Position numbers and translations under genes: made by a program. A stretch of 64,000 nt of DNA. Source: Thermoguttaceae bacterium (GTDB lineage: Bacteria; Planctomycetota; Planctomycetia; Pirellulales; Thermoguttaceae). The notes beneath the pieces were generated by a model. It made no database searches, had not been told where the DNA came from, and worked only from the letters and a program-made list of their open reading frames with translations. Below are positions 1 through 64,000 of this stretch, piece after piece (the first letter of the stretch is position 1; each line of letters opens with the position of its first letter). The stretch spans positions 1 through 64,000 of the forward strand of contig JAFRFG010000046.1 of assembly GCA_017434455.1 (NCBI GenBank). Reading direction: 5' to 3'.

Positions 1-807
1 GATGTCGTACTTCAAGCTCGTGCGGTTTCCGTCGAGCAGCTTGATCGAACCGATGGCGAGACTCTCGCCGTAGTCGCGCTCAAAGAGGTTGTTCTCTCCC
101 ATCACCCAGCCGGCGGAAATCTCCATCCCGGCGATTCCCTTATAGGTCGCCAGGGCGCCGGTGTGCGTGATCGGGGTTGTTTCGAAGTGGCGGCCGAAGC
201 TGTAGAAGAAACGCTGATCGACGCGGGCGGACTCATAACCGAAGGGGGTATAGAAATGCCCCATCTTCACCGCGAGGTTGTTGACCGCCATCTCGCCGTA
301 GACCTGCGGGAAGGCGAAGCCGTAACTCTCGGTGCCGTCGGCACGGTGACCGGTCTCCATCTTGCTGTCGAAGCCGGTGTAGCTGGAGAGGAAACGGGCG
401 TCACGGCCGAACATGGCGTCGAGCCCCCATCCCCAGTCGGCCACGCCGTACCCGGTGCGGGCCTGCTTGACGATCGACGCGTAGGCACCGTCGAAACCGA
501 TCTGGTTATCCGAATTGACCGAATTCTCGTTCAACGCGGCGCCATGGTCGTTGAACAGCCCGCCGGCGTTGAGATAGCCGCTGAACTTAAAGCCGCTGTT
601 ACACGGCTTGATGGGGGCCATCTGCTGAACCCATTGGGTCGAATAGGGGGAAGCCGCCTTGGCCGTCTCCGCCTGGGCGGCCTCCGCCTGGGGAGAGGGG
701 ACAGCCGCTTCCTCGGCCACCACAATCGCGTCTTCCTCTGCCATTGCCGCCGGGGAGAGCATTAACAAAACACTCCCGACCACCGAAAACACACTCTTAA
801 CACGCAT
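1..807 (-). CDS. OmpL-like (BBP2-type) outer-membrane beta-barrel porin, partial (3' end outside window)
   Basis: Open on the minus strand from an ATG at 807 to the window edge, giving the first 269 residues. The start has a signal peptide (MRVKSVFSVVGSVLLML, Ala-rich cleavage region) and a Shine-Dalgarno just upstream. The mature part has the blocks GYLNAGGLFNDHG, NSDNQIGFDGAY, FGRDARFLSSYTGFDSKMETGHRAD, AFPQVYGEMAV and KMGHFYTPFGYESARV, which mark planctomycete-type putative porins of the BBP2/OmpL-like family. It is a close paralogue of the next gene and shares most of these blocks. Role by family: a diffusion channel in the outer membrane; the solute is unknown. The gene probably continues about 160 codons beyond position 1, by comparison with its paralogue. 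Confidence 0.85.
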   Translation of the reverse strand, partial: MRVKSVFSVVGSVLLMLSPAAMAEEDAIVVAEEAAVPSPQAEAAQAETAKAASPYSTQWVQQMAPIKPCNSGFKFSGYLNAGGLFNDHGAALNENSVNSDNQIGFDGAYASIVKQARTGYGVADWGWGLDAMFGRDARFLSSYTGFDSKMETGHRADGTESYGFAFPQVYGEMAVNNLAVKMGHFYTPFGYESARVDQRFFYSFGRHFETTPITHTGALATYKGIAGMEISAGWVMGENNLFERDYGESLAIGSIKLLDGNRTSLKYDI

Positions 808-1057
808 CAGAACTCTCCTTAATCGTTCCTTCCGATAGACGTGGAATTCCGCTTCCCATCCTTTGTGTTGAATCCTTCAACGGAAGCGCCGGGCCAAAGG
901 TCGAAGCCGTCGTTCAAAACGCTTTTCTCTTCGCTCGGATTCGAATTCCTTTTTTGCCTCCCACTGAGCTATCCCGCCAGCACGCAGAGGTTTCGTGACA
1001 GAGTAACGGCAAACGGTCGAACGGAAATTTACAGAGATGAGAAAAGAGATAGTCGTA

Positions 1058-1084
1058 ACCGTTATACGAGTCATGACTGTTATA
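1058..1084 (-). repeat. Pair of 9-bp direct repeats 18 bp apart upstream of porin 1
   Basis: ACCGTTATA at 1058-1066 and ACTGTTATA at 1076-1084 are spaced exactly 18 bp start to start. The same arrangement (ACTGTTGTA twice, 18 bp apart) lies at the equivalent place upstream of the second porin. Conservation of spacing in both diverged copies suggests a regulator-binding site or a promoter element. No factor can be named. Confidence 0.5.
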
Positions 1085-1278
1085 TAAAATGGATAAAATA
1101 ACCGGGACATTACCAGGTACCCAGGGCATTTCCGTAAGGAAAAAAACGTCTCCCCGCGCGGTGGTCCCCGAGGAACTCACACAAGAAAGTGAAAACGCCT
1201 CCGGCCCTTTGTTTAGGGGAAAAAGTGTTCGCGGATTTTATTCCCCGACGCTTTCTCCCGCAACATACCTCTCCCCAG

Positions 1279-1313
1279 AAAAAAAACGCGCGCGAAGAAA
1301 GCTCTCCGCGCGC
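1279..1313 (-). terminator. Intrinsic terminator of porin 2
   Basis: Read on the minus strand: a GC-only stem (CGCGCG at 1307-1312 against CGCGCGCG at 1287-1294) with a 12-nt loop, followed by eight T (A-run 1279-1286 on the + strand). It lies 64 bp past the stop codon of the porin that ends at 1377. Confidence 0.75.
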
Positions 1314-1376
1314 CGGGATGGACGGGCCGTCTTTTCAGAAAAAAGCGCCGCTTCGCTTTTAAGTGTCGGGCGGCCC

Positions 1377-2663
1377 CTAGATTTTGCACAGGACGTCAAA
1401 CCCGACCGTCAGCTGATCGCCTTTCGGGTCAGACGCGTCTCCGAAGATCGGCACAACCGCGCGATCGTACCGAATTTCGGGACGGATCAAGAAATGATCC
1501 CCCCCCACCGGGGCCCAGTTGGCGCCCAGCCCCAGGTCGATCCACTCGTGGGAGTTATCGCCGTTCCAGCCGCGCTGCCATTCGGTACGGGTTCCGAGTT
1601 TCCAGCCGGGACAGAGGTTGTAGTAGAGGAAACCGGCCAGACTCTCGTACTGGAACGCGTCCAACCCGCTGAGGGCCATATAGGTCGTGATGTCGCCGGT
1701 AAACGCGCCGGCCGAACCGTCATCGGAGGTGAACTTTCCGTAGTTGACGACGAAGGCGGTTTCCCAGTTGGAATCGATCTTGGTCTCGAAGACCAGGTCG
1801 TTGCGGAACAGATCGCCGGGCAGCCCCTGCATCACTCCATCGCCCGTGAGGATGTCATACCTCAAACTCGTGCGGTCCTCATTGAAGAACTTGACCGAAC
1901 CGATGATGAGACTTTCACCATACCCGCGTTCAAAGAGGTTGTTTTCTCCCATCGCCCAGCCGCCGGTAAGCTCGATCCCGTTGATCCCCTTATAGGTCGC
2001 CAGGACACCGGTGTGCGAGACGGGGTTGACTTCCTCGTTGCGGCCGAAGCTGTAGAAGAAACGTTCACTGGCACGGGCCGACTCGTAACCGAGGGGGGTG
2101 TAGAAATGCCCCATCTTCACCACCACATCTTTGACGGACATTTCGCCGTAGACCTGCGGGAAAGCGAATCCGTAGCTTTCGTTATCATAATCGAGCCCCC
2201 AGCCGTTGATATAGTCCGAACGGTGGCCGGTCTCCATGCTGCTGTCAAAACCGGCGTAGCTGGAGAGGAAGCGGGCGTCACGGCCGAAAAGGGCGTCGAC
2301 CCCAAATCCCCAGTCAACCGCGCCGCACCCGGTGCGGGCCTCTTTGCTGACCCACGCGCAGGCGCCGTCAAGACCGATCTGATTATCCGAGTTGACCGAG
2401 ACCACGTTGTAGCCGGCGCCATGATCGTTGAACAGCCCCCCGGCATTGAGATAACCGTGGAAATGAATATCGCTGCCGCGCGGCGCGGCGGGCTCCAGTT
2501 GCTGAACCCATTGGGTCGAATAAGAGAGAATCTCCTCCGACTGGGAGGACGGAACCAAGATCGGTTCCTCGGCCGCGACAATCACGTCTTCCTCGGCCGC
2601 CGCCGCCGGCAAGACCGCCAGCAAAGCGCTCCCAAGCACCGAAAACAAATACCCAACACGCAT
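1377..2663 (-). CDS. OmpL-like (BBP2-type) outer-membrane beta-barrel porin
   Basis: 428 residues from the ATG at 2663, chosen over the longer frame because AAGGAG sits just upstream and the protein then begins with a proper signal peptide (MRVGYLFSVLGSALLAVLP, AAAAEE). Diagnostic blocks are GYLNAGGLFNDHG, NSDNQIGLDGA, GRDARFLSSYAGFDSSMETGHRSD, AFPQVYGEMSV, KMGHFYTPLGYES and GINGIELTGGWAMGENNLFE. The C-terminus (PEIRYDRAV..., ending GFDVLCKI) is made of alternating beta strands as expected for a barrel. It is a tandem paralogue of the gene at 1-807, same orientation. Likely role: passive uptake channel in the outer membrane, substrate unknown. Confidence 0.85.
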   Translation of the reverse strand: MRVGYLFSVLGSALLAVLPAAAAEEDVIVAAEEPILVPSSQSEEILSYSTQWVQQLEPAAPRGSDIHFHGYLNAGGLFNDHGAGYNVVSVNSDNQIGLDGACAWVSKEARTGCGAVDWGFGVDALFGRDARFLSSYAGFDSSMETGHRSDYINGWGLDYDNESYGFAFPQVYGEMSVKDVVVKMGHFYTPLGYESARASERFFYSFGRNEEVNPVSHTGVLATYKGINGIELTGGWAMGENNLFERGYGESLIIGSVKFFNEDRTSLRYDILTGDGVMQGLPGDLFRNDLVFETKIDSNWETAFVVNYGKFTSDDGSAGAFTGDITTYMALSGLDAFQYESLAGFLYYNLCPGWKLGTRTEWQRGWNGDNSHEWIDLGLGANWAPVGGDHFLIRPEIRYDRAVVPIFGDASDPKGDQLTVGFDVLCKI

Positions 2664-3044
2664 CAGAATACTCCTTCTTGTCCCTCCCGATAGACCCGGA
2701 ATTCCGCTTCCCATCCTCTTCGTGAATCCTTCATCGGAAGCGACGAGCCGGATAAAAGCCGTCTTTCAAAACGCGCTTCTGTCCGCTCGAAACCGAATTC
2801 CTCTTTGCCTCTCACCGGGGGGATCCCGCCGGTATAAGAGAGGTTCTCTTCACAGGATAACGGCTATCGGCCGGCAATAAATCTCTGGAATGAGAAAAGA
2901 AAGAATCATAACTGTTGTATATCTCATGACTGTTGTACAAGATAGATAAAACAATAGGGTAGTACGGGCAGAGGCGGCGCTTTGGGCAAAAGACGCGCCG
3001 CGCCGCCGATCGGCCCCGCAGGAGAAGCCCCGCGGCACTTTCAT
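2664..3044. other. 381-bp intergenic region upstream of porin 2
   Basis: No gene seen. It contains the duplicated porin upstream block (2690-2950) and, next to the dehydrogenase stop codon, a GGCGGCGC...GCGCCGCC inverted repeat (2973-3007) without a clear T-run, so I do not call it a terminator. Confidence 0.5.
2911..2937 (-). repeat. Pair of 9-bp direct repeats 18 bp apart upstream of porin 2
   Basis: ACTGTTGTA is perfectly repeated at 2911-2919 and 2929-2937 (18-bp period). Position and spacing match the pair upstream of porin 1 at 1058-1084. It lies about 250 bp before the start codon, so either the leader is long or this is an upstream activator site. Confidence 0.5.
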
Positions 3045-4106
3045 CTAAGATCGGGAGGAGTACCTCTGCTTGACGTCAATCCAAAGGGGATAGCCGGCGC
3101 CGCGCAGGGGGAATCCAAGCTGTTTTCCCTCGTGAGTGAGATAGTTGATCAGCGGTTCGCCCGCTTTATAGCGGCGGACATTCTCGCAGAAGATATCGCA
3201 GATATCCTCAAATCGGCAGTGAATCTGACCGCCGACGTGGGGAGTGATCAGGACATTGGGGAAGTCCCAGAGCGGGTGATCGGCCGGAAGCGGCTCCGGG
3301 GAGGTCACATCCATAATCGCCCCGCCCAAATGCCCCTCGGCAATAGACTCGACCAGCGCGTCGGTATCGACAAGCCCCCCGCGCGCCATATTGGCCAGCA
3401 GGGCACCGGGCTTCATGCGGCGGAATTTCTCGGCGGTCATGATACCGCGGGTCTGGCTGTTCAGAGGCAGGGAGAGGAAGACGACATCGGACTGGGCCAA
3501 AAGGTCGTCCAGACGATCGGCTCCCCAAAGCTCGTCGACATGCGCCGGTTTGTTCTCGGGAAAGAGGTCGACCGCCAAAAGACGGCGCGCGAAGGGGGCC
3601 GCGACCGCGGAAAAACGCCGGCCGACCCCGCCGAGACCGACGATGCCGATGGTCTTGCCCGTCAGATCCCAGGTCGGTTTCCGCTTGAAGCGATGCCAGA
3701 ACTCATTCCCCTGGGGGGAGAACTGATCGAGTACAAATTGGCGAATATTTCTATGCCAGGCCAGGATCAGCGCCATGCCATGCTCGGCCACCTGGTCGGA
3801 GAGAACGCCGGCGGCGGTGGTCACCGTGATGTCCGAATCGATCACCGACGGAACCAGGCACCAGTCCATCCCCGCCGCGGAGGACTGAATCCAGCGCAAA
3901 CGCCCCTGGGAGACGATCCCGTCCCAGTCGACCGGGACCTTGGCGTGGCCGCAGAAATAATCGGCTTGGAAAAGCGCCGAAGCGATCCCGCTTTGGTCGG
4001 TGTTGATGATATCGACCTCGGGCCAGGCGGCGGCGATCCGGTCGATCAGCGGCTGAGCGACCGGTTCGGAACGGAAACAGACGACTAAGGTGGGTTTGGC
4101 GGCCAT
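3045..4106 (-). CDS. D-isomer-specific 2-hydroxyacid dehydrogenase, NAD-dependent
   Basis: 353 residues. The Rossmann nucleotide-binding motif GLGGVG is at 157-162. The catalytic set of the family is intact: Arg242 in NMARGGLVD, Glu271 in TSPEPLP, and His290 in ITPHVGG. The N-terminal substrate domain (about 1-115) and C-terminal return segment are both complete. The family reduces 2-oxoacids to D-2-hydroxyacids or the reverse; the precise substrate cannot be told from sequence. The gene follows galactokinase by 36 bp on the same strand, so the two are probably cotranscribed, which favours a sugar-acid substrate over D-lactate or phosphoglycerate, but this is inference. Confidence 0.85.
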   Translation of the reverse strand: MAAKPTLVVCFRSEPVAQPLIDRIAAAWPEVDIINTDQSGIASALFQADYFCGHAKVPVDWDGIVSQGRLRWIQSSAAGMDWCLVPSVIDSDITVTTAAGVLSDQVAEHGMALILAWHRNIRQFVLDQFSPQGNEFWHRFKRKPTWDLTGKTIGIVGLGGVGRRFSAVAAPFARRLLAVDLFPENKPAHVDELWGADRLDDLLAQSDVVFLSLPLNSQTRGIMTAEKFRRMKPGALLANMARGGLVDTDALVESIAEGHLGGAIMDVTSPEPLPADHPLWDFPNVLITPHVGGQIHCRFEDICDIFCENVRRYKAGEPLINYLTHEGKQLGFPLRGAGYPLWIDVKQRYSSRS

Positions 4107-4142
4107 AAAGGACCCATCAATGATTCACGGGCTGAGGGCTTT

Positions 4143-5345
4143 TCACGGAGTGGGCAAAACCATCGCGCCGGCGGCCGGCCGGGTGGCGAAACTGGTGGTG
4201 TGGATCCCCGTCCGGGCGAAGTAGTCGTTTTCCAGCGCCTCCTGAACCGCCTCCAGCGCGTGACGGAAAACCAGCGAAACGGTGCATCCGCCGAAACCGC
4301 CGCCGGTCATTCTCGAACCGATCATCCCCCCGTTCAGACCGATGGAATAGGCCTTGTTGACGAGATAGTCGAGTTCCGGACAGCTGACCTGATAGTCGTC
4401 GCGCAGCGACTGGTGACCGGCGTACATCTGCTGGCCGACCGTCTTCCAGTTGCGCTGGAGCATCGCCTCGCAGAGATTTCGCGTACGGATCTCCTCGGTC
4501 AGGAAGTGGCGGGCGCGGCGGAACATCACCTCGCCGTTTTCCTGGGCGAGAATCCGCTCTTTCGCGGCTTCGAGGGCTTCGAGCGTGGTATCGCGAAGAA
4601 GAGGAACGCCGAGAATCTTGGCGACTTCTTCACACGCGTGACGGCGCTCGGGGTATTCGCTGCCGGAGAGCTGGTGCTTGACGTTGGTGTTCGTCACCAA
4701 AACGACAATGTCGGGATTGGACATCGGGACAAAGGTGGTCTCTTGACTGCGGCAGTCCAAGAGCATCACGTGATCCTCACGGGCCATCGCCGAAATGAAC
4801 TGGTCCATAATGCCGCACGGCATGTGGGCGTAGGCGTGTTCGGCATGCTGGCACAAAAGCGCCTTTTCGGGACCTTCGAGCGTGGAGCCGGAGAGCTTTT
4901 CCATCAGCGTCGCCACGGCGACCTCCAGCGACGCGCTGCTGGAAAGGCCTCCTCCCAGGGGGACGTCGGAACGGATCACCGCATTGAATGAGGACGCCTT
5001 CATCCCCTTTTCGAGGCAGCCGGCGACAGTCCCCGCGACATAGCTCATCCAAGTCACCTTGTCTTCGGGAGGAACGGGCCGATCCAGGGGAATCGTCGCC
5101 TCCTCGTCGAAAGAGTCGGTCCAGAAGGTCGCCGTGGGGGGAGACTGCGGATCTTCCTCTTTCGGCCCGGCGGCGATCACCGTGTACCGCTCGATAGCCA
5201 GGGGAAAGACGAACCCCCCGTTGTAGTCGGTATGTTCACCGATGAGATTGACACGACCGGGAGCCGCCACCAACGCGGTGGGAAAGGTTCCGTATCGAGA
5301 GATGTACTCGTTAACCGCCGATTTTGCCAGAGGACTTACTTGCAT
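4143..5345 (-). CDS. galK: Galactokinase
   Basis: 400 residues, the usual length for the family. All three GHMP/galactokinase signatures are present: GRVNLIGEHTDYNGG at 30-44, the ATP-binding loop LGGGLSSSAS at 130-139, and GSRMTGGGFGG at 343-353. Asp181 in CGIMDQ is the expected catalytic base. It phosphorylates alpha-D-galactose at C1 with ATP, the first committed step of the Leloir pathway, in the cytoplasm. No galT or galE neighbour is in the window; the partner is the 2-hydroxyacid dehydrogenase downstream. A good promoter lies upstream at 5426-5454. Confidence 0.93.
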   Translation of the reverse strand: MQVSPLAKSAVNEYISRYGTFPTALVAAPGRVNLIGEHTDYNGGFVFPLAIERYTVIAAGPKEEDPQSPPTATFWTDSFDEEATIPLDRPVPPEDKVTWMSYVAGTVAGCLEKGMKASSFNAVIRSDVPLGGGLSSSASLEVAVATLMEKLSGSTLEGPEKALLCQHAEHAYAHMPCGIMDQFISAMAREDHVMLLDCRSQETTFVPMSNPDIVVLVTNTNVKHQLSGSEYPERRHACEEVAKILGVPLLRDTTLEALEAAKERILAQENGEVMFRRARHFLTEEIRTRNLCEAMLQRNWKTVGQQMYAGHQSLRDDYQVSCPELDYLVNKAYSIGLNGGMIGSRMTGGGFGGCTVSLVFRHALEAVQEALENDYFARTGIHTTSFATRPAAGAMVLPTP

Positions 5346-5425
5346 GGCGTATCCCTTTGTAAAAAACGCGTTGTTTCGCTGTTGGTGATGAATGATTGTT
5401 CGCTGTTAAAACGGTACCTTTGACT

Positions 5426-5454
5426 ATTGTACCCCTTAAAAGAGGGGGGCGCAA
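5426..5454 (-). promoter_or_regulatory. Sigma-70-type promoter for galK
   Basis: On the minus strand, -35 TTGCGC (5449-5454), a 17-bp spacer and -10 TACAAT (5426-5431). The predicted transcript start near 5419 gives a leader of about 75 nt. Two copies of TTCGCTGTT (5375-5383 and 5399-5407, 24 bp apart) lie in that leader and could bind a regulator. Confidence 0.5.
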
Positions 5455-5480
5455 CAAGCCCAAAGGGAAACGAGCCAATG

Positions 5481-5520
5481 AAAAAGCCCGCCCATCTCGA
5501 AGAGTGGGGCGGGCTTTCTT
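5481..5520 (-). terminator. Intrinsic terminator after the coiled-coil membrane protein
   Basis: Stem GCCCGCCC (5486-5493) with GGGCGGGC (5507-5514). On the minus strand it ends in a short T-run; on the + strand it is followed by CTTTCTTTCTT, so it could also work in the other direction. It lies about 55 bp after the stop of the gene ending at 5572. Confidence 0.75.
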
Positions 5521-5571
5521 TCTTCCGACAACCCCCGAACAATCCGGGGGGGCGAACCTCCTATTGGCCGC

Positions 5572-7104
5572 TTAATTGGTCGGGTTCTTCGGCTGGAAGT
5601 AGATATCGCTGACGTGCCCGGCGGAAGTGTGCGGGCGGATGGAGCTCTTCTTGTCGTACAGCGGCGCGGTCAGACCGCGGGATTTGGGCGGCTCGGGGAG
5701 AGTGTTCGGGGAGTAAATCGGGGCGGTGTTCCCCTTCGAGACCAGAGGCGAACCGGGATTGGAGACCTCGTCGACCATTCCTCCCTGCTCCTGGAATTTC
5801 GAAACCTCGGCGGTCGGGCGGTAGCTCACCTGACGGAGGAACTCGCCCAGACGCATCTCGCGAATGCTGTTGCGGCGAACCTGCTCGAACATCGAGTTGT
5901 GGGCCTCGGAGATTCTCTTCTTTTGCTCTTTCTCTTTGGTGAAGTCATCTTTCAAGAGAAGATCGAGCTGCTCGTTGCCGAAGATGAAGTAGGAAATATT
6001 GGGGGTAATCGTCCCTTGGATCTCCCCATCCTCATCGATATAGGCGGCCACTTCCGACCCGCTGGAGGTGATGATCTTTTTGACGGTATCGACGTCGTTG
6101 GTCCCGTCGCCGTCAACATCGAGGAAGTAGTCCAGCGCGAACTGAACCGTCTCGCCGGCCTTCCACAGCGGGGTGTAGATGACATCTTGCGGGAGCAGCG
6201 GGTTGAGCATCTCGTCAGAGCGGATCAGCGCCTCGGCCTCGTGGTCGCCGAGGATGCGGACCACCTCGATCGACCCCTTCGGGACGAGGATTCCGTGCTG
6301 GACCGCGTCGAAGGCGAAGACACTAAAGTTGGTCAGCAGACGCAGCCCGTCGGCCTTGCCCAGGTCGATACGGACACGCTGGTTCATCTGGTCGACATAG
6401 ACGATATGGCCGTCGGGAACCTCGAACTCGGCCTGGTGCATTTGGTCGAGCTTGTCACGCAGATTGGTATTGATCTGCGCCACCGCCGCGGCGGTCTCGG
6501 CCGCGTCGGCCGCCTGAGTTCGGAACTCCTCGTTCTGGCGCTTGGCTTCCTGGTCGATCTTGTCGACTTTGGCGACCAGCTCGTGGTTGGTCTTTTCCAT
6601 CTCGCCGTAGCGCTTCTGGGCGTCTTCGGCGCTCTTTTTATATTCACTCCCCTGCTGGGCGACGGTTGTGTCGAAGATCTTTTTCTGCTCGGTGGTGGCG
6701 GCCTCTTGCTCTTCGGCTCTGGCCTGGAACTCATCGCGCTGAATCTGCGTTTGTTTAAGGTTCTCGCTTAACTGCGCCACCGTGTTGGCCAAACCGCTGA
6801 GGGTATCGTGATAACTGGGGGTCACCTCGGCGTTTTCCCCGGCCAGCGCCTTGAGCTCATCTTCCATCGACTTGAGGAAATCATCGGCACTGGCGGCGGG
6901 ATAACCGACCAGCTCTTTGGCCTTATCCAACTGAGAGGTCGCCTTGCGGGCCTCCGCCTCGGCGCTCTTGGCCTGCTCCGAGGCCTGAGCGGCCACCGCG
7001 CCGACTTCTTGGAGTTTCTTGGCGGTGAAATAGTTGGACACGCACAGTCCGAGCGTGATGATGATGAACACGATCAGGGTGATGAGGAGTCCCTGTGATT
7101 TCAT
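5572..7104 (-). CDS. Membrane-anchored coiled-coil protein, function unknown
   Basis: 510 residues. A single N-terminal membrane segment (about 5-26, LLITLIVFIIITLGLCV) is followed by a long Ala/Glu/Lys/Gln-rich coiled coil (about 30-225) and then a beta-rich domain (about 228-370). That domain contains DVDGDGTNDVD, which looks like a Ca-binding (EF-hand or dockerin-like) loop. The C-terminus is Pro/Ser-rich. Topology suggests a short cytoplasmic tail and a large periplasmic part, or the reverse. I do not recognise a named family; comparable proteins occur in planctomycetes as conserved hypotheticals. It has its own promoter (7264-7292) and terminator, so it is monocistronic. Confidence 0.7.
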   Translation of the reverse strand: MKSQGLLITLIVFIIITLGLCVSNYFTAKKLQEVGAVAAQASEQAKSAEAEARKATSQLDKAKELVGYPAASADDFLKSMEDELKALAGENAEVTPSYHDTLSGLANTVAQLSENLKQTQIQRDEFQARAEEQEAATTEQKKIFDTTVAQQGSEYKKSAEDAQKRYGEMEKTNHELVAKVDKIDQEAKRQNEEFRTQAADAAETAAAVAQINTNLRDKLDQMHQAEFEVPDGHIVYVDQMNQRVRIDLGKADGLRLLTNFSVFAFDAVQHGILVPKGSIEVVRILGDHEAEALIRSDEMLNPLLPQDVIYTPLWKAGETVQFALDYFLDVDGDGTNDVDTVKKIITSSGSEVAAYIDEDGEIQGTITPNISYFIFGNEQLDLLLKDDFTKEKEQKKRISEAHNSMFEQVRRNSIREMRLGEFLRQVSYRPTAEVSKFQEQGGMVDEVSNPGSPLVSKGNTAPIYSPNTLPEPPKSRGLTAPLYDKKSSIRPHTSAGHVSDIYFQPKNPTN

Positions 7105-7263
7105 TGTTCCACTCGCTCCTTGTATATCCGGCGATTACCTCTCCCATGCCCTATGGTTTTTCTCCCCAAAGCACGGCAAAAAACCGCCGGGCCCACCGCC
7201 AAAGACGCGGGGCGTCTTTTTAAGATAGGCAATCTTAGAAAAATTGGCAAGACTAACATGTCT

Positions 7264-7292
7264 ATTTTAGGATAATACTCCCCCGTTGTCAA
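7264..7292 (-). promoter_or_regulatory. Sigma-70-type promoter for the coiled-coil protein
   Basis: Minus strand: -35 TTGACA (7287-7292), 17-bp spacer, -10 TAAAAT (7264-7269). The predicted leader is about 150 nt before the start codon at 7104. An array of 18-bp-period repeats lies just upstream (7361-7423). Confidence 0.6.
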
Positions 7293-7360
7293 TTTATCGA
7301 ATACAGAATATTCAAGCTTTCTGAAAATCCCGGCGCAAAACGTTCGTTTAAGTAAATCGA

Positions 7361-7423
7361 CCGTCACAAATCGATCCACCGTCACAACAGAATCGTTCGT
7401 CAGAACCCGACGGACCGTCAGAA
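7361..7423. repeat. Four 9-bp direct repeats with an exact 18-bp period
   Basis: CCGTCACAA (7361), CCGTCACAA (7379), TCGTCAGAA (7397) and CCGTCAGAA (7415) start exactly 18 bp apart, with unrelated sequence between. They lie 70-135 bp upstream of the TTGACA of the minus-strand promoter. The spacing (under two helical turns) fits cooperative binding of a regulator to an iteron-like array. Confidence 0.6.
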
Positions 7424-7632
7424 CGGACAAACCTATGCCATTCCCGCGGGTAAAGCCCCCGGTTTCCCTATCGAGCGCGCCGGAAGCAAGCCCTTTTAAG
7501 AAGGGGGCGGGAAAAATCTCTCTGGCGGCGGTGCCCGGAAAACGGTATGCTCCCCCTCGCACAGGTGGGGAAGCTCTGTAATTCACAGCCCGCAAAGAAA
7601 CGAAGGCACTGCAGCAAAACAGGTCCGAGCCG

Positions 7633-8571
7633 ATGACCGGCACGAAAGGAAAATCGCGATTGGCCGCCGCGGCCCTCCATGGGGCCGCGTGGGGGTGCTG
7701 CGCCGTCATTATTCTGACGGGCTGCCGGCTGATGCCGTTCGCGGCCAAACGGGACGTCTCGGAAAAGCTTGAATTGAATCGTCAGGGGATCGCGGCGTTC
7801 GAGCGCCAAGAGTACGATACGGCCGAAAAGAAGTTCATCGAGGCGGCCGAACGGGACAAAGCCGACCTGACCTCGCGGCGGTACTACGCCGAAACGCTCT
7901 GGGCACGCGGCGCGAAGAGCGACGCGGTTCAGCTGCTCGCCGAGCTGTCCAAGACCGAAGGCCCCTTGGACGACTCTCTGGCGATCAACCAATCGCTGGC
8001 GGAAAAACTTCTGGAGGAAAAACAGCCGGTCTCCGCGCTGAACTACGCCGAACGGGTGGTTCAATCCTCCCCCCAAAGCTCCCGCGGCTGGGCCCTTCGG
8101 GCCGAGGTCTATCGCCAGCTGGGGAAGAACGAGGAGGCGATCGGCGACTATCATCACGCGCTGCACTTCGATCCCGACAATCGCGAGTTTCTTCGCTCCC
8201 TGGCGGAACTGGAAAGCCAGGCGGGCCGATGCGAAAGTTCCCTGGCCACTTGGCAGCGGCTCGGGCGAACCTATCCCGGGAACAGCCAGCCCGAAGAGGT
8301 CCTTTGCGGCAAAGCCGAGGCGTGTCGGCGTTTGAAGCGGTACGACGAGTCGATCCGATGTTACGAACAGGTTCTGGCGCAGCATCCCGATCGCTCCTCG
8401 CTCTACCGGCTCCTGGCCGAAATACACCTGGAACGCAACGACATGTCGTCGGCCCAAGAGGTGACGCGCCGCGCCGAAGGGGCTTTCCCCAACGATCCGG
8501 CCATCCACGAACTGGCCAGCCGGATCGAACAGCTGCGGATCGCGCGGTCCGGGGAGAATTCCCCGTACTGA
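7633..8571 (+). CDS. TPR-repeat lipoprotein
   Basis: 312 residues. The N-terminus carries a lipoprotein signal peptide with lipobox LTGC and lipid-anchor Cys31. From about residue 45 the protein consists of tetratricopeptide repeats: ELNRQGIAAFERQEYDTAEKK, YAERVVQSSPQSSRGWALR, VYRQLGKNEEAIGDYHHAL and RYDESIRCYEQVL, with the usual A/G/Y/P spacing, to near the end. Such proteins act as scaffolds for protein-protein contacts at the periplasmic face of a membrane. The Shine-Dalgarno is weak, so the exact start is less certain. No partner can be named. Confidence 0.8.
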   Translation: MTGTKGKSRLAAAALHGAAWGCCAVIILTGCRLMPFAAKRDVSEKLELNRQGIAAFERQEYDTAEKKFIEAAERDKADLTSRRYYAETLWARGAKSDAVQLLAELSKTEGPLDDSLAINQSLAEKLLEEKQPVSALNYAERVVQSSPQSSRGWALRAEVYRQLGKNEEAIGDYHHALHFDPDNREFLRSLAELESQAGRCESSLATWQRLGRTYPGNSQPEEVLCGKAEACRRLKRYDESIRCYEQVLAQHPDRSSLYRLLAEIHLERNDMSSAQEVTRRAEGAFPNDPAIHELASRIEQLRIARSGENSPY

Positions 8572-8586
8572 TTCGCGCCGTTTTCG

Positions 8587-8711
8587 AACCGGCGATTTTT
8601 CTCCCGTTTTGGGGATCAGCCCGAGGAAAAGGCACGGAAATGAGCGATTTTGGCGGCGTTTGACCCGGTTTTTCCCAAGAAATTTCGCTTTTTTTTAAAA
8701 AATCGCCGGTT
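8587..8711. repeat. Perfect 14-bp inverted repeat, arms 97 bp apart
   Basis: AACCGGCGATTTTT at 8587-8600 and its exact reverse complement at 8698-8711. The right arm sits 27 bp upstream of the -35 box of the HU promoter. It could be a bipartite operator, or a large stem at the 3' end of the TPR-lipoprotein transcript. Confidence 0.45.
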
Positions 8712-8737
8712 TTCGGGCTTTTTTCGATAAACAATCA

Positions 8738-8767
8738 TTGACACGCGCTGTTTTCATAGGGCATAAT
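8738..8767 (+). promoter_or_regulatory. Sigma-70-type promoter for the HU-like gene
   Basis: -35 TTGACA (8738-8743), 18-bp spacer, -10 CATAAT (8762-8767). This is one of the strongest promoters in the window, in line with an abundant nucleoid protein. Confidence 0.65.
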
Positions 8768-8903
8768 TGTGCCTAAGTTACTCAAGGGAAGAGGAACTGG
8801 CCTCCTCCTTTCGATTTTGTTCACCGGCAACCCTTGGTATTTCGGTGATTCGTTCCAACAGCGTGGCTGTGTATCGCCACTGTCAACAAACGCATGAGGT
8901 AAA

Positions 8904-9233
8904 ATGATGGCTAAGAAAGTCGAGAAGAAGCCCTTGACGAAGACCCAGATCATCGCTGGCATCGTCGACAAGACCAAACTGACCAAAAAGGATGTCGCCA
9001 GTGTTCTGACGGCGCTCTCCGAGCTGATCGGCGAGAGTCTCTCCAACAAGGGCGCTGGAAGCTTCTCCCTTCCGGGCCTGATCAAGATCGAAAAGAAAAA
9101 GGTTCCCGCTCAGCCGGCCCGCAAGCACGTTCCGAACCCGTTCAAGCCGGGTGAGTTCCGTGACATCGCCGCTAAGCCGGCCCACAACAAGATCAAGATC
9201 AAGGCGCTGAAGGCCCTCAAGGACATGGCCTGA
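8904..9233 (+). CDS. HU/IHF-family DNA-binding protein
   Basis: 109 residues, close to the 90-110 typical of the family. The helical dimerisation body (LTKTQIIAGIVDKTKLTKKDVASVLTALSELIGESL) is followed by the beta-arm region (GSFSLPGLIKIEKKKVP, RKHVPNPFKPGEF). The DNA-intercalating Pro appears in the arm tip (PNPFKPG). Lys-rich ends fit DNA binding. It bends and compacts DNA as a dimer. Two ATGs are adjacent (8904 and 8907); GAGGT at 8896-8900 is better spaced for the second, which would give MAKKVEKK. Monocistronic, with strong promoter and terminator. Confidence 0.9.
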   Translation: MMAKKVEKKPLTKTQIIAGIVDKTKLTKKDVASVLTALSELIGESLSNKGAGSFSLPGLIKIEKKKVPAQPARKHVPNPFKPGEFRDIAAKPAHNKIKIKALKALKDMA

Positions 9234-9298
9234 TCACAAGATCACCTTCGAAGACCCTTCTCTTTTTAAGAAAGCGGGGGGGCTTCGTATGACACCAC

Positions 9299-9333
9299 AA
9301 AAACGGCGGAGGTTTTCTCCGCCGTTTTCTTTT
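9299..9333 (+). terminator. Intrinsic terminator after the HU-like gene
   Basis: An 11-bp stem AAAACGGCGGA (9300-9310) with TCCGCCGTTTT (9318-9327), a 7-nt loop, then a T-rich tail to 9333. The A-run on the left arm makes it potentially bidirectional. Confidence 0.85.
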
Positions 9334-9384
9334 AAATATCCCCTTCCCCGCGCGGGTGATACCTCTGCGGTGAAAATTCCCCTT

Positions 9385-9413
9385 ATTACAATTCCCGCCG
9401 AGTGTGTTACAAT
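9385..9413 (+). promoter_or_regulatory. Sigma-70-type promoter for the CoA-ligase-like gene
   Basis: -35 ATTACA (9385-9390), 17-bp spacer, -10 TACAAT (9408-9413), leaving a leader of about 90 nt before the coding region. Confidence 0.5.
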
Positions 9414-9509
9414 CCCCTCAGGGGTTAGGCCCCCTTCAACAATAAGAGCGATGAGTTTTTCCAGGGGTTCGGTATCGATCAGCGACCATCAAACCAACAT
9501 AAGTGGGGT

Positions 9510-10826
9510 GTGATTTTGTCTCCATTCAATCCGATCAGCAGTCCCGATTTTCTCCCCAAAGAGGTTCTTCGTGATTTACAGTGGCAGCGGTTTCGCGCCA
9601 CGCTGTTTCACACCTACAACAACGTCACATGGTACCGCGAAAAGCTCAACAGCATCGGTATTAAGCCGGAAGACATCCGCTCATTGGACGACGTTCGCCA
9701 TTTGCCGCTGCTGGTCAAGACCGACCTGCGCGACACCTACCCGTTCGGTCTGTGCGCCGTCGACAAAAGCCAGATCGTCCGATTCCACGCCAGCAGCGGA
9801 ACCACCGGCAAACCGATCGTCGTCTCGTACACCAAAGAAGACATCGACGTCTGGTGCGAGGCGATCGCCCGCTCCCTGGCCGCGTTCGGGGTCACCTCCA
9901 GCGACACGCTTCAGAACTCGTTCGGTTACGGTCTGTTCACCGGGGGGCTGGGGCTGCACTTCGGCGGGGAGCGCCTCGGTGTCTCCGTCGTCCCGATGTC
10001 GGGAGGAAATACCGAGCGGCAAATCACCCTGATGCGTGACTTCAACGTCTCGGTGATCTCCTGTACCCCGAGCTACTTCGTTCACCTTCTCGGGAAGGCG
10101 AAAGAGATGGGGGTCGACCTGCGTCAGTCCAAGCTGCGGATCGGTGTTTTCGGCGCGGAGCCGTGGACCGAACAGATGCGCCGGGCAATCGAGGCCGAGG
10201 CGGGAATCAAGGCGTACGACATCTACGGTTTGACCGAAATCACCGGTCCCGGCGTCGGGGCGGAATGTTTCGCCCAGGCGGGGCCCCATATCCTCGAAGA
10301 CCACTTCTATCCCGAAATCCTCGACCAGGAGACCCTCCAGCCGGTCCCCGACGGTCAGTACGGCGAGCTGGTCTTAACGACCCTGTCGAAGCGCGCGATG
10401 CCGCTGATCCGCTACCGGACCCGCGATATTACCCGGATCGTGACCGAACCGTGCGCGTGCGGACGAACGATCCGCCGGATCGAACGAATCTCGCACCGCA
10501 GCGACGATATGATGATCATCCGCGGGGTCAATGTCTTCCCCGGCCAGATCGAGGCGTCTTTGCTCTCGGTCGAGGGAACGGTCCCCCACTACCAGATTGT
10601 CCTGACCCGCGACGGCGGGGGGCTCGACAACCTCGAGGTACTCGTGGAACTCGACCCGAGCCGCTACGGCGATACCGTCCGCGAGATGGATATGGTCCGC
10701 CGTCAGATCTCCGAAAAGATCCAGCACACCATCGGGATCCGGGTTAAGGTGACGTTGGTCCAGCCGAATACCATCCCCCGCAGCGAGGGGAAGGCGAAGC
10801 GGATCGTCGATCAGCGGGGCAAATAG
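9510..10826 (+). CDS. Phenylacetate-CoA ligase-like AMP-forming enzyme
   Basis: 438 residues, the usual size of PaaK-type ligases. The ATP-binding P-loop SSGTTGKP is at 95-102. Other family motifs are YGLTEI, YRTRDI with downstream CACGR, and the hinge and C-terminal domain RSDDMMIIRGVNVFP. The family activates aryl acids (phenylacetate, indoleacetate and related) to acyl-CoA through an acyl-adenylate, in the cytoplasm. Translation at 9510 would use GTG, but GGGG at 9505-9508 is too close; TTG at 9516 (MSPFNPIS) is better spaced and may be the real start. No other phenylacetate-pathway gene is nearby, so the substrate is uncertain. Confidence 0.85.
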   Translation: MILSPFNPISSPDFLPKEVLRDLQWQRFRATLFHTYNNVTWYREKLNSIGIKPEDIRSLDDVRHLPLLVKTDLRDTYPFGLCAVDKSQIVRFHASSGTTGKPIVVSYTKEDIDVWCEAIARSLAAFGVTSSDTLQNSFGYGLFTGGLGLHFGGERLGVSVVPMSGGNTERQITLMRDFNVSVISCTPSYFVHLLGKAKEMGVDLRQSKLRIGVFGAEPWTEQMRRAIEAEAGIKAYDIYGLTEITGPGVGAECFAQAGPHILEDHFYPEILDQETLQPVPDGQYGELVLTTLSKRAMPLIRYRTRDITRIVTEPCACGRTIRRIERISHRSDDMMIIRGVNVFPGQIEASLLSVEGTVPHYQIVLTRDGGGLDNLEVLVELDPSRYGDTVREMDMVRRQISEKIQHTIGIRVKVTLVQPNTIPRSEGKAKRIVDQRGK

Positions 10827-10849
10827 ACATTCCCCATCTTCTCCATCTT

Positions 10850-10890
10850 CCGCCGACGAAGTATATTCTTTCGTCGGCGGCCCTTTTTTT
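10850..10890 (+). terminator. Intrinsic terminator after the CoA-ligase-like gene
   Basis: An 11-bp stem CCGCCGACGAA with TTCGTCGGCGG, a 9-nt loop, then CCC and seven T. It lies 23 bp past the stop codon. Confidence 0.9.
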
Positions 10891-11110
10891 ATCCCGCAGG
10901 CGGAACAATCGTTCCATCCGGAAAAACCCTCCTTTTTGAAAAAGTCTCCTTAAGAAGAACAGCCGCAATGGCCGAAACATATACAGGATTTTCGGGTTAT
11001 TCCGGGAATTCCGCGTAGTTTGTGGTTCCCGCTTTTTTTCTTCCTTCCCCAAAAGGGGAGGAAGATTAAAAGCCGGGGAGCTGTGAAGTCGCCGTGAATG
11101 CCGTTGACCT

Positions 11111-12706
11111 ATGAAACGAACCATTTTGTCCCGACGAGTCTGTCCGCTTTGGCGGGGATGCCGAACGCAATGGACCCGGACGTTCTGGACAGTAATGTTC
11201 TCGATAGCGGCGCTCCTTTTACCGGCAGCATGCCTGAGGGGAGAGTCGATTGCCTCGAAGAAGAACGCCTACGCGCTGGCCTACGATATCGCGGTCCAGT
11301 CGGTGGTCAGTATCCGGGGAGAGAAGCATCTGGACGCGGCCGAGCTGCAAAAGTCGCCGCTCAAGGGGAAAGTCCCCGAGAAAGATAAGCACGAGAGCGT
11401 CACCGGCATGGGCTCGGGGGTCATTGTCGACGAGCGGGGCTATATCGTCACGAATTACCACGTCGTCAAGGGACTGCAGAAAATTCAGGTCACTACCTTC
11501 GACGAGAAGCTCTACCACGAGGTGGAGTTCGTCAGCTACGACCCCAAAACCGACCTGGCTCTTCTGAAGGTGGAACCGATCTCCCCGATGGTTCCGATCC
11601 GTTTCGGCAAAATCGACGAGGTCTACGTCTGTGAGGACGTGATGGCCATCGGGAACCCCTTCGGCTACTCCGGCGCCGCGGCCCGCGGGATTGTCAGCGG
11701 CCTGAATCGTCCGCTCACCTCGCTGGAGACCGCCTCGTACGACAGTGTGATCCAGACCGACGCGGCGATCAACCCGGGCAACTCCGGCGGTCCGCTCGTC
11801 AATCTCGACGGGGAGATGATCGGGATCAACGCCGCGGTGCGCGACGACGCGCAGAATATCGCCTTCGCCATTCCGGTCGATATGGTCGCCAGCGTCATCG
11901 ACAAGATGATGCGTATCTCGGTCGCCAAGATGACCCACCACGGCCTGACGCTCGAGGAAAGCGACTCGATCAAAGACGCCGTCGTGGTCGCCTCGGTGGA
12001 ACCGAATTCCCCGGCCGCCCAAGCCGGGGTTCAGGCGGGGGATATCCTGGTTCAATCGAACAACCTGCCGATCCATTCGTGCCTGGACTTCACCCGCTCG
12101 ATGATCGGCGTTTCGCTCTCCGATTGCGTCGAGGTGGTCGTCCAGAGAAACAACGTCTCCGAAACACTGGAGATGGCGATGAGCCAGCTCTCGCAGCCGG
12201 CCTCGGGGCAGGAGATGAACGTCGCGGTCAATCGCCCCGTCACCTCGACAGTTGAGGATGGGAGTTTCCAGCCGGCCTCGGCCTCCCCCTCGTACAGCCA
12301 AAACGCCGAGTCGGAGTACTATCGCAGTTCGAAAGAGGCGATCGTCGCCGATGTTCTCGGGATCACCATCGAGCCGGTCTCGGCCGAGGAGTATCATGCT
12401 CTGTACCCCGATCTGAATGTCGTCTCGATGGAGAGCTACAAGATCATGCCGTCCGGCGGCGTGAGGGTGACGTCGGTCCAGAAAGATACCGTCTTCTCCG
12501 CGGGCAAGAGCTCGATCCATCAGGGGGACCTGATCTTCGGGTTCGTCGTGACCGGTTCGGAAGAGAACCGCTGGGAGATCACCTCGCTGGACAATCTCTA
12601 CTTCATCGCGCGGAAGTGGAACGATTTCGTTCAGGCGGGCAGCACCGCGAAGATCTATCTGATTCGCAACGGTGTCCCCTACTTCCTCGATATCCCCGCT
12701 CGGTGA
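11111..12706 (+). CDS. HtrA/DegP-family trypsin-like serine protease with PDZ domain
   Basis: 531 residues. An Arg-rich N-terminus and a hydrophobic segment (about 25-41) export or anchor the protein. The protease domain shows the full triad: His117 in VTNYHVVKG, Asp148 in YDPKTDLALLK, and Ser225 in NPGNSGGPL. A PDZ domain follows (about 270-365, with NSPAAQAGVQAGDILVQ). A second, diverged PDZ-like module lies at about 410-530 (GVRVTSVQKDTVF..., HQGDLIFGFV). It degrades or refolds damaged envelope proteins in the periplasm. I see no clear Shine-Dalgarno at the first ATG; Met29 is an alternative start. The next gene, thiL, is unrelated. Confidence 0.9.
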   Translation: MKRTILSRRVCPLWRGCRTQWTRTFWTVMFSIAALLLPAACLRGESIASKKNAYALAYDIAVQSVVSIRGEKHLDAAELQKSPLKGKVPEKDKHESVTGMGSGVIVDERGYIVTNYHVVKGLQKIQVTTFDEKLYHEVEFVSYDPKTDLALLKVEPISPMVPIRFGKIDEVYVCEDVMAIGNPFGYSGAAARGIVSGLNRPLTSLETASYDSVIQTDAAINPGNSGGPLVNLDGEMIGINAAVRDDAQNIAFAIPVDMVASVIDKMMRISVAKMTHHGLTLEESDSIKDAVVVASVEPNSPAAQAGVQAGDILVQSNNLPIHSCLDFTRSMIGVSLSDCVEVVVQRNNVSETLEMAMSQLSQPASGQEMNVAVNRPVTSTVEDGSFQPASASPSYSQNAESEYYRSSKEAIVADVLGITIEPVSAEEYHALYPDLNVVSMESYKIMPSGGVRVTSVQKDTVFSAGKSSIHQGDLIFGFVVTGSEENRWEITSLDNLYFIARKWNDFVQAGSTAKIYLIRNGVPYFLDIPAR

Positions 12707-12740
12707 TCACAAAAAGCGCTCTTCCCCTTGAAAGATATTC

Positions 12741-12799
12741 CTCGCCGTCGCTGCTTGCCGTTTGATCTTGCCGTCTGACCTTGCCGTCCGGCCTTGCCA
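12741..12799 (+). repeat. Five tandem 13-bp repeats (CTTGCCGT plus 5 nt)
   Basis: CTCGCCGT (12741), CTTGCCGT (12754), CTTGCCGT (12767), CTTGCCGT (12780) and CTTGCCA (12793) recur every 13 bp. The array fills the gap between the HtrA gene and thiL and ends directly before the thiL ribosome binding site (12801-12808). Copy number could vary by slippage and change leader length. Confidence 0.65.
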
Positions 12800-12818
12800 C
12801 AGAGGAGAAACCGCCGCC

Positions 12819-13856
12819 ATGAACGAAGAATCGTTTGTCGCCTCCCTCCTCGGCCGGTTAAGGGACGACCCCTCCTTAAGCCGCGGGCTGCTGGTCGGCC
12901 CCGGCGACGACGCGGCGCTGCTTCAGCCCAGCCGTGAGTCTCTTGTCGTCACGACCGACCTTCTTTCCGACGAGGTCGATTTTCTCGTCGACCGGGCCGC
13001 GCCGGAACTGATCGGGCGCAAAGCGATCGCGGTGAACCTCAGCGACCTGGCGGCCATGGGGGCGCGGCCGGCGGCGGCGGTCGTTTCGGTTCTTCTCCCG
13101 CGGGGACGGCGCGGCGGTGTCCTAGCCGAGAAGATGGTCGAGGGGATGCTCCCGATTCTGCGCGCGTACCGAACCTCACTGGCCGGCGGAGACACGAACA
13201 GCTGGCCGGGAAAGCTGGCCGTCTCGGTCACCGCTTTCGGCTATGTCCCCGCCAAAAAAGCGTTCTTGCGCACCGGTGCCCGACCCGGGGACCGAATTTT
13301 AGTCACCGGGGCCTTGGGAGGGTCGATTCACCGGCGGCAGTTCACCTTTTGTCCGAGGGTTCCCGAGGCGCTGTTCCTGCGGGAGAGGGGAGTTGTTCGC
13401 GCGGCGATGGATATCAGCGACGGGCTGCTGCTCGACTTAAGCCGTCTGGCCAACGCCTCGAACGTCGGTTTTCGGCTCGATCTGGAGAACATCCCGATCC
13501 ACGGCGATGTCGATCTTTTTCCGCCGGCCGAGAAGCGTTCCCCTCTGGAGCACGCGCTGGGAGATGGGGAAGATTTCGAACTGATCTTGGCCGTTTCCCC
13601 GGACGACGCCGCCGGTCTTTTGGCTGAACAGCCGCTGGTGCCCAAGAAAGAAGCGAAGAGGAGTACCGCGAAAAAAAGCAGTGCTGCAAAATCATTCACT
13701 TCCTTTTGCGCCGATCAGGGGTTTCCCCCCCCCGAGGGGGTTCTTTTGACCGATATCGGGGAATTTCTCCCCCGGGAAAAAGGTTTTCTGCAAACCGATC
13801 AAGCCGGAAAAACCAGACCCTTGAAAAAATTTTCCGGCTGGGAACATTATTTTTGA
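12819..13856 (+). CDS. thiL: Thiamine-monophosphate kinase
   Basis: 345 residues. The ATG at 12819 is chosen because AGAGGAGA lies 10 bp upstream and the protein then starts with the normal first helix. Family motifs are GPGDDAALL near the N-terminus, VNLSDLAAMGA, LAGGDTN, MDISDGLLLDL and GDGEDFELI; these Asp-rich loops bind Mg-ATP and thiamine phosphate. It catalyses thiamine phosphate + ATP to thiamine diphosphate, the last step of vitamin B1 cofactor synthesis. Odd: a Lys/Ser-rich insertion (KKEAKRSTAKKSSAAKS) interrupts the C-terminal domain. The last codons contain an inverted repeat (AGCCGGAAAA at 13802-13811, TTTTCCGGCT at 13830-13839) that may act as a terminator overlapping the gene end. 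Confidence 0.9.
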   Translation: MNEESFVASLLGRLRDDPSLSRGLLVGPGDDAALLQPSRESLVVTTDLLSDEVDFLVDRAAPELIGRKAIAVNLSDLAAMGARPAAAVVSVLLPRGRRGGVLAEKMVEGMLPILRAYRTSLAGGDTNSWPGKLAVSVTAFGYVPAKKAFLRTGARPGDRILVTGALGGSIHRRQFTFCPRVPEALFLRERGVVRAAMDISDGLLLDLSRLANASNVGFRLDLENIPIHGDVDLFPPAEKRSPLEHALGDGEDFELILAVSPDDAAGLLAEQPLVPKKEAKRSTAKKSSAAKSFTSFCADQGFPPPEGVLLTDIGEFLPREKGFLQTDQAGKTRPLKKFSGWEHYF

Positions 13857-13862
13857 ACTTTT

Positions 13863-13878
13863 TGGCACGACGCTTGCT
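13863..13878 (+). promoter_or_regulatory. Sigma-54 (RpoN) -24/-12 promoter for the HTH gene
   Basis: TGGCACG (13863-13869), ACGC, TTGCT (13874-13878) matches the sigma-54 consensus TGGCACG-N4-TTGCW at every fixed position. The GG and GC dinucleotides are 12 bp apart, as required. The transcript should start near 13889, 79 bp before the HTH gene. Activation would need an enhancer-binding ATPase encoded elsewhere. Confidence 0.7.
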
Positions 13879-13967
13879 CTAAATGATTGCCATGGGGAAA
13901 GAACGGTTTCCTTTCCGAAGAAATCATCGATTCTTTCCGCGAATTTTCGAGAAAGCGAGGTGTCACG

Positions 13968-14525
13968 ATGTCACAGGCTGAATTTGTCTCCGTTCCGCTC
14001 GGAACCCCCGCGGTCCCTGTTGTTTCCCGTCCGACCAAGGGAAATGTATCAAAAGAGAACAAGAGCATTAAACCACTACATCGAATCGCTACAGTTCGTG
14101 AGTGCCAGGGTATGTCTCTCCCCAGCTGCGCCCGTCGGCTTGGGATCACTCTGACGGAGGCCCGACACCAGGAGAAACCGACCACCGACCTGACGCTCTC
14201 GCAGCTGATGGCCTGGCGCGAGGTGCTCGACGTCCCGCTCTCGGAATTGATCGGAAACGCCGATGATTTCATCGAGGACCCGATCCAGAACCGGGCGAAA
14301 ATGGTTAAAATCATGAAGTCGGCTCGTCAGATCGACGAGATCGCCAAAGAGATCCGGGTTCAGCGCGTCGCCAAGATGCTGGTCGAGCAGCTGGTCGAGG
14401 TGATGCCCGAGCTTGAGTTCGTCTCGGCTTGGCCCGACGTCGGACAGTCCCACGAAAACCGAACTTCCGGGATTCCCGTGTGCCGCGGTATCAGTGAGGA
14501 AACCCTCAGCCGCCTCGGGTATTGA
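13968..14525 (+). CDS. XRE-like helix-turn-helix regulator
   Basis: 185 residues from the ATG at 13968, which has GAGGTG just upstream. The central part (about 40-100: LHRIATVRECQGMSLPSCARRLGITLTEARHQE, TLSQLMAWREVLDVPLSELI) looks like a Cro/CI-type HTH followed by a helix. The C-terminal half is helical (MVKIMKSARQIDEIAKEIRVQRVAKMLVEQLVEVMPEL) and may dimerise. It is likely a DNA-binding regulator; its targets are unknown. It is expressed from an apparent sigma-54 promoter, which ties it to a specific signal such as nitrogen or envelope status. A strong hairpin follows the gene. Confidence 0.7.
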   Translation: MSQAEFVSVPLGTPAVPVVSRPTKGNVSKENKSIKPLHRIATVRECQGMSLPSCARRLGITLTEARHQEKPTTDLTLSQLMAWREVLDVPLSELIGNADDFIEDPIQNRAKMVKIMKSARQIDEIAKEIRVQRVAKMLVEQLVEVMPELEFVSAWPDVGQSHENRTSGIPVCRGISEETLSRLGY

Positions 14526-14536
14526 TCCAAGACACG

Positions 14537-14572
14537 CCTCGGCGGGGCCGTGCAAAGAGGGCCCCGCCGAGG
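14537..14572 (+). terminator. Perfect 13-bp GC hairpin after the HTH gene
   Basis: CCTCGGCGGGGCC (14537-14549) pairs exactly with GGCCCCGCCGAGG (14560-14572) across a 10-nt loop. It lacks a proper T-run (GGTTATC follows), so it may be a weak terminator or a transcript-stabilising structure between two genes. Confidence 0.5.
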
Positions 14573-14617
14573 TTATCATCCAGGGAGTTCATCAGCCCCG
14601 TTTTGCCGGAAAGACCG

Positions 14618-15427
14618 ATGCTGCTCCCGCAAGAAGAATACGTCGAACAACACTTTTTCTTTAAGACGTTCGCCGAGCGCCTCGACGACGGCTACAGCTC
14701 GCAAGAGATTCTCCGCGCGATGAAGAGCGAGCTTTTATCGACTGTCCATCTTCCGATGGCAGTCGATTTTCTTTTGGCCGAAGTGAAGCTCAACGGGGTC
14801 ATGAATCAGGCGATGGCCCGCATGCCGCACTATTTCACCCCCTTCCAGACATACGTGGTCTCGGAGGCCGAACGGGAGGGGGGGCGGTTTGACTTTCGGA
14901 CCGCGCTGATCGTCCTGGAGCGGCTGGCCGGCTACATGGCGGGGGAACACTCGGTCCAGGGAGTCTTCTTTTTTCAGTTCGAGACGATGTCGCGCAACCG
15001 TCTCGGTTACGACCAGGGTTTGAAGGCGATCTCGCTCGACCCGGTCTACGACGAGAACTGGCGGCGCTGGATCGACGTGATTCTCCGCCGTCAGGTCGGA
15101 ATCATCGACCTGGCCGACCTGATCTACGTGCGCAGCAGTTACTACGAGCGCAAACCGGGAGAATCGGACGAACCGGTCCTCTTCGGCGACCGGGAGGGAC
15201 GCATCGCCTGGGCCTCGCGCAAAAGGGATCCGTCGTTCCTTTTCTCGGCGCTGTCGCGGCACCTGGCGTACCCGAAAGTTCCGCGCGCCAAAAAGATCAA
15301 AGAAGAAGAGAACCTCATCCCGGTCCTCAAACGCCGAATCGAACTGCTCGAATCGCGGCTGCAAATCTTAGAGGAAGAGCTGCGCGGCGGGATTCAGCTC
15401 GAACGCTTCTATAAGAAGGACAACTAA
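14618..15427 (+). CDS. Conserved hypothetical protein, cytoplasmic, helical
   Basis: 269 residues from the ATG at 14618; the longer frame from 14522 runs through the hairpin and is unlikely. No signal peptide. The body is mostly helical with aromatic-rich stretches (QHFFFKTFAERLDDGYSSQEIL, MARMPHYFTPFQTYVVSEAEREGGRFDF) and ends in a coiled coil (about 235-260, VLKRRIELLESRLQILEEEL). I do not recognise a named family. It follows the HTH regulator on the same strand and could be cotranscribed with it. Confidence 0.7.
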   Translation: MLLPQEEYVEQHFFFKTFAERLDDGYSSQEILRAMKSELLSTVHLPMAVDFLLAEVKLNGVMNQAMARMPHYFTPFQTYVVSEAEREGGRFDFRTALIVLERLAGYMAGEHSVQGVFFFQFETMSRNRLGYDQGLKAISLDPVYDENWRRWIDVILRRQVGIIDLADLIYVRSSYYERKPGESDEPVLFGDREGRIAWASRKRDPSFLFSALSRHLAYPKVPRAKKIKEEENLIPVLKRRIELLESRLQILEEELRGGIQLERFYKKDN

Positions 15428-15467
15428 GGTCCGCGGCTTTTTCATCAGTGAAACGAGCGGCCGCCCG

Positions 15468-16718
15468 CTAAAAGGAGCGGTTGTCGGCCGTTGTTTCCCC
15501 TTCGTAACGGCCGAACTTCTCCAGATAAAGGCGAAAGACCTGAAGAGTGGTCCCCCAGGCGGCGGCCTGGTCGTCGGACAGCGCCGAGTACTCGGTCTGC
15601 GGCGGAAGGGTATTGACCAGCAAAAGCGCCAGGTTCCAGATCGTCTTGCGCGTCCGGTCACTCTTCAGTTCCGTGATCTCCTCGTCGCTTTCGGCCGAGA
15701 GAATCAGCCAGCGAAGAATCGACGCGCTGGACAGGAGCACTTGAATCGGACGCGGTCCCTCCTCGGGCGCCTCGCTGAGGTACCGTCCCATCCACAGCCC
15801 GGAATCGGGATCGCGCAGGGAATGAACCCAGGGACGCAGCAGATGAAAGAACGCGTCGATCCTCTCGACCATGGCGGTCAGTTCCGGGTCGCTGTCCCCG
15901 CGGGCGGTCTCGGCGGCGAAACGCTCGCGCGCCATCGCCAGCCCGTAGAGGCGGTCGACCGATTCGCTGCGGTCCCACAATACCGGCCGATCGAGTTCGT
16001 ACTTGGCCAGCTTCAGGAGCGAGACCTCGCCGCCGTCGGAGGCAATCCAGGTCTGGTGGACATCGGAAAGGTAAAACGCCAGGGCCGCCAGGCGCCACGC
16101 CTGAGGACCGTAGAGGACCGCCTGCCGTTTTTCGGACTCCACCAAATCGGCGACGGTGCGTCTTGTTTTCCCGTGGCCGCCGGGGTGAATCTCGTAATCG
16201 TCGGTCACGCCGGCGGAGGCCAGCATCGCGAGGAACTCTCCCCCAACGCGCTGGTACCCGTAACCGACCTTCGCATAGAGCCCCCCCACCGAGTCGGTCA
16301 GAAGGATCTTGTCGCGGGCGGGAATGCTCCAGCAGAGAATGCCGATCGCGTACGCCGGCTCGGTCTTAGGGCGTCCCGTCGCCGGTTCATTGCCCGAAAC
16401 CCGGCAGAGGAACTGCGTTCCCGCCCCATAGGCGAACGATGTCTGAATAATGACGAACGGGGTAACCGTCTCGACCAAGGTCCTGTCGCTTTGGCGCAGC
16501 TGCATCTGGCGGTTCAGCGCCGTTTGAATCTGCCCCATCGTCGGAACCTCGTCGGTGAATTTCGGCAAAGGGGGGAGTGTGGGCCGCTGAGGGACGTTGT
16601 AGCTGTAACTTTCGTTTAGAATCGGGATCGGCGCGTTGTGGACCAGTATCTCCTGAGCGCCGGCGGTGCCAAGAACCAGAAGAGCCGCCCCCAGCAGGCA
16701 CAGCGGCAGGCGAATCAA
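15468..16718 (-). CDS. Secreted protein of unknown function
   Basis: About 416 residues from a TTG at 16718 (start uncertain). The open frame extends further upstream but would overlap the divergent ABC-transporter gene. From the TTG the protein begins with a plausible signal peptide (IRLPLCLLGAALLVLGTAGAQ). The mature part is largely alpha-helical, with Gly-rich turns such as GYGYQRVGGEFLAMLASAGV and DPDSGLWMGRYLSEAP. This slightly resembles the alpha/alpha toroids of terpene-cyclase-like proteins such as the neighbouring DUF4159 protein; that is a guess. No catalytic motif is identified. Confidence 0.65.
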   Translation of the reverse strand: MIRLPLCLLGAALLVLGTAGAQEILVHNAPIPILNESYSYNVPQRPTLPPLPKFTDEVPTMGQIQTALNRQMQLRQSDRTLVETVTPFVIIQTSFAYGAGTQFLCRVSGNEPATGRPKTEPAYAIGILCWSIPARDKILLTDSVGGLYAKVGYGYQRVGGEFLAMLASAGVTDDYEIHPGGHGKTRRTVADLVESEKRQAVLYGPQAWRLAALAFYLSDVHQTWIASDGGEVSLLKLAKYELDRPVLWDRSESVDRLYGLAMARERFAAETARGDSDPELTAMVERIDAFFHLLRPWVHSLRDPDSGLWMGRYLSEAPEEGPRPIQVLLSSASILRWLILSAESDEEITELKSDRTRKTIWNLALLLVNTLPPQTEYSALSDDQAAAWGTTLQVFRLYLEKFGRYEGETTADNRSF

Positions 16719-16742
16719 GGCGCGGGCGGGGGAAAAAACGAC

Positions 16743-16771
16743 TTTACCCGTTGCGACCGCACCGCTATAAT
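16743..16771 (+). promoter_or_regulatory. Sigma-70-type promoter for the ABC exporter
   Basis: -35 TTTACC (16743-16748), 17-bp spacer, perfect -10 TATAAT (16766-16771). The leader is about 80 nt to the start at 16858. Confidence 0.6.
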
Positions 16772-16857
16772 ACCCGCGGCAGGGGGAGTGGTTTAGGGAA
16801 GAACCACCCGATAAGAGGGCAGACGCAACCTTAGGAAGTGCAGACAACAATCCCCTT

Positions 16858-19002
16858 ATGAATAATTTCTGGCGCGCCATTCGACTGACATTCAAATACC
16901 GTCTTACCATTGTGATCACGGTGTTGTGCGCGCTCTTTTTGGCGTTTTTCTGGGGGGCCAACATCACGGCGGTCTTCCCCTTGGTACAAATCTCCTTCAA
17001 TGGCGAAACCGTCGGCGACTACTGGACCAAAGAGATCGCGGCCAAAACCGACGCGCTGGCGGAGTATAAAATTAAAAAGGCCGCTTTGCAAGATGAATTA
17101 AAAGGTCTCCTGGCCGAGGATGGGAAGATTCTTCTCCCCAAAACGGACCGGCGGTACGCCGAGGTTCAAAAAGGGCGTCTGGCCCTGGGAAAACTCCAGC
17201 GGGACGAGCAGACCGCCGAGAAGGGACTCGACGGTCTTCGCCGCGCCCAGCCGTACGTCGACCGCTTCGCGCCGAAAACCCCGTACGGGACGGTGGTGGT
17301 CCTGATGCTTCTGGTGATCGCCGGAACGGTGATCAAATCGATCTTTACCTACATTCACACCTACCTGTCGACCCGGCTCGGTATGCTCGGGATTTACGAA
17401 CTGCGGGAGCTGTTCTTCAGCAAGGCAATCCATTTCGAGGTCGATTACTATTCGAACAACGGTGTCGCGGACACGATGAGCCGTTTCACCAACGATACGG
17501 GGGGGATCAAGGACGGGATCACCATCTTCTACGGCAAGCTGATCCGGGAGCCGCTGAAATTGGTCGTCTGCCTCATCGGCGCGGCACTGATCAGCTGGCA
17601 GCTTCTGTTGCTGACGCTCGTCTTTATCCCCGCCGTCGGCTGGATGATCGCCTGGATGGCAAAGAAAATTAAAAAGACCGTCCGCAACGCGCTCATGGAG
17701 ATGGTCAATATGTACGCCCGGATCGGCGAGACCTTTCGTTCGATTCGAATCATAAAAGTCTTCAATCGAGAGCGCCTGGAGCGGGCGAAATTCCGCCGCA
17801 CGAACCGAAAGAACCTGCAGAAAGGCCTGAAAACCGCGAAGTACAACGCGCTGATCAGCCCAATGACCGAAATCATGGGGATCGCGATCCTCGTCACCGT
17901 CATCCTCTTCAGCGCCTGGCTGGTCATTACCGGCGAGACCTCCATCTGGGGGATCCCGATGCTCCGGCATCCCCTTTCCCTCGGCGGCATTATCCTCTTC
18001 TTCGGTTTTTTGATCGGCGCCTCCGACCCGGCGCGGCGTCTGTCCGATATCTTCTCTCAGCTCCAAGGCGCGGTCTCGGCGGCCGACCGGGTCTATGAGA
18101 TCATCGACCGCGAGAACACCATTCCGGAGGCGGTCCCCCCCAAGCGGCTGCGCCGGTTCGAGAAGCGGATCGTGCTGGAGCATGTTGATTTCTCGTACGA
18201 CATCGAGCGGCAGCGGATCTCCCACGCGCTGGAGAGGACGCAAAAAGAAAAGACAAAAGGAACATCGGCCGCCAACTTACGCGGACCGAACTATGTTCTG
18301 CACGATATCTCGCTGGAAATCCCGTTCGGCGAGACGATCGCCATCGTCGGGAGGTCGGGGTGCGGAAAGAGTACGCTGCTGAGCTTGATCCCCCGTTTCA
18401 CCGACCCGACCGGCGGCGTGGTCTCGATCGACGATATTCCGCTGACCGATGTTCGGCTGTTTGATCTGCGGCAGCAGATCGGACTGATCACGCAAAGCCC
18501 GATCATCTTCAACGCCTCCGTCGAAGAGAATATTCGCTACGGGACCTATGGCCGGTCGTTCGACGAGGTGGTCGACGCGGCCAAGCGCGCCTACGCCCAC
18601 GACTTTATCGTCAACGACCTCGAGGACGGCTACCAAACAAACCTCGGTCCCGACGGCGCGCGCCTCTCCGGAGGGCAGATGCAGCGAATTACGATCGCGC
18701 GGGCGATTCTCAAAGATCCCCGCATTCTTCTCCTCGACGAGGCGACCAGCCAGATCGATATGGAGAGCGAACGGCTCATCCACGAGGCGCTCAAGGGGTT
18801 CATCGGCCGAAGGACAACCATCATTGTCACCCACCGCCTCGGCGCGCTCCCCCTGGCCGACCGTGTCGTCGTGATGAAAGAAGGGCGGATCCGTCATGTC
18901 GGAACGCATGAGGAGCTGATGAAGGAAAGCAGCTATTATCAGGGCCTCTTTACCAACCCGATGGAACAGCCGGCGCACAAAACCAGCCCGGCGCAGAACT
19001 AA
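16858..19002 (+). CDS. ABC exporter (MsbA-like), fused membrane and ATPase domains
   Basis: 714 residues. The N-terminal transmembrane domain (about 1-420) contains six predicted membrane segments. An unusually long Lys/Glu/Asp-rich extracytoplasmic insertion lies between the first two (about 50-140, coiled-coil-like). The ATPase domain has Walker A GRSGCGKS at 498-505, the Q-loop (GLITQSP), signature LSGGQ at 603-607, Walker B ILLLDE at 623-628 and the H-loop THR. The half-transporter would dimerise and export a lipid-like or peptide substrate. An extra stretch (ISHALERTQKEKTKGTSAANL) is inserted before the Walker A strand. It is followed by the DUF4159 protein after 20 bp. Confidence 0.9.
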   Translation: MNNFWRAIRLTFKYRLTIVITVLCALFLAFFWGANITAVFPLVQISFNGETVGDYWTKEIAAKTDALAEYKIKKAALQDELKGLLAEDGKILLPKTDRRYAEVQKGRLALGKLQRDEQTAEKGLDGLRRAQPYVDRFAPKTPYGTVVVLMLLVIAGTVIKSIFTYIHTYLSTRLGMLGIYELRELFFSKAIHFEVDYYSNNGVADTMSRFTNDTGGIKDGITIFYGKLIREPLKLVVCLIGAALISWQLLLLTLVFIPAVGWMIAWMAKKIKKTVRNALMEMVNMYARIGETFRSIRIIKVFNRERLERAKFRRTNRKNLQKGLKTAKYNALISPMTEIMGIAILVTVILFSAWLVITGETSIWGIPMLRHPLSLGGIILFFGFLIGASDPARRLSDIFSQLQGAVSAADRVYEIIDRENTIPEAVPPKRLRRFEKRIVLEHVDFSYDIERQRISHALERTQKEKTKGTSAANLRGPNYVLHDISLEIPFGETIAIVGRSGCGKSTLLSLIPRFTDPTGGVVSIDDIPLTDVRLFDLRQQIGLITQSPIIFNASVEENIRYGTYGRSFDEVVDAAKRAYAHDFIVNDLEDGYQTNLGPDGARLSGGQMQRITIARAILKDPRILLLDEATSQIDMESERLIHEALKGFIGRRTTIIVTHRLGALPLADRVVVMKEGRIRHVGTHEELMKESSYYQGLFTNPMEQPAHKTSPAQN

Positions 19003-19022
19003 AAGCCGACGGGGAAAAAACA

Positions 19023-21545
19023 ATGCCGCGCTTGTGTTTGCTTCCGATTCTCCTGTGCGCCTGGGTCGGCACGGCGCTGTGGGCGGCCGATACCGGCACG
19101 GAAGAACAGGAAGACTTTCTGACCCCCGAAGCGGTTCTGCGCGCCATCGAGGGGGGAGTCGATTACCTGCGGTCGACGCAAAACCCGAACGGTTCGTGGG
19201 AAGGGTTCCCCAGTTACGAACCGGGGGGAACCGCCCTTGTCCTGCTGGCGCTTCTGGCCTCCGGGGCGGCGCCCGACGACCCGGCCGTCGCCAAGGGGCT
19301 GGGATACCTGCGTCAGTTTCCCAAAGAGCCGTCCCAGTGGCAGACCTATCCGGTCTCGCTTCAGACGATGGTTTTCTGCCAGGCGGGCAATACCGAGGCG
19401 GACCGCGCTTTGATCGAGCGAAACGTCAAGTGGCTGGTCGATCGGCAGTTTCGAACCAATAACGCTTATCGAGGGGGATGGTCCTACACCGGCGATGTCC
19501 CGGAAAACAGCCGGACCGACAACTCCAACTCACAGTTCGCCGCGCTGGCGCTGTACGAGGCGCGGAGGATCGGTATCCCGGTTCCGGACGAAACCTGGGC
19601 GCTTTTGCGGGACTATTGGATACGGATGCAGAATCCCGACGGCTCGTGGGGCTACAAAGCCGGTACCGCCGCCAAGCGCTCGGGGGGGGCACCCTCGGAG
19701 GAACTGACCGGAAGCGGCTCCGGGACGGGGAGCATGACCTGCGCGGGAATCGCCGCCTTGGCGATCGCCGGCGATGTCGAAAATAAGGGGGCCGCGCGAA
19801 TCGACGCCGACCGGGTCGAGTGCTGCCAGCCGACCGAGGGAGATCTCTCATCGCGGATCGATCGGGGCCTGGCCTGGCTCGGGAAACACTTTAGCGTCCG
19901 GCACAACCCGGGGACCGATATCGGGTCCGACTCCTGGCTGTTCTACTATCTCTACGGCGTGGAGCGGGTCGGACGGCTCACCTCGAACCGATTCATCGGC
20001 CAAAGCGACTGGTACCGTGAGGGGGCCGACTTCCTTCTGCGCAAAAAGGGGATGCTCAATAAGTACTGGAAGGCGGGGACCGATCTGGAGAAGGTCAACT
20101 CCATCTCCACCGCGTTCGCGCTGCTGTTTCTTTCCAAGGGACGCTGGCCGGTTCTCATCTCCAAACTCCGCTACGAGGCCCCCGAACAGCCGGAAGGGGA
20201 GGCGTGGAATCTCCATCCGAACGACCTGGGCCACCTGACCGAATTCATCGAAAGACGCTGGCAGCGCAATCTGATCTATCAGGTGATCGACGCCTCCAAG
20301 GCGACGGTCGACGATTATATGCAGACCCCCGTGCTCTATATCTGCGGCCGCGTCTCCCCCCTGCCGGAAGAGCCCGGCGCCCGAAAACAATTCGTCGAGA
20401 ACCTGCGCGGGTACCTGGAACAAGGGGGATTCATCCTCGCCGAGGCGCTCGACGGCGACACGACCTTTCGTTCGGGCTTCTTCGAGCTGGCCGCCGAGCT
20501 GTTCCCCGACCAGCCGCAGGGAGGACTGCGGCTGCTCCCCGACGACCACCCGGTCTGGAATCAGGAAGTCACGATCCCGAGCCATCTGCTGCGTCCCCTG
20601 TACGGGGTCGATTTCGGCTGCCGAACCAGCGTGATCTTTATCGGGGATCCGACCGGCACCGCCTCGCCGGACGGCGGCGCGATGAGCGTCGGCGAGGTGC
20701 GAAGTTCCGTCTCCTGCCTTTGGGAACTGGGGCAAAAATCCGATCGCCCGCTCCCCGAGAAGGTCAACAGCGAAGTCGCCGCGGCCTTCGCTCTGGGGGA
20801 AAATATCCTGGCCTACGCCACCGGGCGGGAGCTGCGCTTCAAGGAGGATACCCCCGATAAGGTGTCACTTAGGGCCGATGCCCCCAGTGCCAGCGGGCTT
20901 TTTGTCGGTATTCTCGACCATGGGGGAGGATCGCGCTGTGCCCCTCGGGCGATTCCGAACCTGATGAAACAGCTCGCCAGCGACTTCGGGATCCCGGCCG
21001 AAACCGAGGTCGGGTTGGTTCGCGCCTCGGGAGACGACCTGTATCGCTATCCGATTCTTTTCCTGCACGGCCGCGGCGCGCTGAATTTCACCGACGAGCA
21101 AATCACGCGGCTTCGGCTCTACTTCGATCGCGGGGGGTTCCTCTTCGCCAACGCCATTTGCGCCGCGCCGGCGTTTGACCGATCGATTCGGGCGGAACTG
21201 AAAAAGATCTTTCCCGACACCCCGCTGGAGAGGATCCCCGCGGACGACCCGCTCTTCACCGGCAAAAGCGGCGGGTTTGAGATTCGGGAACTGGAGATTC
21301 GTCTCCCCGCGGCGAAAGACCCGGCGCGGGCGGGGCAAAGCAAGGGGAAAATCGGCCAAATCGTCAAACAGGCGCCGGAGCTGTACGGAATCAAAAGCGA
21401 TGGACGCTGGGTGGTGGTCGTCTCCCCCTACGACGTCAGCTGCGCGCTGGAAGGACACGCCTCGGCCGAGTGTGCCGGTTATACGAAACAAAGCGCGGCG
21501 CGGCTGTCGATCAATATTCTGCTCTACGCGGCGGAATACCTGTGA
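19023..21545 (+). CDS. Secreted protein with squalene-cyclase-type repeats and DUF4159 domains
   Basis: 840 residues with a signal peptide (MPRLCLLPILLCAWVGTALWA). Residues about 30-330 are prenyltransferase/squalene-oxidase-type repeats: GVDYLRSTQNPNGSWEG, GGTALVLLALLASG, RMQNPDGSWGYKAG and GLAWLGKHF. A first DUF4159-like segment is at about 390-580 (VLYICGRVSPLPEEP, YLEQGGFILAEA, FFELAAELFPDQP). A canonical DUF4159 follows at about 620-840 (ILFLHGRGALNFTDEQI, LRLYFDRGGFLFANAICA, ending AARLSINILLYAAEYL). Such fusions are typical of planctomycetes; the function is unknown. It is 20 bp from the ABC exporter, so they form an operon and probably work together in the envelope. Confidence 0.8.
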   Translation: MPRLCLLPILLCAWVGTALWAADTGTEEQEDFLTPEAVLRAIEGGVDYLRSTQNPNGSWEGFPSYEPGGTALVLLALLASGAAPDDPAVAKGLGYLRQFPKEPSQWQTYPVSLQTMVFCQAGNTEADRALIERNVKWLVDRQFRTNNAYRGGWSYTGDVPENSRTDNSNSQFAALALYEARRIGIPVPDETWALLRDYWIRMQNPDGSWGYKAGTAAKRSGGAPSEELTGSGSGTGSMTCAGIAALAIAGDVENKGAARIDADRVECCQPTEGDLSSRIDRGLAWLGKHFSVRHNPGTDIGSDSWLFYYLYGVERVGRLTSNRFIGQSDWYREGADFLLRKKGMLNKYWKAGTDLEKVNSISTAFALLFLSKGRWPVLISKLRYEAPEQPEGEAWNLHPNDLGHLTEFIERRWQRNLIYQVIDASKATVDDYMQTPVLYICGRVSPLPEEPGARKQFVENLRGYLEQGGFILAEALDGDTTFRSGFFELAAELFPDQPQGGLRLLPDDHPVWNQEVTIPSHLLRPLYGVDFGCRTSVIFIGDPTGTASPDGGAMSVGEVRSSVSCLWELGQKSDRPLPEKVNSEVAAAFALGENILAYATGRELRFKEDTPDKVSLRADAPSASGLFVGILDHGGGSRCAPRAIPNLMKQLASDFGIPAETEVGLVRASGDDLYRYPILFLHGRGALNFTDEQITRLRLYFDRGGFLFANAICAAPAFDRSIRAELKKIFPDTPLERIPADDPLFTGKSGGFEIRELEIRLPAAKDPARAGQSKGKIGQIVKQAPELYGIKSDGRWVVVVSPYDVSCALEGHASAECAGYTKQSAARLSINILLYAAEYL

Positions 21546-21565
21546 TCCGCTTGAACAGAAGCCGC

Positions 21566-22726
21566 TCAGTTGAGCTCATCGTCGGAGGCGAGACACTCTT
21601 TGAGCTTTTCGAAAACCTCGGGGGAGTCGAGTTTAAAGACCAAAAAGAAACGGTTGTCCTCACAAGTCGGCTCGGCATGGGCCAGAAGCTCCAGCCACAG
21701 GGCCTGAGACGGGGTGAGCGTATCACGCCCCTGGGCCCACTGGGTGTAGACATCTCGGCTTTGGTAGAAGAGCTCTTGAAGCTCGGCGGAGGACTCGTTC
21801 TTGGTACAGTCGAACGTGACGGTCACCGTCGTCACGCCCGAGATCTCTTGGGCGGTAAGCTGAATAGTACGCACGTCGTCGGCGAGGCGCGAAAGGGCCG
21901 GCGCGAACGCTCGGGCCCGGCTGTCTTCCGGCCGGGCGGCCAGATTATCGGCCAAGAGACGAAGGGCCGGCTGCTGCATCCCGACCAAAAGAAAGAGGGA
22001 ATCGGACCGGGTTAAGGCCCCCGCAAGCTCTTTGGACTGCGGGAATTTCCCCTTCACGGTCTGGAGCGGCCCCTCGTTGGCGGAAAGGACGAAGAGACTC
22101 TTCCCCCGGTCGTTTGGCAGAGGGGAGACCCAGTCGAGGAAAAGGGTCCGCTGGGGATGCCGCGACCCGGCGGAAACAAACCCGCGCGGCAGCGACGGCC
22201 CGGCGCGGTTCTCGGCGTATCCGGACTGCTCCAGCGCGGCGGTGGTAAGCTGGAGGATGGAATCGGGGAGGAAATCGGTGACAAAGATCAACGACGGGCT
22301 TCCCGGGTAGAGAGAACCGTTCTCGTCCAGGAGGAGATTTCCCCAAACCCCCTGCAAGTTAAAGAAGAAGAGGTTCATCGGCTCCTGGAAAGAGGGGGAC
22401 GAGTGAAAGACCTTCGTCAGGACATCCGCCAGCGGGGAACTCGGATCGGAAAGCCAGCGGGAATTCAGCCGGGTGAGATGCCTGGTGAAAAACAGCGACC
22501 ACTGCGGGGAATTGAGGATCTTTTCGGCCAGCTGCGTATGGACCAGCTTGTTCGGCGAGACAAAAAACGAAACGGACGCGGCGATGGGAGCGTTTTGCGG
22601 CGCGGCGGCGGCCGTTTCGGCCGAGGGGACCTGTTCCTGACCCAGAACCGAGGCAAACAGCGGCAGAACCGTCAGCATAGCCAACGCCAGCGGGATGACT
22701 GTCACACGCGCAATCGGGCGGAACAC
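21566..22726 (-). CDS. Secreted protein of unknown function
   Basis: 386 residues, GTG start at 22726 with AAAGGAAA upstream. The signal peptide is RPIARVTVIPLALAMLTVLPLFASVLG. The mature part alternates helices and strands (VSFFVSPNKLVHTQLAEKILNS, SLIFVTDFLPDSILQLTTAALEQSG, LSRLADDVRTIQLTAQEISGVTTVTVTFDCT). This pattern is seen in several planctomycete secreted hypotheticals related to DUF3352-like proteins, but I cannot confirm the family. It converges with the DUF4159 gene across a 20-bp gap. No catalytic motif is visible. Confidence 0.65.
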   Translation of the reverse strand: MFRPIARVTVIPLALAMLTVLPLFASVLGQEQVPSAETAAAAPQNAPIAASVSFFVSPNKLVHTQLAEKILNSPQWSLFFTRHLTRLNSRWLSDPSSPLADVLTKVFHSSPSFQEPMNLFFFNLQGVWGNLLLDENGSLYPGSPSLIFVTDFLPDSILQLTTAALEQSGYAENRAGPSLPRGFVSAGSRHPQRTLFLDWVSPLPNDRGKSLFVLSANEGPLQTVKGKFPQSKELAGALTRSDSLFLLVGMQQPALRLLADNLAARPEDSRARAFAPALSRLADDVRTIQLTAQEISGVTTVTVTFDCTKNESSAELQELFYQSRDVYTQWAQGRDTLTPSQALWLELLAHAEPTCEDNRFFLVFKLDSPEVFEKLKECLASDDELN

Positions 22727-22846
22727 GGTCTTTTTCCTTTTTTGAAAAACGGTCTGTCTCTTCTGTCGGTATCGTTTCGCGTCGGTGTCGCTCTGTGTCG
22801 GTGTTACTGCTTTCTTTACGCAATCACCCGGCGATATACCTGTGTC

Positions 22847-23113
22847 TTACTTGGACAGGTCAGAGGTTTTTTCGGCCGCGGCACCGCTCTCGGCGCTTTG
22901 AGAAGAGTCCTCCTGCGGGGGGTTGCTTAAAGGACAGTCCTCATCGACCCCTTCGGGCAGGGGCAGAGAGAACCGGTCCCCCGGTTTGCTTCCGGGGTTG
23001 GGAAACTCATTGACGATCGTGCCGAATTCCTCACGGTCAGCCGCGGAAGAACCGCAGCCGGCCGCGGGGAGAATCAGCGCCAGCACCGTGGCGGCAGCGA
23101 GAAGAGCTCTCAT
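22847..23113 (-). CDS. Small lipoprotein
   Basis: 88 residues. AAGGAGAG upstream gives a strong start. The N-terminus MRALLAAATVLALILPAAGC is a lipoprotein signal with lipid-anchor Cys20. The mature 68 residues are acidic and Pro/Ser-rich (GVDEDCPLSNPPQEDSS), probably disordered. No function can be assigned. It lies 49 bp downstream of leuA on the same strand and 120 bp before the secreted protein at 22726, so the three may share a transcript. Confidence 0.7.
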   Translation of the reverse strand: MRALLAAATVLALILPAAGCGSSAADREEFGTIVNEFPNPGSKPGDRFSLPLPEGVDEDCPLSNPPQEDSSQSAESGAAAEKTSDLSK

Positions 23114-23162
23114 CTGAACTACTCTCCTTATGTGATGGAAAACCCCTTGCGGGACCTAAATT

Positions 23163-24755
23163 TCAGCAGGCGCTCTTCGCCGGCACGTCGCGGTTGATGG
23201 CATCGAGCACCGCCCGGATCGCCCCCTCAACAACGTCGACCGAGACACCGCGGCCGGGGAATTCCCGCCTTTCTTTCGTCTCGGGATCCCCTTTTTCGAT
23301 CATGACGTCGATATCCGCCTGCGCGTCCTCACCGTCGGAAACCGCCTCGAGCTTAAACTCTTTCAGGTGGATCGGCAGGCAGGTAATGGTCTTGACCGCC
23401 TCGAAGGCCATATTGACCGGACCGCCGATGAGGTCGTCGCCGGACAACTCCACCGAGGCCTCGGCGCCGCAGCGCGAAAGGGTCAGCCGAATCGACGGAC
23501 TGCCCTGCCCGCAGCGCATCGAGTAGGAGATGAAGCGCCATTTGTTATCGGCCGAGTCGTCGTCGACCGACGTCTCGCGGGCATACTGGCTGACCAGGGC
23601 GATGATATCAGAGTCGTAGATACATTTTTTGCGATCGGCGAGCTTTTTGAACTCGGCGAAAATGGTATCGAGCTTTTCGGCCGGGAGCTCAATACCCAGG
23701 TGCTTGAGGCGGTCGGCCAGCGCGGCGCGGCCGCTGTGTTTGCCCAGAACCAGATCGTTCTTCGTAAAACCAACGCTCTCGGGAGACATGATCTCGTAGG
23801 TCGTCCGTTCTTTGAGGACACCGTCTTGGTGAATTCCCGCCTCGTGAGCGAAGGCGTTGCGGCCGACGATCGCCTTGTTGCGCGGTACTCTCAGACCGGT
23901 GATCCGCGAGACCAGACGGCTGGTCGGGACAAGCTTCCGAGAGTTGATATTTGTGTCGACGCGGTAGATGTCGGACCGGGTACGCATCGCCATCACGACC
24001 TCTTCGAGCGCCGAGTTGCCGGCACGCTCGCCCAGGCCGTTGATGGTGCACTCGATCTGGCCGGCGCCGGCGGCCACGGCGGCCAAGGCGTTGGCGACCG
24101 CCATCCCGAGATCGTTGTGGCAGTGGACGCTGAGGATCGCCTGGTCGATATTCGGAACGCGATTGATCAGCGCGGCGATCCGATCGAACGACTCCTGCGG
24201 GGTATCGTACCCGACGGTATCGGGGATATTGACCGTCTTCGCCCCGGCGGCGATCACCGCCTCGACCACCTGGCAGAGGTAGTCGATCTCGGTCCGGCTG
24301 CCGTCCTCGGGAGAAAACTCGACGTCATCGCAAAAGCCGCGGGCCCGTTTTACTCCGGCCACGGCCCGTTCAATCACCTGCTCTTTGCTCATCTTGAGTT
24401 TGTACTGGCGGTGAATCGGGCTGGTCGCGATAAAAACGTGGATGCGGGGCTGACGCGCCTTGGCCAGGGCCGCGCCGGCGGCATCGATATCGCCGCTCAC
24501 ACAGCGGGCCAAGCCGCAGACCGACGCGCCGTCGACCACCTTCGAAACTTCCTCAACCGACTGAAAGTCTCCCGGCGAGATGACGGGAAAACCGGCTTCG
24601 ATAACGTCAACACCAAGATCAACCAGCGCCCGAGCGACCTCGAGCTTCTCGGGAATATTCATACTGGCGCCCGGCGATTGCTCGCCATCGCGCAGGGTTG
24701 TGTCGAAGATGACGACCTTTCGCGGTTCGGCCTTTCTCTGAGTATCGTTTTCCAT
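23163..24755 (-). CDS. leuA: 2-isopropylmalate synthase
   Basis: 530 residues, the size of the long bacterial LeuA1 type. The catalytic TIM barrel has the DRE-TIM signature DTTLRDGEQSPGASMN (Arg22, Asp23). It also has the metal-binding HCHNDLGMAVANALAAV and the second signature GAGQIECTINGLGERAGN. A linker and the C-terminal LeuA dimer/regulatory domain (about 390-525) follow, so leucine feedback inhibition is expected. It condenses acetyl-CoA with 2-oxoisovalerate, the first step of leucine synthesis. The promoter is at 24813-24840. The other leu genes are not in the window. Confidence 0.93.
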   Translation of the reverse strand: MENDTQRKAEPRKVVIFDTTLRDGEQSPGASMNIPEKLEVARALVDLGVDVIEAGFPVISPGDFQSVEEVSKVVDGASVCGLARCVSGDIDAAGAALAKARQPRIHVFIATSPIHRQYKLKMSKEQVIERAVAGVKRARGFCDDVEFSPEDGSRTEIDYLCQVVEAVIAAGAKTVNIPDTVGYDTPQESFDRIAALINRVPNIDQAILSVHCHNDLGMAVANALAAVAAGAGQIECTINGLGERAGNSALEEVVMAMRTRSDIYRVDTNINSRKLVPTSRLVSRITGLRVPRNKAIVGRNAFAHEAGIHQDGVLKERTTYEIMSPESVGFTKNDLVLGKHSGRAALADRLKHLGIELPAEKLDTIFAEFKKLADRKKCIYDSDIIALVSQYARETSVDDDSADNKWRFISYSMRCGQGSPSIRLTLSRCGAEASVELSGDDLIGGPVNMAFEAVKTITCLPIHLKEFKLEAVSDGEDAQADIDVMIEKGDPETKERREFPGRGVSVDVVEGAIRAVLDAINRDVPAKSAC

Positions 24756-24812
24756 TGATTTCCTTCCAAGAACCAGAGCCCAAGCTCTGTAGTTATTCGT
24801 CGCTGATTAAAT

Positions 24813-24840
24813 ATTATACTAAGCACCCGGGCGATTACAA
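24813..24840 (-). promoter_or_regulatory. Sigma-70-type promoter for leuA
   Basis: Minus strand: -35 TTGTAA (24835-24840), 16-bp spacer, perfect -10 TATAAT (24813-24818). The leader is about 50 nt, too short for a leader-peptide attenuator. Confidence 0.6.
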
Positions 24841-24859
24841 CCTATAGTGCCCCGAGAAC

Positions 24860-24891
24860 AAAAAGGGGGCCGCGCCGGAAAAACGGCGCGG
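24860..24891 (-). terminator. Hairpin terminator facing leuA
   Basis: CCGCGCCG (24870-24877) pairs with CGGCGCGG (24884-24891) over a 6-nt loop. On the minus strand the stem is followed by CCCC and five T. It would block antisense transcription from the kinase side running into leuA. Confidence 0.5.
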
Positions 24892-24938
24892 GAAATTTCA
24901 AAAAAACGGGAATCTCTTCGGCTTCGCGGCGGCTTTTC

Positions 24939-24966
24939 GTGACAATTGCCTTGAAGTGATTATAAT
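24939..24966 (+). promoter_or_regulatory. Sigma-70-type promoter for the kinase gene
   Basis: -10 TATAAT at 24961-24966 with -35 GTGACA 16 bp upstream (24939-24944). The leader of about 150 nt is long for a single gene. Confidence 0.5.
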
Positions 24967-25121
24967 AGAGGTTGCGGCGGCGCGGCGATCCTTCCGCCGG
25001 GAGCGTTTTTGCCGCCGAAAGAAAGCGTTTGGGGAGGCACCGTTTTCCCCAAAAAGTACGGCTTTCGTTGAACGCGTATCCCCGCCCCTGCAGATGAATA
25101 AGGGGAGGAGAAAGAACATTT

Positions 25122-27206
25122 ATGCCGTCGATATCCGTAGACGAAATCGTTCAGAGAATCCGCGCGCTCGGCCTTCTGGAAGAAGACCAGCTCCAAAACA
25201 TTTGGGTCAATCTCGGAACGCAGAATGTCACCAGCGAGGTCTTCGTCCAGGCGCTGCTGCGCCATGGCGGATTGACCAAATACCAGGTGGAACGGCTTCA
25301 GAGCGGGGAGACGACCGGCTTCTATTACGGCGATTACAAGGTTCTCTACCCGGTCGGGGCGGGGACGTTCGCGCGGGTTTTTCGGGCCATTCATACCGAA
25401 ACCCACAAAGACGTCGCGATCAAGGTGCTGCGCCAGCGATTCAGCACCGATCCGGAGGCCGTCAATCTTTTCATCCGCGAAGCGGAGCTGTGCATCGGTT
25501 TTCATCACCCGAACATTGTCCCGACCCACTCGGTTCACTCCGGGAAGAACAATCTTCACTACATGGTGATGGACTTCATCGAGGGGCAGACGCTGCGGGA
25601 GTTTACCAACGTCCAAAAGAAGGTCGATCCCCAGGTCGCCACCCGAATCGCCACCGACATCTGCCGCGGGCTCGACTACGCCTTTAAGCGGGGCCAGCTC
25701 CACCGCGACCTGAAGATGACCAACGTCATCCTCTCCAGCGGCGGGAGGGCGATCCTCTGCGATTTCGGCCTGGCCGCCAACGAAAACGAAAAGAACCCCG
25801 ACCACAAAAACCAGCGCGCGATCGACTACGCCGCCCTGGAACGAACCACACACGTCCCGCGCGACGACAAGCGCAGCGATATTTTCTTCCTCGGGACGAT
25901 GTTCTTCCACATGCTCACCGGGGTCGCTCCCTTGGTCGAGGCGCGCGATCGCGCCAAGCGGCTCGATCGTACCCGGTTTCTGTCGCTCAAACCGGTCGAG
26001 ACGGTCGAACCGACGGTTCCGATCGCGCTGGCGTTCGTCGTCAATAAGGCGATGGCGCTCGACCCCGAAAAAAGGTATCAGACCCCCGCGGCGATGCTCA
26101 TCGACCTGGAGGCGGTCGCCAAGAAGCTCGCCACCGGTACCGCCAACGAAGACCCCCGGGGGACCCGTTTGGCCAGCGCCAGCTCGATCTCGCTGGCTCA
26201 CGCCGCCAAGCGGGAGTCGCAGCAGGCGACCGTGATGATTGTCGAGGCGAATCCGGAGATGCAAAACGTCTTCCGGGAATCGCTCAAACGGCTCAATCTC
26301 CGTGTGCTGGTGGTCTCTTCGGCCGAGCGGGCGCTGGAGCGGTTCGACGATAACGACCAAACGATCTCCTGCGTTCTGTTCAACGCGCAGTCGCTCGGTT
26401 CCAATGCCGTGACGGCGTTCAACAAGCTCAGCAAAAACCGTCTGACCGCCGATATTCCCGCCATTTTGCTTCTGGACGAAAGCCAGACAAAATGGAGCGC
26501 CAAGGCGATTCGCGCCAAGCACCGCGTGGCCGTCGGGATGCCGATCAGTATGCGCCGGCTGCAAGAGGTGATGCTCAAGCTGATCAGCAACAAACAAAAC
26601 GCCGACCAACCCGGCGCTTCCGCCCCCGCAGCGGCCGATTCGGCCGCACAGCCGCGCGCCGAGGACGACAAGACGGGCAAGACGGCAATCGGCCTGGCGG
26701 CTTCGTCCACGGCCTTTATCGATCCGGAAAAGTCGGGCTCCCTCCCCGCGCCCGGGAAAACCTCGATCGCCTCCCGCAGCGACCTGGCCTCGGCGGCCGA
26801 CACGGGATTGGGCATCCAGGACGATTCCGAAATCTTCGGCGATCTTGCCTCGCCGTCCACCTCCTCCGCCGGGGAGACCAAGACGTCGAACCTCGATCTG
26901 AGCGGCCCCTCGGAAAGTTCCGACGATTACGTCGCCTACCTGGACGAGTCAAGCGCCTCGGCGGTCAAAACGGGAACCTTCTCGCGAACCCTCTTTGAGG
27001 AGGCGCTCAACGACGCGGTCGACGCGCTGGTTCTGAAGATCCAGCAGGACGATACCGACACCGAAAAAGAAGAAGTCGACGACATCAGCGGCTTAACGCG
27101 CGAGGAGTTCTTAGCCGGAAACACGGGGGAGGAAGACAAGGACGAGGAGTCCGACAGCGACGACTACGGCGACGACGACCTGTATGAAGACGATGATGAG
27201 GACTAA
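25122..27206 (+). CDS. Ser/Thr protein kinase with C-terminal receiver-like domain
   Basis: 694 residues. An N-terminal helical segment (1-68) precedes a complete Hanks-type kinase domain (70-335): glycine loop GAGTFARVF, Lys101 in VAIKVL, HRDLKMTN with Asp196, and DFG at 214-216. The usual APE is replaced by AALERT. Residues about 366-485 resemble a response-regulator receiver (VMIVEANPEMQNVFRESL, IPAILLLDESQ). The phospho-acceptor position at the end of strand 3 reads LFNAQ, with Asn instead of Asp, so it is probably a pseudo-receiver. The rest is low-complexity, ending in a very acidic tail (SDDYGDDDLYEDDDED). No membrane segment, so it acts in the cytoplasm. Confidence 0.88.
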   Translation: MPSISVDEIVQRIRALGLLEEDQLQNIWVNLGTQNVTSEVFVQALLRHGGLTKYQVERLQSGETTGFYYGDYKVLYPVGAGTFARVFRAIHTETHKDVAIKVLRQRFSTDPEAVNLFIREAELCIGFHHPNIVPTHSVHSGKNNLHYMVMDFIEGQTLREFTNVQKKVDPQVATRIATDICRGLDYAFKRGQLHRDLKMTNVILSSGGRAILCDFGLAANENEKNPDHKNQRAIDYAALERTTHVPRDDKRSDIFFLGTMFFHMLTGVAPLVEARDRAKRLDRTRFLSLKPVETVEPTVPIALAFVVNKAMALDPEKRYQTPAAMLIDLEAVAKKLATGTANEDPRGTRLASASSISLAHAAKRESQQATVMIVEANPEMQNVFRESLKRLNLRVLVVSSAERALERFDDNDQTISCVLFNAQSLGSNAVTAFNKLSKNRLTADIPAILLLDESQTKWSAKAIRAKHRVAVGMPISMRRLQEVMLKLISNKQNADQPGASAPAAADSAAQPRAEDDKTGKTAIGLAASSTAFIDPEKSGSLPAPGKTSIASRSDLASAADTGLGIQDDSEIFGDLASPSTSSAGETKTSNLDLSGPSESSDDYVAYLDESSASAVKTGTFSRTLFEEALNDAVDALVLKIQQDDTDTEKEEVDDISGLTREEFLAGNTGEEDKDEESDSDDYGDDDLYEDDDED

Positions 27207-27246
27207 TTCGCTGCAGTAAGCCCCTTGGGGCCGACCGGCCAAGGAA

Positions 27247-27277
27247 CAAAAAAACCGCGTGAAAACGCGGTTTTTTT
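27247..27277. terminator. Bidirectional intrinsic terminator
   Basis: AAAAAAACCGCGT and ACGCGGTTTTTTT form a 13-bp stem around a GAAA tetraloop. It serves the kinase on the + strand and the convergent secreted-protein gene on the - strand. Confidence 0.9.
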
Positions 27278-27303
27278 GTTTTTTCTCGGTGTTCAGGTTA
27301 CTA

Positions 27304-28272
27304 TCAAGGAATCGCGGCGGCCAATCCGACGACCACACCGGCTTCGATCAAAGCGCCCCGCAGCGAGATCGGAAGGGGCTGGAGCATATGCGGAGCGCAG
27401 CTTCCGGGGCGGAAATAGCCGAGATCGTAGATGCACTCGTTCGGCGGATAGACTCCCATCAGGTAGGGGAGAATCGGAATGGTCGCCCAGAAACGGACAC
27501 CCGAGATAACCGGCTGGAGAACCGGGCAGCGCGAATGGCCGTAGCGCTCCAGCTGGACATCCTCGAAGTAAAGCGGCTTGTGGCACAGGCAGCTGGCTTT
27601 CCAGGTGAAGGTGATCGGGGTCGGGGCCTTGCGATAGTAGGTCTCGTCGGGAAGCGGGCAGCTCTCGGGGAAGAGCCCGGGCTGCGGCGTCACCTTATAG
27701 GAGATGTCCAGGATAGAGGTGAGCTTCTTCGGATCGGGGCACTCGTCAACGAAGGGATCGTCTTGAAGCATCGGGTTGTTGTTGGCCTGATTCGGCTGCG
27801 CGGCGGCCGGCGCGGGCTGATCCACCCCGTAGGCCCGATAGGCCTCGTCGATGCTGGAATACTCAAACTCCTTCGGCTGCGCGGCCGGCTCGGGTTGTTC
27901 GGCCTGCTGAATGAGCCGAACCGGGCGAATCGGCGAACGGCTTTCGCCGCGCGCCTCATCGCTGCCGCGATACTCGAGAGTCTCGGGCTGGGTCAGGGCG
28001 ATCGGTTTGACCGCGGGGGCCGCGGCGGCCGCCTCGTCGGGAATCGCCAGCAAAGTGAGCTGGAGATTATTTTCCCCGGCCTGCTGAGCGTCCTGACGTT
28101 CAACCGAGGGACGCTTCCAAGAAAGGGAACTGGAGCCGGACGGGCTCATCGTCACAACCGTTGACCGGCCTCCCTGCGCCATCAAAGCGCCGGGAAGAAA
28201 AAGAGCCACTCCCAACGCCACGGCGGCAACCCGCCAAGATCGACCCCTTTTTGATACGAACGGGAACTTCAT
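27304..28272 (-). CDS. Planctomycete-type secreted Cys-containing protein
   Basis: 322 residues. Signal peptide at about 13-32 (VAAVALGVALFLPGALMAQ). The first half is low-complexity, rich in Ala, Gln, Pro and Glu. The second half is conserved-looking and contains CLCHKPLYFEDVQLERYGHSRCP, GVRFWATIPILPYLMGVYPPNECIYDLGYFRPGSCAP and a hydrophobic Gly/Ala-rich C-terminus. This arrangement is familiar from planctomycete genomes as a conserved hypothetical. Eight or so Cys could form disulfides or bind metal. Upstream are a leader hairpin and a 17-bp palindrome, so it may be regulated. Function unknown. Confidence 0.75.
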   Translation of the reverse strand: MKFPFVSKRGRSWRVAAVALGVALFLPGALMAQGGRSTVVTMSPSGSSSLSWKRPSVERQDAQQAGENNLQLTLLAIPDEAAAAAPAVKPIALTQPETLEYRGSDEARGESRSPIRPVRLIQQAEQPEPAAQPKEFEYSSIDEAYRAYGVDQPAPAAAQPNQANNNPMLQDDPFVDECPDPKKLTSILDISYKVTPQPGLFPESCPLPDETYYRKAPTPITFTWKASCLCHKPLYFEDVQLERYGHSRCPVLQPVISGVRFWATIPILPYLMGVYPPNECIYDLGYFRPGSCAPHMLQPLPISLRGALIEAGVVVGLAAAIP

Positions 28273-28297
28273 CTTCGGTCTCCTTACCTTATACGGC

Positions 28298-28314
28298 GAA
28301 CGATCCGATCGTTC
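28298..28314 (-). promoter_or_regulatory. 17-bp perfect palindrome, candidate operator
   Basis: GAACGATC-C-GATCGTTC, an odd-centred perfect palindrome ending 26 bp upstream of the start codon at 28272. Length and symmetry fit a dimeric repressor site. The factor is unknown. Confidence 0.5.
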
Positions 28315-28343
28315 TCACTTTCCCCTTGTGTCTGCGTAGTTCG

Positions 28344-28378
28344 ATAGGCGGGAGTCTCGACAGAACACTTCCGCCTAT
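28344..28378 (-). promoter_or_regulatory. 12-bp leader hairpin
   Basis: ATAGGCGGGAGT (28344-28355) pairs with ACTTCCGCCTAT (28367-28378) with one G-T position and an 11-nt loop. It is 70-105 nt before the coding start of the minus-strand gene, so it is probably in its mRNA leader. Confidence 0.4.
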
Positions 28379-28498
28379 TTCTCTTATCGGCCCGAGAGCC
28401 CGAAAAAGTAAAAATAAAAGGATTTTTTCGGTTATTTTCTTTTTCGGGGTTATTTTAGTGGTAGGGATAATACGCCCCAAGGGGGGAAAGAGGGAGAC

Positions 28499-28533
28499 AA
28501 AAGCCGTGCCCTCCACGAGGGAATCACGGCTTT
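28499..28533 (-). terminator. Hairpin after the GH97 gene
   Basis: A nested stem: AAAGCCGTG with CACGGCTTT, and inside it CCCTC with GAGGG. It lies 42 bp past the GH97 stop codon. The T-run on the minus strand is short (CTTTTG). Confidence 0.6.
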
Positions 28534-28574
28534 GGTCTTGGGGAGTACACTGCAAGGTGAACTATCGAGGATGA

Positions 28575-30542
28575 CTATTTTATTATAGCTACGGCGCCGC
28601 CGGCGGCGGCCAGGCGCAGCGTGAGCCGATCACCGGCGCGAACGGTCCGAACCGACTTAACCGTCCCGCGCTGGGAACCTTCGGCCCGCGGGTTATCTTC
28701 CCAGAGGGTGAGGGTATAGTCGCGGCCGGGCTGGAGGAAATCGAGCGTCAGATCGAGCGTTCGTTCCTCTTGAGCGTTGGTGACCCCCAGCTGCCAGAAA
28801 CCGGACGGGGTCAGCCGGGCGACAGCCAGGTACTGCCCGATCGAACCGGCCAGCACCTCGGATCGGACGGCGGTGGTCTCGCAGAGGCGCAGGAACTCCA
28901 GCTCACTGCCGAAGCCGGAGGCGTCGGCCGCCTCGCGCACGCGCCATCCCCCGCGAATCACCGGGGCAGGGTTAAACATCGTCACCAAGAGCGACAGCTG
29001 GTGGGCGTGGCTTTTATTGTCGGGGAACAGACCGGGGGTATAGTCGAACGGCCCGGCCAGGCAGCGGGCAAACGGCAGGACGACATCCTGCCAATCGGGA
29101 TGATGCCCCTCCTGGCCCCCGCCCCCCTCGACGCTCATGAGGTTCGGGCAGGTCCGATCGTACCCGTTGGGGACATAGGCGTCGTGAATGCAGAGCCACA
29201 ATTTATTCTTAGCGGCGACGCGGACCATCCGTTCGATCGCCTCCTCGGCGGCCTGGTCGCCGTAGCGGACGAATCCGGGCTTGAGCCCCGCCAAGCCCCA
29301 GCCGCGATAGACGGCAAACAGATCCTCTATATCGCTGGTTCGAAGAACGGCGTCATTAACATAAAGGCAGATCCCCACCCCCTTTTCCCGGCCATAGCGG
29401 ACAAGTTCGGGGAGGTCAAGATCGACATACGTCCGGTCTTTCCAGTCGGGCAGGTAGGGGACCATTCCCTCGGCGACCGTATAGGGGTCGGCCTGGAGAT
29501 TCTTATCCCAGGTTTGGCGATCGACCTCGACATCGGGATTCGTCTTGAACCAGGTCTCCTGGGCTTCTTGACTCCATGGGACCTCGGTTCCGTACCAGCC
29601 CCAGTCGATTTGGAGATACTTCATCGAGCAGTCGGCGGCGAAATCGACGACCGACTTGAGGTCATCGGTATTGATGCTGCAGTTCCACTCGTTGCTGATC
29701 GTCTTCCCCGGAACAACCCACGAGAAGTCTTCTTCTCCTTGCGGGGCGGCCAGATTCGGAACGTCGAAGGAGGCGGCGATCAGCGCCGGGTCACTGTCGG
29801 CCATAAGCAGCAGGTGCCAGGGACCGGCGGTGCACTGGGCGTCAACCGGCGAGAAGAGCGTGAATGTCAGCGTGTTTGCGTCGCGCTTGAGGTTCATACG
29901 CGGCCAGGCGTCCCCGCCGACCTCCAGAAGCGAGCAGGTTACCCCCCCGGTTCGGAAGGTAAAGGGGAGAAAGATGGTCTTGCCCGAATCGGTCTTGTCC
30001 AGCGCCACCGGCTCGGCCGGATAGGTCCCCTCGGTCGAGTAGATCGGCCAGCCGAGAACATCGTCCCCCAGCTGAAGAGCGGCACCGTCGGCGAGAACGC
30101 GCCACGGACCGGCATCGCTTTGGGGGAAACAGAAACGAAACGCCGCGCCGCTGTCGCTGACGCGGACTTGGAGATCAAACGCCCTCCCCTTGCCGGCCTT
30201 CTCGCGGAGTGTCACCGTCAATGTCCGGCTGCGGTCGATCACCGTCTCGGCCGGGCCCCAGACGCGCCGCCATTGGGTATCGGTTTGGCCGACCTCGGCC
30301 TTTACCGCCTCCAGACCACCCTCGATGGGGGGAGCGAGCGTCGGAAGGATCGCGCTGGGGGAAAGGATCGTCCGACCGGCGAATTCGGCGCTGAGCAGGG
30401 GCTGCCCCGAGGCGAAGGCGACCGACGCGCAGATCACCCCGTTGGGGGATTCGACCTTGAAGGGCTCTTCCGCCCGCGAAAGGGAGAGAAACAGCGCGGA
30501 AAACGCGGCGGCTAACAGACAGCGGAGGGAGAAACGGAACAT
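28575..30542 (-). CDS. Glycoside hydrolase family 97 (alpha-glucosidase/alpha-galactosidase type)
   Basis: 655 residues from the second Met, which has AAGAAAGG upstream and starts the signal peptide (MFRFSLRCLLAAAFSALFLSLSRA). Domains in order are an N-terminal beta-supersandwich (about 30-280), a TIM barrel (about 280-560) and a C-terminal beta domain. GH97 landmarks are EPFKVESPNG, the barrel strand YLQIDWGWYG, and PNLMSVEGGGGQE with Glu472 and Glu478. Where retaining GH97 enzymes have the Asp nucleophile, this one has Gly423 (LKPGFVRYGDQ). This fits the inverting SusB-like alpha-glucosidase group, but that is inference. It is secreted to the periplasm and divergent from the isomerase gene. 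Confidence 0.85.
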   Translation of the reverse strand: MFRFSLRCLLAAAFSALFLSLSRAEEPFKVESPNGVICASVAFASGQPLLSAEFAGRTILSPSAILPTLAPPIEGGLEAVKAEVGQTDTQWRRVWGPAETVIDRSRTLTVTLREKAGKGRAFDLQVRVSDSGAAFRFCFPQSDAGPWRVLADGAALQLGDDVLGWPIYSTEGTYPAEPVALDKTDSGKTIFLPFTFRTGGVTCSLLEVGGDAWPRMNLKRDANTLTFTLFSPVDAQCTAGPWHLLLMADSDPALIAASFDVPNLAAPQGEEDFSWVVPGKTISNEWNCSINTDDLKSVVDFAADCSMKYLQIDWGWYGTEVPWSQEAQETWFKTNPDVEVDRQTWDKNLQADPYTVAEGMVPYLPDWKDRTYVDLDLPELVRYGREKGVGICLYVNDAVLRTSDIEDLFAVYRGWGLAGLKPGFVRYGDQAAEEAIERMVRVAAKNKLWLCIHDAYVPNGYDRTCPNLMSVEGGGGQEGHHPDWQDVVLPFARCLAGPFDYTPGLFPDNKSHAHQLSLLVTMFNPAPVIRGGWRVREAADASGFGSELEFLRLCETTAVRSEVLAGSIGQYLAVARLTPSGFWQLGVTNAQEERTLDLTLDFLQPGRDYTLTLWEDNPRAEGSQRGTVKSVRTVRAGDRLTLRLAAAGGAVAIIK

Positions 30543-30601
30543 TTCGGGCCTTTCTTGAGGGGAGAACATAGGGGGAACCGGCGGCTTACGGTTTTTAACG
30601 G

Positions 30602-30630
30602 ATTATATCTGCCCGGCATACGGGAAACAA
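30602..30630 (-). promoter_or_regulatory. Sigma-70-type promoter for the GH97 gene
   Basis: Minus strand: -35 TTGTTT (30625-30630), 17-bp spacer, perfect -10 TATAAT (30602-30607). It lies back to back with the isomerase promoter 35 bp away, so the two could share a regulator. Confidence 0.6.
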
Positions 30631-30664
30631 CCGACTTTTTTTGCCGTATTCGCGGCCCGGTCCA

Positions 30665-30693
30665 TTGATTTTTGGCTTTCGACCTTTGATAAT
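30665..30693 (+). promoter_or_regulatory. Sigma-70-type promoter for the isomerase/epimerase gene
   Basis: -35 TTGATT (30665-30670), 17-bp spacer, -10 GATAAT (30688-30693), 59 bp before the start codon. Confidence 0.55.
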
Positions 30694-30751
30694 AGAAGTG
30701 AAGAAGTCATTTAGCCATGTTTCACCACCAACAAAACACAAAGGGACAGCC

Positions 30752-31576
30752 ATGGGAAAGATCTCTGTCGGAATGAACCTCGAAGCCACACGCCATCACG
30801 ACAAGCCGTTCGAATGGGGTTTGGACAAAGCCGCGGAAATGGGATACGAATACGTCGAGCCGATGGTTCACTTCGGCCGTGAGCTGATGAGCGAGGCGGG
30901 GTACTATCACACCTGGTCAATGTTCAACGACCCGATGAAAATGCGCCGGATGTGCGAGGATCGCGGTCTGAAGATCTCCGGCCTCCAGGCGCACGGGCCG
31001 CTCGGCCGTCCCGACTACCACGGCGAGTACCTCAAGGCCGCGATCCGCTTCGCCTACGAGTGCGGCGCGCCGGTCGTCAATACCGACGAAGGGATCAAGG
31101 CCCCTTGGACCACCGAGGCGGAAGATATGGTTCTGATTCGCTACACGCTCCAGGAAGCGGCTTTCGTCGCCGAGGAGCGCGGCATTAAGATCGGTCTGGA
31201 ATGCCACGCTCAGTATTCCAAGACCCCCGAAGGACTCGACCGCCTCTACAACCTGGTGAAGTCCCCTTCGATCGGGATCAACCTCGATACCGGAAACGCC
31301 TACCTGGCCGGTCAGGATCCGTACGCCTGGCTCGACCACGTCATTGACCGCTCGGTCCACATGCACGCGAAAGACATCGCCATCGAGCATTCCGAGGCCG
31401 AACGCGGCAAGGTCACCGGAACCCCGGTCGGCTGCGCCTGCGGCGACGGCGTGATCGATTGGACAAAGATCATCGAGATCGCCAAGAAGTGCCCGAACGA
31501 CATCGTCTTCTCCGTCGAGTGCGGGACGATCGACCAGGCCAAGCGCTCGCTCGATCACCTCAAGTCGCTGCTGTAA
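30752..31576 (+). CDS. Sugar phosphate isomerase/epimerase family (TIM-barrel) protein
   Basis: 274 residues from the ATG at 30752, which follows AAGGGA; the longer frame has no binding site. The fold is the xylose-isomerase-like TIM barrel. The expected metal ligands are present in order: Glu in GLECHAQ, Asp in NLDTGNAYL, His in HMHAKDIA, and Glu in VECGTID. No signal peptide, so it is cytoplasmic. Family members isomerise or epimerise ketoses, inosose or related sugars; the substrate is not predictable. It is divergent from the secreted GH97 enzyme and 178 bp before the beta-helix cluster, which suggests it processes sugars released by those systems. Confidence 0.8.
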   Translation: MGKISVGMNLEATRHHDKPFEWGLDKAAEMGYEYVEPMVHFGRELMSEAGYYHTWSMFNDPMKMRRMCEDRGLKISGLQAHGPLGRPDYHGEYLKAAIRFAYECGAPVVNTDEGIKAPWTTEAEDMVLIRYTLQEAAFVAEERGIKIGLECHAQYSKTPEGLDRLYNLVKSPSIGINLDTGNAYLAGQDPYAWLDHVIDRSVHMHAKDIAIEHSEAERGKVTGTPVGCACGDGVIDWTKIIEIAKKCPNDIVFSVECGTIDQAKRSLDHLKSLL

Positions 31577-31606
31577 TTCTCTGAACCAGCGGATCAGCGC
31601 CGAACA

Positions 31607-31646
31607 GCGAAAAAAGCCAACGGGCGGCCTCGTTGGCTTTTTTCGC
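31607..31646. terminator. Strong bidirectional terminator after the isomerase gene
   Basis: A perfect 16-bp stem GCGAAAAAAGCCAACG (31607-31622) and CGTTGGCTTTTTTCGC (31631-31646) with an 8-nt loop and T-run on both strands. It separates the ordinary part of the window from the paralogue arrays. Confidence 0.9.
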
Positions 31647-31754
31647 GTTATTTGCGGCCTGTTTTTCCCCGCGGCGTCGGCCAATATTTTTTGCGGCGCT
31701 GCCGAAGAAACCCCTCCGAGTCTGAAATAGATTATCTTCCCCAGGAGTACCGTC

Positions 31755-33224
31755 ATGGCGTTTTCCTCCTCCCGCAGAACATTCCTCACCGCTCTGTCCG
31801 GAAGCGCCGCGCTGGCCGGCGCGGCCGCGGGGGCCGAGACAATCGACGGGATTGTACGCCATGGGCGTTTTTGCGTGATCGCCAGCGAGGCGGGAGCGAA
31901 GCTCGACAGCAATGTCGAAACTGGCGGGGGAACGGATGAGACCGAGCTGTTTCAAAAGATTCTCGATCTGGCCGTCGTCTGGGGAGGGCTTCACTTAATC
32001 GTCGACGGCGCCGCGCTGGTCCGCTGTCTGGCGGTTCACTCCAACACGACCATCGAGTGCCCCAACGCGGCGTGCGGGTTCTTCCATAAAGGAAATGACA
32101 ACGCCCCGCTTTTGCGCAACGCCGATTACTCGATGACCGAGCGGCTGAACAAAAACATCACCCTGCTGGGGGGGACGTACAACGGAAACTGCCTTCAGCA
32201 GGTCCACGACTACCCGGCGTCGGAGGCCGACTACGATCACAAACTCCCGGAAAAGGTCTTTGGGAGCGTGCATTGGAACTTCATTTTCGAGTTCTTCGGG
32301 GTCGAGGATTTCACCGCCCGCGGGGTCACCTTCCGCGATCAGCCGACCTTCACCATGCTGATGACGAACTTCCGGCGGGTTCTCTTTGAGGATACAAAGA
32401 TCGACCTTCCCCATCGGCTCGACTTCAAAAACCAAGACGGTCTTCACTTCTGGGGACCGGGCAGGTTCCTCACCATCCGAAACCTGCAGGGGGACAGCGG
32501 CGACGACATCATCGCGCTGGCTCCCGACGAGAACGATCACGTCTCGGATATCACCGACGTTCTGATCGACGGCGTCCAGCTCCAAGAGGCGTTTCAGGGG
32601 ATTCGGCTTCTGTCGCGCGACAAGGGACGGCTCGATCGGGTCGTCATTAAGAACGTCACGGGGACCTACGAGAATTTCGGTTTCTTTATCGTCCCCTGGT
32701 TCACCCACGCCGGAGGGAATTTCGGGAGCATTACCTTCGATACCATCGACCTGCGCGGTGGCCCCCCCCACGCCTGGTACATGCCGTTTGTCTTTTCGGC
32801 GGCCGGGAGCATCGAGTCGCTGGTCCTGCGCAATATCACCCACCACGCCCCCGACGACGACCGGATACTCTTTCATTTCGGTCCCAAGTTTGGCGGCGAG
32901 CTTAAAGACGACAGCGGCCGGGAGATCAAAATGAAGATCGACACGGTCCTGATCGACGGCCTGCGGGTCTATCATCCGCGCTTCGGCGAGGGGCGGCCAG
33001 CGCTGATCAACGTCGAGTGCGACATTCGCCGTCTCACCGTTCGAAACGCCGAGGTGATCACCGCCGAGGACCAGTCGGCCAAAGAGATGTACCAAAACAG
33101 CAGCTTCCTCCGGGTCGCGGGGGATGGAAAAATCGGTACTCTATCGATGAACAACGTCGATATCGGCGCTGTCGCCGAGCTGACACGCGTCGAGGACGGC
33201 GGAGTCATTGAAGAACAAAAATAG
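31755..33224 (+). CDS. GH28-like parallel beta-helix protein, copy 1 of 3
   Basis: 489 residues. The N-terminus SSSRRTFLTALSGSAALAGAAAGAE is a twin-arginine (Tat) signal, implying export of a folded protein. The rest is a right-handed beta-helix with polygalacturonase-like landmarks: N226-Q-D228-G corresponds to the GH28 NTD motif, and D250-D251 in SGDDIIAL to its DD motif, 22 residues later as in GH28. The position expected for the catalytic-site His reads Phe280 (EAFQGIRLL). It probably binds or cleaves a polysaccharide such as a pectin-like polymer outside the cytoplasm. First gene of the long same-strand block; AGGAGT precedes the start. No clear promoter seen in the 108 bp before it. Confidence 0.8.
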   Translation: MAFSSSRRTFLTALSGSAALAGAAAGAETIDGIVRHGRFCVIASEAGAKLDSNVETGGGTDETELFQKILDLAVVWGGLHLIVDGAALVRCLAVHSNTTIECPNAACGFFHKGNDNAPLLRNADYSMTERLNKNITLLGGTYNGNCLQQVHDYPASEADYDHKLPEKVFGSVHWNFIFEFFGVEDFTARGVTFRDQPTFTMLMTNFRRVLFEDTKIDLPHRLDFKNQDGLHFWGPGRFLTIRNLQGDSGDDIIALAPDENDHVSDITDVLIDGVQLQEAFQGIRLLSRDKGRLDRVVIKNVTGTYENFGFFIVPWFTHAGGNFGSITFDTIDLRGGPPHAWYMPFVFSAAGSIESLVLRNITHHAPDDDRILFHFGPKFGGELKDDSGREIKMKIDTVLIDGLRVYHPRFGEGRPALINVECDIRRLTVRNAEVITAEDQSAKEMYQNSSFLRVAGDGKIGTLSMNNVDIGAVAELTRVEDGGVIEEQK

Positions 33225-33329
33225 CTTGGGCGGCGATTCCTCCCTTGAGGGTCAGCCGTTTTTTCTAACGCCGTCACAAAAGACGACACCACTGGGTCTA
33301 AATAGAATTTCTTCCTAAGGAGCACCATC

Positions 33330-34805
33330 ATGGCATTTTCCTCTTCCCGCAGAACATTCCTCACCGCCCTGTCCGGAAGCGCCGCCCTGGCCGGCGCGGG
33401 CACGGCCGCGGCCGATACCGAAATAGTCGACGGCGTTCCCAGGCACGGGCGTTTTTGCGTCATCGCCAGCGAGGCGGGAGCGAAACTCGACAGCAACGTC
33501 GAAACCGGCGGGGGGACCGACCAGACCGAGCTGTTTCAAAAGATTCTCGATCTGGCCGTCGTCTGGGGAGGGCTTCACTTAATCGTCGACGGCGCCGCGC
33601 TGGTCCGATCTCTGGCGGTTCACTCCAACACGACCATCGAGTGCCCCAACGCGGCGTGCGGGTTCTTCCATAAAGGAAATGACAACGCCCCGCTTTTGCG
33701 CAACGCCGATTACTCGATGACCGAGCGGCCGAATAAAAACATCACTCTGCTGGGAGGAACGTACAACGGGAACTGTTTGGAGCAGGCACACGACTATCCG
33801 GCGTCGGAGGCCGACTACGATTACAAACCCGAGCTGAAAGTTTTCGGGGACGTGCATTGGAACTTCATTTTCGAGTTCTTCGGGGTCGAGGATTTCACCG
33901 CCCGCGGGGTCACCTTCCGCGATCAGCCGACGTTCACCATGCTGATGACGAACTTCCAGCGAGTCCTCTTTGAGGATACAAAAATCGACCTTCCCCACCG
34001 GCTCGACTGCAAGAACCAAGACGGTCTTCACTTTTGGGGGCCCGGCCGATTCCTCACCATCCGGAACCTGCAGGGGGACAGCGGCGACGACATCATCGCG
34101 CTGGCTCCCGACGAGAATGATCATGTCTCGGATATCACCGACGTTCTGATCGACGGCGTCCAGCTTCAAGAGGCGTTTCAGGGGATTCGGCTTCTGTCAC
34201 GCGACAAGGGACGGCTCGATCGGGTCATTATCAAGAATGTCACGGGAACCTACGAGAATTTCGGCTTCTATATCGTCCCCTGGTTCACCCACGCCGGAGG
34301 CAATCTCGGGAACATCACCATCGATACGGTCGACATTCGGGGGAGCAACCCGCATGCCTGGTTCACGCCGTTTGTCTTCTCGGCGGCCGGAAGCATCGAG
34401 TCGCTGGTCCTTCGCAATGTCACGCACCACGCCCCCGACGACGACCGGATTTTGTTTCAATTCGGCTCGAAGTACGGGGACGAACTCAAAGACGAAAACG
34501 GCCGGGAGATCAAAATGAAGATCGACACGATCCTGATCGACGGCCTGCGGGTCTATCACCCGCGCTTCAGTGAGGAACACCCGACACTGATCAACGTCGG
34601 CTGTGACGTTCGCCGTCTTACCGTTCGAAACGCCGAGGTGATCACCGCCGAGGACCAGACGGCCCAAGAGATGTATAAAAACAGCTGTTTCCTCCGGGTC
34701 GCCGACGAAGGGAAGATTGGTACCCTGTCGCTTGTCAACGTCGATATCGGGGGAATCCCCCAACTGACGCGTGTCGAGGACGGCTGTGTGATTGAAAAAC
34801 AATAG
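33330..34805 (+). CDS. GH28-like parallel beta-helix protein, copy 2 of 3
   Basis: 491 residues, with the same Tat signal (SRRTFLTALSGSAALAGAGTAAA) and architecture as copy 1. The NQDG and GDD motifs are kept; the His-equivalent is Phe283. Some stretches are identical to copy 1 at nucleotide level for more than 100 bp (from about 33612), while others, such as the LEQAHDYPASEADYDYKPELK segment, have diverged. The start has AAGGAG. The 105-bp gap from copy 1 includes a leader stretch (TCTAAATAGAATTTCTTCC) similar to that before copy 1, so the duplication unit included the 5' untranslated region. Confidence 0.8.
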   Translation: MAFSSSRRTFLTALSGSAALAGAGTAAADTEIVDGVPRHGRFCVIASEAGAKLDSNVETGGGTDQTELFQKILDLAVVWGGLHLIVDGAALVRSLAVHSNTTIECPNAACGFFHKGNDNAPLLRNADYSMTERPNKNITLLGGTYNGNCLEQAHDYPASEADYDYKPELKVFGDVHWNFIFEFFGVEDFTARGVTFRDQPTFTMLMTNFQRVLFEDTKIDLPHRLDCKNQDGLHFWGPGRFLTIRNLQGDSGDDIIALAPDENDHVSDITDVLIDGVQLQEAFQGIRLLSRDKGRLDRVIIKNVTGTYENFGFYIVPWFTHAGGNLGNITIDTVDIRGSNPHAWFTPFVFSAAGSIESLVLRNVTHHAPDDDRILFQFGSKYGDELKDENGREIKMKIDTILIDGLRVYHPRFSEEHPTLINVGCDVRRLTVRNAEVITAEDQTAQEMYKNSCFLRVADEGKIGTLSLVNVDIGGIPQLTRVEDGCVIEKQ

Positions 34806-34886
34806 CCGCTTTCTCTCCGCGCCGCGCCACCGCACTTCTTGGCGCGGCACTTCCCGAAAAAACATTCTCCCCAAGGAGTACGACCT

Positions 34887-36350
34887 ATGACGTTTTCCCG
34901 CAGAACATTTCTCACCGCCCTGTCCGGAAGCGCCGCCCTGGCCGGCGCGGCCGCGGCCGGCGCCGAAACGGTCGACGGCGTTCCCCGCCACGGGCGTTTT
35001 TGTGTTATCGCCAGCGAGGCGGGAGCGAAGCTCGACAGCAATGTCGAAACCGGCGGGGGGACCGACCAGACCGAGCTGTTTCAAAAGATTCTCGATCTGG
35101 CCGTCCCCTGGGGCGGGCTTCACCTGATTGTCGACGGCGCCGCGCTGGTCCGCTGCCTGGCGGTCCACTCCAACACGACTATCGAGTGCCCCACGCAAGC
35201 GTGCGGTTTCTTCCACAAGGGAGAGGACAACGCGCCGCTTTTGCGCAACGCCGACTATTCGATGAGCGAGCGTCTGAACAAAAACATCACCCTGCTGGGA
35301 GGAACGTACAACGGAAACTGTCTTCAGCAGGCGCATCACTACCCGTATTCGGAGGCCGACTTCGATTCCAAGTTCCCCAAGGGGCTTGTTTTTAAGAATG
35401 GGCATTGGAACTTCATTTTCGAGTTCTTCGGGGTCGAGGATTTCACCGCCCGGGGGATCACCTTCCGCGATCAGCCGACCTTCGCCATGCTGATGACGAA
35501 CTTCCGGCGGGTTCTCTTTGAGGATATCAAAATCGACCTTCCCCATCGGCTCAACGATAAGAATCAGGATGGACTCCACTTTTGGGGACCGGGCCGATTC
35601 CTCACCATCCGAAACTTACAAGGGGACAGCGGCGACGATATCATCGCGCTGGCTCCCGATGAGAACGACGCGGTTTCGGATATCACCGACGTTCTGATCG
35701 ACGGCGTCCAGCTCCAAGAGGCGCATCAGGGGATACGGCTTTTATCGCGCGACAAGGGGCGGCTCGACCGGGTTATCATCAAGAATGTCACGGGGACCTA
35801 CGAGAATTTCGGTTTCTATATCACCCCCTGGTTCACCCACGCCGGCGGCAATCTCGGGAACATCACCATCGATACGGTCGACCTGCGGGGGGTTAACCCC
35901 CGCTTCACGCCGTTTGTCTTTTCGACATCGGGGAGTGTCGAGTCGCTGGTCCTGCGCAATATCACCCACCACGCCCCCGACGACGACCGGATTTTGTTTC
36001 AATTCGGAACAAAGTATGGGGACGAACTTAAAGACGAGGACGGCCGGGAGATCAAAATGAAGATCGGCACGGTCCTGATCGACGGCCTGCGGGTCTATCA
36101 TCCGCGCTTCAGCGAGGGGCGGCCGGCATTGATCAACGTCGACTGCGATATTCGCCGTCTCACCGTTCGGAACGCCGAGGTGATCACCGCCGAGGACCAG
36201 TCGTCCCAGGAGATGTACCAAAAGGGCTGCTTCCTCCGGGTCGCGGGGGACGGAAAGATCGGCACCCTGTCGCTTGTCAATGTCGATATCGGGGGGATTC
36301 CCCAGCTGACGCGCGTCGAGGACGGCTGCGTCATCGAGAAACAACAATAA
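34887..36350 (+). CDS. GH28-like parallel beta-helix protein, copy 3 of 3
   Basis: 487 residues from the ATG at 34887, preceded by AAGGAG and giving a clean Tat signal (FSRRTFLTALSGSAALAG). Same beta-helix with NQDG and SGDDIIAL. Unlike copies 1 and 2, the third GH28-like position is His280 (EAHQGIRLL), so this copy may be the only one with a full GH28-type site. It is also distinguished by a longer loop around residues 155-170 (PYSEADFDSKFPKGLVFKNG). It is 81 bp after copy 2 and 96 bp before the DUF4838 array, without a visible terminator on either side. Confidence 0.8.
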   Translation: MTFSRRTFLTALSGSAALAGAAAAGAETVDGVPRHGRFCVIASEAGAKLDSNVETGGGTDQTELFQKILDLAVPWGGLHLIVDGAALVRCLAVHSNTTIECPTQACGFFHKGEDNAPLLRNADYSMSERLNKNITLLGGTYNGNCLQQAHHYPYSEADFDSKFPKGLVFKNGHWNFIFEFFGVEDFTARGITFRDQPTFAMLMTNFRRVLFEDIKIDLPHRLNDKNQDGLHFWGPGRFLTIRNLQGDSGDDIIALAPDENDAVSDITDVLIDGVQLQEAHQGIRLLSRDKGRLDRVIIKNVTGTYENFGFYITPWFTHAGGNLGNITIDTVDLRGVNPRFTPFVFSTSGSVESLVLRNITHHAPDDDRILFQFGTKYGDELKDEDGREIKMKIGTVLIDGLRVYHPRFSEGRPALINVDCDIRRLTVRNAEVITAEDQSSQEMYQKGCFLRVAGDGKIGTLSLVNVDIGGIPQLTRVEDGCVIEKQQ

Positions 36351-36446
36351 TCTCCCCTTGAGAGCATTGAATATCCATTTCGGACAAACCAAGCACAACA
36401 CAGAAAATCAAATACGAAACAAGCGATAAGAAGGAGAATCACAACG

Positions 36447-38831
36447 ATGAGGCAGACAACTTTTAAATATGCGGTTATCGCCGCGCTGACGGCGATGTTC
36501 GCTTTGCCGCTGTTCGCCGGGGAATCGGCGCTGCGCCTGGCCGGCGGCGGCGCGACCGACTACACCATCGTCTTGCCCGCGGAACCGACCGCCGTCCAAA
36601 AGACCGCCGCCGAGGAGCTGGCCTCTTTCTTAAGCCAGGTCACCGGCGCGCCGTTTCCGATTATCTCGGAAAACCAGATCGGGGACAAAGAGAAACTTCT
36701 GGTCATCGGGCCGAGCGCGCTGTCGAAAACGCTTCTTGCCCGCGCCGGCGCGCAGGATGAGGCGTTGATCGGGCAGGACGGGATTATTCTCCAGACGGCA
36801 GGCGACTGTCTTGTCCTCTCGGGGCATCCCGACCGCGGGCCGCTGTACGCCGTCTATACGTTCCTGGAAGATTGTGTCGGTGTCCGCTGGTGGACCAGCA
36901 CCGAATCGACCATCCCCTCACGCCCGACGCTCGAGGTCGAGGTCGCCGCGGTGCGCTACGCGCCGAAGGTGATTTCGCGCGAGTCGTTCTACCTCGATCC
37001 TTTAAGCGGTCGGGAGGGAGGAATCTTCTCGGCCCGAATGAAGACGAACGGGCACTTCAACCCGGTACCGGCCGAATACGGCGGGCACATGCCGATTCTC
37101 TTCTGGGCCCATTCGTTCGAGCAGGTTCTGCCGCCGGGCAAATATTTCGACGAGCACCCCGATTGGTACGCGCTGATCGACGGCAAGAGGGAAAAAGGGC
37201 GTCAGCTGTGTCTGACCAACCCCGAGATGAAAAAGGAGTTTATCCGCAACACGCTCGACGCCTTGCGGAAGGCGCCGGAAACACGGTTCGTCTCGGTATC
37301 GCAAAACGACTGCGGCGGCTGGTGCCAGTGCCCCGAGTGCCAGAAGCTCTTTGAGGAGAACGGCTCCCAGGCCGGGCCGCTGATCAGGTTTGTCAACGAG
37401 GTGGCCGAGGCGATTGAGCCGGAGTTCCCCAACGTTCTGGTCGAGACACTCGCCTACAACGACTCGCGGTTCGCCCCGGCCAAGGTCAAACCGCGCGACA
37501 ACGTCGTGGTTCGTCTTTGCTCGATCGAGTACTCGTTCCTCACCCCGCTGGCCGACGGCGGGCCGAACAATCAGTCGTTCGTCGACTGTGTCGAAAAGTG
37601 GAGCGCCATTTCCAAGAATCTTTACATCTGGGATTACGTCACCAACTTCTCCAACTATCTTCTGCCGCACCCGAACCTGCAGGTGCTCGCCCCGAATATC
37701 CGTTACTTCATCGATAACCACGCCGTCGGAATCTTTGAGCAGGGGGACGCCGGCTGCCCGGCCGGGGACTTTGTCCGGCTGCGCAACTGGGTGATCTCGA
37801 AGCTCCTCTGGAATCCCGATCTCGATCAATCGGCGCTGGAAGAGGAATTCCTCACCGGCTACTACTCCCCAAGAGTGGGGGCGCTTTTGCGCCGATACCT
37901 CGATGTTCTGAAACAAAGCGCGCTGAAGTCGGATATTCATCTTCGCTGCTACCGTACCAACGCGGGCGATTGGCTCAGTCCCGAGGCGCTTGTCGAGGCG
38001 ACACGGCTGATGGATCAGGCGATCGCCGCCGCCGAAGAGGACGAAAAACAAGACCCGGTCCGATTCGCCGGATTGACCAAGAAGGTCAAGCGTGAGTCGA
38101 TCCCGATTCATCTGGTCTGGGTTCGCGAGTGGCAGGATTACGACGTGGCGCTGGCCCTTCGCAAAATCCCCTCTCCGATCACCTGCTCGATGATCGATTA
38201 TTTCCGCGAGTTCAAAAACCTGCTCGAGGAGAATCAGGTTCGCTCCTACCGTGAGGGGGGCTCAAAAGAGGGTCTGGATCAGTGGCTCAACGATATCGAA
38301 CGACAGATCGACACCCTGCCGGCCAAACCGCCGAAGGAGGTCGAGGGCCTTCCGGTCGACACCTGGTACGACGCCCAGGAATCCAATTTCCGCCTGTTCG
38401 GGATCGATCAATATATCTTCCTCGAAGAGGATCCCAACGCCTCGAACCAGCGCGCCGCTCGCATGCCGGGAACTCATACCGAGTGGTCGGTCGCGTGGTA
38501 CGCCGACCGCGCCCCGATACTGAACTCCCCCACCGGGGCCGAACCGGACGAGGAGGGGCGTGTCCGCGGGAAAGTCCTCATCTACGCCCGCTGCGACGCC
38601 CCCGAGGACGGCGCGGACAAAGGAGCGATGTCGATCGGCGTTTACGACGAAACGAACAGAAAAGGTATTTGCGGCAGAACGCTCAAAAGCAGTGAAATGG
38701 CCGGGAGCGATTACAAGGTGTTCGATCTCGGGACGGTCCCGCTCGGACACGCGATCCTGATCTGGACCGCACCGATCAAAGGCGGCGTGCCGAACGTCTA
38801 CGTCGACCGAATCGTGATTATTCGTGAATAA
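36447..38831 (+). CDS. DUF4838 secreted protein, array copy 1
   Basis: 794 residues. Sec signal peptide (MRQTTFKYAVIAALTAMFALPLFAG). Domains: a GH67/GH20b-like N-terminal domain (about 28-170, DYTIVLPAEPTAVQKTAAEELASFL to RWWTSTESTIP); the DUF4838 domain (about 185-480) with Cys293-x-Cys295-xx-Cys298 and Glu431 in IFEQGD; a helical region (about 480-620); and a C-terminal sandwich-like domain (about 640-794, class A: FLEEDPNASNQRAARMPG). The family is linked to glycan-active proteins with alpha-glucuronidase-like parts, but no activity is established to my knowledge. A GAAGGAGA site precedes the start. It opens the array, 96 bp after the beta-helix genes. Confidence 0.85.
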   Translation: MRQTTFKYAVIAALTAMFALPLFAGESALRLAGGGATDYTIVLPAEPTAVQKTAAEELASFLSQVTGAPFPIISENQIGDKEKLLVIGPSALSKTLLARAGAQDEALIGQDGIILQTAGDCLVLSGHPDRGPLYAVYTFLEDCVGVRWWTSTESTIPSRPTLEVEVAAVRYAPKVISRESFYLDPLSGREGGIFSARMKTNGHFNPVPAEYGGHMPILFWAHSFEQVLPPGKYFDEHPDWYALIDGKREKGRQLCLTNPEMKKEFIRNTLDALRKAPETRFVSVSQNDCGGWCQCPECQKLFEENGSQAGPLIRFVNEVAEAIEPEFPNVLVETLAYNDSRFAPAKVKPRDNVVVRLCSIEYSFLTPLADGGPNNQSFVDCVEKWSAISKNLYIWDYVTNFSNYLLPHPNLQVLAPNIRYFIDNHAVGIFEQGDAGCPAGDFVRLRNWVISKLLWNPDLDQSALEEEFLTGYYSPRVGALLRRYLDVLKQSALKSDIHLRCYRTNAGDWLSPEALVEATRLMDQAIAAAEEDEKQDPVRFAGLTKKVKRESIPIHLVWVREWQDYDVALALRKIPSPITCSMIDYFREFKNLLEENQVRSYREGGSKEGLDQWLNDIERQIDTLPAKPPKEVEGLPVDTWYDAQESNFRLFGIDQYIFLEEDPNASNQRAARMPGTHTEWSVAWYADRAPILNSPTGAEPDEEGRVRGKVLIYARCDAPEDGADKGAMSIGVYDETNRKGICGRTLKSSEMAGSDYKVFDLGTVPLGHAILIWTAPIKGGVPNVYVDRIVIIRE

Positions 38832-38854
38832 CCTATCGAAAGTACAGAGTACCC

Positions 38855-41242
38855 ATGAGAATAACCGATCTTAGAGGCGCGGCGCTCTTCGCGCTGCTTG
38901 TTCTGTTCGCCTTACCGCTGGCCGCCGCGCAGGAGACCCTGCGCCTGGCCGACGGAGGCGCGACCGATTACACCATTGTCCTGCCCGAGGAACCGAGCGC
39001 CGTTCAAAAGACCGCCGCCGAGGAACTGGCCTCTTTCTTAAGCCAGGTCACCGGCGCGCCGTTTTCGATCATCTCGGAAAACCAGATCGCAGACAAACAG
39101 AAGCTTCTGGTCATCGGGCCGAGCGCGCTGTCGAAAACCCTTCTTTCCCACGCCGGCGCGCAGGACGAGACGTCGATCGGGCAGGACGGGATTATTCTCC
39201 AGACGGTCGGCGATTCGCTCGTCCTCTCGGGGCATCCCGACCGCGGGCCGCTCTACGCGGTCTATACGTTCCTGGAAGATTGTGTCGGCATCCGATGGTG
39301 GACCAGCACCGAATCGACCATCCCCTCACGCCCGAGGCTTGAAGTCGACGTCGCTGCGGTGCGCTACGCGCCGAAGGTGATTTCGCGCGAGTCGTTCTAC
39401 CGCGACTCCCTGCGCGGACCGGAGGCGGGAATCTTCTCGGCCCGAACAAAGACGAACGGGCACCACAACCCGGTGCCGGCCGAATACGGCGGGCACATGC
39501 CGATTCTCTTCTGGGCCCATTCGTTCGGGCAGGTTCTGCCTCCGGAGAAATATTTCGACGAGCACCCCGATTGGTACCCCTTGATCCGCGGGGAGCGGGC
39601 AAAAGACCATGTGCAGCTGTGCCTGACCAACCCCGAGATGAAGGCGCAGTTTATCCGCAATGTACTCGATGCTCTGCGGAAGGCACCGGAAACACGATTC
39701 GTCTCGGTCTCGCAGAACGACTGGGGGGGCTGGTGCCAGTGTCCCGAGTGTCAAAAGCTCTTTGAGGAAAACGGCTCCCAGGCCGGACCGCTGATCACGT
39801 TTGTCAACGAGGTGGCCGAGGCGATTGAGCCGGAGTTCCCCAACGTGTTGGTCGAGACGCTCGCCTACCAAGACACACGTTTCGCCCCGTCCAAGGTCAA
39901 GCCGCGCGACAACGTCGTGATTCGCCTTTGCTCGATCGAATACTCGTTCCTCACCCCGCTGGCCGACGACGGGCCGGCCAACGAGTCGTTTGTCGACTGT
40001 ATCGAAAAGTGGAGCGCGATCTCCAAGCAGCTTTATATATGGGACTACGTCACTAACTTCAGCAACTATATGCTCCCCCACCCGAATCTGCAGGTGCTCG
40101 CTCCCAACATCCGTTTCTTTGTGAAGAACCGCGCCGTCGGAATCTTCGAGCAGGGAGACGTCTACTGCTCGGCGGGGGACTTCGTCCGGATGCGCAACTG
40201 GGTGATCTCGAAGCTCCTCTGGAATCCTGATCTCGATCAATCGGCGCTGGAGGAGGAATTCCTCACCGGCTACTACTCCCCGCGGGTGGCGGTGATTTTT
40301 CGCCAGTACCTCGATGTGCTTAAACAAAGCGCGCTGAAGTCGAATATTCCTCTGCGCTGCTTTCGCTCCAATGCCGGCGATTGGCTCAGTGCCGAGGCGC
40401 TTGTCGAGGCGACACGGCTGATGGACCAGGCGATCGCCGCCGCCGAGGAGGACGAAAAACAAGACCCGGTCCGATTCGCCGGACTGACCGAGAAAGTCCG
40501 GCGCGAGTCGATCCCGATTCGGCTGGTCTGGATTCGTGAAGGGCGGGATTACGACACGGCGATGGCTCTTCGCGACATCCCCTCCCCGATCGCCTGCTCG
40601 ATGTCCGATTACTTCCGCGAGTTCAAAGCCCTGCTCGAGGAGAACCGCGTCTCCGGCAGCCGAGAGGGGGAGTCAAAAGAGTCTTTGGACAAGTGGCTCG
40701 ACGACCTCCAGTGGTATGTCGACGCCCAGAGAGCCGAACCGCCGAAGGAGGTCGAAGGCCTTCCGCTCGGTTCTTGGTTCGACGCCCAGGAATTCAATTT
40801 CCGCCTGGCCGGGCTCAATCGCTGGGTTTTCCTTGAGAAGGATCTCAACGCCTCGAACGGGGGCGCCGCCCGCATGCCGGGCAGTCACACCCAGTGGGCG
40901 GCCGGATGGTACGCCGATCGCGCCCCGGCGCTGATTTCCCCCAGCGGAACTGAACCTGACGAGGAGGGACGCGTCCTCGGAAGAGTTTTCCTCTACGCCC
41001 GCTGCGACGCCCCCGAAGACGGAGCGGACAAAGAGGTGATGTCTGTCGGCGTTTACGACGAGGCGAACAAAAAAGCGATCCGCGGGAAGCGGCTGACAAG
41101 CGGCGAAATGGCCGGCAGCGAATACAAGGCGTTCGATCTCGGGACGGTCCCGCTCGGACACGAGATCCTGGTCTGGGCCGCGCCGATAAAAGACGCCGCG
41201 CCGAATGTCTATGTCGACCGGATTGTGGTGATTCGCCAATAA
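38855..41242 (+). CDS. DUF4838 secreted protein, array copy 2
   Basis: 795 residues; 23 bp after copy 1, its closest relative across the whole length (same FVDC-type middle region and class A C-terminus). Signal peptide MRITDLRGAALFALLVLFALPLAAA. The Cys motif starts at Cys294 and the conserved acid is Glu432. The residue after QND is Trp (SQNDWGGWCQC) rather than the Cys of copy 1. The segment coding LYIWDY uses the rare ATA codon, as in copies 8 and 10. Helical region and C-terminal domain are intact. Confidence 0.85.
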   Translation: MRITDLRGAALFALLVLFALPLAAAQETLRLADGGATDYTIVLPEEPSAVQKTAAEELASFLSQVTGAPFSIISENQIADKQKLLVIGPSALSKTLLSHAGAQDETSIGQDGIILQTVGDSLVLSGHPDRGPLYAVYTFLEDCVGIRWWTSTESTIPSRPRLEVDVAAVRYAPKVISRESFYRDSLRGPEAGIFSARTKTNGHHNPVPAEYGGHMPILFWAHSFGQVLPPEKYFDEHPDWYPLIRGERAKDHVQLCLTNPEMKAQFIRNVLDALRKAPETRFVSVSQNDWGGWCQCPECQKLFEENGSQAGPLITFVNEVAEAIEPEFPNVLVETLAYQDTRFAPSKVKPRDNVVIRLCSIEYSFLTPLADDGPANESFVDCIEKWSAISKQLYIWDYVTNFSNYMLPHPNLQVLAPNIRFFVKNRAVGIFEQGDVYCSAGDFVRMRNWVISKLLWNPDLDQSALEEEFLTGYYSPRVAVIFRQYLDVLKQSALKSNIPLRCFRSNAGDWLSAEALVEATRLMDQAIAAAEEDEKQDPVRFAGLTEKVRRESIPIRLVWIREGRDYDTAMALRDIPSPIACSMSDYFREFKALLEENRVSGSREGESKESLDKWLDDLQWYVDAQRAEPPKEVEGLPLGSWFDAQEFNFRLAGLNRWVFLEKDLNASNGGAARMPGSHTQWAAGWYADRAPALISPSGTEPDEEGRVLGRVFLYARCDAPEDGADKEVMSVGVYDEANKKAIRGKRLTSGEMAGSEYKAFDLGTVPLGHEILVWAAPIKDAAPNVYVDRIVVIRQ

Positions 41243-41266
41243 AAGAAAGAGGATACGAAAGTACCG

Positions 41267-43672
41267 ATGAAAATATTTTCCCTGACACCCTTGGCGCTCG
41301 GCGCGCTGATTGTTTTGGCCGCCTTCCCGTTTGCCGCCGCGCAGCAGACGCTTCGCCTGGCCGACTGCGGCGCGACCGATTACACCATTGTTCTGCCCGA
41401 GGCACCGAACCCGGTACAAACAACGGCCGCCGAGGAACTGGCTTCTTTCCTCGGCCAGGTGACCGGGGCGCCTTTTCCGATTCTCTCGGAAAACCAGATC
41501 GAGGATCAGGCCTGGGACAAAGAGAAGCTCCTGGTCCTGGGCCCGGGGGAATGTTCCAAGGCGCTGCTGGCCTCGGCCGCCGCCGAGCCGGAAGGGACCA
41601 TCGGCATGGATGGGATCATTCTTGAAACGGTCGACCGGTCGATTGTGCTGTCGGGGCATCCCGAGCGGGGGGCGCTGTACGCCGTCTATACCTTTTTAGA
41701 AGATACTGTCGGTATCCGCTGGTGGACCAGCACCGAATCGACGATCCCCCGTCAGCCGACTGTGGAGATTCCTCCGCTGTCTGTGCGTTATGAGCCGCCA
41801 CTGCTTTCGCGCGACGTCCATTACATGGAAACGTACAAGGGAGAAGGCAGCTTGATCTTCTCGGCCCGCAGAAAACTCAACTGCCGAAGAAGTTTCGGCA
41901 GCACTGCCGACGCCGCCCCCGAACCATACGGCATCTCCTCCGTCGCGGCCGGTTCTTTTTATCTGATACTCCCCCCCAAAGAGTACTATGACGAACATCC
42001 CGAGTGGTATTCGCTGAATAACTCCAAGCGCTCCAGTTCCGGTGCTCAGCTTTGCCTGACCAATCAGGAAATGCGCGAGGAATATATCCGCCGGACGCTC
42101 AAGAAGCTGCGGGAGAACCCCGAGATAAAAATCATCTCGATCTCGCATAACGACAACAACCGCTGGTGCGAGTGCCCCGAGTGCAGGAAACTCGTCGAGG
42201 AGAACGGCTCCCAGGCGGGGCCGCTTTTGGACTTTCTCAATCCGATCGCGGAGCGGATCGAAAAAGAGTTTCCCGATGTCATCATCGAGACGCTCGCCTA
42301 TCGGAAGTCCCGCCCCGCGCCGACAAAAATCCGGCCGCGCGATAATATCAGAATCCGCTTTTGTACGATCGAAGGTTCGTTCTTAACGCCAATCTCGGAA
42401 GGGGGCCCGAATCAGTCGATCTTAACCGATCTGGAAAATTGGTGCGCCGTCTCGAACAATGTCGCACTGTGGGATTACGTCACCAACTTCCACAACTACA
42501 TGCTCCCCCATCCGAACCTGCAGGTTCTTTCTCCCAATATCCGCCTGTACGCCAAAAACAACGTCGTCGGTGTTTTTTTGCAGGGAGACAATTGGTGCGC
42601 GGCGGGAGACTTCGTCCGGATGCGCTGCTATGTACTTTCGAAACTCCTTTGGGATCCGACGCTCGACCAGCGGGAAGTGGAAGATGAATTTCTGGCCGGA
42701 TACTATTCTCCGAAGGTCGCCGCGATTTTGCGTGAGTATCTCGATCTGATCACCGAAACGGCCCTGCGTTCCCATATCTTCCTGCGCTGCTATATGCAGA
42801 CAACGTACAGCTGGCTCGACACGCCGACCTTGGTCGAGGCCACCGAGCTGATGAACCGGGCGATCGACGCGGCGCGCGAAGACGAAGAGCTCTTCCCCGA
42901 GCGTTTCGCCGGTTTGGCAGATAAAGTCAAACGTGAGTCGATCCCCGCGCGTCTGGCTTGGCTGCGCGACTGGCCCGATCGCCAAAACGATCTTGCCCGC
43001 GGCGCTCTCCCCTCCCCCGCGTCGGATGGAGCCGACTATTTCGAGGAATTTCGGGAACTCTTAAAGGCAAACAACGTCGACTGCGCGGTCGAAGGAAAAA
43101 AAGGACAATTCAGCGGCTGGCTCGATGTTCTTCAACAATACGTCCAAACCGAGGCGATCGTTCCGGAGGAGGTACGGGATCTTCCCGACAACACGTGGTA
43201 CGATCTGGAAGAGTACGGAATGAACCTCGGCCTCTACGGCAAGTATACCTTTCTGGAGGACGATGCCGCCGCGCAGAACGGCCGGGCGGTTCGAATCACC
43301 GGCGACCACCACGAGTGGGTCATCGGCTGGGAGAGCAGCCGGCTCTTTTCGCTCGATTCCCCGTCGGGGGCCGGTCTCGATGAAAAGGGAAATCTGCGGG
43401 TCCGGGTGATTCTGCGCGCTCGGTGCCAGGCCGCCGACGGCGATGACGGCAGCGCGCTGACTATCGGGATGGGACTCTATGACGGAACGCGATCGAAAGA
43501 CCTCTTCCGTCGGACATTAAAGACGACGGAGCTGGGAAAGGATCAGTACCGGTCGATCGATCTGGGAACGGTCTCGATCCCCGAGGGAACGCGCCTTTGG
43601 ATCGCCCCGACCGACCGCCCCGAGGCGGTTCAAAATCTTTATGTAGATCGGGTTGTGTTCATTCGTCAGTAA
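41267..43672 (+). CDS. DUF4838 secreted protein, array copy 3 (divergent)
   Basis: 801 residues; 24 bp after copy 2. Signal peptide MKIFSLTPLALGALIVLAAFPFAAA. This is the most divergent copy. The loop reads SHNDNNRWCECPECRKL with Cys301, and the Glu found in all other copies is Leu438 (VFLQGD). The segment before it reads NNVALWDYVTNF instead of KQLYIWDYVTNF, and the middle of the DUF4838 domain has RRKLNCRRSFGSTADAAPEPYG where others have RMKMNGHFNPVPAEYGG. C-terminal domain of class B (FLEDDAAAQNGRAVRITGDHHEW). It may be a binding protein that has lost catalysis, if the family is catalytic. Confidence 0.85.
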   Translation: MKIFSLTPLALGALIVLAAFPFAAAQQTLRLADCGATDYTIVLPEAPNPVQTTAAEELASFLGQVTGAPFPILSENQIEDQAWDKEKLLVLGPGECSKALLASAAAEPEGTIGMDGIILETVDRSIVLSGHPERGALYAVYTFLEDTVGIRWWTSTESTIPRQPTVEIPPLSVRYEPPLLSRDVHYMETYKGEGSLIFSARRKLNCRRSFGSTADAAPEPYGISSVAAGSFYLILPPKEYYDEHPEWYSLNNSKRSSSGAQLCLTNQEMREEYIRRTLKKLRENPEIKIISISHNDNNRWCECPECRKLVEENGSQAGPLLDFLNPIAERIEKEFPDVIIETLAYRKSRPAPTKIRPRDNIRIRFCTIEGSFLTPISEGGPNQSILTDLENWCAVSNNVALWDYVTNFHNYMLPHPNLQVLSPNIRLYAKNNVVGVFLQGDNWCAAGDFVRMRCYVLSKLLWDPTLDQREVEDEFLAGYYSPKVAAILREYLDLITETALRSHIFLRCYMQTTYSWLDTPTLVEATELMNRAIDAAREDEELFPERFAGLADKVKRESIPARLAWLRDWPDRQNDLARGALPSPASDGADYFEEFRELLKANNVDCAVEGKKGQFSGWLDVLQQYVQTEAIVPEEVRDLPDNTWYDLEEYGMNLGLYGKYTFLEDDAAAQNGRAVRITGDHHEWVIGWESSRLFSLDSPSGAGLDEKGNLRVRVILRARCQAADGDDGSALTIGMGLYDGTRSKDLFRRTLKTTELGKDQYRSIDLGTVSIPEGTRLWIAPTDRPEAVQNLYVDRVVFIRQ

Positions 43673-43708
43673 GTAAGATCGGACAGCAGGTAAGCAGGAT
43701 TGTTTCCG

Positions 43709-46099
43709 ATGAAAAAATTCCCCGCAGCCCGCGCGGTGTTTTTCGCGCTGTTTGTTTTGATTACCCTCCCACCCCTTGCCGCGGAAGAGATACTCCGCCT
43801 GGCGGACAACGGCGCGAGTGACTACACCGTTGTCCTCCCTGATCATCCCAGCGCGGTTCAAAAGACCGCCGCCGAGGAACTGGCCTCGTTTCTCGGTCAG
43901 GTCACCGGGGCCGAGTTTCCGATTCTCTCGCAAGAGCAGGCCAAAGATAAACAGAAGCTCCTGGTCATCGGTCCGGGAGAACTGTCGAAACAAATGCTCG
44001 CCTCGGCCGGCGCCGAGCCGGAGGAGACCATCGCCCAAGACGGGATCATCGTTCAGACGGTCGGCGGCAGTATTGTCTTCTCGGGGCATCGAGACCGCGG
44101 CCCGCTGTACGCGGTCTATACCTTTCTGGAGGATATCGTCGGCTGCCGATGGTGGACCGGTACCGAGTCGACCATCCCTTCGCGGCCGACGCTCGATATC
44201 GAGGCGGTTCACTTGCGCTATGCGCCGAAAGTCATTTCAAGGGAAGCGTATTATCGCGATCCTCTCGACGGCCGTGAGGGAGGAATCTTCTCCGCTCGGA
44301 TGAAGATGAACGGGCACTTCAATCCGGTACCCGCCGAATACGGCGGCCACATGCCGATCCTCTTCTGGGCCCATTCGTTCGAGCAGGTTCTTCCGCCGGA
44401 AAAATATTTCGAGGAACACCCCGATTGGTACTCGCTGGTCGACGGCCAAAGGAGAGGCGAGGGGCAATATCAGCTTTGCCTGACCAATCCGGAAATGAAG
44501 GCGGAGTTTATCCGCAACACCCTCACCGCCCTGCGGTCTAACCCCGATACGCGTATTGTCTCCGTCTCGCAAAACGACCGCGACGGCTGGTGCCAGTGCC
44601 CCGAGTGTCAAAAATTGGCGGAGGATAATCTCTCGCAGTCGGGACCGCTGATCACCTTCGTCAACGAGGTGGCCGAGGCGATCGAACAAGAGTTCCCCAA
44701 CGTTTTGGTCGAGACGCTCGCCTATAATCAATCACGCCCGGCGCCCGCCAAGGTTCGGCCGCGGGACAATGTTCTGATACGTCTTTGTACCGGCGGCAAT
44801 TCCCTCGTGATCCCCCTGGAAGAAGGGGGCCCCAATCAATCGCTCGCGGCGGTTATCGAGAGCTGGAGCGCGATCTCCAAGCAGCTTTACATCTGGGATT
44901 ACGTTACCAACTTCCACAACTATTTGCTCCCTCACCCCAACCTGCGGGTACTGGCTCCCAATATCCGCTTCTTTGTCAAAAACCACGCCATAGGGATCTT
45001 CGAGCAGGGGGACGCCGGCTGCTCGGCGGGGGACTTTGTCCGAATGCGCCATTGGGTACTCTCCAAACTTCTTTGGAACCCCTCCCTCGATCAAACGGCG
45101 CTGGAGGACCAATTTCTAAACGGATACTACTCTCCGCGGATCGCCGCGCTGTTTCGTCAGTACCTCGACGTTCTCCAACGCGGCGCGCTCCAGTCCGAAA
45201 TTCCGCCGAGCGGTTCACCGCAGAGCACCCAAGAATGGCTCAGCACCGAAACGCTTGTCGAGGCGACGAAGCTCATGGATCAAGCCATCGCCGCGGCGCG
45301 GGAGGACGAAGAGAATGATCCGATCCGTTTCGCGGGACTGACACGGAAGGTCACCCGTGAGTCGATCCCGATTCGATCCGTCTGGATCGATCAGTGGCGC
45401 GCCCGCGACGCGGAGATGGCCGTCGCCGGGATTCCCTCCCCCATCGCCTGTCCCATGATCGACTACCTTCACGAATTCGTTTCTCTGCTGCGGGAAAATC
45501 ACGTTGAATGGGTCCGAGAGGAATGGCAGGGGAAAGAGGAATTGGATCGGCGGCTTGCCGTCTTGGAACAACTGTTCGGCGCCCCGGCGGCCGAGCCGCC
45601 CGCGCAGGTCGAAGGGCTTCCGGCCGATTCCTGGTTCGACGTCCAGGAACCGTATTTCCGTCTGTCGGGGCTGGGGTATTGGGTCTTTCTCGAAGAGGAC
45701 CCGAACGCCTCAAACAAGCTGGCCGCCCGCATGCCGACCGACCATACCCAGTGGGCCGCCGCTTGGAACAGCGACCGCGCCGAGGCGCTTGTTTCGCCGG
45801 CGGGTACCGAACCCGACTCCGACGGCCGCCTTAGCGCGCGGGTACTTCTCTTCGCCCGATGTGACGCGCTCCCCCGCGGTGAGGATCGAGGCGCGATGGC
45901 TGTCGGTATTTATGACGAAACGGCCAAAGAAGGTCTCTTTACCCGAGTTCTCACGAGCGGTGAACTGGCCGGGAGTGATTACAAGCTCTTCGATCTCGGG
46001 ACTTTCCCCCTCGGGAAGGGCATCTTGATCTGGACCTCGCCGTTTGACCGGACCGTGCCCAACGTCTATATTGATCGTATCGTGGTTATTCGTCAGTGA
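43709..46099 (+). CDS. DUF4838 secreted protein, array copy 4
   Basis: 796 residues from the ATG at 43709; a TTG nine bases earlier is in frame but less likely. 36 bp after copy 3. Signal peptide MKKFPAARAVFFALFVLITLPPLAA. The Cys motif starts at Cys295 (SQNDRDGWCQCPECQKLAEDNLSQSG, with Arg after QND); Glu432 is present. The central segment RLCTGGNSLVIPLEEGG departs from the usual RLCTIENSFLTPLEEGG. It combines a class-A-type C-terminus (FLEEDPNASNKLAARMPTDHTQW), like copies 1 and 2, with a middle region more like copies 5-9. Confidence 0.85.
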   Translation: MKKFPAARAVFFALFVLITLPPLAAEEILRLADNGASDYTVVLPDHPSAVQKTAAEELASFLGQVTGAEFPILSQEQAKDKQKLLVIGPGELSKQMLASAGAEPEETIAQDGIIVQTVGGSIVFSGHRDRGPLYAVYTFLEDIVGCRWWTGTESTIPSRPTLDIEAVHLRYAPKVISREAYYRDPLDGREGGIFSARMKMNGHFNPVPAEYGGHMPILFWAHSFEQVLPPEKYFEEHPDWYSLVDGQRRGEGQYQLCLTNPEMKAEFIRNTLTALRSNPDTRIVSVSQNDRDGWCQCPECQKLAEDNLSQSGPLITFVNEVAEAIEQEFPNVLVETLAYNQSRPAPAKVRPRDNVLIRLCTGGNSLVIPLEEGGPNQSLAAVIESWSAISKQLYIWDYVTNFHNYLLPHPNLRVLAPNIRFFVKNHAIGIFEQGDAGCSAGDFVRMRHWVLSKLLWNPSLDQTALEDQFLNGYYSPRIAALFRQYLDVLQRGALQSEIPPSGSPQSTQEWLSTETLVEATKLMDQAIAAAREDEENDPIRFAGLTRKVTRESIPIRSVWIDQWRARDAEMAVAGIPSPIACPMIDYLHEFVSLLRENHVEWVREEWQGKEELDRRLAVLEQLFGAPAAEPPAQVEGLPADSWFDVQEPYFRLSGLGYWVFLEEDPNASNKLAARMPTDHTQWAAAWNSDRAEALVSPAGTEPDSDGRLSARVLLFARCDALPRGEDRGAMAVGIYDETAKEGLFTRVLTSGELAGSDYKLFDLGTFPLGKGILIWTSPFDRTVPNVYIDRIVVIRQ

Positions 46100-46115
46100 A
46101 AAAAGGGAAATACCG

Positions 46116-48485
46116 ATGAGGAGATACTCTTTCACGCGCGCCGCTTTTGCCGCGCTGACGCTGCTGGCGGCGATGCCGATTTTCGCCTCCGAGGGGACCT
46201 TGCGCCTCGCCGGCGACGGTGTGAGCGATTACAAGGTTGTCCTTCCCGAAAACCCAAGCGCCGTCCAGCGAACGGCAGCCGAGGAGTTGGCTTCATTCCT
46301 CGGCCAGGTCACGGGGGCGGTGTTTCCCATCATCTCGGAAGCAGAGGCGAAGGGTAAAGACAAGCTTCTGGTCATCGGTCCGGGGGAACTGTCGAAATCA
46401 CTGCTCGCCTCGGCCGGCGCCGAATCGGAAGAAACACTCTCTCAGGACGGCATCATCCTTTGGACGGTCGGCGGCAGTATTGTCTTCTCGGGCCACCGGG
46501 ACCGCGGCCCGCTTTACGCGGTCTATACCTTTCTGGAAGATACCGTCGGCGTCCGCTGGTGGACCAGTACCGAATCGACCATCCCGAAGCGGCCCGATCT
46601 TGAGGTTCCGACCCTCTCGCTGCGGTACGAGCCCGTCCTCATCTCGCGTGACGCCACTTACTTCGACCGCTATGGGGAGACGGGACCCATCTTTTGCGCC
46701 CGGAGGAAACTCAACGGTCACGGCAACGGCATCCCCCCCGAATACGGCGGGCGAATGGCCTTCTCGCTGTTTGTCCATACCTTCTACCCGATTCTTCCCC
46801 CAAAGCAATATTTCGACGATCACCCCGACTGGTACGCCCTGGTCGACGGCCAGCGCCGGCGCGAGAACGCGCAGCTGTGCCTGACCAATCCCGAGATGAA
46901 AGAGGAGTTTATCCGCAATACGCTGCGGATTATCGGGGAACACCCGGAATCAAAAATCATCTCGATCAGTCAGAACGACTGCGCCGGGTGGTGCCAGTGC
47001 CCCGAGTGCAAAAAGCTGGCGGAGGAAAACAAATCTCAGGCCGGGCCTCTGATCACCTTTGTCAACCAGGTCGCCGAAGCCGTCGAAAAGGAGCATCCCG
47101 ACGTGCTGGTCGAGACGCTCGCCTACAACGCTTCGCGCTTCGCTCCGGCCAACGTCCGCCCGAGGGATAATGTTATCATTCGCCTTTGCACGATCGAGTA
47201 TTCTTTCCTCACCCCGCTGGAAGAAGGGGGACGCAATCAATCGCTCGTGGAACAAATCGGCAAATGGAGCGCGATATCGAAACAGCTCTTCATCTGGGAT
47301 TACGTCACCAACTTCCATAACTACATGCTCCCGCATCCTAATCTGCAGGTGCTCTCCCCCAATATCCGCTTCTTTATTAAGAACAACGCCGTCGGGGTTT
47401 TGGAACAGGGAGACACCTGGTGCGCGGCGGGGGACTTTGTCCGGCTACGCTACTATCTTCTCTCCAAACTCCTTTGGGATCCGTCGCTTGACCAGCGCGA
47501 AGTCGAGAATGAGTTCTTAAACGGTTATTATTCGCCGAGTGTCGCCGCCGTTTTGCGTGAGTACCTCGATCGCGTCACCGAGTGCGCCGTCCGGTCAAAT
47601 ATCAACTTGCGCTGCTACATGGATACCGTCTATACCTGGCTCGACACACCGACCCTGGTTGAGTTAACCGCCTTGATGGATCGAACGATCGCCGCGGCGC
47701 GTGAAGACGAAGAGAAGGATCCGATCCGTTTTGCCGGCCTGACCGACAAGGTTCTGCGCGAGTCGATCCCTGTGCGTCTGGCGTGGCTTCGCGACTGGCC
47801 GATTCGCCAAGACGATCTGGCTCGGGAACAGATCCCCTCCCCTATCAAGGACGGGGCCGCCTATTACGAACAGTTTCGAGAACTGATAAAGCGGAATAAC
47901 GTCACCAGCGCCGTGGAAGGGGGAAATAAGTCGTTTCCGGCCTGGCTCGACGCGCTGGGGGGAAATTTCAAACCGGCACCGGTCCCCGATGAGGTGAAGG
48001 ACCTTGCCGCAGACACATGGGTGACTTTGGAAGAATGCCAGGTGAATTCCCCCAGCGACGTGTGGCCGTTTATCGTGGACGACAGCGCCGCGGAAAACGG
48101 CCGGGCGATAAAACTCCCGGGGAATCAGAACCAATGGGGAATCGGTTGGGATACCTACGCCGCGGGCCGTCTGCGCTCGATATCCGACAGCGGCGAAGGG
48201 GAGAACGGATTCTTTCCGGTTCGGATCCTCCTGCGCGTTCGATGCCAGGGGTTTGAACCGGACGACCAAGATGCCCTGATTGTTTCCGTCTATGACCTCG
48301 ATCAAATGCGGACCGTCTTCCGTAAACCGATCAAGGACTCGGAGCTGGTCTGGGACGGATACAAAACCATCGACCTCGGGAATATTTCGATAGGGATCAA
48401 TACCCGCTTGAAATTCACCCCGGCCGGGCGATCCGAGGGGGAGAAAAATTTCTTCATCGATCGAATGGTGATCATTCGTGAATAA
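46116..48485 (+). CDS. DUF4838 secreted protein, array copy 5
   Basis: 789 residues from the ATG at 46116 (AAGGGAAA upstream); 16 bp after copy 4. Signal peptide MRRYSFTRAAFAALTLLAAMPIFAS. The Cys motif starts at Cys293 (QNDCAGWCQCPECKKL) and Glu430 is present (VLEQGD). The middle region has the SLVEQIGKWS form. The substrate-side segment RRKLNGHGNGIPPEYGGRM resembles copies 3 and 7. The C-terminal domain is class B but with an altered front part (ECQVNSPSDVWPFIVDD) lacking the aromatic patch of its neighbours. Confidence 0.85.
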   Translation: MRRYSFTRAAFAALTLLAAMPIFASEGTLRLAGDGVSDYKVVLPENPSAVQRTAAEELASFLGQVTGAVFPIISEAEAKGKDKLLVIGPGELSKSLLASAGAESEETLSQDGIILWTVGGSIVFSGHRDRGPLYAVYTFLEDTVGVRWWTSTESTIPKRPDLEVPTLSLRYEPVLISRDATYFDRYGETGPIFCARRKLNGHGNGIPPEYGGRMAFSLFVHTFYPILPPKQYFDDHPDWYALVDGQRRRENAQLCLTNPEMKEEFIRNTLRIIGEHPESKIISISQNDCAGWCQCPECKKLAEENKSQAGPLITFVNQVAEAVEKEHPDVLVETLAYNASRFAPANVRPRDNVIIRLCTIEYSFLTPLEEGGRNQSLVEQIGKWSAISKQLFIWDYVTNFHNYMLPHPNLQVLSPNIRFFIKNNAVGVLEQGDTWCAAGDFVRLRYYLLSKLLWDPSLDQREVENEFLNGYYSPSVAAVLREYLDRVTECAVRSNINLRCYMDTVYTWLDTPTLVELTALMDRTIAAAREDEEKDPIRFAGLTDKVLRESIPVRLAWLRDWPIRQDDLAREQIPSPIKDGAAYYEQFRELIKRNNVTSAVEGGNKSFPAWLDALGGNFKPAPVPDEVKDLAADTWVTLEECQVNSPSDVWPFIVDDSAAENGRAIKLPGNQNQWGIGWDTYAAGRLRSISDSGEGENGFFPVRILLRVRCQGFEPDDQDALIVSVYDLDQMRTVFRKPIKDSELVWDGYKTIDLGNISIGINTRLKFTPAGRSEGEKNFFIDRMVIIRE

Positions 48486-48495
48486 AGGAACCTTT

Positions 48496-50907
48496 ATGTT
48501 AAGAACCGCAATGACAAAGAACAGACTTCTTTCCGTGATCCTGCCGCTTTTGGCCATGATCGTATCCGTTGCCCTCGGCGATGAGGGAACCGCGGAGAAA
48601 CTGACCCTCTGCACCGACGGCGCGACCGACTACACCATTGTTCTGCCCGATTCGCCGACGGAGGTTCAAAAGACCGCCGCCAATGAGCTGGCGTCTTTCT
48701 TGAACCGGGTCACGGGGGCGGACTTTCCGATTCTCTCGGAAGGGATGATTGAGGAACAGGCCAGGGACAAGGCGAAACTCCTGGTCATCGGTCCGGGGGA
48801 ACTGTCGAAGAAGCTGCTCGCCTGCGTCGGCGCCGAGCCGGAAGAGACAATCGGTTACGACGGAATCATCATCGAGCCGGTCGGCCGGTCGGTCGTCTTC
48901 TCGGGCCACCCCAAGCGGGGGACGCTTTACGCGGTTTACACTTTCTTGGAAGATACCGTCGGCATCCGCTGGTGGACCAGCACCGAATCGACCATTCCTA
49001 AGCGGCCGACGCTCAAGGCGGCCATCACGCCGACGCGCTACGCGCCGAAGGTCATCTCGCGCGAGGCGTTCTACCGCGATTCGGTGTTCAGCGAAAACGC
49101 GGGGGTCTTTTCCGCCCGGATGAAGATGAACGGACAGAACAACCCGATCCCCCCCGAGTACGGCGGCCATGAGACCTTCTACTTTTTTGGCCACTCCTTC
49201 TACATCATTCTTCCGGCGGACAAATATTTTGATGAGCATCCCGATTGGTATCCCCTGATCAACGGCAAGCGAACCAGGGGGAATGTACAGCTGTGCCTGA
49301 TGAACCCCGAGATGAGAAAGGAGTTTATCCGCAACACCCTGCAGATCCTCGAGGAGCATCCGGAGGTAAATAACATATCGATCTGTCAGGACGATTGCGC
49401 CGGATGGTGCCAGTGTCCCGAATGTCAAAAGTGCGTCGATGAGAACGGCTCTCAATCCGGACCGCTGATCGATTTCATCAACGAGGTCGCCGAGGCCGTC
49501 GAGAAGGAACATCCCGACGTCATCGTCAACACCTTCGCCTATCAGGCCACACGTTTCGCCCCCTCGAAGGTTCGGCCCAGAGACAATGTTCTCATTCGGC
49601 TTTGCACCATCGAGAACTCCTTCCTGACCCCCTTGGAAGAGGGGGGACTCAACCAGTCGCTCGTGGAGAATATCGAGAAGTGGAGCGCCATCTCCAAGCA
49701 ACTCTTCGTCTGGGACTACGTCACCGACTTCCACTGTTATATGCTCCCTCATCCGAATCTTCACGTACTTGGTCCCAACATTCGTTTCTTCGTGAAAAAC
49801 AACGTCGTCGGCATCTTCGAACAGGGGGACGTTTTCTGTGCGGCGGGAGACTTTGTTCGGCTTCGCAACTGGGTGATCTCCAAGCTTCTGTGGAATCCCG
49901 ACCTCGATCAAAGAGCGCTGGAAAATGAGTTTTTAAACGGCTACTATTCGCCGAACGTGAGACCACTTTTGCGCCAGTATCTTGATCTTCTCACCAAACG
50001 CGCCGTGGAGAAGAATATCCATCTGGGCTGCTTTCTGGATTCGGCCTACGGCTGGCTCGACACACCGACGCTGGTGGAGGCGACGAACCTCATGAATCGG
50101 GCGATCGCCGCGGCACGTGACGACGAAAAACACTCTCCGGAACGTTTCGCCGGTCTTGCCGATAAGCTCCAGCGTGAATCGATCCCCGTTCACCTCGCGT
50201 GGCTGAGCGAGTGGCCCCTTCGCCAGGCGGATCTTCTCTCCAACAATATCCCCTCCCCCGTCGCTGAGGGAGAAAAGTATTACGAAGAGTACCTCGCGCT
50301 GCTGGAGAAAAACCATGTCACCAGCGCCGTGGAAGGGGGAGAGGCGAACTTTGGCAATTGGCTGGAGAGTCTTCACGAGATCGTTCGATCCAAGTCGGTC
50401 ATTCCCGAGGAAGTCAAAGACCTCCCCCGCGACACGTGGTACAACCTGGAAGAATTCGCCATGCCTCTGGGCGCTGTGGGCGAGCTCTCTTTCCGCGAGG
50501 ACGACGCCGCGGCGGACAACGGCCGGGCGGTTCGTCTGCCGGGGAACCATCACGAGTGGGAGGTCGGCTGGGCACCCTCCCCGATTTTTCAGCTTCGTTC
50601 CCCGTCCGCAGCCGCTCCCGATGAAGAGGGGTTTGTCAGCGCGCGGATGATCCTGCGGGCCCGCTACCAGGCGGTCGAAGGGGACGACAGCGACGCGCTT
50701 GAAATCGGCATCTGGGATTTTGGCCGGACGTGCAATACCTTCCATCGTACGCTCAAAAGCTCCGAACTGGGGAAAGAAGAGTATAAGACAATCGACCTGG
50801 GGATTGTAAAAATCGGGACAACGTCTCATTTTTGGATCGCCCCGACCGATCATCCCGAGGCGGTGCAAAACCTCTATATCGACCGTGTGGTGTTTATCCG
50901 CCAGTAG
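48496..50907 (+). CDS. DUF4838 secreted protein, array copy 6
   Basis: 803 residues from the ATG at 48496, with AAAGGA six bases upstream; an earlier in-frame GTG overlaps the previous stop codon. The gap to copy 5 is only 10 bp, the tightest in the array. Signal peptide within MLRTAMTKNRLLSVILPLLAMIVSVALG. The Cys motif starts at Cys305 with an altered lead (SICQDDCAGWCQC, Asp for the usual Asn) and an extra Cys in CQKCVDENG. Glu442 is conserved. Class B C-terminal domain (FREDDAAADNGRAVRLPGNHHEW). Confidence 0.85.
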   Translation: MLRTAMTKNRLLSVILPLLAMIVSVALGDEGTAEKLTLCTDGATDYTIVLPDSPTEVQKTAANELASFLNRVTGADFPILSEGMIEEQARDKAKLLVIGPGELSKKLLACVGAEPEETIGYDGIIIEPVGRSVVFSGHPKRGTLYAVYTFLEDTVGIRWWTSTESTIPKRPTLKAAITPTRYAPKVISREAFYRDSVFSENAGVFSARMKMNGQNNPIPPEYGGHETFYFFGHSFYIILPADKYFDEHPDWYPLINGKRTRGNVQLCLMNPEMRKEFIRNTLQILEEHPEVNNISICQDDCAGWCQCPECQKCVDENGSQSGPLIDFINEVAEAVEKEHPDVIVNTFAYQATRFAPSKVRPRDNVLIRLCTIENSFLTPLEEGGLNQSLVENIEKWSAISKQLFVWDYVTDFHCYMLPHPNLHVLGPNIRFFVKNNVVGIFEQGDVFCAAGDFVRLRNWVISKLLWNPDLDQRALENEFLNGYYSPNVRPLLRQYLDLLTKRAVEKNIHLGCFLDSAYGWLDTPTLVEATNLMNRAIAAARDDEKHSPERFAGLADKLQRESIPVHLAWLSEWPLRQADLLSNNIPSPVAEGEKYYEEYLALLEKNHVTSAVEGGEANFGNWLESLHEIVRSKSVIPEEVKDLPRDTWYNLEEFAMPLGAVGELSFREDDAAADNGRAVRLPGNHHEWEVGWAPSPIFQLRSPSAAAPDEEGFVSARMILRARYQAVEGDDSDALEIGIWDFGRTCNTFHRTLKSSELGKEEYKTIDLGIVKIGTTSHFWIAPTDHPEAVQNLYIDRVVFIRQ

Positions 50908-50933
50908 GATTCGTCCAGCAGGATTATTACCCC

Positions 50934-52799
50934 ATGAAAAAATCCCCCGTGACCTTCGCTGCCCTCTGCGCGCCGCTGGTTTTGGCCGTCTTCCCGCTTC
51001 TTGCCGAGGAACAGACGTTTCGCCTGGCCAGCGGCGGCATAACCGATTACAGCATCGTCCTCCCCGAGACACCGACGGCGGTTCAGCAGACCGCCGCCGA
51101 GGAGCTGGCTTCGTTCCTAAACCAGGTCACGGGGACCGATTTTCCGATCCTCTCGGAAAGCCAAATTAAGGAAAAAGCCAAGGATAAACAGAAGCTCCTG
51201 GTCATCGGGCCGGGGAAGCGGTCGAAACAATTGCTCGCCTCCGTCGGCGCCGAGCCGGAAGAGACTCTTGGCCAGGATGGAATTATCCTTCACACGGCGG
51301 GTCAATCGATTGTTTTCTCCGGGCATCCCGACCGTGGGATGCTCTACGCTGTCTACACGTTCTTAGAAGATTATGTCGGGTGCCGATGGTGGACCCGAAC
51401 CGAATCGACCATCCCCAACATTCAACGGCTGGATATCACCCCGCCGGCTCTTCGCTATCAGCCGACCTTTTTTTGGCGAGACACCAGTTACCTGGATGTT
51501 CGTCAAGGGGAAGAGGGGGGTATCTTTTGCGCCCGGAGAAAAATCAACGGTCCCCCGGTTCCCCCGCAATTCGGCGGATATGTGACAATCTGTCTGGGCA
51601 GTCATACCTTCTGCCTGATTCTCCCGCCGAAGGACTTTTTCGACGAACACCCCGACTGGTACGCCTTGGTCGATGGTCGGCGGCTGAAAGACAATGGACA
51701 GCTCTGCCTGACGAATCCGGAGATGAAACAGGAGTTTATACGCAGCGTCCTGCGTATCCTCGACGAAAATCCGGAAACAAAAATCATTTCGATCAGCCAG
51801 AACGACTGCGGCGGGTGGTGTCAGTGTCCCGAGTGTCAAAGACTCGTCGACGAGAACGGTTCGCAGTCGGGGCCGCTGATCACCTTTGTCAATGATGTCG
51901 CCGAGGCGGTGGAAAAAGAGCATCCCGACGTCGTGGTCGAGACACTCGCCTATCTGTCAACCCGTTTTGCCCCCGCCAAGGCCCGGCCGCGCGACAATGT
52001 CTTGATTCGTCTTTGTGCCATCGGGAACTCCTTTCTAACCCCAGCGGAGGAAGGGGGGAGCAATCAATCGCTCGTGGAGCAGATCGAAAAGTGGAGCGGC
52101 ATCGCCAAACAGCTCTTCGTCTGGGATTACGTCACTAACTTCAGCAATTATATGCTCCCCCACCCAAATCTTCAGGTACTGGCGCCCAATATCCGCTTCT
52201 ACGCCCGGAACCATGCCGTCGGCATCTACGAGCAGGCGGACAGCTGGTGCGCGGCGGGCGACTTCGTCCGACTGCGCTGCTACCTCATTTCCAAATTGAT
52301 GTGGAACCCGTCGCTCGACCAGCGGGAAATTGAGAACGATTTTCTGACCGGCTATTACTCGCCCACTGTAGGAGCGCTGCTGCGCCAATATCTCGACCTT
52401 ATCACCAAGACCGCCGTTCGTTCCGACATCAATCTCAGCTGCTATATGGAGACGACGTACGACTGGCTCGATACAGCCGCCTTGGTCAAGGCCACGGAGC
52501 TGATGAACCGAGCGATCGCCGCGGCCGAGGAAGATCAGCGGCGCGAGCCGGAACGATTCGCCGGTCTGGCCGACAAGGTTCGGCGTGAGTCGATCCCCAT
52601 TCGTCTGGCCTGGCTGCTCGACTGGAAAAAACGTCAGGACGATTTGACCCGGCAGAATATTCCCTCCCCCGTCCCCGGCGGCGAGGAATATTTTGAGGAG
52701 TTCCGAACGCTCTTGGAAAAGAACAACGTCGATTGCGCCAAAGAAGGCAAGACAGCGCAATTCCAAGAGTGGCTCGATAATCTTCACAAGGAACTGTAA
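50934..52799 (+). CDS. DUF4838 secreted protein, array copy 7, short form without C-terminal domain
   Basis: 621 residues from the ATG at 50934; 26 bp after copy 6. Signal peptide MKKSPVTFAALCAPLVLAVFPLLA. The N-terminal domain, DUF4838 (Cys296 motif, Glu433 in IYEQAD, where Ala replaces the usual Gly) and helical region are complete. The protein stops after EWLDNLHKEL, exactly where other copies enter the C-terminal sandwich domain, about 180 residues short. There is no frameshift to restore the domain. The N-terminal domain ends with an unusual TRTESTIPNIQRL. Confidence 0.85.
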   Translation: MKKSPVTFAALCAPLVLAVFPLLAEEQTFRLASGGITDYSIVLPETPTAVQQTAAEELASFLNQVTGTDFPILSESQIKEKAKDKQKLLVIGPGKRSKQLLASVGAEPEETLGQDGIILHTAGQSIVFSGHPDRGMLYAVYTFLEDYVGCRWWTRTESTIPNIQRLDITPPALRYQPTFFWRDTSYLDVRQGEEGGIFCARRKINGPPVPPQFGGYVTICLGSHTFCLILPPKDFFDEHPDWYALVDGRRLKDNGQLCLTNPEMKQEFIRSVLRILDENPETKIISISQNDCGGWCQCPECQRLVDENGSQSGPLITFVNDVAEAVEKEHPDVVVETLAYLSTRFAPAKARPRDNVLIRLCAIGNSFLTPAEEGGSNQSLVEQIEKWSGIAKQLFVWDYVTNFSNYMLPHPNLQVLAPNIRFYARNHAVGIYEQADSWCAAGDFVRLRCYLISKLMWNPSLDQREIENDFLTGYYSPTVGALLRQYLDLITKTAVRSDINLSCYMETTYDWLDTAALVKATELMNRAIAAAEEDQRREPERFAGLADKVRRESIPIRLAWLLDWKKRQDDLTRQNIPSPVPGGEEYFEEFRTLLEKNNVDCAKEGKTAQFQEWLDNLHKEL

Positions 52800-52861
52800 A
52801 AACAGAATCTCTCTGTTCCGAACGGAATGATACTTTCGGCGATACCCGGAGAAAAACACCG

Positions 52862-54805
52862 ATGAGAAGAATCCCTCCCGCGCGGGCAGCCATCATCGCG
52901 GCCGCGGCGATGTTTGTCCTGACAATCATTGCCCTGCCGCTGTTTGCCGATGAAGCGGCACTTCATCTGGCCGATCGCGGCGCGACCGACTACACGATTG
53001 TCCTTCCCGATACGCCGTCACCGGTTCAGGAAACGGCCGCCGGTGAGCTGGCTTCGTTCTTAAAACAGGTCACGGGGGCCGATTTTCCGATCCTCTCCGA
53101 AAGTCAGGTTGAGGAAAAAGCCAAGGATAAAGAAAAGCTCCTGGTCATCGGGCCTGGGGATCTGTCGAAACGGCTGCTCGCCTCCGTCGGCGCCGAGCCG
53201 GAAGAGACGATCGCTCAAGATGGGATCATTATCCAGCCGGTCAGAGAGTCGATCGTCTTTTCAGGCCACCCACAGCGCGGAACGCTCTACGCGGTTTATA
53301 CGTTCCTGGAAGATACTGTCGGCTGCCGCTGGTGGACCAGCACCGAGTCGACCATCCCGCGGCGGCCGACGCTCGAGGTGAACATCGCCCCGACGCGATA
53401 CGCGCCGAAGGTGACGCTGCGGGAGGAGTATTACCTCGATCCTCATAACGGGGATGAAGGGGGAATCTTTTCGGCCCGCGCCAAAATGAACGGGTGCCTC
53501 CACCCCATCCCCCCCGAATTCGGCGGCCATGAGATATTCTGCTTCTTTGTCCACTCCTTCTATTCGATTCTTCCGCCGGAGGACTATTTCGACGAGCATC
53601 CCGAGTGGTACGCGCTGGTCGACGGCCAGCGTCGAAGTGACGGGGCGCAGCTGTGCCTGACCAATCCCGAGATGAAGCGACAGTTCATCCGCAGCGCGCT
53701 GCGTTTCCTCAAAGAAACCCCCGGCGCGGGAATCATCTCGGTCAGCCAGAACGACTGCGGCGGCTGGTGCCAGTGCCCCGAGTGCCAAAAGTTAGCCGAC
53801 GAGAACAACTCCCAGGCCGGGCCGCTGATCGTGTTTGTCAACGAGGTCGCCGAGGCGATCGAAAAAGAGTTCCCCGATGTTTTCGTCGAGACGCTCGCCT
53901 ACCAAGAGACCCGTTTCGCGCCGACGAAGGTCAGGCCGCGCGACAATATTCTGATTCGGCTGTGCACCATCGAAAACTCTTTCCTTACCCCGCTGGAGGA
54001 AGGGGGACCGAATCAATCGCTCGTGGAGAATATCGAAAAGTGGAGCGCGATTTCCAAGCAGCTTTATATATGGGATTACGTCACCAACTTTTCCGATTAC
54101 CTGCTCCCCCACCCGAACCTTCAGGTATTGGCGCCCAATATTCGTTTCTTCGTCCGAAACCGCGCCGTCGGGATCTATGAGGAGGGGGACGGGGAATGTC
54201 CCGTGGGGGATTTTGTTCGGCTCCGCGGCTGGGTGATCGCTAAACTTCTTTGGAATCCCGACCTCGATCAGCGCCGGTTGGAGGATGAGTTTTTAACCGG
54301 CTACTACTCCCCGAACGTGGGGAAGATTTTACGTCAATACCTCGACGTCCTCACGCAAAGCGCGCTGAGCGCCGAGGTTTATTTGTCCTGTTTCCGCGAT
54401 CAGGCGGGAGACTGGCTCAGAAGCGAGGCGCTTGTCCAGGCGACGGCGCTGATCGAGCGGGCGATCGCCGCCGCCGAAGAAGACGAACGGGCCGATCCGG
54501 TCCGCTTCGCCGGTTTGGTGAAGAAAGTCCTCCGGGAATCGATCCCCATTCGATATGTCTGGATCCGCGAATGGCGGGACTATATCGCCGCGTCGGAGGA
54601 AGGGAAGAGCCGCTTGCCCATCGATCGCGAAAAGATCGATTTCTGCCGAGAAATCAAAACGCTGCTCGAGGAAAATGGTGTTTCCTTCAGCCGCGGGGTG
54701 GATGGACCGGAGGAATCCGATCGATGGCTCGAACAAATCGACGAGTCGATCGCCGAGATGGAAGAGTATCTCGATACCCTAAACGCCCCGCCTGCGCGCC
54801 GGTGA
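52862..54805 (+). CDS. DUF4838 secreted protein, array copy 8, short form without C-terminal domain
   Basis: 647 residues; 62 bp after copy 7. Signal peptide MRRIPPARAAIIAAAAMFVLTIIALPLFA. The Cys motif starts at Cys303; the acid is Glu440, in EEGD instead of EQGD. The helical region is like copies 1, 2 and 4 (WLRSEALVQATALIERAIAAAEEDE), unlike its neighbours. The end (MEEYLDTLNAPPARR) replaces the C-terminal domain. The LYIWDY segment uses the rare ATA codon. The 85-bp gap that follows holds ATGATTCGCGAAC, which resembles the MIRE coding end of full-length copies. Confidence 0.85.
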   Translation: MRRIPPARAAIIAAAAMFVLTIIALPLFADEAALHLADRGATDYTIVLPDTPSPVQETAAGELASFLKQVTGADFPILSESQVEEKAKDKEKLLVIGPGDLSKRLLASVGAEPEETIAQDGIIIQPVRESIVFSGHPQRGTLYAVYTFLEDTVGCRWWTSTESTIPRRPTLEVNIAPTRYAPKVTLREEYYLDPHNGDEGGIFSARAKMNGCLHPIPPEFGGHEIFCFFVHSFYSILPPEDYFDEHPEWYALVDGQRRSDGAQLCLTNPEMKRQFIRSALRFLKETPGAGIISVSQNDCGGWCQCPECQKLADENNSQAGPLIVFVNEVAEAIEKEFPDVFVETLAYQETRFAPTKVRPRDNILIRLCTIENSFLTPLEEGGPNQSLVENIEKWSAISKQLYIWDYVTNFSDYLLPHPNLQVLAPNIRFFVRNRAVGIYEEGDGECPVGDFVRLRGWVIAKLLWNPDLDQRRLEDEFLTGYYSPNVGKILRQYLDVLTQSALSAEVYLSCFRDQAGDWLRSEALVQATALIERAIAAAEEDERADPVRFAGLVKKVLRESIPIRYVWIREWRDYIAASEEGKSRLPIDREKIDFCREIKTLLEENGVSFSRGVDGPEESDRWLEQIDESIAEMEEYLDTLNAPPARR

Positions 54806-54890
54806 GAATCCTTTTTTTCGGCGCGTCCCCAGCGGTAGAATACTTAACGAGAAAATGAATAATGATTCGCGAACATCAGGAGCCATACTG

Positions 54891-57290
54891 ATGAAACTAT
54901 CCCCGCTTAAAAACGCCGCGGCCGCCTTGGTGATGGCGCTGGTGACCTTTGCGATTTTCGCCGAGGAAGAAACGCTTCGCCTGGCCGACGGTGGGGTGAC
55001 CGACTACAGCGTTGTCCTCCCCGAAACGCCGACGGCGGTTCAGCGGACCACGGCCGGGGAGCTGGCGTCGTTCCTAAACCAAGTGACCGGGGCGACCTTT
55101 CCGATTCTCTCGGAAAGTCAGGTGGAAGAACAGGCCAAGGATAAAGAAAAGCTCCTGGTCATCGGCCCGGGTACGCTGTCGAAACGGCTGCTCGCCTCGG
55201 TCGGTGCCGAGCCGGAAGAGTCGATCGGCCGGGACGGGATCATTATCCAGCCGGCAGGAGAGTCGATCGTCTTTTCCGGCCACCCGCGCCGTGGACCGCT
55301 GTACGCCGTCTATACGTTCCTGGAAGATTGTGTCGGCTGCCGCTGGTGGACCAGTACCGAGTCGACCATCCCCGAGCGGCCGACGCTCGATATCGAGGTA
55401 CCCCAAACCCGATACGCGCCGAAGGTGATCTCGCGCGAATCGTTCTGCCTGGACGCGCGCCAGGGAAACGCCGGGGGAATCTTCTCCGCCCGGATGAAGA
55501 TGAACGGGCATTACAACCCCGTTCCCCTCGAGTACGGCGGACACGAGCCGTTCTGTCTGTTTGTCCATTCCTTCTATCCGATCCTTCCCCCGAAGGACTA
55601 TTTCGCCGAGCATCCCGACTGGTACGCCTTGGTCGACGGCCAGCGCCAGGACAAGAACGCGCAGCTGTGCCTGACCAATCCCGAGATGAAGGAGCAGTTT
55701 ATCCGCAACGCGCTGCGCTTCCTCGACGATGATCCCGACGCGAGAATCATCTCGATCAGTCAGAACGACTGCGGCCGGTGGTGCCAGTGCCCCGAGTGTC
55801 AAAAGCTTGTCGATGAAAACGACTCCCAGGCCGGTCCGCTGATCACCTTTGTCAACGACGTCGCCGAGGCGATCGAGAAAGAGCGCCCCGACGTTTTGGT
55901 CGAGACACTCGCCTATCAGGAGTCCCGCTTCGCGCCGAAGGTGGTCCGTCCGCGGGACAATGTGATCATTCGGCTGTGCACGATCGAGAATTCCTTTCTT
56001 ACCCCGCTGGAAGAGGGGGGACGCAATCAATCGCTCCTCGAGCATATTGAAAAATGGAGCGCCATCTCCAAGCAGCTCTTCATCTGGGATTACGTCACCA
56101 ACTTCATCAACTATATGCTCCCGCACCCGAACCTTCAGGTCCTGGGGCCGAACATTCGCTTCTTCGTCAGAAACAAAGCCGTCGGAATCTTCGAGCAGGG
56201 GGACAACTTTTGCCCGGCGGGGGACTTTGTCCGGATGCGCAACTGGGTGATCTCTAAGCTCCTGTGGAACCCGGATCTGGATCAGCGCCGGCTGGAAGAT
56301 GAGTTCTTAAACGGCTACTACTCCCCCAAGGTGGGGGCGATTCTGCGCCGGTATCTCGATCTTTTGACCGACCGCGCGGTCAAATCCGACGTCAATCTGC
56401 GCCTCTATATGGAGTCGGCCTTTGGCTGGCTCGATACGGAAACGCTGATCGAAGCGACTAAGCTCATGGATCAGGCCCTCGCCGCGGCGCGCGAAGACGA
56501 AGAACTTTCTCCGGAGCGCTTCGCCGGCCTGGCCGATAAAATCGAGCGCGAATCGATACCGGTTCATCTGGCCTGGCTGCGCGACTGGCCGAACCGCCGG
56601 ATCGATCTTGCCGCGCGCAATCTCCCTTCCCCCGTCGGTGATATCGAGGACTATTTTCAAGAGTACCGGGCGCTTCTGGAAAAGTACCGCGTCGACTGCG
56701 CCGCGGAAGGGAGAAAGGCCATCTTCGGGGAATGGCTCGATGAGCTTCACGAATCGCTCTCGACCTGCGTCGTCGTTCCGGATGAGGTCAAGGATCTCGC
56801 GAACGACACATGGCTCTGCGTGGAGGAATTCAATGTGAGACTTGGCGGCCAAGGGAAGCAATCCTTCCTGGAAGACGACGCCGAGGCGGGGAACGGCAAG
56901 GCGATTCGTCTTGCGGGTGATCACCACGATTGGTCCATCCAGTGGGATGTCTCCGGACTGGAACGCCTGCGCTCAGGGGCCGGCGCGCCTCCCGACGAGA
57001 GGGGCTATGTCAAAGCGCGGATCCTTCTGCGCGCCCGGTGCGACGCCGCCGATGGGGACGACGGGGACGCCTTGAGTATTGGGGTCTACGATAAGGATAC
57101 GAAAGGGCGCGTTTTCCTGAAGACACTGAAGACATCCGAGCTCAGCCGGGACGGGTACGAAATCGTCGACCTCGGGGTTCTTCCCGTCGAAGGTTCCGCC
57201 ACCGCCACGCTTTTTTGGTTCGCTCCTACCGAGCGTCCCGACGCGGTACAGAATATTTATATCGACCGGATGGTCCTCATCCGAGAATAA
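54891..57290 (+). CDS. DUF4838 secreted protein, array copy 9
   Basis: 799 residues from the ATG at 54891, eight bases after CAGGAG. Signal peptide MKLSPLKNAAAALVMALVTFAIFA. The Cys motif starts at Cys298 (QNDCGRWCQC, Arg in place of the second Gly); Glu435 is present. The middle region has the SLLEHIEKWS form. Full-length, with class B C-terminal domain (FLEDDAEAGNGKAIRLAGDHHDW). It is the last member of the LRLADGG N-terminal class; the next three copies have another N-terminal class. Confidence 0.85.
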   Translation: MKLSPLKNAAAALVMALVTFAIFAEEETLRLADGGVTDYSVVLPETPTAVQRTTAGELASFLNQVTGATFPILSESQVEEQAKDKEKLLVIGPGTLSKRLLASVGAEPEESIGRDGIIIQPAGESIVFSGHPRRGPLYAVYTFLEDCVGCRWWTSTESTIPERPTLDIEVPQTRYAPKVISRESFCLDARQGNAGGIFSARMKMNGHYNPVPLEYGGHEPFCLFVHSFYPILPPKDYFAEHPDWYALVDGQRQDKNAQLCLTNPEMKEQFIRNALRFLDDDPDARIISISQNDCGRWCQCPECQKLVDENDSQAGPLITFVNDVAEAIEKERPDVLVETLAYQESRFAPKVVRPRDNVIIRLCTIENSFLTPLEEGGRNQSLLEHIEKWSAISKQLFIWDYVTNFINYMLPHPNLQVLGPNIRFFVRNKAVGIFEQGDNFCPAGDFVRMRNWVISKLLWNPDLDQRRLEDEFLNGYYSPKVGAILRRYLDLLTDRAVKSDVNLRLYMESAFGWLDTETLIEATKLMDQALAAAREDEELSPERFAGLADKIERESIPVHLAWLRDWPNRRIDLAARNLPSPVGDIEDYFQEYRALLEKYRVDCAAEGRKAIFGEWLDELHESLSTCVVVPDEVKDLANDTWLCVEEFNVRLGGQGKQSFLEDDAEAGNGKAIRLAGDHHDWSIQWDVSGLERLRSGAGAPPDERGYVKARILLRARCDAADGDDGDALSIGVYDKDTKGRVFLKTLKTSELSRDGYEIVDLGVLPVEGSATATLFWFAPTERPDAVQNIYIDRMVLIRE

Positions 57291-57301
57291 GGAGAACATC
57301 G

Positions 57302-59179
57302 ATGTTCAAGACAGCAAAAATCACGGCATTAGCCATCATCCTCCCGCTTGCTTTGGCAAGCGTGTCAAACCTCTTCGGCGTCGAGGCGCCGGCGCTGACG
57401 CTCTTCGGCGAGGGGGGCTCCCCCTGCCCGATCGTTCTTCCCGATCAGCCCAGCGCCGTTCAAAAGACCGCCGCCGAGGAACTGGCATCGTTCCTCCGTC
57501 AGGCGACCGGAGCGGAGTTTCCGATCATCAGTGAAAGCGCCGCCGATGATCGGGGGGTGAACCTTGTCATTGGCCCGAGCGAACTGTCGAAGAAACTGCT
57601 TGCCTCGGCCGGCGCCGAGCCGGAAGATACCATCACTCAAGACGGCATCATCCTCCAGACGGCCGGCAACAGTATTGTCCTTTCCGGTCACCCGCGGCGC
57701 GGGCCGCTGTACGCCGTCTATACGTTCCTGGAAGATTATGTCGGCATCCGATGGTGGACCAGCACCGAATCGTTCATTCCGAAGCTGACCTCTTTGGAAG
57801 TTCCCCTTTTGGCGACCCGCTACGCGCCGAGGGTGATCTCGCGTGAGACGTACTATCTGGATCCCCACAACGGGCTTGAGGGAGCCGTCTTCTCGGCGCG
57901 GACGAGGACCAACGGGAACTTCAACGAAATCCCCGAAGAATTCGGCGGGCACGAGCGTTTCTATCTGTTCGCCCACTCCTTCTACCCCACCCTTCCGCCG
58001 GAGAAATATTTCGACGAGCATCCCGAATGGTACTCTTTGGTCGACGGTAAACGAACTTACGACAGGGCGCAGCTGTGCCTGACTAACCCCGAGATGAAGA
58101 AACAGTTCATCCGCAATACGCTGAGGATTCTCGACGAGAACCCGGGAATAAAAATCATCTCGGTCAGTCAAAACGACTGCGGCGGCTGGTGCCAGTGCCC
58201 CGAGTGTCAAAAGCTCAGCGACGAGAACGGTTCCCAGGCCGGGCCGCTGATAGCGTTTGTCAATGAGGTCGCCGAGGCGGTCGAGGAAAAGTATCCCGAC
58301 GTTTTTGTCGAGACACTCGCCTACCAGGATTCCCGCTTCGCGCCGGCGAAGGTCAGGCCCCGCGACAACGTTCTGATTCGGCTGTGCTCGTTTGAGTGTT
58401 CCTACCTGACGCCGCTGGCCGACGGAGGGGCGAGCAACGGTTCGTTCGTCGACTGCATTGAAAAGTGGAGCGCCATCTCCAAACAGCTTTATATATGGGA
58501 CTATGTCACTAACTTTCCAGAACTGATGCTCCCGCATCCGAATATCCAGGTGCTGGGACCGAATATAAGTTTCTTCGTCCGGAACAAAGCCATCGGTATC
58601 TTCGAGCAGGGTGACGCCGACTGCTGGGCCGGGGACTTTATCCGTCTGCGCAACTGGGTAATCAGCAAGCTCCTCTGGAACCCGGATCTCGATCAGCGGC
58701 AACTGGAAAACGAGTTCTTAAGCGGCTACTACTCCCCCCGGGTCGCGGCCGTCCTGCGCGAGTATCTCGACCTTCTCAGCGACCGCGCCGTTCGATCCGG
58801 TATAAATCTTTATAATGAAATGGGGACGACCACCGGCTGGCTCGATACGGAAACTCTCCTTAAGGCGACCGACCTGATAAACCGGGCGATCGACACCGCC
58901 CGCGAGGACGAGGCGTCCGATCCGGAGCGTTATGCCGGGTTGGTGAAAAAGGCCGAGCGCGAATCGGTTCCGATCCGGTACGTCTGGCTTTTGGACGGCA
59001 AAGCTCACCTTCCCTATCTCGAAGAATTGGGGGCCGACTCGCCCCTGTCCGGCGATATGAACGCCTACTATGAAAAGTTCAAAGAGATCCTCGCCGAAAA
59101 CCATGTCACCGCGAACAACGCCTGGCGATGCGGCGGGTTCGAGCAATGGCTCGACGCGCTGCGGCCGAGCGCGCCCTAA
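57302..59179 (+). CDS. DUF4838 secreted protein, array copy 10, short form without C-terminal domain
   Basis: 625 residues from the ATG at 57302, after AAGGAGAA; 11 bp after copy 9. Signal peptide MFKTAKITALAIILPLALASVSNLFG, nearly the same as copy 11. First of the second N-terminal class (LTLFGEGGSPCPIVLP). The Cys motif starts at Cys297; Glu435 is present. The middle region has the FVDCIEKWS form of copies 1 and 2. It ends at EQWLDALRPSAP, where copies 11 and 12 continue into the C-terminal domain. LYIWDY uses ATA. The 85-bp gap after it contains TTTATCAGAGAA, resembling a FIRE coding end. Confidence 0.85.
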   Translation: MFKTAKITALAIILPLALASVSNLFGVEAPALTLFGEGGSPCPIVLPDQPSAVQKTAAEELASFLRQATGAEFPIISESAADDRGVNLVIGPSELSKKLLASAGAEPEDTITQDGIILQTAGNSIVLSGHPRRGPLYAVYTFLEDYVGIRWWTSTESFIPKLTSLEVPLLATRYAPRVISRETYYLDPHNGLEGAVFSARTRTNGNFNEIPEEFGGHERFYLFAHSFYPTLPPEKYFDEHPEWYSLVDGKRTYDRAQLCLTNPEMKKQFIRNTLRILDENPGIKIISVSQNDCGGWCQCPECQKLSDENGSQAGPLIAFVNEVAEAVEEKYPDVFVETLAYQDSRFAPAKVRPRDNVLIRLCSFECSYLTPLADGGASNGSFVDCIEKWSAISKQLYIWDYVTNFPELMLPHPNIQVLGPNISFFVRNKAIGIFEQGDADCWAGDFIRLRNWVISKLLWNPDLDQRQLENEFLSGYYSPRVAAVLREYLDLLSDRAVRSGINLYNEMGTTTGWLDTETLLKATDLINRAIDTAREDEASDPERYAGLVKKAERESVPIRYVWLLDGKAHLPYLEELGADSPLSGDMNAYYEKFKEILAENHVTANNAWRCGGFEQWLDALRPSAP

Positions 59180-59264
59180 GCGCGTGTACCGCGGGGAAAC
59201 GATTGTTGTTTACCAGTGAAAAAGAATCTGTTTATCAGAGAAAATAGAATAAGGAGAAGCATTG

Positions 59265-61661
59265 ATGTTCAAGGCAGCTAAGTTCGCGGCATTAGCCATC
59301 ATCCTCCCGCTTGTTTTGGCAAGCGTGTCAAACCTGTACGGCGCTGAGGCGCGGACGCTCACCCTCTTCGGCGAGGGGGTCTCCCCCTCCCCGATCGTTC
59401 TTCCCGAGGAGCCGAGCGCCGTACAAAAGACCGCCGCCGAGGAACTGGCCTCGTTCCTCGGCCAAGTGACCGGAGCGGAATTTCCGATCATCGGCGAAAG
59501 CGCCGCCGACCAGCGGGGAGTGAATCTCGTCATCGGCCCGAGCGCCCTGTCGAAGAAGCTCCTGGCCGCCGCCGGCGCCGAGCCGGAAGAGACCATCGCT
59601 CAAGACGGTATCATTATTCACAGCGTGGGAAACAGCATTGTCTTTTCCGGCCACCCGCAGCGCGGGCCGCTGTACGCCGTCTATACGTTCCTGGAAGATG
59701 TCGTCGGCATTCGATGGTGGACCAGCACCGAATCGTTTATTCCCCACAAGACGCGGCTGGAAATATCTCCCCTGGCGATCCGCTACGCGCCGCGAATCAT
59801 CACGCGCGAGGCGTTTTACCTTGACCCGCGCGATGGACAGGCCGGAGGCATCTTCTCCGCACGAGTCAAGGCAAACGGCAATTCCAACCCTATTCCCCCC
59901 GAGTACGGCGGACACGAGACATTCTGTTTTTTTGTCCATTCTTTCTACCCGATTCTTCCCCCGGAAAAATATTTTGACGAGCATCCCGAATGGTATTCTC
60001 TGGTCGACGGGGTGCGGACGCACGACCGGGCGCAGCTGTGCCTGACCAACCCCGAGATGAAGAAGGAGTTCATCCGCAACGCGCTGCGTTTCCTCAAAGA
60101 CGACCCCGACGCGAGAATCATCTCGATCAGCCAGAACGATTGGGGGGGCTGGTGCCAGTGCCCCGAATGTCAAAAACTCGTCGATGAGAACGGTTCTCAG
60201 GCCGGACCGCTGATCACCTTTGTCAACGATGTCGCCGAAGCGATCGAGAAAGAACATCCCGACGTCTTCGTCGAGACGCTCGCCTACAGCGATTCCCGCT
60301 TCGCGCCGAAGAAGGTCAAGCCCCGCGACAACGTTCTGGTTCGGCTGTGCTCGATCGAATACTCTTTCCTCACTCCCCTGGCCGAGGGGGGGACTTATAA
60401 TCAGTCGTTTGTCGACTGCCTCGAGAAATGGAGCGCCATCGCCAAACAGCTCTACATCTGGGACTACGTCACCGACTTCAGCAACTACATGCTCCCGCAT
60501 CCGAACCTTCAGGTGCTCGCTCCCAATATTCGGTTCTTCGTGAAGAACCGTGTCATCGGTGTCTTCGAGCAGGGAGACACCTACTGTACGGCGGGGGACT
60601 TTGTCCGTCTGCGCAACTGGGTGATCTCCAAGCTGCTCTGGAACCCGGACCTCGATCAGCGCCAATTAGAAGAGGAGTTCTTAAACGGCTATTATTCCCC
60701 GAAGGTCGGTGCCATTTTGCGCGAGTATCTCGACGTTCTTACCGAAAGCGCGCTGCGCAGCGACGTCAATCTGCGCTGCTATATGTATTCGACCACCGAT
60801 TGGCTCGACACGACATCGCTTCTGAAGGCGACCGACCTGATGAACCGGGCCATCGACGCCGCCCGGGAGGATGAAGCGTCCGACCCCCGGCGCTATGCCG
60901 GTTTGGTGAAAAAGCTCGAGCGCGAATCGATCCCGATCCGGTACGTTTGGCTTTTGGACGGCCGCTCTCACCTCCCCTTCCTCGAACGCCTGGGGATCGA
61001 CTCGCCGCTGTCCTGCGATAGGAACGCGTACTACGAACAGTTCAAAGAGCTTCTCGCCGAAAACCAAGTCGTCACGGCCAATGAGTGGCAGGACCCGAAT
61101 TTCGAGAAATGGCTCGACTCACTGAAGCCGCGCCCGATCCCCAGCGTCCGCTCGTATCCTCCCCAGGTGAAAGAGCTTCCGAATGACTGCTGGATCGATA
61201 CCCACGAGGACGACTGGATGACTGCCGGAATCGGGGAATGGATCTTCTCCGAGGACGATCCGAAGAGCTGCGACGGCCGGACGATCCGCATCGCCGGCAA
61301 CCACCATCAGTGGATCATTATGAAGGAAACCGGCGCAATGAAACTCCTGAATTCGCCTTCCGGCAGCCCCCTCGACGAAGAGGGGCATTTCCGCGGGCGT
61401 ATCCTCCTTTCCGCCCGCTGCGACACGACTGAGGGGGCCGAGGGCGAGGCGCTGGATGTCGGCATCTACGACTGGAAAAGCAAAAAAGGAATCTACGGCC
61501 GCGCTTTGACCGTCGATGAGCTCGCCGGAGACGACTACAAGACAATCGACCTGGGGGAAGTGGAACTGGGGAACAACCTTCAGTTCTGGGTCGCCCCGAA
61601 GAACCGCCCCGAGGAGGTTCCGAATATCTACGTCGACCGGATCATCTTCATCAGACAGTAA
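59265..61661 (+). CDS. DUF4838 secreted protein, array copy 11
   Basis: 798 residues from the ATG at 59265, eight bases after AAGGAG. Signal peptide MFKAAKFAALAIILPLVLASVSNLYG. Second N-terminal class (LTLFGEGVSPSPIVLP). The Cys motif starts at Cys297 with Trp after QND (as in copy 2); Glu435 is present. Full-length with a third type of C-terminal domain (class C: FSEDDPKSCDGRTIRIAGNHHQWIIMKETG). Overall closest to copy 12, with long nearly identical nucleotide stretches, pointing to a recent duplication. Confidence 0.85.
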   Translation: MFKAAKFAALAIILPLVLASVSNLYGAEARTLTLFGEGVSPSPIVLPEEPSAVQKTAAEELASFLGQVTGAEFPIIGESAADQRGVNLVIGPSALSKKLLAAAGAEPEETIAQDGIIIHSVGNSIVFSGHPQRGPLYAVYTFLEDVVGIRWWTSTESFIPHKTRLEISPLAIRYAPRIITREAFYLDPRDGQAGGIFSARVKANGNSNPIPPEYGGHETFCFFVHSFYPILPPEKYFDEHPEWYSLVDGVRTHDRAQLCLTNPEMKKEFIRNALRFLKDDPDARIISISQNDWGGWCQCPECQKLVDENGSQAGPLITFVNDVAEAIEKEHPDVFVETLAYSDSRFAPKKVKPRDNVLVRLCSIEYSFLTPLAEGGTYNQSFVDCLEKWSAIAKQLYIWDYVTDFSNYMLPHPNLQVLAPNIRFFVKNRVIGVFEQGDTYCTAGDFVRLRNWVISKLLWNPDLDQRQLEEEFLNGYYSPKVGAILREYLDVLTESALRSDVNLRCYMYSTTDWLDTTSLLKATDLMNRAIDAAREDEASDPRRYAGLVKKLERESIPIRYVWLLDGRSHLPFLERLGIDSPLSCDRNAYYEQFKELLAENQVVTANEWQDPNFEKWLDSLKPRPIPSVRSYPPQVKELPNDCWIDTHEDDWMTAGIGEWIFSEDDPKSCDGRTIRIAGNHHQWIIMKETGAMKLLNSPSGSPLDEEGHFRGRILLSARCDTTEGAEGEALDVGIYDWKSKKGIYGRALTVDELAGDDYKTIDLGEVELGNNLQFWVAPKNRPEEVPNIYVDRIIFIRQ

Positions 61662-61693
61662 AAACGTGTTTGTCAAAGGATAGGAAAATAACG

Positions 61694-64000
61694 ATGTATA
61701 AGACAGCTAAGATCACGATCCTCGCCGCGGCGCTCCCGCTGCTGGCGGCGTTTCTGTCGGCCACCTTTGGCGGCGAGGCGCCAGCGCTCAAGATCTTCGG
61801 CGAGGGGGTCTCCCCCTGCCCGATCGTTCTTCCCGAGGAGCCCAGCGCCGTTCAAAAGACCGCCGCCGAGGAACTGGCCTCGTTCCTCCATCAGGTGACC
61901 GGAGCGGAATTTCCGATCATCGGCGAAAGCGCCGCCGACCAGCAAGGGGTGAATCTCGTCATCGGCCCGAGCGCGCTGTCGAAGAAGCTCTTGACCGCCG
62001 CCGGCGCCGAGCCGGAAGAGACCCTCGCTCAAGACGGTATCATTATCCACAGCGTGGGAAACAGCGTTGTCTTTTCCGGCCACCCGCAGCGCGGGCCGCT
62101 GTACGCTGTCTATACGTTTCTGGAAGATGTCGTCGGCATTCGATGGTGGACTAGTACCGAATCGTTCATTCCCAAAAAGCGGGAATTGGAAGTTCCTCCT
62201 CTGGCGATCCGCTACGCGCCGCCGATCATCTCGCGTGAGGCGTTCTATCTCGATCCCCACAACGGGCGAGCCGGGGGAATCTTCTCGGCGCGGATGAAGG
62301 CCAACGGACACTTTCACAATGTTCCCGAGGAATACGGCGGGCACATCACCATCCTCTATCTGGTCCATACCTTCTACCCGATCCTCCCGCCGGAAAAATA
62401 TTTTGACGAGCATCCCGAGTGGTACGCCTTAGTCGGCGGCCAGCGGCAGCGCGCCGGGGCGCAGCTGTGCCTGAGCAACCCAGAGATGAAGAAACAGTTC
62501 ATCCGCAATACGCTGAGGATTCTCGAGGAGAACCCGGGAACAAAGATCATCTCCGTCAGCCAGAACGACTGCGGCGGCTGGTGCCAGTGCCCCGAGTGTC
62601 AAAAGTTAGTCGATGAGAACGGCTCTCAGGCCGGGCCGCTGATCAGGTTCGTCAACGACGTGGCCGAAGCGGTGGAAGAAAAGTACCCCGACGTCCTGGT
62701 CGAGACGCTCGCCTACCAGGATTCCCGTTTCGCGCCGACAAAGGTTAAGCCCCGCGACAACGTTCTGGTTCGGCTCTGCTCGATCGAGTACTCGTTCCTG
62801 ACCCCACTGGCCGACGGCGGGGTGTACAACGAGTCGTTTGTCGACTGCATTGAGAAATGGAGCGCCATCGCCAAACAGCTCTACATCTGGGATTACGTCA
62901 CCAACTTCAGCAACTATATGCTCCCGCATCCGAACTTTCAGGTGCTGGCTCCCAACATTCGTTTCTTCGTGAAGAACCATACCGTCGGCTGTTACGAGCA
63001 GGGGGACGCGGAATGTTCGGCCGGGGACTTTGTCCGGCTGCGCAACTGGGTGATCTCCAAGCTCCTTTGGAACCCGGACCTCGATCAGCGCCAACTGGAG
63101 GATGAGTTCTTAAACGGCTACTATTCCCCCCGCGTCGGGGCCATTCTGCGCGAGTATCTTGACGTTCTCACCGAAAGCGCGCTGAGGTCCGACGTCAATC
63201 TGCGCTGCTATATGATGTCGACCACCGCCTGGCTCGACACCGAATCGCTTCTTAAGGCGACCGATCTGATGAACCGGGCGATCGACACCGCCCGGGAAGA
63301 TGAGGCGTCCGACCCGCAGCGCTATGCCGGTTTAACGAAAAAGTTAGAGCGCGAATCGGTTCCGATCCGGTACGTCTGGCTTCTGGACGGCCGCGCCCAT
63401 CACCCCTTCATCGAGCGTCTGGGGCTCGACTCGCCGCTGTGCGGGGACATGAACGCGTACTACGAGAAGTTCAAAGAGATCCTCACCGAAAACCACGTCG
63501 CCACGGCCAAAGAATGGCAGCAGAAGAATTATCAGCGATGGCTCGACTCACTGCGGCCGCGCGAGATGCCGTCCATCCACTCGTATCCTCCCCAGGTGGA
63601 AGAGCTCCCGAACGACTGCTGGATCGATACCCATGAGGCGGATTGGGTCACTTTTGGGATCGGGGAATGGATCTTCCCCGAGGACGACCCGAAGAGCAGC
63701 GATGGCCGGACGATCCGTATCGCCGGCAACCACCATCAGTGGATCATTATGCGGGACACCGACGGATTGAAGATCCTCCGCTCCCCGTCCGGCAGCGCTC
63801 CCAGCGAAGAGGGGCGTTTCCGCGGACGGGTACTCATTTCCGCCCGCTGCGACACGACCGAGGGGGCCGCGGGGGAGGCGCTCGATGTCGGTATTTACGA
63901 CTGGAAAAACCGAAGGGGAACCTACGGCCGCGCCCTGACCGTCGACGAACTGGCCGGCGATGATTACAAGACGATCGATCTGGGGGAGATGGAACTGGGG
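61694..64000 (+). CDS. DUF4838 secreted protein, array copy 12, partial (3' end outside window)
   Basis: 769 residues are visible from the ATG at 61694 to the window end, with no stop; some 30 more are expected. Signal peptide MYKTAKITILAAALPLLAAFLSATFG. Second N-terminal class (LKIFGEGVSPCPIVLP). The Cys motif starts at Cys297; Glu435 lies in CYEQGD. Class C C-terminal domain (FPEDDPKSSDGRTIRIAGNHHQW) reaching DDYKTIDLGEMELG. 32 bp after copy 11. The array may continue beyond the window. Confidence 0.85.
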   Translation, partial: MYKTAKITILAAALPLLAAFLSATFGGEAPALKIFGEGVSPCPIVLPEEPSAVQKTAAEELASFLHQVTGAEFPIIGESAADQQGVNLVIGPSALSKKLLTAAGAEPEETLAQDGIIIHSVGNSVVFSGHPQRGPLYAVYTFLEDVVGIRWWTSTESFIPKKRELEVPPLAIRYAPPIISREAFYLDPHNGRAGGIFSARMKANGHFHNVPEEYGGHITILYLVHTFYPILPPEKYFDEHPEWYALVGGQRQRAGAQLCLSNPEMKKQFIRNTLRILEENPGTKIISVSQNDCGGWCQCPECQKLVDENGSQAGPLIRFVNDVAEAVEEKYPDVLVETLAYQDSRFAPTKVKPRDNVLVRLCSIEYSFLTPLADGGVYNESFVDCIEKWSAIAKQLYIWDYVTNFSNYMLPHPNFQVLAPNIRFFVKNHTVGCYEQGDAECSAGDFVRLRNWVISKLLWNPDLDQRQLEDEFLNGYYSPRVGAILREYLDVLTESALRSDVNLRCYMMSTTAWLDTESLLKATDLMNRAIDTAREDEASDPQRYAGLTKKLERESVPIRYVWLLDGRAHHPFIERLGLDSPLCGDMNAYYEKFKEILTENHVATAKEWQQKNYQRWLDSLRPREMPSIHSYPPQVEELPNDCWIDTHEADWVTFGIGEWIFPEDDPKSSDGRTIRIAGNHHQWIIMRDTDGLKILRSPSGSAPSEEGRFRGRVLISARCDTTEGAAGEALDVGIYDWKNRRGTYGRALTVDELAGDDYKTIDLGEMELG

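Follow-up and report, generated by a model that had tools for sequence, protein, structure and literature searches.

A thirteen-copy tandem array of DUF4838 genes in a planctomycete genome, probably an old expansion of a secreted GH163-like glycosidase

What maintains many versions of one apparently exported protein side by side in a bacterial genome? This question is raised by a stretch of 64,000 nucleotides (the window; C15:1-64000) from a Thermoguttaceae genome of 3.8 Mb in 66 contigs (91.7% complete). The host is presumably a gut planctomycete, as its relatives are named Thermoguttaceae and one of the same genus (G079, locus L156) is from yak gut. The original prediction, made from the letters alone, had placed twelve tandem DUF4838 genes on one strand, with the last cut by the window edge. 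All 12 plus-strand open reading frames between 36447 and 64000 matched PF16126 (DUF4838) over the whole profile length, with E-values of 6e-93 to 4e-99 (Pfam; eleven scanned within the window, the twelfth whole from the contig). Extension along the contig completed copy 12 and revealed a copy 13 with a 27-residue insertion, making the array even longer than predicted (Table 1). All 13 copies score 312-332 bits (curated cut-off 26.6), and most also contain a GH67N-type N-terminal match above cut-off (Pfam). NCBIfam gave no name for these proteins.

Intergenic gaps of 10-85 bp, as predicted, were reproduced with the start codons chosen in this analysis, on which these figures depend. The N-termini of all copies combine a basic n-region, a hydrophobic core and an A-x-A-like site, in agreement with the predicted signal peptides as judged by a simple heuristic and not a trained predictor. 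The copies are also all open, as claimed, with no internal stops. The four-part architecture proposed for every copy holds for nine, the C-terminal domain being absent from copies 7, 8, 10 and 13. None of the terminator-like sites listed in the window falls within an array gap, and the gene spacing is consistent with a single operon. A scan of the window for Rfam families and tRNAs found none.

Table 1. Features of the array and its flanks. Positions are those of contig C15.
Feature	Position	Strand	Remarks
Terminator-like stem-loop	31607-31646	+	18 pairs, strong; consensus scan only
GH28-like beta-helix gene a	31755-33224	+	weak PF00295 match, under cut-off; 85-88% identical to b and c
GH28-like gene b	33330-34805	+	85-88% identity within trio
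GH28-like gene c	34839-36350	+	PF00295 above cut-off; 3' end collinear in sister species
DUF4838 copy 1	36447-38831	+	794 aa; PF16126; orthologue in G083, 99.1% (aa)
DUF4838 copy 2	38855-41242	+	795 aa; PF16126; orthologue dS 0.10, dN/dS 0.165
DUF4838 copy 3	41267-43672	+	801 aa; PF16126; H222, Q286, E431 replaced (copy 1 numbering)
DUF4838 copy 4	43709-46099	+	PF16126; E361G
DUF4838 copy 5	46116-48485	+	PF16126
DUF4838 copy 6	48496-50907	+	PF16126; N287D
DUF4838 copy 7	50934-52799	+	PF16126; without C-terminal domain; E361G
DUF4838 copy 8	52862-54805	+	PF16126; without C-terminal domain; Q432E
DUF4838 copy 9	54891-57290	+	PF16126
DUF4838 copy 10	57302-59179	+	PF16126; without C-terminal domain
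DUF4838 copy 11	59265-61661	+	PF16126
DUF4838 copy 12	61694-64000 (cut by window edge; end 64090)	+	PF16126
DUF4838 copy 13	64103-66064 (beyond window)	+	PF16126; without C-terminal domain
Two tandem GH10 genes	66152-68942 (outside window, 3' of array)	+	87% identical

The array is part of an island of three GH28-like, 13 DUF4838 and two GH10 genes, all on one strand and spanning 37 kb. The stem-loop 5' of the GH28-like trio is likely its upstream limit. The GH28-like genes are tandem duplicates with no further close copy elsewhere in the genome, and beyond the GH10 pair the genome has just one weak GH10 match. Since trio and pair also arose by tandem duplication, three carbohydrate-enzyme families have each been amplified in one island. 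The flanking genes would point to plant cell-wall polymers. Note that the trio (31755-36350) has twin-arginine-like N-termini (SRRTFL), and that one relative, at 48%, is present in the same family (G114).

The locus can be compared with that of a sister species, the MAG RUG14274 (G083; 'uncultured planctomycete'). Contigs of G083 matched C15:35801-42750 with 94.6% identity (left border, copies 1 and 2 and a type-3 gene), C15:49183-52569 with 96.9% identity (copy 6-7 junction) and C15 from 68609 onward with 88-92% identity (right border, starting within the second GH10 gene), in the same order as in the window genome. The G083 contigs break inside the array; breaks within repeats are common in short-read assemblies. 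Near 41551, inside copy 3, identity falls abruptly to 72-88%, and the third gene of G083 has a copy-3 head joined to a different type-3 body (dS 0.49 and dN/dS 0.26 relative to copy 3, the closest copy tested). This suggests either recombination within the gene or another type-3 paralogue at this place in G083; less probably, the junction stems from a contig end that is chimeric. In view of the altered gene, the array content seems to differ between the two species. The domain swaps of the original prediction are supported by the head/body junction in G083, but not by proof within the window genome. There, many copy pairs share short identical tracts (~14-104 bp) in a GENECONV-like permutation test, which ignores rate variation along the gene and therefore does not prove conversion.

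DUF4838 genes had been stated to occur usually as one or a few per locus, and our survey agrees. Matches were present in 93 of 119 genomes of the same family, few per genome in most, and in 12 DUF4838-rich genomes of the family (7-21 matches each) the genes are dispersed. At 78 related loci outside RUG14274, at most two DUF4838 genes occur together. Eleven further genomes reached via related loci have up to 34 such genes each, mostly single or paired even where there are 16-34. The largest other cluster among those listed consists of three adjacent genes (C72:42887-51072) in Lentisphaeria Tb.RUG.64 (G731; 31 matches genome-wide). It resembles the array in gene adjacency, but no more than three genes are close together, a fourth is ~8 kb away and the reading frames are longer (about 1160-1255 aa). 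The 13-copy run is far longer than in any relative examined. Note that draft assemblies can hide arrays. In an order-level sample of 297 genomes up to 7 candidates were scored per genome, so arrays there are still possible, and the phylum survey, with only two candidates scored per genome, gives no basis for counting arrays.

A tree of 112 proteins placed the 13 copies together with their G083 counterparts in one clade (support 100, stem branch 0.55) with nothing else inside, indicating that the array is a lineage-specific tandem expansion. The subgroups were copies 10-13; copies 1, 2 and 4; copies 3, 5, 6, 7 and 9; and copy 8 alone, the inner forks being less certain with the quick method used. 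Core identity between copies is 56-87%. Paralogues differ by a dS of 0.37-1.4 with a dN/dS of 0.17-0.31 (Nei-Gojobori; neighbouring and close pairs computed), compared to a dS of 0.05-0.13 and a dN/dS of 0.135-0.25 for copies 2, 6 and 7 relative to their G083 orthologues. Thus, even the youngest duplications are older than the species split, and the copies are old and have been kept. The low dN/dS in both comparisons supports the predicted selection for many variants, and the values between copies, well below 1, give no sign of decay. For copy 1 the orthologue dS is 0.007, possibly due to recent exchange. The copy 1 region (36051-38800) is ~99.6% identical to G083 locus L064, and neighbouring copy 2 is ~96% identical.

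An AlphaFold2 model of copy 1 (mean pLDDT 94.3) was compared with the PDB by Foldseek. The best matches were GH115, then GH84, GH138, GH67 and GH20 enzymes, with E-values of 1e-11 to 4e-21 and probability 1.00, at an overall TM of only 0.4-0.5 (GH115 about 0.45-0.5). The model combines a GH67N-like domain with a barrel, as in the GH67/GH115/GH84 fold group. These families, including the GH115/GH67 alpha-glucuronidases, share this domain order with the DUF4838 copies, but the sequence match is confined to the N-terminal domain and identity over the fold alignment is ~10%; no catalytic-domain sequence match to GH67 or GH115 was found. A PDB sequence search with DUF4838 found no solved structure of the family, and a single-sequence search was empty. 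Uronic acids or N-acetylhexosamines are the targets of some enzymes in the nearest-fold families. The C-terminal domain (pLDDT 97.1) resembles CBM22, CBM35 and CBM4 sandwiches with a TM of about 0.5-0.6. A Cry protein sandwich scores similarly, and the CBM resemblance therefore speaks to fold only.

PMC9870897 lists a DUF4838 protein of Polaribacter under GH163, and a Bacteroides GH163 enzyme is endo-acting and takes antennae off complex N-glycans (PMC10154615). The array proteins have the same Pfam domain with full-length matches, the link to CAZy GH163 running via this literature listing. They differ in forming thirteen tandem copies with individual changes. Membership of GH163 would entail endo-beta-N-acetylglucosaminidase activity.

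Residue conservation was judged relative to 94 relatives (copy 1 numbering). No copy has lost D288 or any of C255/C293/C295/C298, and E361 and E431 are both present in 10 of 13. The original prediction of lost residues was right for copies 3, 4, 6, 7 and 8 (Table 1). Near-invariant positions are affected in copy 3 (all three replaced residues), in copies 4 and 7 (E361) and in copy 6 (N287D), and the changes of copies 3 (same type), 6 and 7 recur in G083. Without near-invariant acids, some of copies 3, 4 and 7 are perhaps non-catalytic. Positions 339, 362 and 381 are conserved in relatives and hypervariable in the array, and single hypervariable sites adjoin conserved acids. Active-side loops were not significantly enriched in diversification when set against other parts of the barrel (p = 0.29; loops defined from secondary structure, not model coordinates).

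The array probably goes back to an old tandem amplification, specific to this lineage, of a gene for a secreted GH163-like glycosidase (DUF4838), which diversified within a carbohydrate-degradation island. Through repeated local duplication and recombination between copies, enzyme variants would have arisen that share a conserved barrel core but differ in residues close to it and in whether they carry a CBM-like domain. The products would be exported, probably to the periplasm, where the variants may differ in which linkages or decorations of a single complex glycan they cleave. The analysis shows the array, one origin for its copies, their conservation in a sister species, purifying selection and a predicted fold; that the proteins are catalytic, what they act on, how labour is divided among them, where in the cell they reside and that their genes are co-transcribed are parts of this scheme that we infer. 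The findings suggest that selection has favoured a range of enzyme variants directed at a complex sugar polymer. Among the roles first proposed, a glycan-degrading battery fits the predicted fold, the GH163 listing and the GH28-like and GH10 flanks; its element of one specificity per copy is not matched by the loop result. Zobellia PL7 lyases are collocated in-paralogous CAZymes for which subfunctionalisation has been proposed (PMC8073546). They too are same-family paralogues in a polysaccharide locus, but small numbers per locus are described for them, compared to 13 in one run here.

Might the array instead be an assembly artefact or in decay? The sister genome is a MAG whose contigs end within the array, and the window genome, being incomplete, may be a MAG too. 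However, an artefact is unlikely because the sister species shares the left border, internal junction and right border in order. The check for an artefact did not bear one out: two separate assemblies agree at several junctions, and the two most similar copies, 1 and 2, still differ by ~16% in nucleotides. Decay was ruled out by the open frames and the dN/dS well below 1. We regard artefact or decay as scarcely credible. It is distinctly unlikely that the copies serve gene dosage, with more product from many copies and divergence as drift around one function. The conserved core of all copies and purifying selection would fit, but dosage arrays usually stay similar, whereas here core identity is as low as 56%, dS reaches 1.4 and the type-specific changes N287D and E361G are shared with the sister species.

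A diversified glycan-binding (lectin-like) or surface repertoire, with some or all copies non-catalytic and recombination making variants, is unlikely as well, although the residues lost from copies 3, 4 and 7, the losses in 3 and 7 being kept in G083, and the head/body junction in the third gene of G083 would suit it. It is opposed by the retention of D288 throughout and of both glutamates in most copies, by four copies lacking the CBM-like domain and by the N-termini, at which no lipobox-like cysteine pattern is evident. Of the binding set originally proposed, pure binding is most plausible for the copies with lost conserved residues. A mixed scheme seems rather unlikely: segments would be exchanged by recombination, distinct enzymes or glycan-binding pseudoenzymes kept, and one operon would provide a combinatorial set of variants that recognise a complex glycan as it changes.

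A GH97-type gene at 28575-30569 is encoded on the minus strand and is oriented divergently with respect to the island. Bacteroidota-type polysaccharide utilisation loci have a SusC/SusD-like pair beside their CAZymes; no such pair was found among the main open reading frames scanned from 28575 to C15:79226. If the array is a glycosidase expansion, a single genome presents 13 naturally occurring paralogues of a barely characterised family, and these can be set against their counterparts in a sister species. Side-by-side study of the copies would reveal how specificity evolves in GH163-like enzymes, and whether tandem arrays in gut planctomycetes take the role that polysaccharide utilisation loci have in Bacteroidota.

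Follow-up and report, generated by a model that had tools for sequence, protein, structure and literature searches.

In the excerpts of the published descriptions that we draw on (PMC3879575, PMC9063842), the xylan alpha-1,2-glucuronidases of family GH115 consist of an N-terminal alpha/beta domain, a TIM barrel, a helical bundle and a C-terminal beta-sandwich. In one of them, BoAgu115A, the cleft of each protomer is lined by its partner's C-terminal domain, and removing that domain abolished activity (PMC3879575, excerpted part). The proteins discussed here are predicted to have the same domain order; in contrast to BoAgu115A, which by that account needs its C-terminal domain, some of them have lost theirs, repeatedly, in nature.

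These proteins belong to the DUF4838 family (PF16126), for which a limited literature search found no published function. Long and short forms occur both in the family and in the array described below. The other genomes searched hold between 0 and 16 PF16126 matches, mostly on separate contigs, whereas here 13 copies of mixed length stand in tandem. That tandemly duplicated genes can lose an accessory domain several times over is known. In this case the products of several separate losses stand beside intact forms within a single row of genes, and the domain that they lack matches in position the essential domain of GH115, structurally the closest characterised family.

The DUF4838 array and the domain missing from its short copies

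The window analysed is a 64-kb stretch at the start of a 193 kb contig from a planctomycete genome of 3.8 Mb. Thirteen DUF4838 genes are transcribed from the plus strand from position 36447 onward (Table 1), nine of them long (789-803 aa) and four, copies 7, 8, 10 and 13, short (621, 647, 625 and 653 aa). All seven array copies scanned with Pfam scored above the curated cut-off for DUF4838, and a genome-wide search with PF16126 matched all 13, twelve of these as whole hits of 314-335 bits (cut-off 26.6). Copy 13 was matched in two pieces (203 + 116 bits) because of a stretch of about 25-30 extra residues in its barrel region, around PRTRKIDQTERTGFEIAYLPQDSDGK. A GH67 N-terminal-like domain was found in six of the seven scanned copies, in three of them above the Pfam cut-off. 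The array products are probably secreted, glycoside-hydrolase-like proteins.

Table 1. Features of the DUF4838 array and its surroundings (positions in the window unless stated otherwise)
Feature	Coordinates	Strand	Remarks
GH97 gene	28575-30569	-	just ahead of the GH28-like and DUF4838 rows
GH28-like genes (three, tandem)	31755-33224, 33330-34805, 34839-36350		immediately upstream of the array
Copies 1-6	36447-50907	+	full length (789-803 aa)
Copy 7	50934-52799	+	short, 621 aa, lacks C-terminal domain
Gap 7	52800-52861	+	62 bp
Possible relic in gap 7	about 52802-52846	+	resembles ...QN.Y.DRM... of copy 9; ambiguous
Copy 8	52862-54805	+	short, 647 aa, lacks C-terminal domain
Gap 8	54806-54890	+	85 bp
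Putative relic of old coding end in gap 8	about 54807-54873	+	SPF.R.VP.V..Y....IR[QE]; best match copy 4
Copy 9	54891-57290	+	full length, 799 aa
Segment of copy 9, 3' part	56781-57287	+	used for fold modelling of the C-terminal domain
Copy 10	57302-59179	+	short, 625 aa, lacks C-terminal domain
Gap 10	59180-59264	+	85 bp
Possible relic in gap 10	about 59190-59242	+	R.E....Y...R..FIRE; best match copy 12
Copy 11	59265-61661	+	full length, 798 aa
Copy 12	61694-64090	+	full length, 798 aa; window ends at 64000
Copy 13	G000:C15:64103-66064 (= L011 4104-6065)	+	short, 653 aa; just beyond the window

The row of three GH28-like genes upstream (weak Pfam scores, one of the three above cut-off) is followed directly by the DUF4838 row, making two tandem families in succession; a GH97 gene on the opposite strand precedes both.

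An earlier note on this DNA held that copies 7, 8 and 10 lack the C-terminal domain, that they end at the same domain boundary and that the longest gaps follow them. The open frames and coordinates check out: all three stop in the linker behind the helix ...WLD.L... of the helical domain, and about 170 residues are missing from the C-terminus. The gaps after copies 1-12 measure 23, 24, 36, 16, 10, 26, 62, 85, 11, 85, 32 and 12 bp, in agreement with the claim that those of 62, 85 and 85 bp are the longest and the others span 10-36 bp. The end of copy 8 lies some 20 residues beyond those of copies 7 and 10, and the terminal sequences of the three differ from one another. Copies 10 and 13 have the end CTGCGGCCGAGCGCGCC..TAAGCGC in common, which is absent from copies 11 and 12. 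The common part comprises the last codons and the stop; the DNA after it gave p 0.65 in a local test and p 0.054 when anchored at the stop, both against shuffles. From this same truncated end, and from their pairing in the tree below, we conclude that one event truncated both.

No Pfam family matched the C-terminal domain (56718-57287 scanned). AlphaFold2, using 11 sequences, modelled it as a beta-sandwich with a pLDDT of 80.6, to which the nearest structures in VIA-align are CBM35 3zm8 (Z 11.2, rmsd 2.7, 123 aligned) and 2w47 (Z 11.0). CBM6 modules are also near, with other jelly rolls close behind (VIA-align; Foldseek), and identity to the CBM-type structures among the matches listed is 6-14%. 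The lost domain is accordingly described here as a predicted CBM35/CBM6-like beta-sandwich, resembling such modules in its predicted fold and differing from them in that it has no sequence match to a CBM family. The beta-sandwich domains of Cry proteins and other jelly-roll domains score alike, so that no function can be read from the fold.

The full-length model (pLDDT 70.5) gave tied scores with GH84, GH115 and GH67 chains, at Z 11-12 and an rmsd often above 10. Its domain order agrees with GH115, at an rmsd to 4c90 of 19.4 and with residues 145-226 of the model under pLDDT 50. A search of this genome with the GH115 Pfam model PF15979 gave no match up to an E of 10, and a PDB profile match to GH115 reaches an E of only 0.23, over residues 29-185. 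Judged by profile, the array proteins are not GH115.

The long gaps behind the short copies

The whole is best explained, with a probability of about 0.78, by tandem duplication followed by at least three internal deletions that left decaying, untranslated ends. The 13 copies would descend by duplication from an ancestor with four parts (alpha/beta N-domain, TIM barrel, helical domain and CBM35-like beta-sandwich). Internal deletion, an ordinary mechanism, would then have fused the linker behind the helical domain to coding sequence about 13-20 codons ahead of the old stop; the new reading frame would meet a stop immediately after the junction, and what was left of the end would persist outside translation as a decaying spacer, with the next gene's ribosome-binding region still in it. 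Since the kept end carries that region, such deletions would account for the greater length of these gaps and for the downstream genes being intact. The exact breakpoints are those we infer; the 3' end may have been retained since it protects the ribosome-binding site of the next gene, and a common 5' boundary at the domain boundary would be expected if half a sandwich were harmful.

Relics of the lost coding end were sought in the gaps with scores set against dinucleotide shuffles; the p values, which come from several variants of these tests, are uncorrected. Taken jointly, gaps 7, 8 and 10 are more similar to the full-length ends than shuffled sequence is (DNA, p 0.0017; frame-aware, p 0.012), the opposite of what the earlier note had named as grounds for abandoning its proposal. 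Gap 8 ranged from p 0.003 to 0.031 over all test sets: 0.004 for local DNA, 0.020 against the last 513 bp of the domain (a signal from the coding end itself), 0.003/0.031 when anchored, 0.023/0.017 for coding sequence only, and 0.030 and 0.020 when frame-aware. The frame-aware match covers about 20 codons, beginning directly at the new stop, and its best partner is a member of the clade that holds copy 8. Gap 10 does not rise above shuffles in local DNA (p 0.11) or coding-only tests (0.21/0.16); it does so when anchored with the ribosome-binding stretch included (0.020/0.004) and when frame-aware (0.007-0.045), with a best partner from copy 10's own clade. Gap 7 gave p 0.13 for local DNA, 0.012/0.002 anchored and 0.042/0.022 coding-only; its frame-aware scores were not above shuffles (p 0.19-0.73). 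For the three gaps together, the best partner belongs to the short copy's own clade in 3/3 cases when frame-aware (p 0.038) and in 1/3 at the DNA level (p 0.67).

As controls we took 13 stretches of 85 bp upstream of other genes in the window, including the start of copy 1, whose top scores were 34 (frame-aware) and 15.5 (DNA). The frame-aware score of gap 8 (41) exceeds all 13 and its DNA score (15.5) ties with one; gap 10 ties with two when frame-aware (34) and is within the control range for DNA (11.5); gap 7 is low when frame-aware (24) and second for DNA (14.0). A stretch of 90 bp taken behind copy 13, ahead of an unrelated gene, was mostly non-significant, and reached p 0.036 and 0.040 once each at a position that makes no sense for a relic; single p values near 0.04 therefore carry little weight. 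Among 13 short copies from other parts of the family whose downstream DNA was read, several lead directly into other genes or hairpins.

Relics in the gaps are, on these comparisons, supported and not proven: credible in gap 8, suggestive in gap 10 and ambiguous in gap 7. The letters quoted in the earlier note for gaps 8 and 10 are present as given. Its claim that both preserve an old coding end fares unevenly, the stretch in gap 8 being longer than proposed and that in gap 10 standing out only in frame-aware comparison, which makes the case weaker than stated. The nucleotide alignment that it suggested, of gap DNA with full-length ends, bears out gap 8, and gap 10 only if the ribosome-binding stretch is included.

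It is possible, though we think it unlikely, that the reading frame was first cut short at the domain boundary, by a frameshift or a nonsense mutation, and that many small deletions then eroded the remainder. The putative relics contain frameshifts and small gaps, as decaying DNA would, and such a history would look alike at present; what argues against it is the length of the gaps, 62-85 bp for a domain of about 500 bp, together with the comparison of gaps 7 and 10 with its last 513 bp, which detected nothing of the domain's middle (p 0.83 and 0.17). We are more doubtful still that the long gaps are regulatory spacers, holding internal promoters or terminators, whose likeness to a coding end arose by chance. 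Some upstream controls do reach equal relic scores and gap 8 contains a run of seven T, but a scan of gaps 7, 8 and 10 for sigma-70 type consensus sites revealed nothing promoter- or terminator-like, and the joint relic test speaks against chance.

An in-frame ATG upstream of copy 9, at 54855, falls within gap 8, and the relic there could therefore be translated (54855-54890), adding 12 residues ahead of the likely signal peptide of copy 9.

Separate losses of the C-terminal domain

An IQ-TREE phylogeny of the 13 copies, built on 576 columns of the part shared by long and short forms, places the short copies in separate clades. Copy 10 pairs with 13 (100/99) and adjoins 11 and 12; copy 7 groups with 3 and 5 (99/98), within {3,5,6,7,9} (100/99); and copy 8 adjoins {1,2,4} with moderate support only (84/91). 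Forcing the short copies into one clade, the outcome that would have spoken for a single old lineage in the earlier note, is 201 log units worse and rejected (AU p 4e-56), as are a clade of 7 and 8 (p 0.0014) and one of 8, 10 and 13 (p 1.2e-5). The minimum number of domain changes on this tree is three. A tree of the C-terminal domain groups {1,2,4}, {3,5,6,9} and {11,12}, matching the clades of the N-terminal part; the domain was therefore inherited along with the genes.

The wider family was sampled through the best matches of genome searches, 69 proteins (the 13 array copies and 56 from other places), of which three fragments were left out; the remaining 66 were placed in a FastTree phylogeny and 64 were scored. 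The C-terminal domain is present in 33 of the 64 scored tips and the short form occurs in 31. By parsimony the cheapest history has the domain at the root, 12 losses and no gains, several of the nodes beneath that count being weak. The direction of change, given by parsimony and the matching trees, is from long to short. These phylogenies give good support to a minimum of three losses within the array, in copy 7, in copy 8 and in the ancestor of 10 and 13, and the AU tests, the C-domain tree and the 12-loss parsimony agree with the earlier proposal of loss from full-length ancestors on separate occasions.

The reverse history, in which the array began with short copies and the full-length ones gained the domain several times, might draw on the commonness of short forms in the family. 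We judge it very unlikely, as the C-domain tree repeats the N-part clades, a loss-only history is as cheap as the cheapest with the domain present at the root, and gap 8 holds a likely relic. That copies 7, 8, 10 and 13 all go back to a single short ancestor, multiplied by duplication or by gene conversion, is most improbable, even with the same boundary at all short ends and the one event common to 10 and 13: for whole genes the AU tests rule it out, and copies 7, 8 and 10 have unlike terminal sequences.

Selection on the short copies and comparison with a close relative

The array also occurs in one close relative, G005 (RUG14274), where copies 1, 2, 3, 6 and 7 lie on two contigs; its copy 7 reaches residue 545, at the contig end, short of the domain boundary. 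Copy 7 is 97% identical to this orthologue, with a dN/dS of 0.25 over 545 codons. The corresponding values are 0.165 for copy 2, 0.135 for copy 6, 0.26 for copy 3 and, with very few changes, 0.54 for copy 1. Of the columns invariant in long copies (sets of eight), copies 7, 8 and 10 keep a fraction of 0.958-0.961, compared with 0.869-0.995 for each long copy by the same measure. From the kept columns and the dN/dS values the short copies look functional, apparently under purifying selection and free of pseudogene marks. Both genomes have the same gap sequences between copies 1 and 2, 2 and 3, and 6 and 7, a match that supports the assembly order at those places.

Since removal of the domain abolishes activity in GH115, either it may be dispensable here or short and long copies may cooperate. 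It would be a long shot that they do so as mixed dimers, a long copy lending its beta-sandwich to a short partner by analogy with GH115. If this were true, neighbouring genes of the row would supply the part that a short copy lacks, so that its loss would be tolerated or favoured, and combining different copies would broaden the substrate range. The array amounts to a natural experiment on the role of the C-terminal domain, and raises the question of what a GH115-like C-terminal domain does if enzymes lose it so often.

Two further copies differ from their counterparts in G005 in an unusual manner. Copy 3 (41267-43672) is only 79.6% identical in protein sequence to its counterpart in L061 (contig 74), compared with 96-99% for copies 1, 2, 6 and 7, and the adjoining gap is nevertheless identical; gene conversion or replacement of one member is possible. 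Copy 1 (36447-38831) shows a synonymous difference from L061 of 0.7%, as against 5-12% for copies 2, 6 and 7, possibly reflecting recent exchange or odd conservation.
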